Source: a virus. Taken from it: a DNA stretch of 41,192 nt. Shown in pieces: positions 1-41,192 of the stretch (its first letter is position 1; each line of letters begins with the position of its first letter). The stretch is taken from the IMG/VR virus record IMGVR_UViG_3300022821_000008, positions 1 through 41,192 of that record, one strand, 5' to 3'. The notes beneath the pieces were generated by a model, which saw only the letters and a program-made list of their open reading frames with translations, had not been told where the DNA came from and searched no databases. A program made the position numbers and the translations under genes.

Positions 1-127
1 GTATTCTAAAATTAATTGTCCGTCTCCGAAAGAGGGGGTTACCCCTTCGGATATTGTGCACCGGACTGGTGGCAGTAGGCGCTTGTCTCTTGCTTTGTAG
101 TGTACACCACAGGTGGTTGTATAGACA
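1..127. repeat. Terminal direct repeat, left copy
   Basis: These 127 bases are identical to 41066-41192. An exact repeat of this length at both contig ends is what an assembler leaves when it closes a circle with a 127-base k-mer, so the molecule is best read as a circle of about 41,065 bp. A real short terminal repeat is possible, but the P22-type terminase argues for headful packaging of permuted DNA. The segment contains a hairpin at 27-51 (CCGAA / TTCGG enclosing GGGG / CCCC), one CAGTAGGCGCTTG repeat and one copy of the 18-bp palindrome. Confidence 0.95.
95..112. promoter_or_regulatory. 18-bp palindrome box 1 (16/18)
   Basis: TTGTAGTGTACACCACAG, a 16/18 match to the consensus TTGTAGTGTACACTACAA found through the left half of the genome. 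It lies in the non-coding region, and the sequence recurs at 41160-41177 through the terminal repeat. Function unknown; operator-like. Confidence 0.6.
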
Positions 128-142
128 GGTACGTACATGTAT

Positions 143-182
143 AGGTGACAGTATTGTAGTGCACACTACAATACTGTCACCT
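143..182. promoter_or_regulatory. Extended 40-bp perfect dyad containing palindrome box 2
   Basis: Two 19-bp arms are exact inverted complements around a 2-base centre. The core at 154-171, TTGTAGTGCACACTACAA, matches the genome-wide 18-bp box. This is the longest perfect dyad in the window. It could form a cruciform or RNA hairpin, or bind a dimeric or tetrameric protein. With box 1 only about 60 bp away, it may be the primary control site of the family. Confidence 0.8.
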
Positions 183-219
183 GATCCACTTGTATAGACA
201 ACCATAGACAGGACTGTAC

Positions 220-320
220 TTGCAATGTCCATGCCAACCTACCACTATGCAATGATCATGCCAATAGACAATTATGTATAACCTCAGTATAATTGGCATG
301 ATACTTGCCGGACATTGTAA
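220..320. other. Nested two-stem structure, possible structured RNA or origin element
   Basis: An outer stem pairs 220-230 with 310-320 (11 bp, one G-U). Inside it, 255-265 (ATCATGCCAAT) pairs perfectly with 292-302 (ATTGGCATGAT). The result is a long stem of about 100 nt on either strand. No promoter is obvious next to it. It may be a small RNA, a primer-type RNA or a DNA cruciform; none of these is established. Confidence 0.4.
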
Positions 321-371
321 TATGTCCCAAGACCGTTGGTACTGTAGGCGCTTGCCCGTTGAGGTTTTCAA

Positions 372-393
372 CGTGGAACATAATTGTTCCACG
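372..393. promoter_or_regulatory. Perfect dyad CGTGGAACA-TAAT-TGTTCCACG
   Basis: Two 9-bp perfect arms flank a 4-base centre in non-coding DNA, the usual geometry of a dimeric repressor operator or a small hairpin. No T-run follows, so it is not a canonical terminator. Confidence 0.5.
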
Positions 394-900
394 ATCTTGT
401 ATGCGGTTTAATGGTACGTGTTAGGTGCGTACGTGTGTAAGTTAGGTGTATTGGTACGTTGTATCATGGTTAATACGTACGTGTCTTATTCGTGTATTTC
501 GATAATAGTGGAAATAAAGAAAATTAGTTGTAATGTTGTAGGTTGGTATGATACTTGCTTAGGCTTGTAATGGTTGTAATGGTTTAATACAGGTCACGTA
601 ATGTGATAAATAAACACCTATTAATATGGCATATAATTGTAACTATTTATTAAAATAGAAGTAACCTATTGAAATTATTCACTATTCAGGGCAAGCGTAT
701 CACTTGTATCATTTACGTATCACCTTGTCAAAACACGTAAACCCGGTGACAGTAGGCGCTTCAAAAGTCATCATTTTTTTTGAACTTTTCTTCAAAAAAG
801 TCAACCTCTTTTTTTTCCAAAACAGAAAATACGAACACAGATCAACCGTTCACAGTCTGTACACCACTATCCATGCACCTCTTACCCGTATCATTTCATT

Positions 901-924
901 TTCACATAGTGTTACATATGTGAA
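901..924. promoter_or_regulatory. Operator-like dyad TTCACATA-N8-TATGTGAA, copy A
   Basis: Perfect 8-bp arms are separated by 8 bp. A related site (17/20 identity over the 20 bases from CATAGTG to TGTGAA) lies at 1040-1059. Two similar sites upstream of the first early promoter suggest binding by a dimeric regulator. Confidence 0.5.
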
Positions 925-971
925 GGATTCGCTTTTAAACCCTTGTTATAACTATACAATTCTAAAAACGC

Positions 972-1004
972 GCGTATCAGGTAAAACTTTACCTAGTGAT
1001 ACGC
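972..1004. promoter_or_regulatory. Imperfect hairpin built on two CGTATCA motifs
   Basis: GCGTATCAGGTAAA (972-985) pairs with TTTACCT plus GATACGC (988-994 and 998-1004), with a 3-base bulge (AGT) and a 2-base centre. The outer arms are CGTATCA motifs in opposite orientation, so this is a paired version of the iteron. A short T-run (1006-1010) follows, so weak termination on the + strand cannot be excluded. Confidence 0.45.
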
Positions 1005-1039
1005 CTTTTTCAACTGCCTGTAATCACTATACTTTTTAA

Positions 1040-1059
1040 CATAGTGTGTCATTTGTGAA
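1040..1059. promoter_or_regulatory. Operator-like site, copy B
   Basis: Copy of the 901-924 element: CATAGTGTGTCATTTGTGAA here against CATAGTGTTACATATGTGAA at 905-924, 17 of 20 identical. The dyad is less perfect than in copy A. Confidence 0.4.
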
Positions 1060-1210
1060 ATGCGAAAGTGACTACAAAACCCCTATTACAGCAAAATCAA
1101 TTTCTATGCCAACGTATCAAAAAACTAAAAATGGTACGAATTTAGTACCCGTATTTTTGACGTGTACGTAGCACTCTTATACCCTATTATATAGAGCGCT
1201 CCCAAAATAG

Positions 1211-1228
1211 CTGTAAAGCACACTACAA
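1211..1228. promoter_or_regulatory. 18-bp palindrome box 3 (degenerate, 14/18)
   Basis: CTGTAAAGCACACTACAA matches the box consensus at 14 of 18 positions, with an intact right half. It lies about 30 bp upstream of the first early promoter, a sensible place for a regulator site. Confidence 0.4.
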
Positions 1229-1258
1229 ACATTTATTATTATTTATTTTTAAAAACGC

Positions 1259-1287
1259 TTGACAAGTTGCACACGTCCTGATATCAA
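1259..1287 (+). promoter_or_regulatory. Early sigma70-type promoter
   Basis: TTGACA at 1259-1264, 17-bp spacer, TATCAA at 1282-1287. It stands directly upstream of the first early gene (start 1335) and is the only good promoter before the 1335-5166 gene run, which it probably drives with host RNA polymerase. Confidence 0.7.
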
Positions 1288-1334
1288 AGGACATGGCGTT
1301 TTTAATAAACACTAACCCAAATAGGAGACACACC

Positions 1335-1568
1335 ATGACAACTTCAAATGACATTATCAAAATGAGTATCATTTCAAACATCCAACAACTTGAACTATCC
1401 CTGGAACACATTAACCCGGCAAGCTTTGACAGTCTATGGAAAACAGATTATGAAACTCTTACTATTATTAGAGACAAGGCGATAGTCAACTATAACACTA
1501 TGTTAGAGGAGCGCAAGTTTGCCGCGGATATGATCTATAACCAACAGATAACCAACAAGGGCGCGTAA
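1335..1568 (+). CDS. Small early protein, unknown function
   Basis: First gene of the early unit, 77 residues. I chose the ATG at 1335 over an in-frame one at 1293 because AGGAGA sits just upstream of 1335 and because 1293 lies almost on the promoter. The protein is predicted largely helical (for example LEERKFAADMIYN near the C-terminus), with no membrane segment and no motif I recognise. The stop lies inside a short GC hairpin (1559-1576, GGGCGC / GCGCCC) that separates it from the ATPase gene and may act on mRNA stability. First-position early genes in phages often encode host-takeover proteins, but nothing here shows that. Confidence 0.65.
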   Translation: MTTSNDIIKMSIISNIQQLELSLEHINPASFDSLWKTDYETLTIIRDKAIVNYNTMLEERKFAADMIYNQQITNKGA

Positions 1569-1605
1569 CAGCGCCCACACCTTATTATAATAGGAGACAA
1601 ACACC

Positions 1606-2865
1606 ATGACACCTAAACAAAGCAAATATCTTTGGGCATTCGAGATTCGCAATTCTCAATCACGTCCTATTAATTGGATGAAACAGTACCTTGACACCAA
1701 TCAAGCTAGCTCCATTATTGCAGAATGCGAAAAATGGGAAAGTGACAAAACCTTTGACCAAACAGAAAGGACTCAATCTTGTTTGAAATCCTACAATCCT
1801 TATTTCAAATTCAATGATCTTACACCAAAAACCATAACTGATACTGTTATTGAAACTAAAGAAGTAGTCAAAGAGATTGTAGTAGAGAGGGAAATTATCA
1901 AAACCATAACCTTAACACAAGATATGAGCTTAGATGACGTCATCCCTGCAATCCTGCCCCTAGTCAAAGGAGCAACACACCTACAAGACCTATTCGATGC
2001 CAAGCAACCAATACTCCAAGACTCTAAAACAAGCAAAGACTATTATAAACCTGAGAATTTCGATACTATTTTGGCAGCGGTCAAAAACCCAAAAATACAC
2101 GTACTTTTAAAAGGTCCGGCGGGATCAGGCAAAAGTCTGATGGGCAGAGAATTATCTAAGCACCTTAAACTTGATTTTTTTTGCATGTCGTGTTCAGGCG
2201 GCATGAGATACGCTCATATTTTTGGAGGTGACCGGATGTTTATTGACAAGGTTTCCGGCAAGACTATCACAGAATTTGAATTAAGCAATCTCATGCAAGC
2301 AATTCAGAAACCTTGCTTAATCCTGATGGATGAGCTATTTACCTTAGATGGTGATCTGCTTATGGGTCTCAATGGCCTATTCGAGGTCAACACAGGGCAA
2401 ATTGAAACTAAGGGAGGTCTTGTAACTATTCACCCTGAATGCCTTGTTATGGCAGCAACTAACACAGACGGTCGTAATAATGACCGGAACCACGTAGGCG
2501 CAAAACGCGTTGACGGCAGCTCCCTAGACCGCTTTGCAACTTTTCATCATGATTATTCAAAATCAGTAGAGCGTAACATTTTAAACAAACTGCCCAAACT
2601 GCATAGGCAGGATGTCTCTCAATGGCTTATTAAATTACGTAAAGAGTTAAAGTTAGCCAATATAACTTTTGATCCGTCAACGCGGAGACTGCAAACCTGT
2701 GTTGAGCAGATTAATGGTAGCGGTTTACCTTGTGACGTCGCTTTTAATTCCGCTTTTTTAGGTCAGTTATCCCCGATGGAGTTAAAAAAAATAGGGTTAG
2801 ATAAGCTTGAAACAACACGTAAAAATGAACCTGTTATAGATGATACGACAAAGGAGCTATTTTAA
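1606..2865 (+). CDS. MoxR-type AAA+ ATPase
   Basis: A 419-residue AAA+ ATPase of the MoxR / AAA_5 type. Residues 1-160 form a variable N-terminal part with a charged, probably coiled segment (80-100, rich in VKE and VVE). The ATPase core has Walker A GPAGSGKS (170-177), Walker B LILMDE (238-243), a sensor-1-like MAATNT (282-287) and an arginine-finger-like LDRF (307-310). The RBS is ATAGGAGAC. MoxR ATPases typically remodel a target through a vWA-domain partner, and the next gene may be that partner. The third gene is an SprT-like protease. A phage role in host or virion protein remodelling is inference. Confidence in the ATPase family is high; the substrate is unknown. Confidence 0.85.
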   Translation: MTPKQSKYLWAFEIRNSQSRPINWMKQYLDTNQASSIIAECEKWESDKTFDQTERTQSCLKSYNPYFKFNDLTPKTITDTVIETKEVVKEIVVEREIIKTITLTQDMSLDDVIPAILPLVKGATHLQDLFDAKQPILQDSKTSKDYYKPENFDTILAAVKNPKIHVLLKGPAGSGKSLMGRELSKHLKLDFFCMSCSGGMRYAHIFGGDRMFIDKVSGKTITEFELSNLMQAIQKPCLILMDELFTLDGDLLMGLNGLFEVNTGQIETKGGLVTIHPECLVMAATNTDGRNNDRNHVGAKRVDGSSLDRFATFHHDYSKSVERNILNKLPKLHRQDVSQWLIKLRKELKLANITFDPSTRRLQTCVEQINGSGLPCDVAFNSAFLGQLSPMELKKIGLDKLETTRKNEPVIDDTTKELF

Positions 2866-2866
2866 C

Positions 2867-3625
2867 ATGTTGACACCTGCGGAGTACCTCAAAAACGGCA
2901 TGCCAAAAAATCATGAACTATGGCTGAATGGTCTTGATCTTGTAGCGCATTGCTTACAAAAAGATCATACGCAAACGTTTTTCAAAGACGACCGACCACT
3001 GCCCAAATATTATGATGAATGGTCGGATGCAATGCAAAAACACGTTAAATCAGATGATAACTTTGACGATATTTATTCTAACGCCTATGCACCTAAAAAA
3101 GCCTGGATACCCTACCATGACGATAGCGGCTCATTTGACACGAGCGCCTTTATCTCAGGTGAAGATTTTTGTTTTGAAGATGAAAAGCGCGTAAAACAAC
3201 AGCAAGATTCTATGAGTATCCTTATTGACTGCGGCGTACCGTACGGCGAACGCGGCGATACTTATATGATAGCAAGGCATCAGGCGGTGTATAACCTTAT
3301 TGCACAATGTGATAGCGACGACAGGCCATGTCAAATTATAGGCGTCCAAAATAACCGGATTGACGAGCTATCAACGCCATTAAAGCTCTTCATCATGGTC
3401 AAAGATTATACTGACAGTATTTTTCCTGCAATATGGGGAGCGCTCAAGAATAACCAAACTACTAACAGTTTTTGTAACGTAACGATGGATTATTTTATCG
3501 GCACTAAATCTTACGGCAATGGCGCGCCTACAGTTTTAGAAGACGCAGAGCAATATTTTCCAGCCAATGAAGAGATCATTATTTTTGGCACACGGATCAA
3601 GGCAAATAATGCAGTATATAAATAG
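2867..3625 (+). CDS. Possible vWA-like partner of the MoxR ATPase
   Basis: 252 residues. The start at 2867 follows the ATPase stop by one base, with AAAGGAG about ten bases upstream; an earlier in-frame ATG at 2840 would overlap the ATPase. I do not recognise the family with certainty. The middle and C-terminal part alternates strand and helix: SMSILIDCGVPYGERGDTY, then a helix, then CQIIGVQNN, LKLFIMVKDY and EEIIIFGT. This resembles a von Willebrand A fold in which the DxSxS metal site is replaced by DCGVPYGERG. A vWA protein next to a MoxR ATPase is the expected pairing. Without a structure prediction this stays a hypothesis. The N-terminal 90 residues are acidic and unassigned. Confidence 0.5.
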   Translation: MLTPAEYLKNGMPKNHELWLNGLDLVAHCLQKDHTQTFFKDDRPLPKYYDEWSDAMQKHVKSDDNFDDIYSNAYAPKKAWIPYHDDSGSFDTSAFISGEDFCFEDEKRVKQQQDSMSILIDCGVPYGERGDTYMIARHQAVYNLIAQCDSDDRPCQIIGVQNNRIDELSTPLKLFIMVKDYTDSIFPAIWGALKNNQTTNSFCNVTMDYFIGTKSYGNGAPTVLEDAEQYFPANEEIIIFGTRIKANNAVYK

Positions 3626-3635
3626 GAGACTAAAA

Positions 3636-4340
3636 ATGACAAATGAACTGGAACCTACAATTGCAATGGCCGAAAGCTTACAGGAAATTACAAACTACTT
3701 AGACGCCTATCTTTTTGAAGGCAAATTACCGCCATGTTTTATCACATTGACGCGGAATAATAAAGTTTTAGGTGGCTATCATGCACAAGATCAATGGGAG
3801 AATGCCGACGGTGTCATTGTGCCTGAGATTGGTATTAATTCAAACTTACTTGCGCAAGATGATCCACTTGTAATCTACAACGTATTGATCCATGAACTAT
3901 TGCACCTCGAACTATCTCACGCTGGTACTGGTGGACGTACAGGCTACCATAATAAACAATTTGAGCAAAGATGTAATGAGTTAGGCTTATCTATAACGTG
4001 TAACGACAAAGATGCAGTAGAAGGGCAGCAAACCGGACAATCAATTGAAACTAACATCATAGAAGGCGGCCCGGCTGAAATGGCAATCGCAAAAATACCT
4101 ACCGACCTAGCCTACTATGCAAAACATGTGCTTGACATTGATGAAAGTGGCAAGCCTGAAAAAACCATACCTGGAGAACCTGGAGAACCTACTCCGCAAA
4201 AACCAGTAGAACAACCCGCACCAAAAAGCGCGGGCAAGAGGACAAAATACCAATGCCCTGTTTGCGGCTTGTCTATGTGGGGCAAGGCTGGTGCGTTTAT
4301 CTTATGTGGTACGTGTACACAAACTATGATCGAAAGTTAA
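3636..4340 (+). CDS. SprT-like zinc metalloprotease with C-terminal zinc ribbon
   Basis: 234 residues from the ATG at 3636, preceded by ATAGGAGAC; the longer in-frame start at 3567 lies inside the previous gene. The N-terminal domain (1-115) has the zinc-protease signature HELLH (86-90) and a likely third ligand His105 in GYHNKQFE, as in SprT/Spartan proteins. A Pro/Gly/Glu-rich linker (PGEPGEP) leads to a C-terminal zinc ribbon with CPVCG and CGTC pairs. Spartan proteases remove DNA-protein crosslinks; phage members are poorly understood. Its place after a MoxR-type ATPase and a putative vWA protein suggests a shared proteolysis or remodelling task, which is inference. Confidence 0.8.
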   Translation: MTNELEPTIAMAESLQEITNYLDAYLFEGKLPPCFITLTRNNKVLGGYHAQDQWENADGVIVPEIGINSNLLAQDDPLVIYNVLIHELLHLELSHAGTGGRTGYHNKQFEQRCNELGLSITCNDKDAVEGQQTGQSIETNIIEGGPAEMAIAKIPTDLAYYAKHVLDIDESGKPEKTIPGEPGEPTPQKPVEQPAPKSAGKRTKYQCPVCGLSMWGKAGAFILCGTCTQTMIES

Positions 4341-4352
4341 TATAACGCGGTT

Positions 4353-4370
4353 TTGTGGTGTACACTACAA
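4353..4370. promoter_or_regulatory. 18-bp palindrome box 4 (17/18)
   Basis: TTGTGGTGTACACTACAA, one mismatch to consensus, in the 64-bp gap between the protease stop and the 4405 gene. GCGG and CCGC flank it and extend the inverted repeat imperfectly, so a transcript would fold into a hairpin just upstream of the RBS. Confidence 0.75.
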
Positions 4371-4404
4371 TGCCGCAAACTATTTAAAATAGGAGAGTAT
4401 CGTC

Positions 4405-4623
4405 ATGAAAAATGCAGTAGGTTATGAGAGCGCAACCGAGACTATTAGACAGTTACCACAGAACTATTGTCTAGCTTTTAACTTAGGGACACGCTGGTAT
4501 CTTGACTTTGATTTAGCTTGCGACCCTGCAATTGCTATTAGAGTAGTACGCGCATATTTGAGCTATGACGTTGCGTATGGTACTGGCGCCAATTTTATAA
4601 ACGCCATTAATGATTTAAAATAG
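4405..4623 (+). CDS. Small protein, unknown function
   Basis: 72 residues with RBS TAGGAGAG. Aromatic-rich middle (LGTRWYLDFDLACDP) followed by a helix (AIRVVRAYLSYD); soluble, no recognised motif. It lies just downstream of a palindrome box and 13 bases before the next gene, so the two are probably co-translated. Confidence 0.65.
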   Translation: MKNAVGYESATETIRQLPQNYCLAFNLGTRWYLDFDLACDPAIAIRVVRAYLSYDVAYGTGANFINAINDLK

Positions 4624-4636
4624 GAGATCAAATAGC

Positions 4637-4873
4637 ATGGAAAAACTGACACTGACAGTAACCAATCAAATTGATAATCAAGGTCTTATTTTCTTATCAA
4701 CTCCATGCGGCAATATGTTTTCCCTTATGGAAATGCCATACGACAAAAAATCACATTGGGGTTTTTCCATTATCAAACAGGGGCAGCATAAGGTCATTGA
4801 TCCTCAAAAGATAGGCGCTATCATATTTCCAGCCAATTCAGACGGCATAGTACAGGAGTTTTTAACATCATAA
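4637..4873 (+). CDS. Small protein, unknown function
   Basis: 78 residues, RBS TAGGAG. Predicted mostly beta (KLTLTVTNQ, GLIFLSTPCG, IGAIIFPANSDG), with no membrane segment and no family recognised. The gap to the next gene contains CCTTATTATATAGGAGG, a leader also seen before 1606 (CCTTATTATAATAGGAG). Confidence 0.65.
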   Translation: MEKLTLTVTNQIDNQGLIFLSTPCGNMFSLMEMPYDKKSHWGFSIIKQGQHKVIDPQKIGAIIFPANSDGIVQEFLTS

Positions 4874-4903
4874 CTTATACCTTATTATATAGGAGGTCAA
4901 ATC

Positions 4904-5026
4904 ATGCCTGATTTAATAATAATATTTATAGTCTTAATACTCTGCTTATTTTTCGGGGTAGGTGCATTGGGCGCGTTAATAGCTGTTATATTAACTTATA
5001 TAGCCTTAAACTTAATCTTTAACTGA
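4904..5026 (+). CDS. Tiny membrane protein, 40 aa
   Basis: 40 residues, nearly all hydrophobic: IIIFIVLILCLFFGVGALG, then ALIAVILTYIALNLIF, that is one long or two short membrane helices. The leader ATAGGAGGTCAAATCATG is repeated exactly before the next gene, so the pair may have arisen by duplication of a small expression cassette. A role in the host inner membrane (for example exclusion or depolarisation) is possible, with no direct evidence. Confidence 0.6.
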   Translation: MPDLIIIFIVLILCLFFGVGALGALIAVILTYIALNLIFN

Positions 5027-5040
5027 TAGGAGGTCAAATC

Positions 5041-5166
5041 ATGGGAACTGCAATAATAGCTTTATTATGTATTATTCTAAGCTTTATAATCGGTGGCGTT
5101 GTAGGTTACGACATTAAGGTTGATGAACTAAAAGACCGTCAACAAAATAAAAATAAAAAGACTTGA
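5041..5166 (+). CDS. Tiny membrane protein, 41 aa
   Basis: 41 residues: an N-terminal membrane helix (TAIIALLCIILSFIIGG) with glycines, then a charged lysine-rich tail (DELKDRQQNKNKK) probably facing the cytoplasm. It shares its 18-base leader with the upstream gene. Its stop codon lies within the -35 hexamer of the next promoter, so it ends the first early unit. Function unknown. Confidence 0.6.
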   Translation: MGTAIIALLCIILSFIIGGVVGYDIKVDELKDRQQNKNKKT

Positions 5167-5191
5167 CAAAGCTTTCAGCATTTAGTAGATT
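5163..5191 (+). promoter_or_regulatory. Sigma70-type promoter of the 5247 gene
   Basis: TTGACA at 5163-5168, 17-bp spacer, TAGATT at 5186-5191. The -35 box overlaps the stop codon of the upstream gene. It precedes a single gene closed by a strong terminator. Confidence 0.75.
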
Positions 5192-5246
5192 AACGACATT
5201 GGGCATTTAGCCCACATTTATAAACCCTAATTAGGAGAATCAAAAA

Positions 5247-5771
5247 ATGGCAGTAGTAAAGACACCCGAACAGCTCGAAAGAGACAAAGCAAGAAATGCA
5301 GCTATTAGAAATGCAAAAGAAGCCATAAGAGGGTTCTTTTCAAATGGCTTGTTCGCAAAGCTCCCTTTACCCATTCAGGATGCCCTTAAGACTCTTGCAC
5401 CAATGGCACGACAGGCGACAAGTACCATCGCCATTGAAATTGCCGGACTCTTTAAAGACAAGCAAGTTTTGTCTGAACTGGACATTTTTAAGGCTTTGAA
5501 AGTTGGGCCAAATGAAATGAAGGCAAAAGTTAACCATTGCCTGAAACTGGCAGCCCCTGAAGATCGGATGTGGATTTCTTATGATCCTGACAAGTGTACA
5601 TGGACTTTTCTTGGAGTAGGCGCAAAGATGCCGGAGGGCTTCTCTACTGAGAGCCTTATTCCGTCCATCGCGGCCCATGCTGCAAACCCTGCCTTTCTGA
5701 CACTGTCCGTTACTCAGTTGATTGATGCTGCCAAAGCTGCACCAGTTGTTGAGGAAGGTGACGACGAATAG
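5247..5771 (+). CDS. Abundant early protein with possible winged-helix fold
   Basis: 174 residues, RBS TTAGGAGA. It forms its own transcription unit, with a consensus-like promoter upstream and a 14-bp-stem terminator downstream; its base composition looks more GC-rich than neighbouring genes. Residues 1-75 are helical and basic. Residues 75-125 read as helix, helix, then a beta hairpin (VLSELDIFKAL, MKAKVNHCLKL, WISYDP / TWTFLGVG), the order seen in winged-helix DNA-binding domains. It ends in an acidic tail (EEGDDE). I do not recognise the family. A nucleoid-like or regulatory DNA-binding protein is a reasonable guess, and it is one candidate binder of the 18-bp palindromes. Confidence 0.65.
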   Translation: MAVVKTPEQLERDKARNAAIRNAKEAIRGFFSNGLFAKLPLPIQDALKTLAPMARQATSTIAIEIAGLFKDKQVLSELDIFKALKVGPNEMKAKVNHCLKLAAPEDRMWISYDPDKCTWTFLGVGAKMPEGFSTESLIPSIAAHAANPAFLTLSVTQLIDAAKAAPVVEEGDDE

Positions 5772-5795
5772 TCAACCGCTAATAACCCTTTAAAC

Positions 5796-5827
5796 AAAGC
5801 CCCTTGGAAAATTCCAAGGGGCTTTTT
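5796..5827 (+). terminator. Strong intrinsic terminator
   Basis: AAAGCCCCTTGGAA (5796-5809) pairs perfectly with 5812-5825 around a 2-base centre, and the 3' arm runs into TTTTT. Flanking A and T runs make it potentially bidirectional. It closes the 5247 gene unit. Confidence 0.92.
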
Positions 5828-5914
5828 CTATTTAAGACCCTGCCATTTTTCCCTATGCAATGACATTGACCCCTGTCCAAAACCCTCGCAAACAGCAAAT
5901 TTCAGCTCCAAAAT

Positions 5915-5939
5915 CCTGTTCAAGACTCCCATGAACAGG
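5915..5939. promoter_or_regulatory. Dyad CCTGTTCA-N9-TGAACAGG upstream of the replication promoter
   Basis: Perfect 8-bp arms about 40 bp upstream of the 5976 promoter. No U-run follows, so an operator or activator site is more likely than a terminator. The rest of the gap 5828-6080 holds only this dyad and the promoter. Confidence 0.45.
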
Positions 5940-5975
5940 GGCTTTCAAGAGCACCCAATAAATAAAAAATAATCC

Positions 5976-6004
5976 TTGACAGGCGATATTTAAAAGTATA
6001 TATT
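5976..6004 (+). promoter_or_regulatory. Sigma70-type promoter of the replication unit
   Basis: TTGACA at 5976-5981, 17-bp spacer, TATATT at 5999-6004. It is preceded by AATAATCC, the same octamer that precedes the late promoter on the - strand. It probably drives 6081-17118. Confidence 0.8.
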
Positions 6005-6080
6005 TAAAGGTATGAAAGACATGAAAGATTACAGCATATATAGGTATAGACTTTTGACAACATAACAAGGAGCAATAAAC

Positions 6081-6227
6081 ATGAACTTTATACTTGAAAC
6101 ATTATCGGAGTGTGGTGAAGCTTACGTATGGTTAATTATTTGCGCTATTGCCTACGTTATTGGTATATGTAAGAGTAGCGCCGCAACAAATTGTAGTGTG
6201 CACTACAAAAATGGGAGGATTAGGTAA
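6081..6227 (+). CDS. Tiny membrane protein, 48 aa
   Basis: 48 residues with RBS CAAGGAGC. A membrane helix (AYVWLIICAIAYVIGIC) is followed by a short polar tail. The stop TAA overlaps the ligase ATG (TAATG), which suggests translational coupling. A palindrome box (6191-6208) lies inside its 3' end and encodes CSVHYK there. No recognised family. Confidence 0.55.
   Translation: MNFILETLSECGEAYVWLIICAIAYVIGICKSSAATNCSVHYKNGRIR
6191..6208. promoter_or_regulatory. 18-bp palindrome box 5 (17/18)
   Basis: TTGTAGTGTGCACTACAA, one mismatch to consensus, within the end of the 48-residue ORF and about 20 bp before the ligase start. It would form a hairpin close to the ligase RBS. Confidence 0.75.
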
Positions 6228-7477
6228 TGCCCCCAAGAATCGGAGACCTTTTAAAAATAATCGAAGCAAGTAAGATAAGACTACCGCAAACAGGCACAGG
6301 TCGCAACCATCAGATAGTAGCTCGCGACCTTGAAGCCTGTATCGGAGATCACTTTTTAAAACGTGATTATAAAGAAGGTTCAGACGATTATAATCATATG
6401 GTATTGAGAAGGGCGTGGACTCCTATGAAAGCCTATAGATTTAACCAGTTAAAGCCCCTTGTACAGGAGCATGTACTTCAAGATGACAACGAATGGTTAG
6501 CAGAGCGCAAAATTAACGGCTGGCGGATGATGATTACCTTTATACCGCACACTACTCCGCGTTTTTGGGGCGGCAACTTGTCAACAGTCAATTTCCTCCC
6601 TACAGACTACACAAAACACGTCATACTCAAACATGGTTACAAGCCATATACAAAAAGCTATCCAGCGACTTCAACCAAATTCACAGACCTGTTAAAAAAG
6701 CCTTGCATACTTGATTGTGAGGTTATTGTTAAGGACAGAGATACAGAATTGAGTGATCATGCCTCCCTTATAAGAATACAAGAGATTTTAGGCTCAAATG
6801 CAGACAGGGCGCGACGGATGCAAGAAGAAGCTACCTTGTTATTTAAGGTCTTTGACCAAATAAACCCAAAATCCATGATGCAGTCATATTACAGTAGAAA
6901 ACTTGACGCCATTGAGAGTGTACTAACATTAAAACTACCTACAGAAAGCGCGTTATGGCAGTTTGACCATGTTCATACACACGCCAAGGATAAGAAGGCC
7001 TACGCGCACAAAATATGGAAAGAAGGTGGCGAAGGTATTATACTCAAACATAAATTAGCAATGTACACCCCAGGCAGTAGACTAAGAACCCACCAAATCA
7101 AAGTTAAACGCAGCCACAGCGACATGGTAGGCGATGATATAGATGCTTTCATTACAAGGACTTTTGAAACCCCTGAGTGGTCGAAATTAGGGTTAATCGG
7201 TGGCGTTGAGTTGTCTCTATACCTCAAAACAGGTGATTCTTTAGACGAACACGTTATAGCCAAGGTAACAAGCATACCAGATCATATACGTAAGGCACTG
7301 ACAGACGATCCAGAAGCATGGTTGAATAAAGTAGTTGTTTGCGATGGTCAGGATTTGTCAGCACGTAACAGACGGTTACTCCACGCTAAAGTAGCGTGGA
7401 GTAGAGGAGTACGTAAGGATAAGAACCCTAACGATTGTATAATGGAGTTGGGAGAAATAACGGGGGTGAAGTTTTGA
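6227..7477 (+). CDS. ATP-dependent DNA ligase
   Basis: 416 residues, a nucleotidyltransferase-type ligase. The adenylation motif is KING (catalytic Lys95 in AERKINGWR; the usual KxDG with Asp replaced by Asn). Later motifs: CILDCEVIV (motif III), GGEGIILKH (motif IV) and HQIKVKR (motif V). The last third (about 300-416) fits an OB-fold domain. It seals nicks during replication of the phage genome. It is coupled to neighbours on both sides (TAATG at its start, TGATG at its stop). An N-terminal region of about 60 residues precedes the adenylation domain. Confidence 0.88.
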   Translation: MPPRIGDLLKIIEASKIRLPQTGTGRNHQIVARDLEACIGDHFLKRDYKEGSDDYNHMVLRRAWTPMKAYRFNQLKPLVQEHVLQDDNEWLAERKINGWRMMITFIPHTTPRFWGGNLSTVNFLPTDYTKHVILKHGYKPYTKSYPATSTKFTDLLKKPCILDCEVIVKDRDTELSDHASLIRIQEILGSNADRARRMQEEATLLFKVFDQINPKSMMQSYYSRKLDAIESVLTLKLPTESALWQFDHVHTHAKDKKAYAHKIWKEGGEGIILKHKLAMYTPGSRLRTHQIKVKRSHSDMVGDDIDAFITRTFETPEWSKLGLIGGVELSLYLKTGDSLDEHVIAKVTSIPDHIRKALTDDPEAWLNKVVVCDGQDLSARNRRLLHAKVAWSRGVRKDKNPNDCIMELGEITGVKF

Positions 7478-7650
7478 TGACACTTTTAAATTTTATAAAC
7501 AGTTTATTCCAAGTCACGTTAGAACTGGACGGAAATATTGACAAGCTTAATACTGAAACTGTACAGTACCAATACGCGTTAGAGAAGTGCGCTGAAAGGA
7601 GCATGAGAGTAAGCACCACGATTAAACATGTCATGGCGCATTGGTTATGA
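7477..7650 (+). CDS. Small helical protein between ligase and helicase
   Basis: 57 residues from the ATG that overlaps the ligase stop (TGATGA). Helical and probably coiled (NFINSLFQVTLELDGNIDKL). Its stop overlaps the helicase start (ATGA), so it sits tightly coupled between two replication genes. No function recognised; perhaps an accessory subunit. Confidence 0.55.
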   Translation: MTLLNFINSLFQVTLELDGNIDKLNTETVQYQYALEKCAERSMRVSTTIKHVMAHWL

Positions 7651-9263
7651 TCCCCGAACCGTTTCCTCATCAAACAACAGCACTGCTTAAACTACGTAGC
7701 CTACCCTATGCTGCATTATTCAGTGATATGGGTACGGGGAAATCACGTATAGCAATAGACTGGTTCATCTATAAGAATCAGCACGAAGGGTCAGACAGAA
7801 TCGTTGTCATTGCTCCATCAGTAGTAGGGCGACAATGGATTGACGAACAATTGCCGATACATTGTGGTGTACACTACAAAGCACACGCATATGAGTCTAA
7901 GTACACGAAAAAGGCAATCAGAAAACTTGACAATTTTATCATGTCAGCTAAGTACGGCAAAGGCATCCACATACTTTGTATTCATTATGAAGTTTTCGCA
8001 GCAAAGAAAGGGCGTGAGATAGTTAACCAGTTTTTGTCCACCAGTAAGAATACACCTATCTTTATAGTGGACGAGTCAAGTCGTATAAAGAATCCTGATG
8101 CTAAGAGCGTTAAAAATATCACAGCGTTAAGGGCAGCTAAAGCCTACCCAAACTCTTTCCGTATGATAATGAGTGGTACACCCGCAAGCAAGAGTCCGGT
8201 AGATTTGTGGTCACAATTTGATTTCCTTACAAACAATTATTTCAATTGCGGTTATGTTGTATTTAAATCTATACACTCAGTCAGAGCATATAAAAAGATC
8301 AAGGTTAAAGGGCGATTGGTAGCCATTGAGACGACACTTGATAGAGACACCTATGACAAGATAAAGAAGATCATAACAAAGAACACCAAGAACGGCAAAC
8401 TTCACGATGCAGTACCGGCAATGGTTCAAAAGAGATTTGGTATAACAAGCGAGGATTTTTGGTTTGTGTTAAACTCTCCAAGATTTCAGCGATTCAAGAA
8501 CATGGACAAACTACAGGAGAAAATAGCACCTGTAACGTATGCGGTTAAGTTAGACGATTGCGTAAAAATACCTCCTAAGATATACCAGAAAATATCTTGT
8601 GGTCTAAACTCAGAACAGAAAAGGTTAATCAAAGACCTTATTAAATATAGCGCCACAGTATACGACGATGAAATGTTGACAGTTGACATTAAAGCCTTAA
8701 TGGGGTTAAGAGTGTTGCAAATATGCGGAGGAAATTTTAGCCACCTTACAGATTTAGAGGGTAAGTTTGGAACAACACCAATTAAAGGCGTTAACAGTAA
8801 GATACAGTACCTTATGAACGACATTCCAGAGATAGGATCACAGCAGTTTCTTATTTGCGCTGTTTATACGCCGGAGATACTTGCGATACATAAACAAGTT
8901 AGTAAGATAACTGATATCGGCATGTTATATGGTAAGACACCACAGAATGAGCGCGATAGAGTGCTAACAGATTTTAAAGCTGGACACTTACAGGGCATTG
9001 TAATGAATCCCTTTGTCGGCGGTTATGGTTTGAACCTACAGATGGCAAGGGTTCAGTATTGGTACAGCAGGAACTACAGGACAGAGGTTAGACTTCAAGC
9101 AGAGGATAGGCTCCACAGGATAGGTACAGTTAAAAGCCCCATCTATAAAGACCTATTGAGTGATATTAGTTTTGAGCGCGATGTGTTAGAGGTATTACAA
9201 GAAGGTAAAGATGTTAATTCAGTCTTTGTTAATAAGGCAGTGAACGAGATATTTAAAGTGTAG
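7647..9263 (+). CDS. SNF2-family DEAD/DEAH helicase
   Basis: 538 residues from the ATG at 7647, which overlaps the previous stop (ATGA); an in-frame TTG two codons earlier is less likely. Superfamily 2 motifs: Walker A DMGTGKS (residues 27-33), motif II VDESS (141-145), motif III MSGTPASK, and the C-terminal SNF2 signature GYGLNLQMA followed by QAEDRLHRIG. It resembles phage SNF2-type helicases placed near DNA polymerase and SSB genes and probably supports replication or recombination. A palindrome box lies inside the coding sequence at residues 71-77, and the stop codon lies in another. Confidence 0.88.
   Translation: MIPEPFPHQTTALLKLRSLPYAALFSDMGTGKSRIAIDWFIYKNQHEGSDRIVVIAPSVVGRQWIDEQLPIHCGVHYKAHAYESKYTKKAIRKLDNFIMSAKYGKGIHILCIHYEVFAAKKGREIVNQFLSTSKNTPIFIVDESSRIKNPDAKSVKNITALRAAKAYPNSFRMIMSGTPASKSPVDLWSQFDFLTNNYFNCGYVVFKSIHSVRAYKKIKVKGRLVAIETTLDRDTYDKIKKIITKNTKNGKLHDAVPAMVQKRFGITSEDFWFVLNSPRFQRFKNMDKLQEKIAPVTYAVKLDDCVKIPPKIYQKISCGLNSEQKRLIKDLIKYSATVYDDEMLTVDIKALMGLRVLQICGGNFSHLTDLEGKFGTTPIKGVNSKIQYLMNDIPEIGSQQFLICAVYTPEILAIHKQVSKITDIGMLYGKTPQNERDRVLTDFKAGHLQGIVMNPFVGGYGLNLQMARVQYWYSRNYRTEVRLQAEDRLHRIGTVKSPIYKDLLSDISFERDVLEVLQEGKDVNSVFVNKAVNEIFKV
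7862..7879. promoter_or_regulatory. 18-bp palindrome box 6 (17/18), inside the helicase gene
   Basis: TTGTGGTGTACACTACAA, identical to the box at 4353-4370, here in coding sequence (codons for CGVHYK). A coding copy argues that the sequence is kept for a DNA or RNA role rather than as a plain intercistronic terminator. Confidence 0.75.
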
Positions 9264-9275
9264 TGTACACTACAA
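9258..9275. promoter_or_regulatory. 18-bp palindrome box 7 (17/18)
   Basis: GTGTAGTGTACACTACAA. It contains the helicase stop codon and runs straight into the AAGGAG of the next gene, so RNA folding would place a hairpin against the Shine-Dalgarno. Confidence 0.8.
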
Positions 9276-9287
9276 AGGAGACTAAGT

Positions 9288-9869
9288 ATGACAACGGACA
9301 TCGGTTTGAGGCATCTACAAGATGCAGCAGAAAAAGAGGACGGAGTACAACAGACGGACAGCTTATTGAAGTTAACCGCATTAGCAGCCCAATGGATAGA
9401 GCGTAAGGCAGAGTATATTCTCTTGGAACACAGAGCAGCAGAAGCAAAGAAGCTGTTTAATAAGACGTCACAAGAGGACATACCAAACGCTATGATGGAA
9501 GTTGGCCTGAGTGAGTTGAAGCTTACAGACGGACAGAAGATAAGCTTTAAAGAGGACGTGTCCTGTTCCATTAAGGATTATAACAAGTTGGATGAATTTC
9601 TAACTGAGCGCGGTGAGGACGGTATGATGAAGATCACGCTGGAAGTTGGCAAAGTTCCTAAGAGCATCTTGCGTATGATCCTCAAAGACCTTACTGAGAA
9701 GTACGACATCAGCGCGATGCCAAAACAGTTCGTGCATCCCGCGACTATAGCAGCGTACATAAGGCGACTATGCGGAATTGACGGTAAGACAGTTGCCGAA
9801 GTTGCAGTAGCAGATATTGACGAGACGATGTTGAGTATCTACAGATACTACAAAACCACTATTAAATAA
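9288..9869 (+). CDS. Phage replication-region protein, unknown function
   Basis: 193 residues, RBS AAGGAG. A helical N-terminal half (ERKAEYILLEHRAAEAKKLF) leads into KLTDGQKISFKEDVSCSI and then a C-terminal part with VHPATIAAYIRRLC. This layout recalls a recurrent phage family found next to helicases and ssDNA-binding proteins, loosely similar to Gp157-type proteins, but I cannot name it securely. It is probably soluble and cytoplasmic. Its position between helicase and SSB-like genes suggests a recombination or replication accessory role. Confidence 0.6.
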   Translation: MTTDIGLRHLQDAAEKEDGVQQTDSLLKLTALAAQWIERKAEYILLEHRAAEAKKLFNKTSQEDIPNAMMEVGLSELKLTDGQKISFKEDVSCSIKDYNKLDEFLTERGEDGMMKITLEVGKVPKSILRMILKDLTEKYDISAMPKQFVHPATIAAYIRRLCGIDGKTVAEVAVADIDETMLSIYRYYKTTIK

Positions 9870-9880
9870 GGAGACACAAA

Positions 9881-10654
9881 ATGGCTAAGACTAAAAGCGC
9901 AACACCCGATGAAATGAACAAAATGTTTCAAGATTACGAAGGCGACAAGGGCGGATTTGAGGACATGAGCGGAGACACTCAATCTGTACCATTTATTAGA
10001 TTGTTACAGGAGCTTTCTCCACAGGTACGTAAAACCAAACCTGAATTTATGGAAGATGCGAAAGTTGGTATGTTAATTAATACCATTAATAACCATCTGT
10101 ACAAAACCCCGTTAAGGTTCGTGGTTGGGAAGTTTGAACGTTACTATATTGAATGGCGGCCTAATCGCGGTGGATTTGCTGGCGTACACGCTATCGAATC
10201 CATTGAAAAACGTATCGGCGACGATCTTATTGCAGATGACGGCTGGAAGATAGTTCACCCAGGCACAGGTAATGAGTTCATGGACACCTACGTCTATTAC
10301 GTTATCATGCCCGATCATTTAGAGGACGGCGTTTGCATCTTTAGCCTGTCTTCCAGTCAGTTGAAGGAGGCTAAGAAGCTTAACCGCAACTTGCGCTCAA
10401 TTATGATCCCTGGAACAACACAAAGGGCGCTACCGTTCTTTATGATCTGGAACTACGAAACAATTGCGATGAAAAATGATAAGGGAGAGTGGGTTGGGCC
10501 AAAGTTTACTCTAGAGAGTTTTGTTACACAGGAGCAATTGGCTCACGTAACAGAGACACGGCTTGAATTGCCAAACAAAACCATTGACTATAAGCTGTTA
10601 GAGCAGGATGCTGGTAAACCCTCAACGGCAGCCGGAGACGATGTCCCGTATTAG
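9881..10654 (+). CDS. Putative single-stranded DNA-binding protein
   Basis: 257 residues, RBS AAGGAGAC. It resembles a phage family usually placed next to replication helicases: an N-terminal VPFIRLLQELSPQV segment, then a beta-rich core with aromatic residues (FERYYIEWRPNRGGF) and a LPFFMIWNYET segment. The C-terminus ends in GDDVPY, like the acidic D-D-I-P-F tip by which bacterial SSB recruits partner proteins. That tip supports an SSB role, though the core is not the standard OB-fold sequence of bacterial SSB. Its end overlaps the start chosen for the next gene. Confidence 0.6.
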   Translation: MAKTKSATPDEMNKMFQDYEGDKGGFEDMSGDTQSVPFIRLLQELSPQVRKTKPEFMEDAKVGMLINTINNHLYKTPLRFVVGKFERYYIEWRPNRGGFAGVHAIESIEKRIGDDLIADDGWKIVHPGTGNEFMDTYVYYVIMPDHLEDGVCIFSLSSSQLKEAKKLNRNLRSIMIPGTTQRALPFFMIWNYETIAMKNDKGEWVGPKFTLESFVTQEQLAHVTETRLELPNKTIDYKLLEQDAGKPSTAAGDDVPY

Positions 10655-11060
10655 CGAAGACGCTTATGAAGTGATGGGTTTGCGTGTGGCTTGTGCAGAA
10701 GTGCAGGTCACACGCCCTTTTTCGCTTGAGAAGCAGGTCTACGTATATCTAAAACGTGTGTTTAATAAAGCGGGTTGGAAGTTTATACGTGTAGATACCC
10801 AAGGTCAACAAGGTTTTCCAGATTGCTTATGCCTAAGAGGTTCTAAGTACGTTTTAATAGAAGCTAAGATGCTTAAAACCAAAAAGCTGACAAATGTACT
10901 TGACAATATGGTATTTCAACCTGGGCAAATCCCCTTCATGCTACAAGCACTTATCAAAAAACAAAGTTACTTGCTTATCGTTGCTAAAGATAACAAGCTA
11001 CTAATAATAGGAGATAACTACTATGTTCGGTCAATGTCTTATTACCCCTACGATACTTGA
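10641..11060 (+). CDS. VRR-NUC-like PD-(D/E)XK nuclease
   Basis: 139 residues from ATG 10641, with GGAG just upstream; an in-frame ATG at 10608 lies further inside the SSB-like gene. The nuclease signature is GFPDCL followed after about ten residues by LIEAK (PD...ExK), preceded by KFIRVDTQGQQ, typical of VRR-NUC / Holliday-junction-resolvase-like enzymes of phages. It probably cuts branched or flapped replication intermediates. It overlaps both neighbours (14 bases with the SSB-like gene, 38 with the next nuclease). Confidence 0.78.
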   Translation: MSRISEDAYEVMGLRVACAEVQVTRPFSLEKQVYVYLKRVFNKAGWKFIRVDTQGQQGFPDCLCLRGSKYVLIEAKMLKTKKLTNVLDNMVFQPGQIPFMLQALIKKQSYLLIVAKDNKLLIIGDNYYVRSMSYYPYDT

Positions 11061-11679
11061 TTCATATGAGTTCGCTAAAAGCGCACCACCATCTTGGAAA
11101 GTTAGAGCAGAGGAAGGTTTTTTAGCAAAGTTAAGGCGTGAGAAGGCTGAGTATCCTGCGTGGGTCGCTAAAGGACAGGCTTTTGAGGATACCGTTGTGC
11201 GAGTTTGTAATGCACACCACCATAATCGTATGAAAACTGATCCAATTAAAAAAGGCTCGGAACTTTTCAAAGAAGTAGCTGCAAAGTGTATAGGCGGAAA
11301 ATTCCAAGAAAAGTTATCGAAGCAGCTTGACATAGACGGAGAAAAGGTCTTCTTATTCGGGTACTGCGATGTCACTTTTCCGACTCTTACAATTGATTTA
11401 AAGACAACACTCAACTATAAAGGCCCAAGTAAGTATCTTAATGGGCATCAGCATTTGTTCTACTCTTTTATGCGCAATGTTCCAAAGTTCCAGTATATCG
11501 TTGTTCAATGGTCAAGCGAAGATGCGATAACAATTCAAGCTGTCCATACAATTGATTATACAGCTCCAGAAATAGGTATACTTGAAGCTGATATACGTAT
11601 CAAGATAGCGAACTTCTTTGACTACCTGAGAACAAACAATCTTTGGCAGGACTACTACTCAATTTTCTCTAAAAATTAG
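11023..11679 (+). CDS. RecB-like PD-(D/E)XK nuclease
   Basis: 218 residues, RBS ATAGGAGA. Signature: FEDTVVRVC helix, then GYCDVTFPTLTIDLKTT (D...DxK) and GHQHLFYSFM (a Q-containing helix), as in RecB/Cas4-type exonuclease domains. It likely acts in phage recombination or host DNA degradation. Two different PD-(D/E)XK nucleases side by side suggest separate structural specificities. No helicase domain is fused; the UvrD-like helicase is encoded two genes downstream. Confidence 0.72.
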   Translation: MFGQCLITPTILDSYEFAKSAPPSWKVRAEEGFLAKLRREKAEYPAWVAKGQAFEDTVVRVCNAHHHNRMKTDPIKKGSELFKEVAAKCIGGKFQEKLSKQLDIDGEKVFLFGYCDVTFPTLTIDLKTTLNYKGPSKYLNGHQHLFYSFMRNVPKFQYIVVQWSSEDAITIQAVHTIDYTAPEIGILEADIRIKIANFFDYLRTNNLWQDYYSIFSKN

Positions 11680-11687
11680 GTAACAAT

Positions 11688-13310
11688 ATGAAGCAATTGC
11701 GCCAATTTTCAAACGACTTTGCTACGTTGTTTGCAGGCAGCAAAGATTGTTACGGTATACACGTTCCTGAAAAGACTGTCAAAGATGGAGAGAAGGCTAA
11801 AGGCAAATCATTTACAAAAACAGAGCCGTTAGCAGAACTTACCTATTTAAGGCACTTACATGGCGAAGTGAGCTTAGGAGTTGTACCGATAAATAGGGAT
11901 GGCGACATATCTTTTGCAGCTATAGACGTTGACGAGTATCCGTTAAACCCTGTTAAATACCTAACCATGTTACGCAAGGCTAAACTTCCTTTGGTGGGTT
12001 GCAGGAGCAAGAGCGGTGGGTTACACCTCTATTGTTTCTTCAATCCACCTGTAAAGGCAGCTACAGCTATACCCTTAATGGACAACATTAGGGAGTTACT
12101 TGGTTTACCGGCAGATACAGAGATATTTCCTAAACAAACAGCATTAGCAGAAGGTGGAGCGGGTAACTGGATAAACTTACCATACTACGCTGCGGAAAAG
12201 ACTCAACGGTACGCCTACAGTAGCGACGGTAAAGAGTTGCCGTTATCGGTATTCCTTACCAATACAATGTCGTTGCGTACCACACCTAAAGCGTTAAAGA
12301 GCGCATTAGATGCAGCACCATTGGCAGAAGCTCCACCATGCCTACAAAAATTGTTCTTAGCAGGTGGAGCAGATGAAGGACACTTCACTAAGTATATGTT
12401 CAATTGCGGCATATACCTAAAAGCAAGGTTCGGTGAAGCGTTTGCAGAGAACTTACATTTATTAAACAATAACGCGTTAGAGCCGTTAGACTATACTACA
12501 TTAGACACTACTGTTATAGCAGCGTTAAATAAGAAAGACTACCATTACGCTTGCAGCGATCCGTTGTTAAAAGAACACTGCGTAAAAGATGTTTGTGGTA
12601 CGCGTAAATACGGAGTAGGTGGTCAGTTTGTTAGCGATTTTGAGTTTGGTCAGTTAAAAAGATTCAAGGGTGACGACGACGATGAGTATTACACATGGGA
12701 AGTTAACAGTATAGCATTTGTACTTTACGGTATAAAAGACTTAATGGGACAAGACAGGTTCAGAGCCTTATGCGGTAGTAAGTTGAACAAAATTCCAAAT
12801 AAGCTTAAAGAAATGGTTTGGATTAAAATAATAAATAATGCGTTAGCCAATGTTATAGAGGTTGACGATGGAATAGGCGCAGGAATGTCGGATAGAGCGC
12901 ACTGGCAGGATAAGGTTGGTGAGTTTCTATCCACACGAAGAGCTATAAGGAGAGAGCAACTATTAGAGGGGCTTGTATATTTAAGGGGCGATAAGCTTTA
13001 CTTCAAAACTTCTATACTACAAGAACATCTACTGCAATGTCAGACGTTACGAGGAGTAACAAAGATACAGCACAGGAGATTGCTAATGGACTACGGGGTG
13101 CAGCGTGGATCTATACGTATTAATCACAAACCTATGAACTTTAATTTTGTTGAGCTTAAATTCCAACACAAGAAAGGGCGGTTGATAGATATTGATAGAA
13201 ACCCTGAACGTGACAAGTTAGATATTAAGAAGAAGGCACTTAAAAAAGCTAAGGAAGAAGGTAATTATAAGGAAGTGGCTATGGACTTTAAAGAAGAGGA
13301 GAAGTTTTGA
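11688..13310 (+). CDS. Archaeo-eukaryotic-type primase (TOTE-like)
   Basis: 540 residues. The N-terminal domain carries the AEP motifs: hhhDhD as FAAIDVDEY (Asp80, Asp82), SGGLHLYCFF with the catalytic His113, and a conserved GNWINLPYY (159-167). This matches the TOTE-conflict type of phage AEP primase. A middle helical region is followed by a cysteine cluster (Cys289, Cys298, Cys303 before RKYGVGG) that could bind zinc or Fe-S. The C-terminal 230 residues are unassigned and end in a basic/acidic tail. It synthesises primers for the family A polymerase. The stop overlaps the next ATG (TGATGA). Confidence 0.8.
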   Translation: MKQLRQFSNDFATLFAGSKDCYGIHVPEKTVKDGEKAKGKSFTKTEPLAELTYLRHLHGEVSLGVVPINRDGDISFAAIDVDEYPLNPVKYLTMLRKAKLPLVGCRSKSGGLHLYCFFNPPVKAATAIPLMDNIRELLGLPADTEIFPKQTALAEGGAGNWINLPYYAAEKTQRYAYSSDGKELPLSVFLTNTMSLRTTPKALKSALDAAPLAEAPPCLQKLFLAGGADEGHFTKYMFNCGIYLKARFGEAFAENLHLLNNNALEPLDYTTLDTTVIAALNKKDYHYACSDPLLKEHCVKDVCGTRKYGVGGQFVSDFEFGQLKRFKGDDDDEYYTWEVNSIAFVLYGIKDLMGQDRFRALCGSKLNKIPNKLKEMVWIKIINNALANVIEVDDGIGAGMSDRAHWQDKVGEFLSTRRAIRREQLLEGLVYLRGDKLYFKTSILQEHLLQCQTLRGVTKIQHRRLLMDYGVQRGSIRINHKPMNFNFVELKFQHKKGRLIDIDRNPERDKLDIKKKALKKAKEEGNYKEVAMDFKEEEKF

Positions 13311-14695
13311 TGAATAAGCGTACGATATATGGGCCTCCAGGTACGGGCAAGACTACGCACTTAATGTCCCTTATCATGGAAGACCTGAAAACGACACCAC
13401 CTAACAGAATTGCGTTTGTATCTTACACTAAGCAAGGCACGTATGAAGGAGCTAAGAGAGCGCACAAAGAGTTCAACCTCAAAGCTACTGACACACCGTT
13501 CTTCCGCACTATACATTCACTATGTTTTAGGGAACTTGGTATGCGCAAGTACGATATGCTACAACGTAAACACTATAAAATGTTATCTGAGAAGATAGGC
13601 ATAACTTTTACCGGCTACTACACGCAGGACTTCACAAGCCCGAATGACGCGTACCTTCATGCACTAAGCATGGAGCGCCATAACCCTGAACTATCAGCGC
13701 AAATATCTAAGCATATGAACGCTAAAAAGTATGACTATATAAAGCTGAACTACGCAGCTATTAAAAAGCAGTTGGGTATAAAGGACTTTGATGACTTATT
13801 AGCTGACTACTTAGAGTTCTGCAAACCATTTGACGTTGATACAGCTTACATTGACGAAGCTCAAGACCTTACACCATTACAATGGAAGGTTGTTAAGCAC
13901 ATGTTCAAGAACGCGAAGAAGATAGTTATAGCCGGAGACGATGACCAGAGCGTGTATGAATGGTCTGGTGCGGACACTAAACAGTTTCTAAGTTTCTCTA
14001 AGGAAAGCACAACATTGCGTAAGAGTTATAGACTTCCAGAGCAGGTATGCGAGCTTGCTGCCAACATATCGAAGGACATAGCCTTTCGTAAAAAGAAGGA
14101 CTTTATATCCAACGGCGAAGAAGGTGTTATATCAAGAGCAGCTAACTTACTCAACGCTGATATAGAAGGCGGAGAATTAATCTTAGCGCGTACTAACTTC
14201 AAATTGCGGGAACTTTGCGACGAATTGGAAATGATGGGCGTTTATTATATAAGGAAGGGTTTTGCTTGTGTTGAACCCACTACACTTAAAGCAATCAACA
14301 CATACAAGCAGTTTTCGGCTGGCGAATGTCCAATGCAAGAGGTTAAGAAGTTTGGTAATATATTTAAAGAGGTTTCACTTTCAAAACCTTGGCAAGACGT
14401 TATAGACAAACCAAAAGCTAAAATTGCCTTTTATGAAAGGTTATTTAGACCTGGCAGGGGCGGTTTAGAACGAGAACCCGTCCTATTAGAGACTTTTCAT
14501 AGCTCAAAAGGCACAGAAAACGATCATGTCATCGTATCCCCTGATCTTTCATTTAGGGTCAGTAATGAGTTTGAAAAGCAAAGGGATGCCGAGCTAAGAT
14601 GCCTCTATGTCGGGATGACCAGAACAAAAAACCGACTGACTTTGCTTGCTCCAAGTTGGAAAAGATATTATCCAGCAAAATATTTTAAATTTTAA
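13310..14695 (+). CDS. UvrD/Rep-like superfamily 1 helicase
   Basis: 461 residues from the ATG overlapping the primase stop, with GAGGAG upstream. SF1 motifs in order: Walker A GPPGTGKT (8-15), motif II YIDEAQDLTPLQW, motif III AGDDDQSVYEWSGA, motif IV LRKSYRLP, motif V FHSSKGTENDHVIV, motif VI YVGMTRTKNRLTL. It is shorter than UvrD (about 720 residues) and resembles compact phage or Dda-like helicases. It is the likely motor of the phage replisome with the SNF2 protein, since no DnaB-type hexameric helicase is visible. Confidence 0.9.
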   Translation: MNKRTIYGPPGTGKTTHLMSLIMEDLKTTPPNRIAFVSYTKQGTYEGAKRAHKEFNLKATDTPFFRTIHSLCFRELGMRKYDMLQRKHYKMLSEKIGITFTGYYTQDFTSPNDAYLHALSMERHNPELSAQISKHMNAKKYDYIKLNYAAIKKQLGIKDFDDLLADYLEFCKPFDVDTAYIDEAQDLTPLQWKVVKHMFKNAKKIVIAGDDDQSVYEWSGADTKQFLSFSKESTTLRKSYRLPEQVCELAANISKDIAFRKKKDFISNGEEGVISRAANLLNADIEGGELILARTNFKLRELCDELEMMGVYYIRKGFACVEPTTLKAINTYKQFSAGECPMQEVKKFGNIFKEVSLSKPWQDVIDKPKAKIAFYERLFRPGRGGLEREPVLLETFHSSKGTENDHVIVSPDLSFRVSNEFEKQRDAELRCLYVGMTRTKNRLTLLAPSWKRYYPAKYFKF

Positions 14696-14713
14696 TTGTA
14701 GTGTACACTACAA
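14696..14713. promoter_or_regulatory. 18-bp palindrome box 8 (perfect consensus)
   Basis: TTGTAGTGTACACTACAA, a perfect 18-bp palindrome directly after the helicase stop; it abuts the AAAGGAG of the next gene. In RNA it could fold as a 7-bp stem with a GUAC loop beside the ribosome site. Confidence 0.85.
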
Positions 14714-14723
14714 AGGAGAACAA

Positions 14724-15029
14724 ATGCAGACATCAGAGTTTAATGCGCTACTTGCAGAAAGAATCAAAAAGATCGCTGATACACTTGAGAGTAAAGGGTC
14801 AGAGTATTCTTCTAAATCAGACCGTTTACACAATTTTAAAAGCGCGGGACAGATAACAAACACCACGCCACAGAAAGCCCTTTGGGGCATGGCAATGAAA
14901 CACCTTGTATCAGTAGTTGATTTGCTTGAGGGAAGGCTTGAGAATAACCGTACTAATATAGACGAGAAAATAGGGGACATGATTAACTATCTAATACTTC
15001 TTGAAGCGTTATTTGAGGACATGAGATAA
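14724..15029 (+). CDS. DUF1599-type nucleotide-modification-associated protein
   Basis: 101 residues from ATG 14724, behind AAAGGAG. It matches the DUF1599 / nucleotide-modification-associated domain pattern: KGSEYSSKSDRLHNFK, then ALWGMAMKHLVSVVDL and DEKIGDMINYLILLEALF. Such small all-helical proteins accompany phage nucleotide metabolism and DNA modification genes; some resemble MazG-like pyrophosphatases. The catalytic role is not proven. Placed directly before the DNA polymerase. Confidence 0.72.
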   Translation: MQTSEFNALLAERIKKIADTLESKGSEYSSKSDRLHNFKSAGQITNTTPQKALWGMAMKHLVSVVDLLEGRLENNRTNIDEKIGDMINYLILLEALFEDMR

Positions 15030-15048
15030 AGCAATTAGGAGCAAGCAA

Positions 15049-16896
15049 ATGCCTTACATATCAGACAACGAAGTAGAAAACTATAAAGCTGCAAGTCGGC
15101 TTGCCGTTGATATAGAGAGTTTTGATCCAGACCTAAAAACCAAAGGCCCAGGAACGCACAGAGGAGAAGGGTTTATTTGTGGTGTGGGCATAGGTCGTGA
15201 AACTCCAGGTGGCGATATGGCACACTATCTGTCGCTTACACACCCTGACACAGACGAAGCTACAAAAGAACGTAGTCGTAATGTGTTAACAGAGTTGTTA
15301 GCTACAGACGTGCCAAAACTGGGAGCTAACTTTAAGTACGATGTTGAGTGGCTTAATAAAGAAGGGTACGTTGTCAACGGAGTGTTCCACGACGTGCAAT
15401 TTGCAGAACCGCTACTTGACGAGTATGCACGTTCTTATAGTTTGAACAATCTTGCTAAGAAGTATTCAGTCAACCGTAAGAAGACAGAGATACTTGAGAA
15501 CTATCATAAGCATATGGGGTGGAAAGGTAAAGCTATTGAACACATATGGCGTATGCCTTTTAAGGTTGCCGAAGAGTATTGCCTTACAGATATTATATTA
15601 CCCTTAGAGATATTCTCCAAGCAGAAGCGTGCATTGGAACGTCAAAACCTTTGGAGTGTTTATGAAATGGAGATAGCGTTAGTACCTTTAATGCTCCAGA
15701 TGCGGAGGAATGGTGTACGTATAGATGAAGATAAGCTTGCTAAGGTAACGATCCAAACTGCTAATAAACACTATAAGAGTAAAAAGAAGTTGTTGAAATG
15801 GGCAGGTTTTGACTTTAACCCAGGTTCGTCTGCACAGTTAGCAAAGATATTTGACAGAATGGGGATACCGTATCCAAGAAAGCCACCTACACCGCATATG
15901 ATTCTTAAAGGTAAGACAGAAGGTAATCCCAACTTGGATAAGATGGCGCTAACAAGAATGGCTGTTCAGCACCCTATATGTGCAAGGATACTTGAGTACA
16001 GGCATTGGGACACTATGATAAATATGTTCTTATTTCCTTACAGCGAGTTGATAGTTGACGGACGATTGTATACTTCTTTACACCCATTAAGGTCTGACAA
16101 ATATGGTACTGTATCAGGTAGATTTTCATCTTCACAACCCAACCTACAGCAAGTATCCGCTATAAAAGAAGCTGGCGAGGAAGACAACGAGTTAGATTTG
16201 TTAAAGGGTCAGATATTGCGTGAGTTGTTTATTCCAGAGGAAGGTTGTACATGGGCAAAGTCTGATTATTCACAAGTTGAGTACAGGATAATAGCCCACT
16301 ACGCCACAGGCCCAGGTTCAATTGAGTTAAGGGAGCAGTACAACTACGATCCAAAGACAGATTTTCATAAGTACATACAGGATTCTACAGGGTTTGATAG
16401 ACGTACAGCAAAGAGACTTAACTTTGGCGGAGCTTATGGTATGGGTATACCGAGCGCATCAGCACTATTTGGTTGGACGTTAGCAGACGCTACTTTGTTT
16501 ATGGAATCTTACCATAAAACAGCTCCGTATATAAAAGAGACACGCAACGCGGTATCACGAGTGGCTAAACAACGTGGTTATGTGTTTACTATCTTAGGCC
16601 GTAAAGCGCGTACACACCCAAGTAGAAAACTTCACTCTATGTTTAACAGGCTTATACAAGGGAGTGCTGCTGATATATTTAAGAAGGGTATGTTAGACGC
16701 GTATGAAGCTGGAATATTTAATATACTGATACCGCACTTGTTTGTACACGATGAAGTTGACACAAGCGTACCAAAGACACCAGAAGGAAAAGAAGCACTT
16801 AAAGAGTTAGAGGTTATCATGGAAAATGCAGTTAAATTAGACGTACCTTTAAAAGTCGATACTCATACAGGTCGTAATTGGGCGGAGGCAGATTAG
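15049..16896 (+). CDS. Family A DNA polymerase with 3'-5' exonuclease
   Basis: 615 residues, RBS TTAGGAGC. The proofreading domain has AVDIESF (Asp21, Glu23), GANFKYDVEWL and EEYCLTD (exo I-III). The polymerase domain has motif A SDYSQVEYR (Asp406), motif B RRTAKRLNFGGAYG (Lys455, Phe459) and motif C VHDEVD (567-569). The 5'-3' exonuclease domain of cellular Pol I is absent, as usual in phages. Phe459 matches the E. coli Phe762 position. This is the replicative polymerase, working with the primase, helicases and ligase of the same unit. Confidence 0.93.
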   Translation: MPYISDNEVENYKAASRLAVDIESFDPDLKTKGPGTHRGEGFICGVGIGRETPGGDMAHYLSLTHPDTDEATKERSRNVLTELLATDVPKLGANFKYDVEWLNKEGYVVNGVFHDVQFAEPLLDEYARSYSLNNLAKKYSVNRKKTEILENYHKHMGWKGKAIEHIWRMPFKVAEEYCLTDIILPLEIFSKQKRALERQNLWSVYEMEIALVPLMLQMRRNGVRIDEDKLAKVTIQTANKHYKSKKKLLKWAGFDFNPGSSAQLAKIFDRMGIPYPRKPPTPHMILKGKTEGNPNLDKMALTRMAVQHPICARILEYRHWDTMINMFLFPYSELIVDGRLYTSLHPLRSDKYGTVSGRFSSSQPNLQQVSAIKEAGEEDNELDLLKGQILRELFIPEEGCTWAKSDYSQVEYRIIAHYATGPGSIELREQYNYDPKTDFHKYIQDSTGFDRRTAKRLNFGGAYGMGIPSASALFGWTLADATLFMESYHKTAPYIKETRNAVSRVAKQRGYVFTILGRKARTHPSRKLHSMFNRLIQGSAADIFKKGMLDAYEAGIFNILIPHLFVHDEVDTSVPKTPEGKEALKELEVIMENAVKLDVPLKVDTHTGRNWAEAD

Positions 16897-16914
16897 CCTA
16901 CTAAGGAGATTAAA

Positions 16915-17118
16915 ATGAGAACAAGAAAAGTTGACGAACCATTTTACATTAAGAAGAAAGAAGTTGATTTACCAGGATTGGAAGGCGAGTGGGATAGAGT
17001 ACGTCGTATGCGTAAAGAAGGCCACCCTTTAATAAAAGGCGGCCATTATAAAGCTCATGATCCATTGTCAATATTATTTTTAGGCGTTGGACACACTAAA
17101 GGTATAGCGAGGAATTAA
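16915..17118 (+). CDS. Small basic protein, unknown function
   Basis: 67 residues, RBS AAGGAG. Rich in Lys and Arg (RTRKVDEPFYIKKKEVDL, RVRRMRKEG), so nucleic-acid binding is possible. Last gene of the rightward unit. Its stop nearly meets the convergent late unit and overlaps by a few bases the -1-frame extension of the endolysin. No family recognised. Confidence 0.6.
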   Translation: MRTRKVDEPFYIKKKEVDLPGLEGEWDRVRRMRKEGHPLIKGGHYKAHDPLSILFLGVGHTKGIARN

Positions 17119-17150
17119 TTACTTAGCTCCCCAATGTGAAAATGAGAAGT

Positions 17151-17174
17151 GGTTCGAGTCGTTAGGCTCGAACC
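17151..17174. terminator. Hairpin between convergent units, weak terminator candidate
   Basis: GGTTCGAG (17151-17158) and CTCGAACC (17167-17174) form an 8-bp perfect stem with an 8-base loop where the two transcription units converge. No T-run follows on either strand, so intrinsic termination is doubtful. It also overlaps the endolysin end, just past its GGGA-repeat frameshift region, so it could act as a frameshift-stimulating structure. Confidence 0.35.
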
Positions 17175-17476
17175 TCCCTCCCTCCCCACTTTGCAGCATC
17201 ATGTAAACTTTCCCAATACTCTCCAAGCGCTGTCCAAGCTTCGTGACTTCCATCTCTTATCCATTCACCATCAATAAAAAGGTTGAAGTCTACAGCAAGT
17301 CGTATCTTGTGTACAGAATGTTTAGATGAATAACTACTCTTCTCACCAAATGATCCATGAGATCTATCATCTCTAAAAGCATCACCGAAAGTAAGTCCGT
17401 AAGAGTTGTTTTCAGAGAACAGTATTAACTTGCCGATACACGCTGTGAATTTTTGTTGTTTTTCGGAAAGTTTCAT
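17162..17476 (-). CDS. M15-family endolysin, apparently frameshifted at its C-terminus
   Basis: 104 residues in frame 0. It resembles small phage M15 (VanY/L-alanyl-D-glutamate type) peptidases: FTACIGKLILFSENNSYGLTFGDAFR, then the zinc motif SVHKIRLAVDFNLF (first His and Asp ligands) and LGEYWESLHDAAKWGGR. Family members continue with a third zinc ligand in an NHF/HFH-type motif, but this frame stops after WGGREVRA. In the -1 frame the DNA continues open to 17115 and reads GSSLTTRTTSHFHIGELSN, restoring the missing His. The junction is a GGGA repeat (plus 17175-17187). Either a base is missing from the assembly, the gene is mutated, or a frameshift is used. Its start overlaps the stop of the upstream membrane protein (ATGA). 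Confidence 0.75.
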   Translation of the reverse strand: MKLSEKQQKFTACIGKLILFSENNSYGLTFGDAFRDDRSHGSFGEKSSYSSKHSVHKIRLAVDFNLFIDGEWIRDGSHEAWTALGEYWESLHDAAKWGGREVRA

Positions 17477-17799
17477 TTCTTCATCTTTTCATTCAATAAA
17501 ATGACATTGATATTAAGTTCTTGCAAATTTTCGATCACTTGTTTATTTGTCTTTTTTTGTTCTATCCATTGCTCACTATCCACTGATTGCTTGATATGAA
17601 TACCTTTTATCATTTCGAGCAAAACTGCATTATCAACTTTTTTATCAAGGGCTTTTTCCGTCGACGTATATAGCTCTTTTATGTCAACGCCCTGGGCAGC
17701 AATAATACTATTTTGTTGAGAGTATAAAAGACCACATACTGAGAATAGTGCCATGATTCCAATTTTATACCAATCGAAATTTCTCAAGTTGATTGCCAT
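17473..17799 (-). CDS. Membrane-anchored coiled-coil lysis protein (i-spanin-like candidate)
   Basis: 108 residues, RBS GGAGTAGG. An N-terminal membrane anchor (WYKIGIMALFSVCGLLYS, about 10-27) is followed by a helical, coiled-coil-prone domain (TEKALDKKVDNAVLLEMI, NLQELNINVILLNEKMKK). That topology fits an inner-membrane spanin subunit or another late lysis protein. It overlaps the endolysin start by four bases. The lipoprotein two genes upstream would be the outer-membrane partner if this is a spanin pair. Confidence 0.55.
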   Translation of the reverse strand: MAINLRNFDWYKIGIMALFSVCGLLYSQQNSIIAAQGVDIKELYTSTEKALDKKVDNAVLLEMIKGIHIKQSVDSEQWIEQKKTNKQVIENLQELNINVILLNEKMKK

Positions 17800-17821
17800 T
17801 TTCCTACTCCGGTTATTCAGT

Positions 17822-17992
17822 TTATAAATCAGGTAGCGCTTTCAATTTTTCATTGAGTGCCTTTAATTCAGGCATAGTCGGAATATCGTAGCCTTCACCC
17901 TTTGCAGCTTCAGCAAAATCAATCAGGCGTGAAGTTAAATCCAAAGCCACTGGGACCAGGTTTGTAATTAAAACTATCATTTCTTTTCCCAT
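17822..17992 (-). CDS. Small lysis-cassette protein, 56 aa
   Basis: 56 residues from the ATG at 17992, preceded by GTGAGGATG. An amphipathic N-terminus (MIVLITNLVPVALDLTSRLI) is followed by AEAAKGEGYD and a charged helix (PELKALNEKLKALPDL). It may be membrane-associated, but a full membrane span is uncertain. It lies between the lipoprotein and the coiled-coil lysis protein. No family recognised. Confidence 0.55.
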   Translation of the reverse strand: MGKEMIVLITNLVPVALDLTSRLIDFAEAAKGEGYDIPTMPELKALNEKLKALPDL

Positions 17993-17999
17993 ATCATCC

Positions 18000-18362
18000 T
18001 CACATTAAGCTAATTAAAATTGTTGAAACTTCTGCCAAAATTGTGTCGAGCATAACTTTGTTTGTAAATAACTCCGCTGGCTCGATACCTCCACTGTCCC
18101 GCCATACAATAACAAGATTATTATACGTAATCAAGCATTGCTTTGCCTTGTTCAAAGGATCAGCCGCAGTCTTTAATGCTGCAAGCTGATCACCCTCTAA
18201 CACATTTTCAAGACTCTGGTAAGTGTCGTATAGACTGAAATATGTCTTTGTGACTTCTGACGATATTACACTGGCCCGTTCGACTGGTGTAAGGTCTTTG
18301 CCCCCGAAACAACCGGACAATACAAGCGCCATGAACAAAGTAAGAACTAATAGTTTTTTCAT
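18000..18362 (-). CDS. Outer-membrane lipoprotein of the lysis cassette (o-spanin-like candidate)
   Basis: 120 residues from the ATG at 18362, which overlaps the upstream stop (ATGA) and follows GGGAGGC; a longer in-frame start is not needed. The N-terminus is a lipoprotein signal, MKKLLVLTLFMALVLSGC, with lipobox LSGC, so the mature protein is lipid-anchored, probably in the outer membrane. The rest is helical (SSEVTKTYFSLYDTYQSLENVL). Location among lysis genes suggests an outer-membrane spanin, but its length exceeds most o-spanins. It shows that the host is Gram-negative. Confidence 0.65.
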   Translation of the reverse strand: MKKLLVLTLFMALVLSGCFGGKDLTPVERASVISSEVTKTYFSLYDTYQSLENVLEGDQLAALKTAADPLNKAKQCLITYNNLVIVWRDSGGIEPAELFTNKVMLDTILAEVSTILISLM

Positions 18363-18517
18363 TTTTTGCCTCCCTTTACAAGTTTTTGAGCAACGCCCAA
18401 AATTAACTGAATAATGCTGTTTGATTTCCATTTCGGAACCAAGCCAATGATCTCGCTTGCTGCTGCCACAACAATCCCAAATATTGCAATATTCGCCGGA
18501 TCTGTTATCCATTCCAT
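18359..18517 (-). CDS. Small holin-like membrane protein, 52 aa
   Basis: 52 residues, RBS AAAGGAGAA. One membrane helix (NIAIFGIVVAAASEIIGLV, about 9-27) is followed by a basic amphipathic C-terminus (KWKSNSIIQLILGVAQKLVKGGKK). Size, charge and position upstream of the endolysin fit a small holin or antiholin. It overlaps the lipoprotein start by four bases. Confidence 0.55.
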   Translation of the reverse strand: MEWITDPANIAIFGIVVAAASEIIGLVPKWKSNSIIQLILGVAQKLVKGGKK

Positions 18518-18530
18518 TTTTAATTCTCCT

Positions 18531-18707
18531 TTAAGTTATAACTTTGATTATAAATAAAATTATTGCACTCACAATACAAACAGCCGCATATAATAACCAC
18601 ATAAACGCTATGCCCATAGAGTCAGGGTGGGCAGTCTGAGCGAAGGTATAGGTTTTATAGATGCACGCTAAAGCTATTATGATTATTGCTGTTATTGTTA
18701 TGTTCAT
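18531..18707 (-). CDS. Two-helix membrane protein, holin candidate
   Basis: 58 residues with TGAGGA upstream. Two predicted membrane helices (ITITAIIIIALACIYK and MWLLYAAVCIVSAIILFIIKVI) are separated by a short polar loop (AQTAHPDSM). A class II holin-like topology in first position of the lysis cassette makes this the better holin candidate of the two small proteins. No sequence family recognised. Confidence 0.55.
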   Translation of the reverse strand: MNITITAIIIIALACIYKTYTFAQTAHPDSMGIAFMWLLYAAVCIVSAIILFIIKVIT

Positions 18708-18796
18708 TATTTCCTCATCAGTATTGTTTTAGCCTGCACAAATTTTGTCAATATTTCCATAATCCTTGTTTTTGACTCTGCCCTTGTTATTAACTC

Positions 18797-19630
18797 CTAT
18801 CTAAATGCCATATAATAAATCCAAGCTGTACCTGTTTTCGATCCAGCCTTTACCCATGTTACGGTGAAACCATCTGCACCGAATGCGCTAACAGCACCAG
18901 CATAAGTAACCCCTGCGCTTTGGTATAAGTATATTGATTCACTTGCGGAGCTATCCCGAACACCGGCTGCTGTAGCATATACGCAGTTGGCTAAATTGCC
19001 GGAAAACCCAATAGAAAACTCATGAGCTGTGGCGTGTGCTAAGAATATAATATAACTTGGCTTAAATCCAAGTTCTGTAATTGGTTGTGTGCCTGATGCG
19101 GTTGCGGTATCTATCGTAAATGTTCCAATCTTCATACCGCCAGCCCATTCCCCAAGGGTTCCACCGGCATTGACAAATAATTTTAAATTGGCTGCACCTA
19201 TTGGTAATTTAGAAGAAGCGTTGGCCCCTGATCCCTGTACTAAATCCCCGGCAGCATCGAAAATAGTATCCGTTGATACTGCATCTGGTGTGGATAAGGT
19301 AGGACTCGTTGCTCTCACCGGCTCACCAGAACCCGTGGCTGTTGTCCAGACAGGATCGGCTGCACCACCACCAACAAGAATATCGGTCAAAGCGCCAGCA
19401 TTAAGCTTATGTGATGTGGCTGCACCAGTACCGATTACCAATTCTCCTGCCGCTGTCCATACTGGATCTGTAGATACTGGAACATTGGTATCCTTTGCTG
19501 TGTTGAGTGCAATGGCTGCTTTTTCGGCACTATTTGCCCCCTTTGAGTCAATCCGTATTCCATCTGCCATAGCCCCGGTTGAAAGTATCAAAGCTGTTAC
19601 AATTAATAGTAAAATCTTTAGTTTTTTCAT
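18797..19630 (-). CDS. Tail-fibre/appendage-like protein with Sec signal peptide
   Basis: 277 residues, RBS AAGGAGAAT. The N-terminus is a clear signal peptide, basic MKKLK, then a hydrophobic core, then STGAMA (likely cleavage after Ala22 before DG). The mature part has tail-fibre-like repeats (AAGELVIGTGAA, AAGDLVQGSGAN, each followed by a KL segment) and a beta-rich C-terminal domain (FSIGFSGNLANCVYATAAG, FTVTWVKAGSKTGTAWIYYM). Its place directly after the tailspike suggests a receptor-binding or accessory tail protein. Export to the periplasm is unusual for such a protein. It may instead be a secreted decoy. Confidence 0.65.
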   Translation of the reverse strand: MKKLKILLLIVTALILSTGAMADGIRIDSKGANSAEKAAIALNTAKDTNVPVSTDPVWTAAGELVIGTGAATSHKLNAGALTDILVGGGAADPVWTTATGSGEPVRATSPTLSTPDAVSTDTIFDAAGDLVQGSGANASSKLPIGAANLKLFVNAGGTLGEWAGGMKIGTFTIDTATASGTQPITELGFKPSYIIFLAHATAHEFSIGFSGNLANCVYATAAGVRDSSASESIYLYQSAGVTYAGAVSAFGADGFTVTWVKAGSKTGTAWIYYMAFR

Positions 19631-19642
19631 CTTACATTCTCC

Positions 19643-21646
19643 TTATATTGACCAAGATATTGATACAGCAGTATTAATGCCGCAATTTCCAGCATTAGTC
19701 CAGTTTGTTGTTCCCAGTCCATCTACATATACAACTATTGTGCCGTCTATGTTTATAGTTATAGCCCCCGGAGTAGCAACCCCCGCACTATTATCTGTTA
19801 CCGCAGCAGAAACAAATTGTAATTGAGAAGATGGCCGAAAAGAAGCAGGCAATACTACTCCGTATGTAAATGTAGTCATTGCGGCTTGATTCGCTCCTTG
19901 TGTTGCAGGAAGTGTCAACGTGACTGTATTTCCGATCTTTGTCGCTTTCCATACAACAGAAACTATCAAAGCACCGGTACAAGCAGTATCTGCCGCTGTA
20001 TATTCCTCATAATCGTCAAGAGTGTTAGCATCTGCTATATTAACAAAAGGAGTTTGAAAGACGAGTCCTCTAGTCGTAATGGTTCCGCTAGCCACCCTTA
20101 ATACTTTAGAAGGGAATACACTGGCTGTAGCCAAATTTGTTACTCCTTCATAAGTGTCATACCAAGAATCAGTCTGATTAGTAGAGACTCCCGCATACTC
20201 AATATTATGATCTTCATTTGCCTCAAACCAAGTTCCGATAAATGAATTTGAAATAGATAAGACATCAATCATTACACCATCGTAGCAATTTGACCAATCA
20301 GTGTTAATGAAAGCGTTTCCTCTTACTATTCCTAACGATCCATCTATTTGTAAGCCAAAATCACCAGAAGCGGGGGCGGCAGCACCAACTGCTAAGTTTG
20401 TTCCGTATACGTTATAAAATGAGTTGTTGGAAATATATCCAGAAGCCCCTGAAGCATCAAGGAAAAGAGCCGCTTGATCTCCATATAAAGACAATCTTTC
20501 ATATGTCCCCCCTACGGAGGTAACTATATGTAGGGCAATATTAGATTCATTGACATGAATGTTTGATAGATGCAGCCCGTTGTTATCTACATAAATAGCG
20601 GTCTTTGTTAGCCCCCCGTAAATCTCAAATCCTTCAATACGGCTAAGCCTTGAATCATTATCAGAAGCGTCTATTGCTATTGTTCCAGTTGGAGCAAAAT
20701 TAAGGATAGCTGGCCCCCATAGTTTATGACCATCTGATTCAAGCGTGATTACTTTTCCAGGTAATGTGAAACTCTCAAAATAATAAGTAGGAGTTGTGCC
20801 CCCTTCAGCCATGCCTACACCACTTGCAGGGAATCTCATAGTGTTAACACCACTACCAACAGCCAGTGCTTTTTCAAGAGCCGTAGTATTCGCCACTCGT
20901 ACAGTATTATCACTGTGAATAATATTGTACCAGATTGGTATAGCATAATCTAATGCCCCAGGACCAAAAATCACAGTTCCATTAAACACATGATACGATC
21001 CAGCCTCTAAGTCCCCATTAATAGTAAGCGTCCCACCCCCACCAATAATAGCCCCACGCTCAACCTTCAGCGTGATATTAGCCGGGATGGTTTCTGAGGT
21101 TGTCAGAGTGTAGGTTGTTGTTGCTTCGCCTGAGTTATTGCGTAGGACTATTGTTGCTTGTGCTGTATTGATTGGAGCGATTGCGTTAATAGTGTCAATG
21201 TAATATTTCAGGGTGTTTGAATCGCCGGTTACGCCTTGGTCTGCCGCTGTTGCATCGGGATAAGAAAAATCATCCGACTGTTCAGAGGTTGGGACATAGT
21301 AGACCTGTACATCAGAAGAATCTAATACTTTTAAACTATAGTCACCTGAAACTAAAAGTGTAACAGGCGCACCCAAATATACTGGAACACCGCCCGCATT
21401 AGTTAAAACAGGTTGCGTTACCTCCACAACAGTTCCGTCTTCTTGTCGTACACTGAGCGTTTTTTGAGCGCTTACAACTGTTGGATCGAGATCAGGAATA
21501 CCTACATAAATTTTGCCCAATGCAATGGGTCGTCCTCTTGATGTCTCAGGAAAATATCCTGGGCCTAATCTAACAATGTCTAAGGCGTAGCAGCTATTCA
21601 CCGCAACTAAGACAAAGGCTAATACAAAAATAATAATTTTTTTCAT
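19643..21646 (-). CDS. Tailspike with P22-type head-binding domain and signal peptide
   Basis: 667 residues, RBS AAGGAGTAA. Residues 1-21 form a Sec-type signal (MKKIIIFVLAFVLVAVNSCYA). Residues about 32-120 match the P22 gp9 head-binding domain: GKIYVGIPDLDP, then GTVVEVTQPVLTNAGGVPVY and LKVLDSSDVQVYYVP. A long middle region (about 165-510) rich in G, N and short strands, such as GLHLSNIHVNESNIALHIV, fits a right-handed beta-helix of the pectate-lyase type. The last 120 residues form a beta C-terminal domain. It should recognise or cleave surface polysaccharide. P22 gp9 itself has no signal peptide. A lipobox is borderline at best (VNSC). Confidence 0.82.
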   Translation of the reverse strand: MKKIIIFVLAFVLVAVNSCYALDIVRLGPGYFPETSRGRPIALGKIYVGIPDLDPTVVSAQKTLSVRQEDGTVVEVTQPVLTNAGGVPVYLGAPVTLLVSGDYSLKVLDSSDVQVYYVPTSEQSDDFSYPDATAADQGVTGDSNTLKYYIDTINAIAPINTAQATIVLRNNSGEATTTYTLTTSETIPANITLKVERGAIIGGGGTLTINGDLEAGSYHVFNGTVIFGPGALDYAIPIWYNIIHSDNTVRVANTTALEKALAVGSGVNTMRFPASGVGMAEGGTTPTYYFESFTLPGKVITLESDGHKLWGPAILNFAPTGTIAIDASDNDSRLSRIEGFEIYGGLTKTAIYVDNNGLHLSNIHVNESNIALHIVTSVGGTYERLSLYGDQAALFLDASGASGYISNNSFYNVYGTNLAVGAAAPASGDFGLQIDGSLGIVRGNAFINTDWSNCYDGVMIDVLSISNSFIGTWFEANEDHNIEYAGVSTNQTDSWYDTYEGVTNLATASVFPSKVLRVASGTITTRGLVFQTPFVNIADANTLDDYEEYTAADTACTGALIVSVVWKATKIGNTVTLTLPATQGANQAAMTTFTYGVVLPASFRPSSQLQFVSAAVTDNSAGVATPGAITINIDGTIVVYVDGLGTTNWTNAGNCGINTAVSISWSI

Positions 21647-21648
21647 TG

Positions 21649-23517
21649 TTACTCCTTACTTAATCCTTTTAGTCCTTGTAAACCTTCTTTAGCTTTTTTA
21701 GCTTTCTTACGTTTGTCACGCTTCTTTTTTGCTATTGCTTCTTGCCGCTTTTCGCGTTTTGATTTGACTTTTTCTGCGTGCTCTACAACTTTAGGTGGTT
21801 CAGCGACCTTCTTACCTTCCAGTTTACGTTCCAGCTTCTCAACCTTTTTAAACATGTTGCTTATAATGGTGTCAGATTTTCCTCTGTGCTTGAACCAACT
21901 TGCAACTGCCTTGATACCAGTACCGGCGGCAATGCTTGCTGGATCACCTCTTAATGCACCAACCACTATTTGATGACTGCCGACTATATCTGAAAAGTTT
22001 AAAGATGACTTATCAGTTTTCTTCAAGTCAAGAAAAGCTCTGTTATTTACATCAGGTTCAAGGGCCAGTATATCTCTGTACTGTCTTCTCAGCTCTAAGT
22101 ATCCTGCACTTGACGGATTACCTTTATCTTTAGACATAGTGTCTAACATAGCGCCTAACTGTGTTCTTTGATTTTCAACGATTATAGCATCTACGCTGGC
22201 TTGCCCCTTAGTCTTATTACCCTGGCCTTTATAGTACTCTGTCAGACCTTCGTTAAGAATTTCAACGTCTCTTTGAGACTCTACAGCGGTTCTACTTTTA
22301 TCTTGCTTTAACTGTTCAATCTTATCCTTTGCGTATTTTACAGTGTTCTTTCTATGAGATTGAATAGACTTATCGGCTATATATTTCTCTAACGCATCAA
22401 CGGTCTTCAATAGATCAACTTTGGGTGCGCCAGCTCTTGCATCAGACAACTTACCCATTTTATCGTACGCTTCAAAAACTTTACGTTTAAGTTGAGTAAG
22501 CGCTTGCGACATTTCAGGCAATGTTTTTGGAAGGCCTTTTGTAACATTACCGTCTTTGTCTATTAGTTTGAGGTTATCAACATTGTCAACAATCTGCTTA
22601 ACAACGGAGTCAGCTTTCTTGTAATAAGCGTCCAGTAATGGCCCAGTTAATTTTTTACCTACAGCCGTTTTAGCAGGCTTAATTCCTTTGCTTATACCGG
22701 CTTTAACAACCTTTGAGAACTCTGTGCCCACTTTAGTAATAGTTGGTACAGCTCTTGTCAACCCACTTTTTACAGAAGCGCGTCCTCCAATAATTGCGGG
22801 CGAAGCACCTATAGCTCCTTTAACAAGTGCCGCTGTTTTAAGATGCCCAGCTTCTGCTATAGGGCCAGCTACAAAGTCTCCAAACTCGTCTAACTTTTTC
22901 AATGGATAAGTTGTTGCTTCTGTTAGTTCCTGCCCTTTTGGTGTCATAGGTTTGTGTACAAGAATATCTTGCAGTTTTGCTATAGCCTTAGTTGCCTTAT
23001 CAACATCGCCGGTTGCTAATAGCGTCGCTATGCCACCAAGGCCAGCAGCTACAGTTCCGTAAGCTCCCGTTACTAAGTTTAACCCAGTGTCAACTACAGG
23101 ATAAACCTTACCAATATTTTTTAGAGTGCTACTAATCTCTGCTTGAACACGTTTACCAGAAGCTAATGGATCTTTGACTTCTGGCGACCTCATTCGTGGT
23201 TGAGAGTAGTATCTTCCATCTTCACCTTTATTGATAACATGGTCAGCGGCTTCTTCACCTGCTACAGTCTTTTCGTAAGAGTAATGCTTTTGACCTTTAA
23301 GGATCTGTCCATTTGGCGCTCTACTTGGCCAGTGACCTGTTTCGTCGGCTGTAATACCGTACTTCTCCGCAGTTGCGTAATCGTAGCTTTCGCCTTCTGG
23401 ATCAAACGAAAGATCATTTTCGGGTTCAGAGCCGACTGGCGTACCGTACTTAAGCGGATCAAAAGTCTTTTGCTCTTTAACTGGTGTACCGTAGTCTAAC
23501 GGATTAAATTCAGCCAT
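21649..23517 (-). CDS. Large internal virion / DNA-ejection protein
   Basis: 622 residues. The N-terminus has a duplicated motif (FNPLDYGTPV and FDPLKYGTPV), common in phage ejection proteins. A Gly/Ala-rich hydrophobic stretch (VTGAYGTVAAGLGGIATLLA) is followed by long helical regions and a strongly basic Lys-rich C-terminus (KRQEAIAKKKRDKRKKAKKA). The slot between tailspike and the next ejection protein corresponds to P22 gp16. It is probably packed in the head and ejected with the DNA through the cell envelope. Its ATG overlaps the upstream stop. Confidence 0.7.
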   Translation of the reverse strand: MAEFNPLDYGTPVKEQKTFDPLKYGTPVGSEPENDLSFDPEGESYDYATAEKYGITADETGHWPSRAPNGQILKGQKHYSYEKTVAGEEAADHVINKGEDGRYYSQPRMRSPEVKDPLASGKRVQAEISSTLKNIGKVYPVVDTGLNLVTGAYGTVAAGLGGIATLLATGDVDKATKAIAKLQDILVHKPMTPKGQELTEATTYPLKKLDEFGDFVAGPIAEAGHLKTAALVKGAIGASPAIIGGRASVKSGLTRAVPTITKVGTEFSKVVKAGISKGIKPAKTAVGKKLTGPLLDAYYKKADSVVKQIVDNVDNLKLIDKDGNVTKGLPKTLPEMSQALTQLKRKVFEAYDKMGKLSDARAGAPKVDLLKTVDALEKYIADKSIQSHRKNTVKYAKDKIEQLKQDKSRTAVESQRDVEILNEGLTEYYKGQGNKTKGQASVDAIIVENQRTQLGAMLDTMSKDKGNPSSAGYLELRRQYRDILALEPDVNNRAFLDLKKTDKSSLNFSDIVGSHQIVVGALRGDPASIAAGTGIKAVASWFKHRGKSDTIISNMFKKVEKLERKLEGKKVAEPPKVVEHAEKVKSKREKRQEAIAKKKRDKRKKAKKAKEGLQGLKGLSKE

Positions 23518-25013
23518 TATTGCCTCACATATTCGACACCATTATACCAATACGTGTCGCCTTTTTTAGTATTAACTATGTCAATGTCAGAAGTATTTTC
23601 TTGTTTATCACCTGCCCCATCTTGCGGATAAGGCTGCGTCTTTAGCGCTTCCTCGCGTTTTTTAACGACCAACACTATCTGTTGAATAGCCGCTGCCATC
23701 TGTTTTGGGCTTTGTGACGTGTTTAAATTACCTAAAGCTCTTAAATATTTTGAATCAGATATTACGCCAGTACCAAGTAAAACTCGTTCTGTCTCTGCAA
23801 TGACATCATCACGTAAATTATTAAACGCTACAATCTTAGCTTCACCTGTTTGAAGTTTCCAGAAGTTGTAACCTTTGTTAAACACCGGAATTACGCCGTT
23901 ATTCAAACCCGCAGCTTGTCCTTTAAGCTCTTTAAATAAAGGTTTAATACCCGCTATTAACGCTATTGATTTCAAGTTTGCAGCGTCTGTTTTATATTTT
24001 ATATTAGCTTCTGCGTCAATTAAATTGAAATCAGGATCTAACTCTTTTACATATTTTGCTATTCTTCCTTTTTGTTTACCTCTTCTTGAAAGCTTATTCC
24101 AATCTAAAACTTCGTCAACAATCATCTGAGCAATTTCGCGCTCTAATTCTGGATTACCGCCTGTTAATAACTGATCTATCATTGTTTGATAGCTCTCTCT
24201 TCTCTCATGTCCAGGGGGCAGCGCATCAAGCTTTTCATAATACTTAGTTAGTTTAACTGGTGCGTAGTTTCCTTCCTCATCAAAAAGACCTATTTGGTTG
24301 CCAAATAACTTTGCTTTTTCTGGATCTTTTTTAAGTAATTCAAGATACCTATCGAAGTTCTTAGTGTCTGTAGTTTGCGAGTCTTCATCGTCTTTAGCAC
24401 CTACAGGACCACTGGCTATTACATTTCCGGCAGCGTCGAAACGCTTTTGGTCTTTGCTGAGTGTAAATTGGCCTTCTCCCTCTTTTGTTTCTTCAGTCTT
24501 TGTAGCGTCACGATAGGCTTTCCACTTTTTAGGGTATCTAAACGCTAGCTCCACAGCTATTTGCTTTTTGACCTCTTCTGGATTGTCAGAGAATTTGGCC
24601 ATAAAACCGTCAGTTTCCTTGGAGTTTTCCGGCGTTACACCTTGCGTCGTTAATAGAGCTTGTCGTTTTTCAACAACTTCTTTGACGTTTTCTTCTGTTG
24701 GATTAAGGTACACATCAAACAGCGAATCCCTGTAATCGTCTTCCGTTATCTTATTTTTGAACTCCATGCTTGTTTTCATGGCTTGACTCATTTCAGGATT
24801 AGACACCATGAACTCCGATACTTTGTCAGGATCATTAGACCTTAACGCAGTTATCGCGTCAGCTTTCATTTTAGCGAGTTTAACAGACGCTCTTTGTTGA
24901 GCTTCATCTTTACGTCGCTGCTCTCCTATTTTTTCAAACGTAGCGCTGAGTCCTGCTAGTCCTTGACTGTAATCTCCGCCTGGTTGCACATAATAAGGAT
25001 TTCCTGTTTGCAT
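23517..25013 (-). CDS. Internal virion / DNA-ejection protein
   Basis: 498 residues, RBS TAGGAGA. The N-terminus NPYYVQPGGDYSQGLAGLS, followed by a charged coiled-coil (FEKIGEQRRKDEAQQRASVK), is characteristic of phage DNA-injection proteins in the P22 gp20/gp16 position. The rest is helical and charged, with no catalytic motif. One-base stop/start overlap with the next gene indicates coordinated production of the ejection set. Confidence 0.7.
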   Translation of the reverse strand: MQTGNPYYVQPGGDYSQGLAGLSATFEKIGEQRRKDEAQQRASVKLAKMKADAITALRSNDPDKVSEFMVSNPEMSQAMKTSMEFKNKITEDDYRDSLFDVYLNPTEENVKEVVEKRQALLTTQGVTPENSKETDGFMAKFSDNPEEVKKQIAVELAFRYPKKWKAYRDATKTEETKEGEGQFTLSKDQKRFDAAGNVIASGPVGAKDDEDSQTTDTKNFDRYLELLKKDPEKAKLFGNQIGLFDEEGNYAPVKLTKYYEKLDALPPGHERRESYQTMIDQLLTGGNPELEREIAQMIVDEVLDWNKLSRRGKQKGRIAKYVKELDPDFNLIDAEANIKYKTDAANLKSIALIAGIKPLFKELKGQAAGLNNGVIPVFNKGYNFWKLQTGEAKIVAFNNLRDDVIAETERVLLGTGVISDSKYLRALGNLNTSQSPKQMAAAIQQIVLVVKKREEALKTQPYPQDGAGDKQENTSDIDIVNTKKGDTYWYNGVEYVRQ

Positions 25014-25022
25014 TGTAATCTC

Positions 25023-25568
25023 CTAAAATAAATCTTTAAAGCTGTCCCATGATTCGCCAAGATCTGCTGAAATAGGGTGAACTAAATGTGATATCCACTT
25101 ATTTTCTTTTGAACCTTCTTTCATACCGAGTTTAGGCAACCAGCGTTTTTCCATATCCTGCCCTAAAACTTCACCTGAGAATAAATCCTGTGTGTACTGC
25201 CCTTTATCTTTTGATCGGTATCCTCCGCCAACAGCGTTATACTCGTTTGCGTATATAATGGCGGCTAAAGCAGCCCAAGGGCCAGCAGACGCAACAGCGC
25301 TACCACCTCCTGCCGCGCTACCTCCTGCCCAACCTCCACCGCCTACTGACCCTGCGCCGCCTATCCCTTCTGCTGCTAGGGCATTTCCAGCAGCTTGACT
25401 ACCTGTAGCAACTCCTGCGCCAGAACCGCCCATAAACTGTTGAGCTACATTCATGGCGTTATTTGGATCAATTCCTTGCGCCTGCTGTTTCCGTCGCTGC
25501 TCTTCTTCCGTTAAGCCAGAGTAATCCAATCCCTGTAATCCTTGCATTGCCGGTGTGTATTTAAACAT
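25023..25568 (-). CDS. Gly/Ala-rich ejection protein (gp7-like candidate)
   Basis: 181 residues. The central region is extremely Gly/Ala/Ser-rich (VGGGGWAGGSAAGGGSAVAS, about 76-96) and precedes a hydrophobic helix (GPWAALAAIIYANEY). The C-terminal part is polar. Glycine-rich hydrophobic cores of this kind are typical of phage proteins that enter the envelope during DNA ejection, and gene position matches P22 gp7. The upstream Shine-Dalgarno is weak (TAAGGGC). Confidence 0.6.
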   Translation of the reverse strand: MFKYTPAMQGLQGLDYSGLTEEEQRRKQQAQGIDPNNAMNVAQQFMGGSGAGVATGSQAAGNALAAEGIGGAGSVGGGGWAGGSAAGGGSAVASAGPWAALAAIIYANEYNAVGGGYRSKDKGQYTQDLFSGEVLGQDMEKRWLPKLGMKEGSKENKWISHLVHPISADLGESWDSFKDLF

Positions 25569-25589
25569 TATAAAAGCCCTTATTAAGCG

Positions 25590-26414
25590 TTAAAGTAATA
25601 TCCCTATTCTACGATAGTCAACGAACATGAATAGATTTTTCATAGTGACTGCCTCTTTCACTTGCGTATAGACCTCATCGGCCATGCAACCTATTGTGCT
25701 GCCAGTCATTCCCATTTTTTGAGCAACAATGTTCCAGTCCCAAGAGTATACGTTGAAGCCCTTATACGCTCCTATCTTTTTGATATTTTTCTTTAAGCGT
25801 CTGTCTGAGAACATTCCAGAACTGTAAGCTTGTATTCCTAAGTTAGCCAGACCCATCATATTTCCAGCGCCCTGTTGTCCACCTGTTTGAAGTGCTTGTG
25901 CTGCACCAATTTGCCCCTGTCCGTATGTCTGACCTATTGCTCCTGTTTGTTGTGCAATATTGTTAGCATTAGAGGGGATTTGTGCGAGTCCTTGTAAACC
26001 CTGCATTTGTTGATTGTAAGACTGCAACAATGCTTGGTTTTCAAGCTGCACGTTATAACCGTACATATTAGACTGTACGTTGCCAGAACGCAGCCCGCCA
26101 GTAGCGGAAGCACTTCTCATTATCGCATCTTCACCAGCTTCTTTACCTCCCATAATAGCCCCGTACAAAGGAGAAGCTAAAGCTTGGTCGATATATTGTT
26201 GCTGGTTGCCTTCGCCTCCTGGAACGCCGTAAGCTCCAGCAAAACCTTTTAAAGCGCCTTCTCTTAATTCTTGTGGCAACTCTTCTCTTTCTTTCAGATA
26301 GTCTAACGCATCTTGCTGATACTGCGCGGTTATTTGAGATCCTTGAATAGACGCATCGGCTGCTGCTTGTCCAGGGTCGTCTCCAAGTCCTAGCATGTCC
26401 ATTACAAAACCCAT
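25590..26414 (-). CDS. DNA-transfer protein with C-terminal S74-type chaperone domain
   Basis: 274 residues, RBS AAGGAGGCG. Residues 1-205 are Gln/Gly/Ala-rich and helical like phage DNA-transfer proteins (LLQSYNQQMQGLQGLAQI). Residues from about 207 (FSDRRLKKNIKKIGAYKG, then NVYSWDW and IGCMADEVY) match the start of the intramolecular chaperone/auto-cleavage domain of peptidase family S74, including the Ser-Asp of the cleavage site. The domain is short here. Similar fusions occur in other phage injection proteins. Whether it self-cleaves is unknown. Confidence 0.7.
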   Translation of the reverse strand: MGFVMDMLGLGDDPGQAAADASIQGSQITAQYQQDALDYLKEREELPQELREGALKGFAGAYGVPGGEGNQQQYIDQALASPLYGAIMGGKEAGEDAIMRSASATGGLRSGNVQSNMYGYNVQLENQALLQSYNQQMQGLQGLAQIPSNANNIAQQTGAIGQTYGQGQIGAAQALQTGGQQGAGNMMGLANLGIQAYSSGMFSDRRLKKNIKKIGAYKGFNVYSWDWNIVAQKMGMTGSTIGCMADEVYTQVKEAVTMKNLFMFVDYRRIGILL

Positions 26415-26752
26415 TATCGCCTCCTTGTATAAAGATCAAAATGTTTAGTTGAAAGAGTCCAAATAAAGTTACAATTGGTTATTATTTTCTTAACTTTTTC
26501 TATATTGACTTTAGCAAGAATCATTTCACACCACGAACAGTTTTCAAAAACAAAAGCACAAAAGTCGTTTATAGCGTTAGTTATCTTAACCATTCCCGCT
26601 TTGTCACTTGTAAAATGGCAAGACATTCCACCACCTTGCCTTGAAGCGGAGAATAAAACTGCGCAACCTGGCTCTAACCATTTAAAGTTTAAATGGTTAG
26701 CGTTTGTTGGAAGTCTACCCGTAGCACCTGTTATTCGTGCGAATTTACGCAT
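26414..26752 (-). CDS. Small GNAT-like protein of the virion module
   Basis: 112 residues. The middle reads CHFTSDKAGMVKITNAINDF, then FVFENCSWCEMILAKVN and VKKIITNCNFIW, an alternation resembling the GNAT acetyltransferase-like proteins found among phage structural genes. No clear acetyl-CoA loop is visible, so enzymatic activity is uncertain. Its stop TAA overlaps the ATG of the next gene. It follows the tail fibre by one base. Confidence 0.45.
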   Translation of the reverse strand: MRKFARITGATGRLPTNANHLNFKWLEPGCAVLFSASRQGGGMSCHFTSDKAGMVKITNAINDFCAFVFENCSWCEMILAKVNIEKVKKIITNCNFIWTLSTKHFDLYTRRR

Positions 26753-26753
26753 A

Positions 26754-28103
26754 TTAGTTTTTATACTCCATGAATCCCTGATACAAACTTATCGTGTTTG
26801 CAGCTTTAGCACTCGCCCACTGAGCTGTAACAACTACATCCATGTTGGCTGTGGTGTCTATAGCCGCAATACCCTCTACGTTCACTTCATCGCCAGTTGA
26901 TATTGGATCACCGATCACTAAGTGCATATGGACTGCTCTTGATCCACCAGCCCCAATAGTCCGCTGAGTTGCATTAGCATCTAAGTGCCACATTACACCT
27001 GTTAAGGCTTTAACGTTTGGGTTTAATGTAGCTACAATACCCCCGGCTATACCTCCAACCCTAATCCTGATTGTGACTTCATCAACAGCAGCAGCACCAT
27101 TATTTGACACCAAACCATCAGCATGGAACTTGAATACATTACCAGCTCGTAAGCTGTTTGCTGCCATTGGCCCTGTCCATAAAACTGTTTCGATTATTGT
27201 ATTTGCCACGGTTACGGTTGTCAGGGTTACATCACTTGTCCGGTCAATAACCTTTCTTTTTAATACATTGGTGAAGTAAAGCTTACCTCCTGAATACGCA
27301 AAAGTCCCAGGCTCTTGAGTAGTAAGCAGCGCCCCTTCATCCATTTTTAATGCAGCAGTTCCAGCAGCAGTGGTTCCAGCAGGTAGGTGCAATCGTGCAG
27401 TTGGAGTAGTTGTACCAATACCTATTCTTCCATCAACGTTAAACTGTAAATTTGAATAAGGAGTTGAGACATTTAATTGAGTAGGATTAGTTCCAACTTG
27501 CCTTAAAAAGATTCTTTCTGACCCGAATCTGCCGCCAATACAAAAAGCTACCGGATCACCTAACCCACCGGATATATGCCAACGCTTATCAATACCGCCG
27601 CTATTATAGTAACGCCCATAAGTTAGCATCTTGTCGTGAAAATTTACCGACCCATTGCCATTAAGATAAGTGGTTCCAGATGGCGCTTGTGCAAGTGCAA
27701 AAGTATTCCAAGCAAAGTGGTCATAGTGGGCAAGATAAGCCACGTCAGCAAAGGTTACATCGTCCATATAACCAACTTTCAATCTGCCAAATGTACAGTT
27801 TACATCTGTGTCTGGTGCAACTAAAAGCCGTTTATTAACGTAGTCCCAAAATAATTTAGAATTATCCTCAATCAAAAAACCAGAGTTAGCGAACGGGATT
27901 GAACCGTCAGTAAAATCAGTAGGTATCTCTTCTATCTTTTTATCAATTTGACCATCTAACAACCCGGCTATTGTAATTAAGCTATCTAAGATGCTTAAAT
28001 AGTCCTCAATCATCGCGGACGGCCATTCAGGATTTAATAATTTTAAATCACTGGCGTTTAAAATTAAACCTCTTAAACGGGATTCTGTAGTTGGATCAGG
28101 AAT
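26754..28103 (-). CDS. Tail fibre / needle-position protein with probable ATT start
   Basis: 449 residues if begun at ATT 28103; the first in-frame ATG (28013) gives 419. The ATG has no Shine-Dalgarno, while the ATT lies six bases after GGAGG of GGAGGTGA, and the extra 30 residues (LRGLILNASDLKLLNPEWPS) look coding. The N-terminal 60 residues are helical (MIEDYLSILDSLITIAGLLD). The rest is beta-rich with a fibre motif GRIGIGTTTPTARLHL (about 230) and a beta C-terminal domain. It occupies the P22 gp26 (tail needle) slot after gp10, so it may plug the tail or bind the host. Confidence 0.65.
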   Translation of the reverse strand: MPDPTTESRLRGLILNASDLKLLNPEWPSAMIEDYLSILDSLITIAGLLDGQIDKKIEEIPTDFTDGSIPFANSGFLIEDNSKLFWDYVNKRLLVAPDTDVNCTFGRLKVGYMDDVTFADVAYLAHYDHFAWNTFALAQAPSGTTYLNGNGSVNFHDKMLTYGRYYNSGGIDKRWHISGGLGDPVAFCIGGRFGSERIFLRQVGTNPTQLNVSTPYSNLQFNVDGRIGIGTTTPTARLHLPAGTTAAGTAALKMDEGALLTTQEPGTFAYSGGKLYFTNVLKRKVIDRTSDVTLTTVTVANTIIETVLWTGPMAANSLRAGNVFKFHADGLVSNNGAAAVDEVTIRIRVGGIAGGIVATLNPNVKALTGVMWHLDANATQRTIGAGGSRAVHMHLVIGDPISTGDEVNVEGIAAIDTTANMDVVVTAQWASAKAANTISLYQGFMEYKN

Positions 28104-29508
28104 AAGTCACCTCCATTAACGCAAATGCAACTTTTGTCTTAGATGCAATACGTAGTTTTATTCCAACCCAATCTCTTACAAAACCTAAACGACGAGCTAT
28201 AAAACGCTTGGAGTAATCATTTGGTTCTCCGTAAACTAACCAAGCTTCTGTTCCATAAGTGACTCCATTATACGTAAACGAAATGGCAACTTTGCCGTCT
28301 AAAAAAGCCGTGTGTCCTGGGATTATTTCAATTTCTATTTGATCTATCGAATTATTTTCAAGTTTAAAGAACGGAGAAAAAAGAATACACTCTACTATCT
28401 CCCCATAATGAGTAGCTACTGTATCGTCGAGTTTACCTATTGTTGTGGCTATCTTATCTCCGTATAACCATAAAGCGTTACGAGCATCAAATATACCGTT
28501 GATTGCTCTATAATTATCTCCAACATTGACACCAGTTCTCAGTACACTCCATGCAACATCAACGCCCATAGTTGCAGCAACAGTCTTGTTAAAACAAAGT
28601 GTCTCTTCCAGTAAGTGTACCAGTATAAAATTAGTATTTTTATCTAACCTTGATTCTACACGTATATCTGATAATTCCGGCTCTGTGTACTTAGCCAAAA
28701 CTTTGTCTATCTCTCTTGTAGCTATATGCTGTACTGCACCTAAAGAAACTAAATGGACTGATACAGACTCTCCTTTACGCCCGCCTACAATGTAGAACGC
28801 TCCATCAGATTCGCACTTAGCATGTGTTGCGACGATCCCTATTTTCTGCGCTCTTGTTGGAACTCTTGTGAAAGCAAAATTGTCTGTAGCAACATTTACA
28901 AAATATTCTAAAGAATATCTTCCCCACACAGCAACTTTGTTATCTTGTGTTTTTGAAAGCCCTATAGACGGATCAGGCATAAACTCAGCAGTAGCAAATT
29001 TCAATGGATCAATTGCTGATTCGTCTGTTAAATCTGTATGAAATAAATACTCACCGTCTGTCATAAAGTAATAACCGTCTATCCAAATACCGTCAATTGG
29101 GCTGCCTAAATCTGCATCGGTTACTTCTCTAAACCCTGTAGTTGCATCATATAGAAAAAACTTATCATCTGCAATTATACCTTGCGTGTTAAAGCTATAA
29201 AAATCTTCAAGACGAGCTTGGGATGCACCTGGAATTGCGCCTAAAACAGTTGTAACACCAGCGGCATTAATAGCCAATAAACTCGTTCCTGAAAGTCGAT
29301 AATGTGTAGAAAATCGCTCGTTATATACCGCACCACGATCAATCCCTTGGCCTGTAGCAAACTCAACTAACCCGTCATGCTCCAACATATATCCTTGCGC
29401 ACCAAGAATAGGACGATTAACCGCAAACATATTAACTGGAAGAGCGTCACGATAGTCTGTCTCAACACCAACATCATCACCTTTTATAAGCGTTATTGGC
29501 TCTTTCAT
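28096..29508 (-). CDS. P22 gp10-like head-completion / tail hub protein
   Basis: 470 residues, close to P22 gp10 (472) in length and landmarks: DYRDALPVNMFAVNRPILG near the start, GVETDY, RGAVYNERF, WGRYSLEYFVN, KIGIVATHAKCESDGAFYIV, and near the end ARRLGFVRDWVGIKLRI. In P22 gp10 forms the hexameric tail hub that binds gp4 and carries tailspikes and needle. The start follows the gp4-like stop with one-base overlap; its end overlaps the fibre start region by eight bases. Confidence 0.9.
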   Translation of the reverse strand: MKEPITLIKGDDVGVETDYRDALPVNMFAVNRPILGAQGYMLEHDGLVEFATGQGIDRGAVYNERFSTHYRLSGTSLLAINAAGVTTVLGAIPGASQARLEDFYSFNTQGIIADDKFFLYDATTGFREVTDADLGSPIDGIWIDGYYFMTDGEYLFHTDLTDESAIDPLKFATAEFMPDPSIGLSKTQDNKVAVWGRYSLEYFVNVATDNFAFTRVPTRAQKIGIVATHAKCESDGAFYIVGGRKGESVSVHLVSLGAVQHIATREIDKVLAKYTEPELSDIRVESRLDKNTNFILVHLLEETLCFNKTVAATMGVDVAWSVLRTGVNVGDNYRAINGIFDARNALWLYGDKIATTIGKLDDTVATHYGEIVECILFSPFFKLENNSIDQIEIEIIPGHTAFLDGKVAISFTYNGVTYGTEAWLVYGEPNDYSKRFIARRLGFVRDWVGIKLRIASKTKVAFALMEVTYS

Positions 29509-30263
29509 TATAGCTCTACCGTAGTAAGTTTAAAGTTAATCACTCTTGTTGTAATCCTGCCATTATCTGTAGTCACAACAATCTTTACCCTTAAGAAAGC
29601 ATCTGACGTTGTATCGTCACTTGTACCTGTAGCAGTCACTGTGTAGTTTATCTCTTCTGCTGAGGAAGAGATTGCATCTCCAGAAATTGTTAGACCTGTA
29701 TCTGCTTCTATCGTGTAAGAAGAAATAACTTCACTGGCCTTCAAGTAATCTGCAAAAGATTCAACAAAATTATCAACGTCGTCTAAGAACATTTTATTAG
29801 TCGCAGTTTTGTTAGGGGCAATAGCTATATCTCGATAGTATCGGTGATAACGGTTGTAACGTAAGTCACTTCCAGCGCCGGTAGGTTGACGATGAGGCAT
29901 GGGTGTCTCTCTTACAATCGCTGTAGATGCGTGCAAATATGACGTAGCAGCTTTAACTGATTGTAGTAGCATTTTATCGGGATCTTTTCCTTTTCCAAAA
30001 TCAGGGAAAAGTCGAAAAGCGAGTACGCAAGCTAAAGAATAGCTGTCTTCTAAAGCTACTCCAGCGGCATCATTCGCATCTGGCACTACTTGAAAGTTAT
30101 AGCCTAAGTCTATTTGTCTTTTCTCCATTTCTGCTGCGAGACTTTCAAGCCTACTTAACGCTAATTTTTGGTCATTTGGGCTAGGTTCAACCGTTAAGCC
30201 AGAAATTTTAAGAAGCGAATAAGCTTCGCTTATGACTTCAGATTTAAGAAGCACGTATTTCAC
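29508..30263 (-). CDS. P22 gp4-like head-tail adaptor with extra C-terminal domain
   Basis: 251 residues; P22 gp4 is 166. The first 150 residues match gp4: helical start, LESLAAEMEKRQIDLGYNF, DSYSLACVLAFRLFPDFG, RETPMPHRQPTGAGSDLRYN. The last 100 add a beta domain (YTIEADTGLTISGDAISS, INYTVTATGTSDD, VKIVVTTDNGRITTRVINF) like the small adaptor-associated proteins encoded separately in other phages. It appears to be a fusion of two virion parts. gp4 bridges the portal and gp10. Confidence 0.85.
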   Translation of the reverse strand: MKYVLLKSEVISEAYSLLKISGLTVEPSPNDQKLALSRLESLAAEMEKRQIDLGYNFQVVPDANDAAGVALEDSYSLACVLAFRLFPDFGKGKDPDKMLLQSVKAATSYLHASTAIVRETPMPHRQPTGAGSDLRYNRYHRYYRDIAIAPNKTATNKMFLDDVDNFVESFADYLKASEVISSYTIEADTGLTISGDAISSSAEEINYTVTATGTSDDTTSDAFLRVKIVVTTDNGRITTRVINFKLTTVEL

Positions 30264-30537
30264 CTTTTAATTTTTCAATTCCTTTATTGTACCAGTTTGA
30301 AATATCAAGATTTTTAGCGGTTAGTCTAACTTCGTCGTCAGATAACGCATCAAGGTTTAACTGCTTTAATGGCTGGGCATTTACTTCCATTGGAGTCTCT
30401 ACTTTTTTCTTTGTCTCAACTGGCGTTCCAACGGGTATATCTTTTCTTGACAAATACCAATCGCCTTTTAGCACACCCGCCAAATCTCTAGGCTCTACCA
30501 ATTTTTCTCCACCTGGGCCGTAAACTATAACACTCAT
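30244..30537 (-). CDS. Small virion-module protein with HeH/LEM-like C-terminus
   Basis: 97 residues, RBS AAAGGAG. N-terminal part VIVYGPGGEKLVEPRDL; a linker rich in Lys, Val and Pro; C-terminal LSDDEVRLTAKNLDISNWYN followed by KGIEKLKGEI, which has the two-helix look of HeH/LEM or Rho-N-like modules seen in phage head proteins. It overlaps the gp4-like start by 20 bases. Role unknown. Confidence 0.5.
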   Translation of the reverse strand: MSVIVYGPGGEKLVEPRDLAGVLKGDWYLSRKDIPVGTPVETKKKVETPMEVNAQPLKQLNLDALSDDEVRLTAKNLDISNWYNKGIEKLKGEIRAS

Positions 30538-30551
30538 ATTTGCTCCTTTAA

Positions 30552-30579
30552 AAAGGTAGGGTTGTTACGCCCTACCTTT
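30552..30579 (-). terminator. Intercistronic hairpin, weak terminator / mRNA-stability element
   Basis: AAAGGTAGGG and CCCTACCTTT form a 10-bp stem with an 8-base loop after the 30602 gene (- strand), followed by a few T. It sits just before the AAAGGAG of the next gene. Probably partial termination or 3'-end protection for the highly expressed head genes. Confidence 0.6.
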
Positions 30580-30601
30580 GTTCAATAGAGTTGATTCTTT
30601 G

Positions 30602-31537
30602 TTAAGCAATAACTTCAACAGCCAAAGGAGCATTTCTCTCAGTACCCGCATCACTTGTAACTCTGTTATTCGATGCCTGAGTCATGTTAAGGTCTACAGC
30701 TCCAGTCAAAGTTGCTGTAGGATCAGCTTCTGTAAACAACTGGTTATTCGTAACAAAGAATAAATCAGAATCATCATCAATAACTAAACCTGTAGCTTTA
30801 ATAATGTTGTTGTCTATTAAGTGATCGCCTGTGGTTCCTGTCATGGTGCTGGCAGCAACAATACCTTTTGCAGCTGTTCCTAACATACGATTTCCAGCTA
30901 TTTCACATCTACCTGCATTACCTGCACCAAATGAGATATAACTTGTGGCAAATGTACCTCTGAAAATACTATCGTAAACTTTCAGTCCCATACTTGCAGT
31001 AGCAAGAATACCACTTGTTAATGTTCCAGCGGCAGCATCAAGGATACATCCGTGAAACTCCATACCACCAGCAACACTTGAAATCGTGATTATAGGGGCA
31101 GCGGCTGCAATTCCATTAAAACAAATATTGAAGAACCGAGTGCTGTATGATTCCCCTATGGGTACATGATGTCCAGTAATACCTGGCATCGGATTTGTGT
31201 CATAAGCACCAACACCTATTACATCGCACTTTGTTGGAAATTTGACTAAGGTTTCAGTAAGAGTGTCACCCATAACAAAAATTCTGTTACGTCTAGCCCA
31301 CCATCTGTTAGTGGCCAAGGTAATGGCGGCATCACTATCTGCTATAGCCTCTTCAAGTGTGCTATAAGGATCGTCTAAAGAACCATTACCAGACACAAGC
31401 ACATTTCCATCAACATAGTAATCTGCTGCTCCGATAGCTGCGCCTGCGAACATACCGTTGTTCATTCTTCTCGATAGTTGGCACTCACTTCTTGCAACAT
31501 CCAACCCTGTATGAAAAAAATCTCTTTTTCTTGACAT
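30602..31537 (-). CDS. Beta-helix virion protein, head-decoration or head-fibre candidate
   Basis: 311 residues, RBS AAAGGAGAA. The N-terminus is basic (SRKRDFFHTGLDVARSECQL); then DYYVDGNVLVSGNGSLDDPY opens a run of short beta repeats such as GILATASMGLKVYDSIFRG and GRCEIAGNRMLG, as in right-handed parallel beta-helix (pectin-lyase-like) proteins. It is encoded between decoration-like and adaptor genes and bracketed by stable hairpins, which suggests high expression as a head-surface protein. An enzymatic role is possible, but no catalytic triad is obvious. Confidence 0.55.
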   Translation of the reverse strand: MSRKRDFFHTGLDVARSECQLSRRMNNGMFAGAAIGAADYYVDGNVLVSGNGSLDDPYSTLEEAIADSDAAITLATNRWWARRNRIFVMGDTLTETLVKFPTKCDVIGVGAYDTNPMPGITGHHVPIGESYSTRFFNICFNGIAAAAPIITISSVAGGMEFHGCILDAAAGTLTSGILATASMGLKVYDSIFRGTFATSYISFGAGNAGRCEIAGNRMLGTAAKGIVAASTMTGTTGDHLIDNNIIKATGLVIDDDSDLFFVTNNQLFTEADPTATLTGAVDLNMTQASNNRVTSDAGTERNAPLAVEVIA

Positions 31538-31559
31538 GTTATCATTCTCCTTTGTTCTG

Positions 31560-31584
31560 GAAGGGAGCTGATAAAGCTCCCTTC
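31560..31584 (-). terminator. Intercistronic hairpin, weak terminator / mRNA-stability element
   Basis: GAAGGGAGCT and AGCTCCCTTC form a 10-bp perfect stem with a 5-base loop between the decoration-like and beta-helix genes. No U-run follows; the next bases (- strand) are CAGAACAAAGGAG, the RBS of the next gene. More likely an mRNA stabiliser than a full terminator. Confidence 0.6.
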
Positions 31585-31596
31585 AAGGATTAAAGT

Positions 31597-31977
31597 TTAA
31601 GCTGCTGTGTACGCAGGTGAGGAGTCTACTGCAACACTGATAAGGCTGAGTATAATCCAGCCATCCGTATCGTTCAAATATAGCAATACAGCAGTATCAC
31701 CAACAGCGTCCAACGCAATTGCAGACCATCCGGTTGCTGTGGTAGGAACAACGTCAACGTCGTTGGCGTTCTTAGACCGTATTACCAGAAGCTGACCAGG
31801 TTTTCCATTTGGAAGTGTAAAAGTTGTAACTGCGCCAGCGGTTGAATCAACTTCTACTACCGGATGTGTAATTTTACAAGTGTCAGTGGTTGCAGCAAGT
31901 GTTTGTGCCAATACATCAGTGGCAGCATACTCATTGTCTCTCTGTCTGATCTCTACGTTTCTTGCATATTCTACCAT
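31597..31977 (-). CDS. Capsid-decoration-like protein
   Basis: 126 residues, RBS AAAGGAGAA. Short beta-rich domain: VEVDSTAGAVTTFTLPNGKP, GQLLVIRSKNANDVDVVP, VGDTAVLLYLNDTDGWIILS. Size, fold impression and position immediately after the coat gene match head-decoration proteins. Bracketed by hairpins and preceded by a strong Shine-Dalgarno, consistent with an abundant structural protein. I do not recognise a named family. Confidence 0.55.
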   Translation of the reverse strand: MVEYARNVEIRQRDNEYAATDVLAQTLAATTDTCKITHPVVEVDSTAGAVTTFTLPNGKPGQLLVIRSKNANDVDVVPTTATGWSAIALDAVGDTAVLLYLNDTDGWIILSLISVAVDSSPAYTAA

Positions 31978-31997
31978 TCTACTTCTCCTTTGTTCCG

Positions 31998-32018
31998 GGC
32001 GGGAGTGTTAATCCCGCC
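31998..32018 (-). terminator. Intercistronic hairpin after the coat gene
   Basis: GGCGGGA and TCCCGCC form a 7-bp GC-rich stem with a 7-base loop directly after the coat gene (- strand); CGGAACAAAGGAG with the next RBS follows. Like the two other head-gene hairpins it lacks a U-run. Confidence 0.6.
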
Positions 32019-32026
32019 AAAGAGGG

Positions 32027-33307
32027 TTAATATGTTACTGCAACACCGCAGTTTTGAGGTTGTCCAACGGTAATTCCGTACCAGGTGAACAGTCTGAATC
32101 TGAACGTAAGCTCAACAATGTCACCATCATAAAGCATATACATTACCAGACCATTTTTCATGGTTGTGGAGATAACCTTTTTGCCATCAAACGAGGAAAA
32201 CAATTCTGCTGGAATGGTTCCGCCAATAACTTCAATAGCGTCTTTGTCCCAGAAGAGGTTACACCGTTTGCTTGCGTCCGTATTAATTCTATCAACGGTG
32301 GCAGTGTCAAGGGCAGTAGTGTCTACATTTGCATAAGCCTTTTCCAGTGTTGAAAGAGCAGCATCATCAGCGGCAATTGGTTTTGGAAAGAGTTCAATTG
32401 CTGTACCGGACGCAATAGACACAATGGTGAATATCATAGCCTGTCCGGTGTTAACTTTACTTCCAAGACCTAATGCTTTAATGGTCGTCCCTGAATTTGA
32501 CAACGTCACCTTATCGCCAACTGTGTAGCTTGAAGAATCCGCAACTACGAAATCGGCAGAACGACTATCAATGTTTGTTACAACATGCGTTGTGGCGTGC
32601 TTTGAACCGCCTTGTGGTGCAAAGGAGTGGTTGCCTGTTACTGTTGTTGCAGGATCAGCACCACCATCTAACAGCGGAAGAAACGAACCAGTGTAAAGGT
32701 CAAACCCGGCGATATTCTGACCAAGTTGGCCCTTAGACCAAACTGCTTCTGGCCGACCTTGCAAGGTCTGACGTGCTGCAAGGTCTTCACCGAACAATCT
32801 GTTATCGCGATCATTCAGAAGGAAGTTACGTCCGTTATTAACCAACTGACGTTCGTTCATCATCACCTGTGCATTGGAAATAAATTCGTAGCCACTGGTT
32901 TCATTTGAACGATAAAATAGTGAACCTTGATCGCGTATGGCTTCTGCAATTCCATCATTCAGTTCACTCGCTTGTCGCATACCGGATTGTTTGGCTCGTT
33001 TCTCCCAATACGATTTATCACGCATTTTGTCAGCACGCTGTTTAACAAGATCATTGTTTGGTGTACCGAGTACACATGGGTACAACTCTTCAATGATGCC
33101 TGTTTCCTGACCTGTTAAATCCCAACCTGAGATTAGAGGCGCATGTTGCTGAACGTCTTGCCAAATGACGTTATCAGAATTTTGCATTTTCTTTGGATCG
33201 GGTTCCATAAACGAAACAAGATCCAGCATGGAGTCTTGGTGTTCATACGTATCTACGGCATTTTCGAAAATGATTTCTACCGTTTTACCTGTAGTTAGCG
33301 CGGGCAT
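32027..33307 (-). CDS. Major capsid protein, P22 coat (gp5) family
   Basis: 426 residues; P22 gp5 has 430. Landmarks shared with gp5: NVIWQDVQQHAPLISGWDLT near the start, PNDLVKQRADKMRD, QNIAGFDLY before an inserted-domain region, NHSFAP, IELFPKPIAADDAALS followed by EKAYANVDTT, CNLFWDKDAIEVI, and a FTWYGITVGQPQNCGV end. It therefore has an HK97-type fold with the P22 insertion domain. RBS AAGGAGAAT. Assembles with the scaffold encoded just upstream. Confidence 0.93.
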   Translation of the reverse strand: MPALTTGKTVEIIFENAVDTYEHQDSMLDLVSFMEPDPKKMQNSDNVIWQDVQQHAPLISGWDLTGQETGIIEELYPCVLGTPNNDLVKQRADKMRDKSYWEKRAKQSGMRQASELNDGIAEAIRDQGSLFYRSNETSGYEFISNAQVMMNERQLVNNGRNFLLNDRDNRLFGEDLAARQTLQGRPEAVWSKGQLGQNIAGFDLYTGSFLPLLDGGADPATTVTGNHSFAPQGGSKHATTHVVTNIDSRSADFVVADSSSYTVGDKVTLSNSGTTIKALGLGSKVNTGQAMIFTIVSIASGTAIELFPKPIAADDAALSTLEKAYANVDTTALDTATVDRINTDASKRCNLFWDKDAIEVIGGTIPAELFSSFDGKKVISTTMKNGLVMYMLYDGDIVELTFRFRLFTWYGITVGQPQNCGVAVTY

Positions 33308-33320
33308 AATTTAATTCTCC

Positions 33321-34355
33321 TTACCAGTTCTTTGTGTCTGTACCAGCTTTTTTAGCTTTTTGTTTAATGTCGTACGCTTCTTGTGGGCTTTTAGCCGCAG
33401 CGTACCTCCTTTTTAAACTTTTTTCGCTACCTTTGGCAACATCGCCATCGGCTTTTCTAGCTGGCGCAGGTGCATTTGACCGGCGTTTAGTTGTAATTGT
33501 TAAACGTTGTTTTTCTTGTCCAAGGAAAACCGCTGCTTGTAAACCTAACGGATCTTTTATGAGCAACGACTGGAACTTATTCAAAGCTATTTCATTAACT
33601 CCGAGATAGTACATAACTTTTTCAGAACCTTCGCCGAGGGTTGAGATCAAATTGTCGATAATCACGTCGCCTAATCCTGGTCGTAATGTCTCTACTGCTT
33701 TTCTAACTTTACTGTCAGCATGTTTAAAAAGTTCAGGAGCTATTCCGCTTTTAGAAAGTAACGTAGCAGCACGGTCATAGTGCTTATCTAAATTCTCTCC
33801 AAGAACTCTGTTAGCGGTTATTTGGTTAGCTCTCTGATCGTCTTTTATACGAACTCTGCGTGTGTGATCCTCAAACTCCCAATCTTCATACACAAGTAAA
33901 GCTTTATCAAACTCCGCTTGGTCAGTAAAGTCATCTGGATTTGGGCGAACCTTCGGTTCTTGTTTTTGACTTGCTCTTAGCGCTTCGTTCTCTGCTTTAA
34001 GCTTTTCAAGTTCATCGTCTTTCTTTGAGATACGGCCTTGAAGCTGTTTTTTAAGCTCAACATGCGCACCGACTGGAACAAAGTCTTTGTCTTTCTTAGC
34101 ATCTGGATCATCTACGTCCATCCAAGGTTCAGTGTCAACGTCTTTATCGGCGTCTGCGTCCTTGTCGTCTGAACCATCATCTGCGTCAGCGCCATCTGCA
34201 TCTTTGTCGTCTGAACCATCATCTTTGTCAGCGTCTTTGTCGTCAGCGTCTTTGTCATCTTCAAGCGCTTCTTTAGCCTTTTTCTCAGAGTCTAACTTAG
34301 CTTGCTCTTCAGCCGCTTTGTTCTCCTCTTTCAATTCTTCCAACGTTTTTGGCAT
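33321..34355 (-). CDS. Scaffolding protein with acidic repeat tract
   Basis: 344 residues from the ATG at 34355 (MPKTLEELKEENKAAEEQ) with AGGGGAAAG upstream. Highly charged and helical. Residues about 35-90 are an Asp-rich low-complexity tract built on DDKDAD and DDGSDDKDAD units, visible in the DNA as repeated codons. The C-terminus is basic (KRRYAAAKSPQEAYDIKQKA), matching the coat-binding end of P22 gp8. Position between portal and coat is the scaffold slot. The acidic tract is unusual and may shield DNA-like surfaces or vary by repeat slippage. Confidence 0.8.
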   Translation of the reverse strand: MPKTLEELKEENKAAEEQAKLDSEKKAKEALEDDKDADDKDADKDDGSDDKDADGADADDGSDDKDADADKDVDTEPWMDVDDPDAKKDKDFVPVGAHVELKKQLQGRISKKDDELEKLKAENEALRASQKQEPKVRPNPDDFTDQAEFDKALLVYEDWEFEDHTRRVRIKDDQRANQITANRVLGENLDKHYDRAATLLSKSGIAPELFKHADSKVRKAVETLRPGLGDVIIDNLISTLGEGSEKVMYYLGVNEIALNKFQSLLIKDPLGLQAAVFLGQEKQRLTITTKRRSNAPAPARKADGDVAKGSEKSLKRRYAAAKSPQEAYDIKQKAKKAGTDTKNW

Positions 34356-34492
34356 GCTACTTTCCCCTGTAGTTAGGTAATCCCAATGATAGTCCATTGG
34401 TAGACTGCGTTTTTAATGTACACCTCATTACAACAATTGCCCGCGTTGTACGGTAGACCCCTTGTTGCCCAAGGGTAGGGTTATGTGGTTTA

Positions 34493-34741
34493 TTACATAT
34501 CTGCAATTTGCTCTAATTCCTCTATAAGCCGTACACGGTTTTGTACAACCCAAGTTTCACCGTATTCTTTCAACATACGCTTAGTTCCTTTTACTGCAAA
34601 ATCTTGCATCCAAGGTTCGTCTAAGAACGGTAAATCATCTACCTGTAGCAGACTTAAAACGTTTTCGTATGTCACTTGGATCTCTTGATAATCCTTTTGG
34701 GTATTCCCATAGTGTAATGTCTGGCCTACCGTACTTTTCAT
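34493..34741 (-). CDS. Small protein overlapping the GNAT-like gene
   Basis: 82 residues from ATG 34741, with AAGGTTGG upstream. Acidic and helical (YENVLSLLQVDDLPFLDEPW, RVRLIEELEQIADM). Its first 107 bases lie inside the end of the upstream gene in another frame. The part beyond the overlap is well-formed coding sequence, so it is probably real. Between it and the scaffold gene lie about 140 bases with only a small hairpin (CCCTTG / CAAGGG). Function unknown. Confidence 0.5.
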   Translation of the reverse strand: MKSTVGQTLHYGNTQKDYQEIQVTYENVLSLLQVDDLPFLDEPWMQDFAVKGTKRMLKEYGETWVVQNRVRLIEELEQIADM

Positions 34742-35549
34742 AATTCCAACCTTCGGGTGCGTATTGGTCGTCCCATTTTAATTTTTCTTTAACTTTGAAA
34801 CCAAACTTAGAATAATAGTCGTCCAAAAATCCACCAACATTATCTAAAGTTTTACCTCCTTTATTTATTGCATCAACTAAAGCCTCTTGACCTGCTCCAC
34901 GTTTTCCTGAGTTATTGAACACACCTACTATGTCTTTTTTGTAAGTAATGGAGAAACCTACACCATCGTCTGTCAAGTAGTTGTCCCAATTCTTCATATC
35001 ATCTTTATTGTAAGGTGTTAAGAACTCTGGTCGCTTAGTCTTATTTCTATTCAGTATAAACTCTTCTGGTGTAACTTTTTTAAACAATGTAGCGCCTATT
35101 TTCGGAGTTCCTGTATTTGTAAACGCGTCTACTCGTTGAGCAGGAAAAGCATGAAACATATTAGGATCTAAGCCTTTCTTTGTTAACTTAGCAGCAGCTA
35201 ATTTTCCAGTAACTCCACCACCGGCCACTTCCATTCCAAGTTCTGTCATAGCCAGCAAGTCTTTTATTGAGACATTTTCAGGGCTTATCTCACCTCTCAT
35301 ACCTCTGTCTGCTACATCTGCATAATTTCTAACAGGATCAACAACCATTTGTCTAAGTCTTCCGCCAATAACAGAACCTATATTGCTGTAGTCTATAGGC
35401 GCGTCTTTATCCATAACAGACTCTTTAAAACCAGGTTCCATAACAGATTGACGCGTGAACCTACCAAGTAATCCTTTCAAACCACTTAACGGGCCTTCGT
35501 CTGGAGGCGCTGATATAGTTCCATAATCGTCTGTTCTAAGCGGTTGCAC
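34635..35549 (-). CDS. Virion-module protein with C-terminal GNAT-like effector domain
   Basis: 304 residues starting at GTG 35549, eight bases after AAGGAG inside the portal end. The N-terminal part has SGLKGLLGRFTRQSVMEPGF and a Gly-rich helix (ELGMEVAGGGVTGKLAAAKL). Residues from about 130 (MFHAFPAQRVDAF) enter a domain seen at the ends of phage head-associated and polymorphic-toxin-like proteins: DDGVGFSITYKKDIVGVFN, then TLDNVGGFLDDYYSKFGFKV and APEGWNYEKYGRPDITLW. The pattern resembles a GNAT fold. It may be delivered with DNA and modify a host target. No catalytic residues identified. Confidence 0.55.
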   Translation of the reverse strand: MQPLRTDDYGTISAPPDEGPLSGLKGLLGRFTRQSVMEPGFKESVMDKDAPIDYSNIGSVIGGRLRQMVVDPVRNYADVADRGMRGEISPENVSIKDLLAMTELGMEVAGGGVTGKLAAAKLTKKGLDPNMFHAFPAQRVDAFTNTGTPKIGATLFKKVTPEEFILNRNKTKRPEFLTPYNKDDMKNWDNYLTDDGVGFSITYKKDIVGVFNNSGKRGAGQEALVDAINKGGKTLDNVGGFLDDYYSKFGFKVKEKLKWDDQYAPEGWNYEKYGRPDITLWEYPKGLSRDPSDIRKRFKSATGR

Positions 35550-37647
35550 CTTGTTTCTCCTTGTCAGGCTTTATCATATCTAATATTTTAGCATGGTTCT
35601 CAATACCTTCGCCAATAGTCTCAACTTCAGTTTTGGTTATGATAGCGCCAGCTTTCTTAGCTTCAACCTGTACACGCATACGCTCAGTTGTTGCTTTAAA
35701 TACGTCAATGCGTTGCGCATCTTGCTCAAGAGAACTATCAAGTTGCATCTTGATACCTTCTCTCTTTTCCTTCATAATATCGGCTTGACCTTTAAGCTCT
35801 TCAGCTTTAGCAAGCACCATATCAGCATCAGGCTCTTTCTTCTGTTTAGCAGCGTCTTCAAGCATCTTACGCTCTTCGTCAGTCTCAGGTTTCTTAATGC
35901 CAGTAATGATTAACTGTTTACGCGCGTAATCTCTTATGTCGTCAAAGTCAACTCCGTCCATTAGCGCTAACTGTTTTAACTGTAAGGCTTGTCTAACAGG
36001 ATCGCCAGGGGCCATTAACAAAATCATCTTCTCTATTCTATCAATAGTCTGCTCTTTTTGGCTTCCATAGTCAGGGCCAATTCTTGACGTTACGTTAAAG
36101 TAAGAGTCTGTCAAGTCGTGAATAACAACTGGTTCGCCTGTTTCTTCGTCAAGAACTGACTGCATAACCTGCATTACTTCTTTAGTGCCGTCAGATAGTT
36201 CTACCTGCTCCTCGGAGGGTGTGTCTAAAATGGTAGATAAGATGTCTGCGTATATTTCAGCATCACGACGTTTAGCATGTTTAAAGTGCGATTGGTATAC
36301 TACAGACTGTAACTCTATCTGTGCTTGCACTGCGTATATAGCCCTACCAGATGTTTCTGGATCAGTTATGTTCTGTGGTGTCCCAGGTGTGGCCACATCT
36401 TCAATTGCCATTTTTGAAAACTCAATTGAAGCTAAGAGGGCTTCGGGTATTGTTTGATCTGGCATTTCGGCGATAGGGCCAATTGGTAAATCTTCTCCGG
36501 CTATGGTCGTTCTGTTTTGCAACAAGTAGTTAAACCTATTATCAATTCCAGAAGTTTCGTACATATATTCGTGACCGGCAATTTGTTCTTTAAAGAAGAT
36601 AGGTTTACGTGTTGGCCCACGTGCTGTAATATCAGCAAGGTACGAACCTTGAAAGTTCCTTAAACGCTGTGGGTCTTTAGCAAGTCGTGTAACACCTTCG
36701 TAATGTACTTCACCTTCGACATAAGCATATTCTCCGTAAACTGGGACTACTGGGATATGCGTTCCGGCGATAAGGTCTGACGAAAGTATTTTAGCTCCAG
36801 AAGCAATGTATTTATGAACTCTATAACGCGTTATCTCTTTCTCTGCTACTATGCTGTAACCTTGGTCAAGTAACTCGTCCATGACCGTCTCTAACTCAGA
36901 TTCATAGACAGTCTTTTCACGTTGAAAAGGGTCAATCAATGTTATCATATTATCTTTAACTTTAGTGCGATAATAAAGCGTTACAACATAAACTTTTGCA
37001 CCTTCGCCACCTAACCACGGAAAAGCGTACGATTGCTCTGGAAATTTAAAAGATTCCGCGTCAAAATGTTCTGGTCGTTTGCCTGTTGTTTCTTCAACAA
37101 AGTCTAAGTAACCTTCTTCAGAATAAGCGGTTAAAATTGATACGTAACGCGCGTCAGATTTGTCTATACGTTTAGCATTTGGGTCCCAATATACATTATT
37201 ATTTGCTTCCCATAATGGTCTACGTCTAATGACTTGTTTATCGTTCGAGCCGCGCATTTCTTTATACACTGTGTATAGCTCCCATGCTCCAACTCCGCAA
37301 ACAACAGATTCATTCTTAGCCATTTCGTAAGATTCAATAGAGGTGTTATGATTATCACTCGCCCTGTAGACACCATCAACCAGTTCTGCGCTATCTTTGC
37401 GTGTGCCATCTGTAGGTTCAAAATCAACTTGAACCTTATTCATAGCAAGATCAGCAACAATCTTACGCCCTGCTTTCTTTAAAAGATTAAATTCGCCCCT
37501 GTACGATAACTGAGACTCTGCAAGTATAGAGTCATCCCATTGTGTAATGTAATAAAAAACCATGTCATCAGCAGCACGTTCGCGCGTCACTTGCCCAGCT
37601 TCGTAGGCTTTGTCATGTTTTTCTTTAAGTTCTTTTAAAGTAAGCAT
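35536..37647 (-). CDS. Portal protein, P22 gp1 family
   Basis: 703 residues (P22 gp1: 725). Typical landmarks: RAADDMVFYYITQWDD, YRGEFNLLKKAGRKIVADL, ESVVCGVGAWELYTVY, ANNNVYWDPNAKRIDKSDAR, IPVVPVYGEYAYVEGEVHYEG and RLAKDPQRLRNFQGSYLADI. The C-terminal 130 residues are helical and charged and would form the barrel. As the dodecameric vertex it receives TerL for packaging and gp4 for tail attachment. RBS is modest (AGGAAAG). Confidence 0.93.
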   Translation of the reverse strand: MLTLKELKEKHDKAYEAGQVTRERAADDMVFYYITQWDDSILAESQLSYRGEFNLLKKAGRKIVADLAMNKVQVDFEPTDGTRKDSAELVDGVYRASDNHNTSIESYEMAKNESVVCGVGAWELYTVYKEMRGSNDKQVIRRRPLWEANNNVYWDPNAKRIDKSDARYVSILTAYSEEGYLDFVEETTGKRPEHFDAESFKFPEQSYAFPWLGGEGAKVYVVTLYYRTKVKDNMITLIDPFQREKTVYESELETVMDELLDQGYSIVAEKEITRYRVHKYIASGAKILSSDLIAGTHIPVVPVYGEYAYVEGEVHYEGVTRLAKDPQRLRNFQGSYLADITARGPTRKPIFFKEQIAGHEYMYETSGIDNRFNYLLQNRTTIAGEDLPIGPIAEMPDQTIPEALLASIEFSKMAIEDVATPGTPQNITDPETSGRAIYAVQAQIELQSVVYQSHFKHAKRRDAEIYADILSTILDTPSEEQVELSDGTKEVMQVMQSVLDEETGEPVVIHDLTDSYFNVTSRIGPDYGSQKEQTIDRIEKMILLMAPGDPVRQALQLKQLALMDGVDFDDIRDYARKQLIITGIKKPETDEERKMLEDAAKQKKEPDADMVLAKAEELKGQADIMKEKREGIKMQLDSSLEQDAQRIDVFKATTERMRVQVEAKKAGAIITKTEVETIGEGIENHAKILDMIKPDKEKQGATA

Positions 37648-37654
37648 ATCTTTC

Positions 37655-37789
37655 CTATTTATTAGCTGGAATCAAATCGCCAAAATAGCCAAAATACATT
37701 GAAGCTACAATGACGACAGTAGCGCAAAGTATTAACACTATCTTAGTAGTAGGTTTCAAACTCTTTAAAAACTCAAACAACTCTTTCAT
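37655..37789 (-). CDS. Tiny single-pass membrane protein, 44 aa
   Basis: 44 residues from ATG 37789, which overlaps the upstream stop (ATGA) and follows GGAAGG. A charged start (KELFEFLKSLKPTTK) is followed by one membrane helix (IVLILCATVVIVASMYFGYF). Encoded between portal and the PLA2-motif protein. Function unknown; a virion membrane-interacting or lysis-timing role is conceivable. Confidence 0.55.
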   Translation of the reverse strand: MKELFEFLKSLKPTTKIVLILCATVVIVASMYFGYFGDLIPANK

Positions 37790-38106
37790 TTTACCACCTT
37801 CCTGTAACAACTTTGGCTTAGTTTAGTATTAAGGGCAAAATACATTAAATCCCCGGCAATCCATTTCATATGCTTCTGCCAGCATGGGCTGCTCAAAGCG
37901 CTATTTCTTACACAAGCTATCAATTCAAGATCCACTACAACTTTGTCAATTTGTCTTTGATACTGCATATCGTGACATCCGCAACAACAATAAAGGCTTT
38001 TGCTGATAAACTTTGGTATTCTAAAAACCCAAACAAGCCAGTAAGAAGATCCACAGCCGTTTGTAGTAGCTAAATCTTCTTCCGTAATGTCGCTGCATTG
38101 TCTCAT
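37786..38106 (-). CDS. Cys-rich protein with phospholipase A2-like CCxxHDxxY motif
   Basis: 106 residues. The core SLYCCCGCHDMQYQRQ contains CCxxHDxxY, the active-site pattern of secreted phospholipase A2 folds (His-Asp pair), followed by a helix (VVVDLELIACVRN) and further cysteines. Similar small bacterial proteins with CCxxHDxxY exist. It overlaps its neighbours on both sides by 1-4 bases and sits between a signal-peptide protein and a tiny membrane protein. A lipid-directed role is inference; the motif could also be structural. Confidence 0.45.
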   Translation of the reverse strand: MRQCSDITEEDLATTNGCGSSYWLVWVFRIPKFISKSLYCCCGCHDMQYQRQIDKVVVDLELIACVRNSALSSPCWQKHMKWIAGDLMYFALNTKLSQSCYRKVVK

Positions 38107-38459
38107 TAGTTATTACTTCTACCTAAGTCAACATAGAAATCTTCTTGTGCGACTGTTCCTTTAAACCACATAATTCCGCCATCAGCATCTACTCGTACAC
38201 AATCGTTTGTATAAGTACTGTCAGCCAGAATGTATTTTTCTCCAGTTCCAGCCGCATCTTGTGCTATATAAAAAGCTTGACCGTCAGAAGTCCAACAAGC
38301 TATAGGTACACAAGAATGTCTTGCATAACTTATTGGAACAGAGATTTTTTGATACGCAGTTGTTGTTGTAGTTTTTACAGCCACATCCACCACAGCATAA
38401 GCCACAACAGCTAAAAACAAAATACATAAAATCACAACTACACAATGTTTAAATTTCAT
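38106..38459 (-). CDS. Secreted late protein with Sec signal peptide
   Basis: 117 residues. Signal peptide MKFKHCVVVILCILFLAVVA with likely cleavage after AYA at 22. The mature part is beta-rich with two Cys pairs possible (RHSCVPIACW, TNDCVRVD): YQKISVPISYARHS, GEKYILADSTYT, GIMWFKGTVAQEDFYVDLG. Encoded directly after TerL. It is likely periplasmic or extracellular, perhaps a superinfection or envelope factor, or a virion surface part. No family recognised. Confidence 0.6.
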   Translation of the reverse strand: MKFKHCVVVILCILFLAVVAYAVVDVAVKTTTTTAYQKISVPISYARHSCVPIACWTSDGQAFYIAQDAAGTGEKYILADSTYTNDCVRVDADGGIMWFKGTVAQEDFYVDLGRSNN

Positions 38460-38489
38460 CTTTCTCTCCTTGTTTATACCAAATAGTCA

Positions 38490-39941
38490 TTACGCACCTA
38501 TTCCCATTGCTCTAACTGGCTGAGGTATATGCCCAAAGCCTTGTTGCTGTTGTTGATAACCAAACTGAGGTACTCTCATTGACATCATTACAGAGTCAGC
38601 AAGGTTAGGCGAATTAAATTTAAATAACTTCTTCATTTCTTGTTTAGTGTATAACTGAAATAAACCGTTAGTGTTAGGCTTAATAGGCATCCTACAAAGC
38701 TCCGAGCGGAGTTTAGGTATTAACTTTATACTGGAATCAAAGGATATAAGGTCTTCAGGATCTTTCCATACACCTTTGACAACAGCTTGATACGTATTGT
38801 ATATGCGATTACGTAATGCGAGATAATACTGCGCTCTTTGATTAGCTAACGCGTCTTTGTTTTTCTTTTGGTCAATAGTGCTGGAGTCTGTAGCATTGTC
38901 GTAAATAGCGGAAGGAAAGTCTGGACTTTTAGAGCCTTTAAACATGACAATTTTTGTAGGTTTACCTTTGAAGTGTTCTGTGATCTGGCGATTCAACCCT
39001 ACGCCCATTCCATCGCAATCCCAATTGAAAGCGTCCACGCTCCACTGTAAAGCAAGCTCCACAGCCCAATCTCCGCCTTCGTTGATATCGCCTTTCTTGT
39101 TCTCTTGAATATCTAAGAAGACTGAGCCATGACGGTACGCGAAGCCTTTATCATCTGGGCCTGTGTCAGACGGATCATGCGAAGCCATCTTAACACCTAT
39201 AGGTTTAAATCCTAATTTCTTATGTGCATTTATACACGCGTCAAACCATTCTTTCTGTATTAAGGAGTTTTCAACTTTAGTGTCAAAAAAACCTAACCAG
39301 ATATGGTCATACTCAGAACGAGATAAGTGCGCGTAATCACGTATCCTATCTTTATCTAATTCTTTAGGAAACCAAGGATTTTCGTCAAAGTTCGTCCAGA
39401 CAATATAATGATCCTCATCTTCGTAAACGCCATTAACAAGAAGCTCATCGTAATATGGTATAATATAACGCTGACTGACAGCGTCTTCTTCGTACTTAGG
39501 ATTGAGTGTTATCCAAAGTTCAGAATCTGACTCACGCAAGGTAGGAAGCAATGTTTTTAAGGAGTCCTCAGATAAAAACTCGCCCTCCTCTACCCAAAAA
39601 ATATTAAAACCGTGAAAGGACTTAATCCCTCCAAGGTTCCTTGCTAACCCGCGAAATTTAAAAGCTCCACCGTCAACGTGCTTAATGTGCTTATCGTTTA
39701 CAATATAGCCCGGGATGGCCATACGTTTAATCTCTTCTTTAAGTAAGGCGTGCACTGAATCATCTAACGTATTTTGATGCTCACGAAAACAACCGACCTT
39801 CCAACCTTCAGTATCTACCTTCATAGCAAGAATGTCTGCAATCGTCTGAGATTTCGTACCACCACGGCCACCGAACGCAATCTTAATACGTTTCTTTTTA
39901 TTAAAGAACGGCAGCATTTTATCAGTGATGGTTAGTTTCAT
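38490..39941 (-). CDS. terL: Terminase large subunit, P22 gp2 type
   Basis: 483 residues. ATPase: Walker-A-like GGRGGTKSQT (24-33), Walker B FWVEEGEF, coupling segment LWITLNPK. Nuclease: MASHDPSDTGPDDKGF, FNWDCDGMG and SPNLADSVMMSM with the conserved acidic residues of the RNase-H-like fold. The C-terminal tail is Gln-rich (QQQQQGF). It cuts and translocates DNA into the head. P22-type terminases package by headful from a pac site, consistent with the circular assembly. Starts one base after the small-subunit stop. Confidence 0.92.
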   Translation of the reverse strand: MKLTITDKMLPFFNKKKRIKIAFGGRGGTKSQTIADILAMKVDTEGWKVGCFREHQNTLDDSVHALLKEEIKRMAIPGYIVNDKHIKHVDGGAFKFRGLARNLGGIKSFHGFNIFWVEEGEFLSEDSLKTLLPTLRESDSELWITLNPKYEEDAVSQRYIIPYYDELLVNGVYEDEDHYIVWTNFDENPWFPKELDKDRIRDYAHLSRSEYDHIWLGFFDTKVENSLIQKEWFDACINAHKKLGFKPIGVKMASHDPSDTGPDDKGFAYRHGSVFLDIQENKKGDINEGGDWAVELALQWSVDAFNWDCDGMGVGLNRQITEHFKGKPTKIVMFKGSKSPDFPSAIYDNATDSSTIDQKKNKDALANQRAQYYLALRNRIYNTYQAVVKGVWKDPEDLISFDSSIKLIPKLRSELCRMPIKPNTNGLFQLYTKQEMKKLFKFNSPNLADSVMMSMRVPQFGYQQQQQGFGHIPQPVRAMGIGA

Positions 39942-39942
39942 A

Positions 39943-40482
39943 CTATTTATCAGTAACCTTAGCTTTAGATTCTTTCTTAACTTTCACATCAACGTGGCTA
40001 ATCTCAAGTTCCCATTTCTTCACTAATTCATCGTCAAGATCATGCGTGATTGTAGCCCTTGGGCCGTAGATTTTTGGATATATTTTCTCAAGGAAGGCAA
40101 TGGACGCTTTCATACCGTCAGGCTTATCCGACGTAAGGTCCATCTTCTTTAAATGCTTTACTTTCATTTCAGCGGAAGCGTATATCTCTGCTTCTATAAG
40201 GGACACAAACTTGTCTAACGAAAGCTCTTCACCTGAAAGGAGTTTGTGCATCAACGTTGAGGTTATTTTTACAGAATTTGCAGCGTCCTCTATAGATAAA
40301 CCTAAGCTCCTACTGTAAGAGTACGCCTCTATAATATAGTCTGTTAAAAGCTCATCGTTACCGGACGTTGTTGCGTTGAATTTAGGGAAGAGTCCCTTGA
40401 CAACAGCTAACTGCTTGGGCTTAGATAATTTAGATTCTTTGACTGTATGTACAAGTAAATCGTATTTTTCTCTGAGTTCCAT
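39943..40482 (-). CDS. terS: Terminase small subunit
   Basis: 179 residues, first gene of the late unit. Helical throughout, with an HTH-like segment (GLSIEDAANSVKITSTLMHK, about 76-95) for DNA recognition and a second helical half (SLDKFVSLIEAEIYASAEMK) for oligomerisation; basic C-terminal tail. It sits immediately before TerL. Sequence match to known TerS is by position and architecture rather than by strong motif. The Shine-Dalgarno is weak, about 150 bases downstream of the late promoter. Confidence 0.75.
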   Translation of the reverse strand: MELREKYDLLVHTVKESKLSKPKQLAVVKGLFPKFNATTSGNDELLTDYIIEAYSYSRSLGLSIEDAANSVKITSTLMHKLLSGEELSLDKFVSLIEAEIYASAEMKVKHLKKMDLTSDKPDGMKASIAFLEKIYPKIYGPRATITHDLDDELVKKWELEISHVDVKVKKESKAKVTDK

Positions 40483-40519
40483 AGTAAGCCTATTAGATTA
40501 TTAGCTCATAATAAGTAAA

Positions 40520-40543
40520 AGGGCGTGCCACCAAACACACCCT
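40520..40543 (-). promoter_or_regulatory. Late-leader hairpin 2, attenuator candidate
   Basis: On the - strand AGGGTGTG pairs with CACGCCCT (one G-U) around an 8-base loop and is followed by TTTT, the form of a weak intrinsic terminator between late promoter and TerS. It may be the target of an antitermination mechanism. Confidence 0.5.
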
Positions 40544-40557
40544 CTCACTCGCGTACA

Positions 40558-40597
40558 TGCCTAAGCGGTTAGGAGACAAATTAACGCCGCTTAGGCA
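40558..40597 (-). promoter_or_regulatory. Late-leader hairpin 1
   Basis: TGCCTAAGCGG and CCGCTTAGGCA are perfect 11-bp arms with an 18-base loop, located about 40-75 bases into the late transcript. A strong stem so early in a long leader suggests a regulatory RNA element. Confidence 0.6.
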
Positions 40598-40640
40598 CAC
40601 CCCATGAACCCTTGATTTTGTATAATTATCCATTGTCTGT

Positions 40641-40669
40641 ATTATAGAATATTGGGATTTGCGTGTCAA
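40641..40669 (-). promoter_or_regulatory. Late promoter, perfect sigma70 consensus
   Basis: On the - strand TTGACA (40669-40664), a 17-bp spacer and TATAAT (40646-40641): both hexamers and the spacing are ideal. AATAATCC precedes the -35, as in the 5976 promoter. It is the only strong promoter seen upstream of the 23-kb leftward unit. Expected start near 40634. Confidence 0.88.
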
Positions 40670-40846
40670 GGATTATTTTAACTTTTTATTAAAACGCCTG
40701 AGCGCCGCTATCCACGCACCTTTCCATCCTCTCAGAGCAAATATCCACACCCTCTTTTTCTAATAATGGGTCAAACCGTAGGCGGGTGGGGTGGGCATCT
40801 GTAGGCTTGGCAGGGGTTTGAGATTTTTGGGCGGGGTGGTGTGAGG

Positions 40847-40885
40847 GCTGAAGAAGCCCTGTTTATAGTATCCTTCAGCTTTTTT
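40847..40885 (+). terminator. Terminator-like hairpin with T-run
   Basis: GCTGAAG (40847-40853) pairs with CTTCAGC (40873-40879) and is followed by TTTTTT. The loop is long (19 bases), and an alternative stem AGGGCT / AGCCCT (40844-40860) competes with it, so efficiency is uncertain. A terminator here implies a + strand transcript through the G-rich segment. Confidence 0.45.
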
Positions 40886-40923
40886 GCCGTTTAAAGAGTG
40901 TATAAAATAAGGGAGGTACGGGT

Positions 40924-41043
40924 ATGCGGTTGGTGGTGAAAAGTCCGTTAAGGGGTGTTTTTGGGGGACGGGTTTTGGGCATTTTTGATTGGGAGAAAGG
41001 TGCGGGGTCTACTGACTTTAGACGGGCTACGTACGTCGTTTGA
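40924..41043 (+). CDS. Possible 39-residue peptide
   Basis: An ATG at 40924 follows GGGAGG by seven bases and opens a 39-codon frame ending at TGA 41041-41043. The peptide starts MRLVVKSPLRGVFGG and is basic. Good Shine-Dalgarno and a TATAAA-like box upstream are the only support; in G-rich DNA an open frame of this size can be chance. Confidence 0.25.
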   Translation: MRLVVKSPLRGVFGGRVLGIFDWEKGAGSTDFRRATYVV

Positions 41044-41065
41044 AAATTGAGAGGGGTTCGTTGGG

Positions 41066-41192
41066 GTATTCTAAAATTAATTGTCCGTCTCCGAAAGAGG
41101 GGGTTACCCCTTCGGATATTGTGCACCGGACTGGTGGCAGTAGGCGCTTGTCTCTTGCTTTGTAGTGTACACCACAGGTGGTTGTATAGACA
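41066..41192. repeat. Terminal direct repeat, right copy
   Basis: Exact copy of 1-127; see the left copy. On the circle these are one sequence. Confidence 0.95.

Follow-up and report, generated by a model that had tools for sequence, protein, structure and literature searches.

In a 41,192-nucleotide stretch of viral DNA (the window), an 18-bp palindrome dispersed through the early region is probably the operator of the phage's own SprT-like protein (positions 3636 to 4340), which would bind it as a dimer and repress or roadblock the early genes and itself. The relevant features are given below; the gene and its protein motifs lie on the plus strand, and no strand is assigned to the palindromic sites.

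3636 to 4340, plus strand: SprT-like (Spartan-family) zinc-metallopeptidase-fold protein of 234 aa, the proposed palindrome binder (Pfam PF10263, E 1.7e-6)
3891 to 3905, plus strand: HELLH, residues 86 to 90, the HExxH zinc/catalytic motif, conserved in homologues
4038 to 4040, plus strand: codon for Gln135 of a T-G-Q loop, the proposed base-reading residue from its co-variation with operator position 4
4254 to 4316, plus strand: C-terminal zinc ribbon, conserved cysteines C207, C210, C224 and C227
95 to 112, no strand: predicted operator TTGTAGTGTACACCACAG from the 18-mer scan, repeated at 41160 to 41177 through a 127-bp terminal repeat
143 to 182, no strand: 40-base dyad (TTGTAGTGCACACTACAA) around the operator at 154 to 171, from dyad pairing, with promoter hexamers by consensus only
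1211 to 1228, no strand: predicted weak operator CTGTAAAGCACACTACAA, matrix score 16.7, upstream of the first early gene
4353 to 4370, no strand: predicted operator TTGTGGTGTACACTACAA, 13 bp past the SprT-like stop codon and before gene 4405; same position in the relative G001
6191 to 6208, no strand: predicted operator TTGTAGTGTGCACTACAA, preceding the gene for DNA ligase; G001 counterpart at 5328
7862 to 7879, no strand: predicted operator TTGTGGTGTACACTACAA, within the SNF2-helicase frame; 18 of 18 bases identical in G001
9258 to 9275, no strand: predicted operator GTGTAGTGTACACTACAA, abutting the Shine-Dalgarno sequence of the Pam3 gp33-like gene (9288); same place in G001
11205 to 11222, no strand: predicted weak operator TTGTAATGCACACCACCA, within gene 11023 to 11679; 17 of 18 bases identical in G001
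14696 to 14713, no strand: predicted operator TTGTAGTGTACACTACAA, abutting the Shine-Dalgarno sequence of the gene upstream of DNA polymerase

The palindrome TTGTAGTGTACACTACAA occurs in seven strong and two weak copies, all in the early region and none in the late unit. Eight matches with three or fewer mismatches were observed, against 0.03 expected from dinucleotide shuffles of the window, and no shuffle reached eight. When the whole window was scored with a symmetric weight matrix, the copies scored 16.7 to 31.6 and the rest 9.2 or less, with zero sites in the late half. The first-pass annotation had listed eight copies, confined to the early half; all eight coordinates were recovered, with 16, 17, 14, 17, 17, 17, 17 and 18 matches of 18. 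A further weak conserved copy, at 11205 to 11222, was not on that list, and at 1211 to 1228 one half of the site is intact and the other is not. Bases 1 to 127 recur exactly at 41066 to 41192. The length of this repeat suggests that a circular genome was assembled with overlapping ends, and the match at 41160 to 41177 is therefore site 95 again and not a late copy. The 40-bp dyad previously described as perfect is present at 143 to 182, with 38 of its 40 bases paired and the two central bases unpaired. It carries facing promoter-like hexamers on both strands (GTGACA/TACAAT, consensus match only), with the end of the palindrome forming the -10 element. Apart from this dyad, the promoter scan of the early region was uninformative; promoter-like matches there were in modest excess (56 versus 41.7 in shuffles).

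The first-pass annotation had made its operator idea depend on conservation of the sites in relatives, and in G001, which is 75% identical to the window, the palindromes are retained, two of them within reading frames. G001 has seven copies: its early block contains six, and the seventh lies approximately 0.9 kb past the block, inside an M15-peptidase-like frame; the counterpart of 14696 to 14713 directly precedes polA. At 7862 to 7879, seven of seven codons are identical, compared with 53% of synonymous codons generally (chance, 0.012), and at 11205 to 11222 six of six synonymous codons are kept (chance, 0.009). A nucleotide search of an annotated phage collection returned no phage relatives of the window. 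A 4.4-kb viral contig with one palindrome copy was rejected as a relative, as it has no gene in common with the window and its copy is probably due to chance. All four intergenic sites common to G001 are flanked by a gained, lost, or swapped gene, compared with about 3 of 11 other junctions, as would be expected if the sites served chiefly as mosaic boundary sequences, where recombination or insertion is concentrated, rather than for regulation. However, the two conserved in-gene copies lie without rearrangement, and hotspots would leave the SprT linkage and the residue-base code described below unexplained, making this reading very improbable.

The palindromes had also been proposed to act as RNA hairpins governing ribosome access or processing; some sites abut a Shine-Dalgarno sequence, and folding into a 7-bp stem capped by a 4-base loop is possible. 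However, among 14 sites inspected the inner 8 bp are nearly fixed, including the would-be loop bases, while A5 is often G and some sites have a substitution in a single arm (A5/C14 at 95 and 11205, T5/T14 in G001). This independent variation of the half-sites, together with co-variation of the sites with a protein residue, leaves the hairpin proposal with next to no probability.

The candidate reader scores above the PF10263 gathering score. A sequence search of the PDB gave no confident match, with Spartan only at E 0.8. A first AlphaFold2 model, from 7 sequences, was too poor for a fold match, and a deeper alignment gave a model (pLDDT 83.5) that matches Spartan structures 6mdx/6mdw with a probability of 0.99. 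The start at 3636 is backed by the G001 homologue, which begins MTNELEP. Residues H86, E87, H90, and H105 are invariant among 52 homologues, accounting for the HExxH motif and the third zinc ligand; the motif of a putative proteolytic activity is thus conserved. The crosslink proteases SPRTN and Wss1 and bacterial SprT/YggI share this HExxH metallopeptidase fold and are known to act on DNA-crosslinked proteins without sequence specificity. The strong palindrome nearest to the gene lies just downstream; on the upstream side there is nothing but the weak site at 1211 and the two copies at 95 and 154. The earlier reading had not tied the sites to this gene, despite its stop codon lying 13 bp before site 4353. 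No HTH repressor was recognized among the early proteins scanned, consistent with the earlier remark that no CI-like repressor was visible.

Association between palindrome and gene was observed in both directions. Scanning the 18-mer alone against 85,000 prokaryote genomes gave 36 loci, spread over several phyla; a SprT-like gene was present at 9 of these, and at 7 of the 15 with the exact palindrome, mostly within approximately 150 bp. By comparison, of 571 genomes sampled with a similar query, just 10 gave a match, and the gene is patchy in the Gammaproteobacteria and Bacteroidota samples. Conversely, when SprT-like genes were the starting point, plasmids of V. cholerae, Pseudomonas, Acinetobacter, a Plautia symbiont, and Bacteroides and IncN, IncN2, IncU, and IncX3 plasmids showed an 18-bp palindrome ahead of the gene or its operon, often by 12 to 60 bp. 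In plasmids, transposons, and other phages, SprT-like genes are thus accompanied by an 18-bp palindrome particular to the element, often in scattered copies (two to five in most plasmids, with a Sphingobacterium contig, described below, as an independent case of dispersal), and the predicted operator adjoining the gene is upstream in most elements. Among viral homologues, 25 of 79 have a palindrome no more than 220 bp away, whereas the density elsewhere is 0.044 per 450 bp; about two-thirds have no such palindrome nearby, many of them with Arg at loop residue X (defined below) or inside operons. In Escherichia coli yggI the loop differs, and the gene lacks a palindrome upstream. SprT-like genes occur on approximately 3.6% of the plasmid records searched (2,612 of 72,556).

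The operator sequence also co-varies with the SprT-like protein. Palindromes differ by 1.64 mismatches within elements and 5.00 between elements, a difference reached in 0 of 2,000 permutations. Residue X of a T/V-G-X loop (Q135 in the window) tracks operator base 4, with Gln pairing with T (62 of 68 half-sites), Glu or Asp with G (13 of 18), and Arg with C (6 of 8). Of 205 alignment columns, residue X ranks first for co-variation with position 4 (Fisher P of 4.6e-9, uncorrected for descent). Among seven tree-independent pairs, 5.7 follow the rule and none opposes it (sign test P of 0.03); Glu/Asp alone provides three well-supported pairs, too few for significance. IncN and pConj58k form a near-minimal pair for residue X and base 4, and in two plasmids with Glu at X, the predicted G at position 4 was found by a scan blind to that base. 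Half-site mixtures are present in L102, L128, and L140.

These data bear on who binds the sites. The first-pass annotation had suggested a host factor, and mobile elements could have borrowed the operator of a host transcription factor such as NtcA: matches occur in several phyla, the outer bases match GTA-N8-TAC, and the NtcA pattern fits GTAGTGTACACTAC. However, the NtcA box has a fixed A and a free spacer, whereas here it is the inner 8 bp that are conserved, with A5 freely replaced by G. The palindrome follows the element and not the host: enterobacterial plasmids differ (GTGTATTGCACAATACAT versus GTGGATTGCACAATCCAT) yet agree within each plasmid, and in Sphingobacterium the four strong copies are confined to one 54.6-kb contig, the rest of the 4.4-Mb genome holding one weak match with three mismatches. 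A host binder is thus distinctly unlikely. We also consider it unlikely that another element-encoded protein binds the sites (the 5247 product in the phage, as suggested earlier, or StbA, ParB, or ArdK in plasmids), with SprT-like genes as mere targets. In IncN-type plasmids stbA contains several copies, and ArdK adjoins the SprT-like gene in IncN; clusters of copies within stbA, present in several plasmids, are not accounted for if SprT alone is repressed. However, the SprT-like family is the only one common to all 24 palindrome-bearing elements examined, with the next real family in 9; the 5247 gene is present in G001, but its family is not common to the other elements. Moreover, it is SprT-like residue 135 itself that tracks the operator base. 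ArdK/CUP of IncN plasmids was rejected as a known counterpart, since the operators of ArdK consist of direct repeats of TTGACA (PMC9723621).

We infer that the SprT-like protein, through its Spartan-type fold and C-terminal zinc ribbon, would bind the palindrome as a symmetric dimer in which residue 135 of the T-G-X loop reads the base pair at positions 4 and 15. Since the sites are located in genes, at a translation start or immediately ahead of one, or where facing promoter-like sequences have their -10, the bound protein would most likely repress or roadblock early transcription at several points, and it would limit its own expression. The intact protease site may, speculatively, trigger release, for example, by self-cleavage.

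The early-only set and its layout support the earlier idea of a dispersed operator and resemble the stoperators of cluster A mycobacteriophages (L5 type), in which one short operator is likewise dispersed at gene boundaries and in genes (PMC9283540, PMC6550527), an arrangement that implies control of both initiation and elongation. Halting of elongating RNA polymerase at the in-gene sites of the window would fit this analogy. The window shares the multiple dispersed copies of one site; stoperators, however, are asymmetric and have a monomeric immunity repressor as their binder (PMC9283540). The stoperator site is 13 bp long and its repressor an L5-like HTH protein, whereas here the site is an 18-bp palindrome, no repressor is recognized, and the candidate binder has a Spartan-type fold. 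Plasmid global regulators (the KorA/ArdK family and KorB) are also element-encoded autoregulators with operators dispersed over the element (PMC9723621), but they are HTH proteins with other operators, unrelated to SprT. The mpr/mpR SprT-like domain proteins of IncN, IncU RA3, and IncX3 plasmids belong to the same family as the window protein and have palindromes upstream of genes or operons. RA3 mpR is described only as a putative zinc metallopeptidase of unassigned function (PMC7414963), and the literature searched contained no operator or DNA-reading role for mpr/mpR and, in open-access text, nothing relevant on SprT-like regulators.

The window phage is best explained as a member of a wider set of autoregulatory SprT-like/palindrome modules carried by phages, conjugative plasmids, and Tn3-type transposons, and their recurrence in unrelated elements points to an unrecognized family of gene switches in mobile DNA. 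More tentatively, these proteins could form a new regulator class, in which a Spartan-type DNA reader with a one-residue code couples damage, single-stranded DNA, or crosslinks to self-cleavage and derepression; this would be a LexA/CI-like switch of independent origin, common to phages, conjugative resistance plasmids, and Tn3 transposons. The residue-base rule means that one point mutation suffices as a test of the proposal. Carriers of SprT-like genes include IncX3 and IncN plasmids in enterobacteria isolated from patients. If SprT-like proteins do regulate by binding operators, a large number of "proteases" would need reannotation, their regulons would be readable straight from sequence, and a fold known for DNA-protein crosslink repair would also read DNA sequence.

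Re-searching the window for TTGTAGTGTACACTACAA with up to 3 mismatches returned 8 matches against 0.03 expected, and the eight coordinates and match counts listed in the first-pass annotation were correct. A matrix built from the sites scored true copies at 16.7-31.6 and everything else in the window at 9.2 or less; nothing in the late half exceeded 9.2, in agreement with the reported absence of the palindrome from the late unit. The 40-base dyad described as perfect is present, but 38/40 bases pair. A match at 41160 was rejected as a separate late copy, as it is site 95 (sites are named by start coordinate) encountered again through a terminal repeat. Because the first 127 bases of the window are identical to the last 127, this IMG/VR virus record is a complete and probably circular assembly. 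Features of the window were as follows.

3636-4340 (+), SprT-like gene (PF10263), with its stop codon 13 bp upstream of site 4353
11205-11222, additional weak site, absent from the first list
180-1290, about 1.1 kb in which no gene is convincing; TACGTACG-like repeats are abundant and a hairpin lies at 372-393; possibly an origin or control region
11688-13310, replication gene with a TOTE-type archaeo-eukaryotic primase domain, adjoining Pam3 gp33/gp34-like proteins

The sites are kept in a relative. Across the early region, one viral contig, IMGVR_UViG_3300024259_000105 (G001; 31.8 kb), is syntenic with the window; nucleotide identity there is about 65-80% (DNA polymerase protein, 84%). It has seven copies, of which five are at exactly aligned positions and a sixth occupies the corresponding intergenic region upstream of ligase. 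Within the two in-frame copies, synonymous codons were kept in 7/7 and 6/6 cases, against about half elsewhere (chance, 0.012 and 0.009). The aligned positions and complete codon retention therefore indicate DNA-level selection on the sites.

Other features of G001 (reversed) include a palindrome with one mismatch at 17891-17908, which lies beyond the early block in the reading frame of an M15-peptidase-like late gene, and partial duplications of 141 bp and 44 bp at the start of the UvrD-helicase gene (13264-13777). All four intergenic sites common to both genomes (4353, 6191, 9258, 14696) border a gained, lost or swapped gene, compared with about 3/11 other junctions: for example, the gene between 14696 and polA in the window is missing in G001, and in G001 an additional gene separates the pre-ligase site (6191 in the window) from ligase. 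The sites may act as recombination boundaries.

A scan of 85,000 prokaryote genomes for TTGTRGTGYRCACYACAA gave 36 loci. In Marinicella and relatives, Sphingobacterium and Parapedobacter, perfect copies lay in non-coding DNA immediately next to a SprT-like gene; at the gammaproteobacterial loci, the palindrome lay between this gene and a divergent gene clustering with Tn3-type transposases. By tblastn over all 36 loci, a SprT-like gene was present in 9, including Rhizobiaceae and an actinobacterial MAG, and a comparison query of like kind matched only 10/571 sampled genomes. A Pseudenterobacter timonensis TetR gene has two TTGTAGTG..CA.TACAA copies upstream (L043, 7766 and 7812), and this palindrome could have evolved separately there as the site of a TetR regulator.

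In the reverse direction, SprT-like genes were found in 2,612/72,556 plasmid records, and many had upstream an 18-bp palindrome of the common type YTGKATTGYRCAATMCAR. Operators upstream of SprT-like genes included the following.

IncN, GTGTATTGCACAATACAT
IncN2, CTGTATTGCGCAATACAG
IncU, TTGGATTGTGCAATCCAA
V. cholerae, TTGGATTGTACGATCCAA
Bacteroides, TTGTAATGTACATTACAA

In IncX3 and two mobilizable plasmids the palindrome was at the operon start, not directly upstream of the SprT-like gene. Of 79 viral homologues, 25 had such a dyad no more than 220 bp away, where the rate in other sequence was 0.044 per 450 bp; a small number of these hits were near-copies of each other or AT-rich chance matches. 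No such palindrome was found at E. coli chromosomal yggI. Two loci carried other palindromes: a viral contig with an E-type SprT-like gene has 7 copies of the dyad GCCAGCAAATTCGCTGGC (L097, 5051-12172), and L100 (1399-9334) has five to six dispersed TTGTAA-N6-TTACAA palindromes around its SprT-like gene, whose operator lacks the usual GTAC-type centre.

Most elements had several copies, as listed here.

Plasmids: IncN 5, IncN2 5, pConj58k 5, V. cholerae plasmid 2
Plasmids: Pseudomonas MPC6 3, Bacteroides 3, IncU 3
Phages: L093 3, L112 2, L126 2

Sphingobacterium had 4 copies on one contig and a single match, with 3 mismatches, in the rest of its 4.4-Mb genome. Over 1.77 Mb, a scan independent of each element's own site found 80 sites, compared with 11 for shuffled sequence. 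Sites differed at a mean of 1.64 positions within elements versus 5.00 between them (0/2000 permutations), so an element-encoded reader is needed. SprT-like was the only protein family in 24/24 elements tested (the next real family was in 9), a sharing that holds by construction for SprT-chosen elements and not for palindrome-found ones. SprT-type palindromes also cluster in or at the plasmid stability gene stbA (IncN L052, 11950-12063; IncN2 and pConj58k equivalents; Pseudomonas MPC6, 39272).

We aligned 45 SprT-like proteins with their operators and ranked 205 columns. The residue after the invariant Gly of a T/V-G-X loop (Q135 in the window) was Glu or Asp in 8/8 proteins with G at operator base 4 and in 0/37 of the others. 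This column ranked first (p 4.6e-9, a value inflated by common descent; next column, 5e-5). Half-site counts in a wider set gave Gln with T in 62/68, Glu or Asp with G in 13/18 and Arg with C in 6/8. Gln-adenine, Glu/Asp-cytosine and Arg-guanine are textbook pairings, which the residue matches on the complementary strand. IncN (VGQ, T4) and pConj58k (VGE, G4) are close tree relatives. In two TGE plasmids previously lacking a known operator (L079 and L080), a scan leaving base 4 free gave one site each, with G in both. Tree-independent pairs gave 7 well-supported contrasts, of which 5.7 agreed and 0 were opposed (sign test, p 0.03); for Glu/Asp alone, 3/3 agreed. In an AlphaFold2 model of the window protein (pLDDT 83.5), whose fold matches Spartan, the T-G-X loop is well predicted and runs into strand 137-141.

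At the level of sequence, these comparisons establish conserved palindromes, gene-site linkage in both directions, element-specific site sequence and residue-base co-variation. We infer from these patterns that a SprT-like dimer would bind the palindrome and repress. Promoter occlusion or a roadblock would be the simplest action, because many sites sit upstream of a start codon, ending 12-60 bp from it, adjoin a Shine-Dalgarno sequence or, as at 143-182, supply the -10 of facing promoter-like sequences; in-gene copies would be roadblocks, as with stoperators. Although the sites are laid out as in plasmid Kor regulons and the stoperators of mycobacteriophages, the system belongs to neither group, having a different site symmetry and a different protein family. 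The HExxH motif is invariant, which suggests that proteolysis may have a part too, perhaps in induction. The open-access literature searched yielded no description of a SprT-like protein acting as a sequence-specific regulator; RA3 mpR is presented there as a putative zinc metallopeptidase with no assigned function (PMC7414963). Dispersed-operator autoregulation is a kind of system already known; its reader here looks like a new class.
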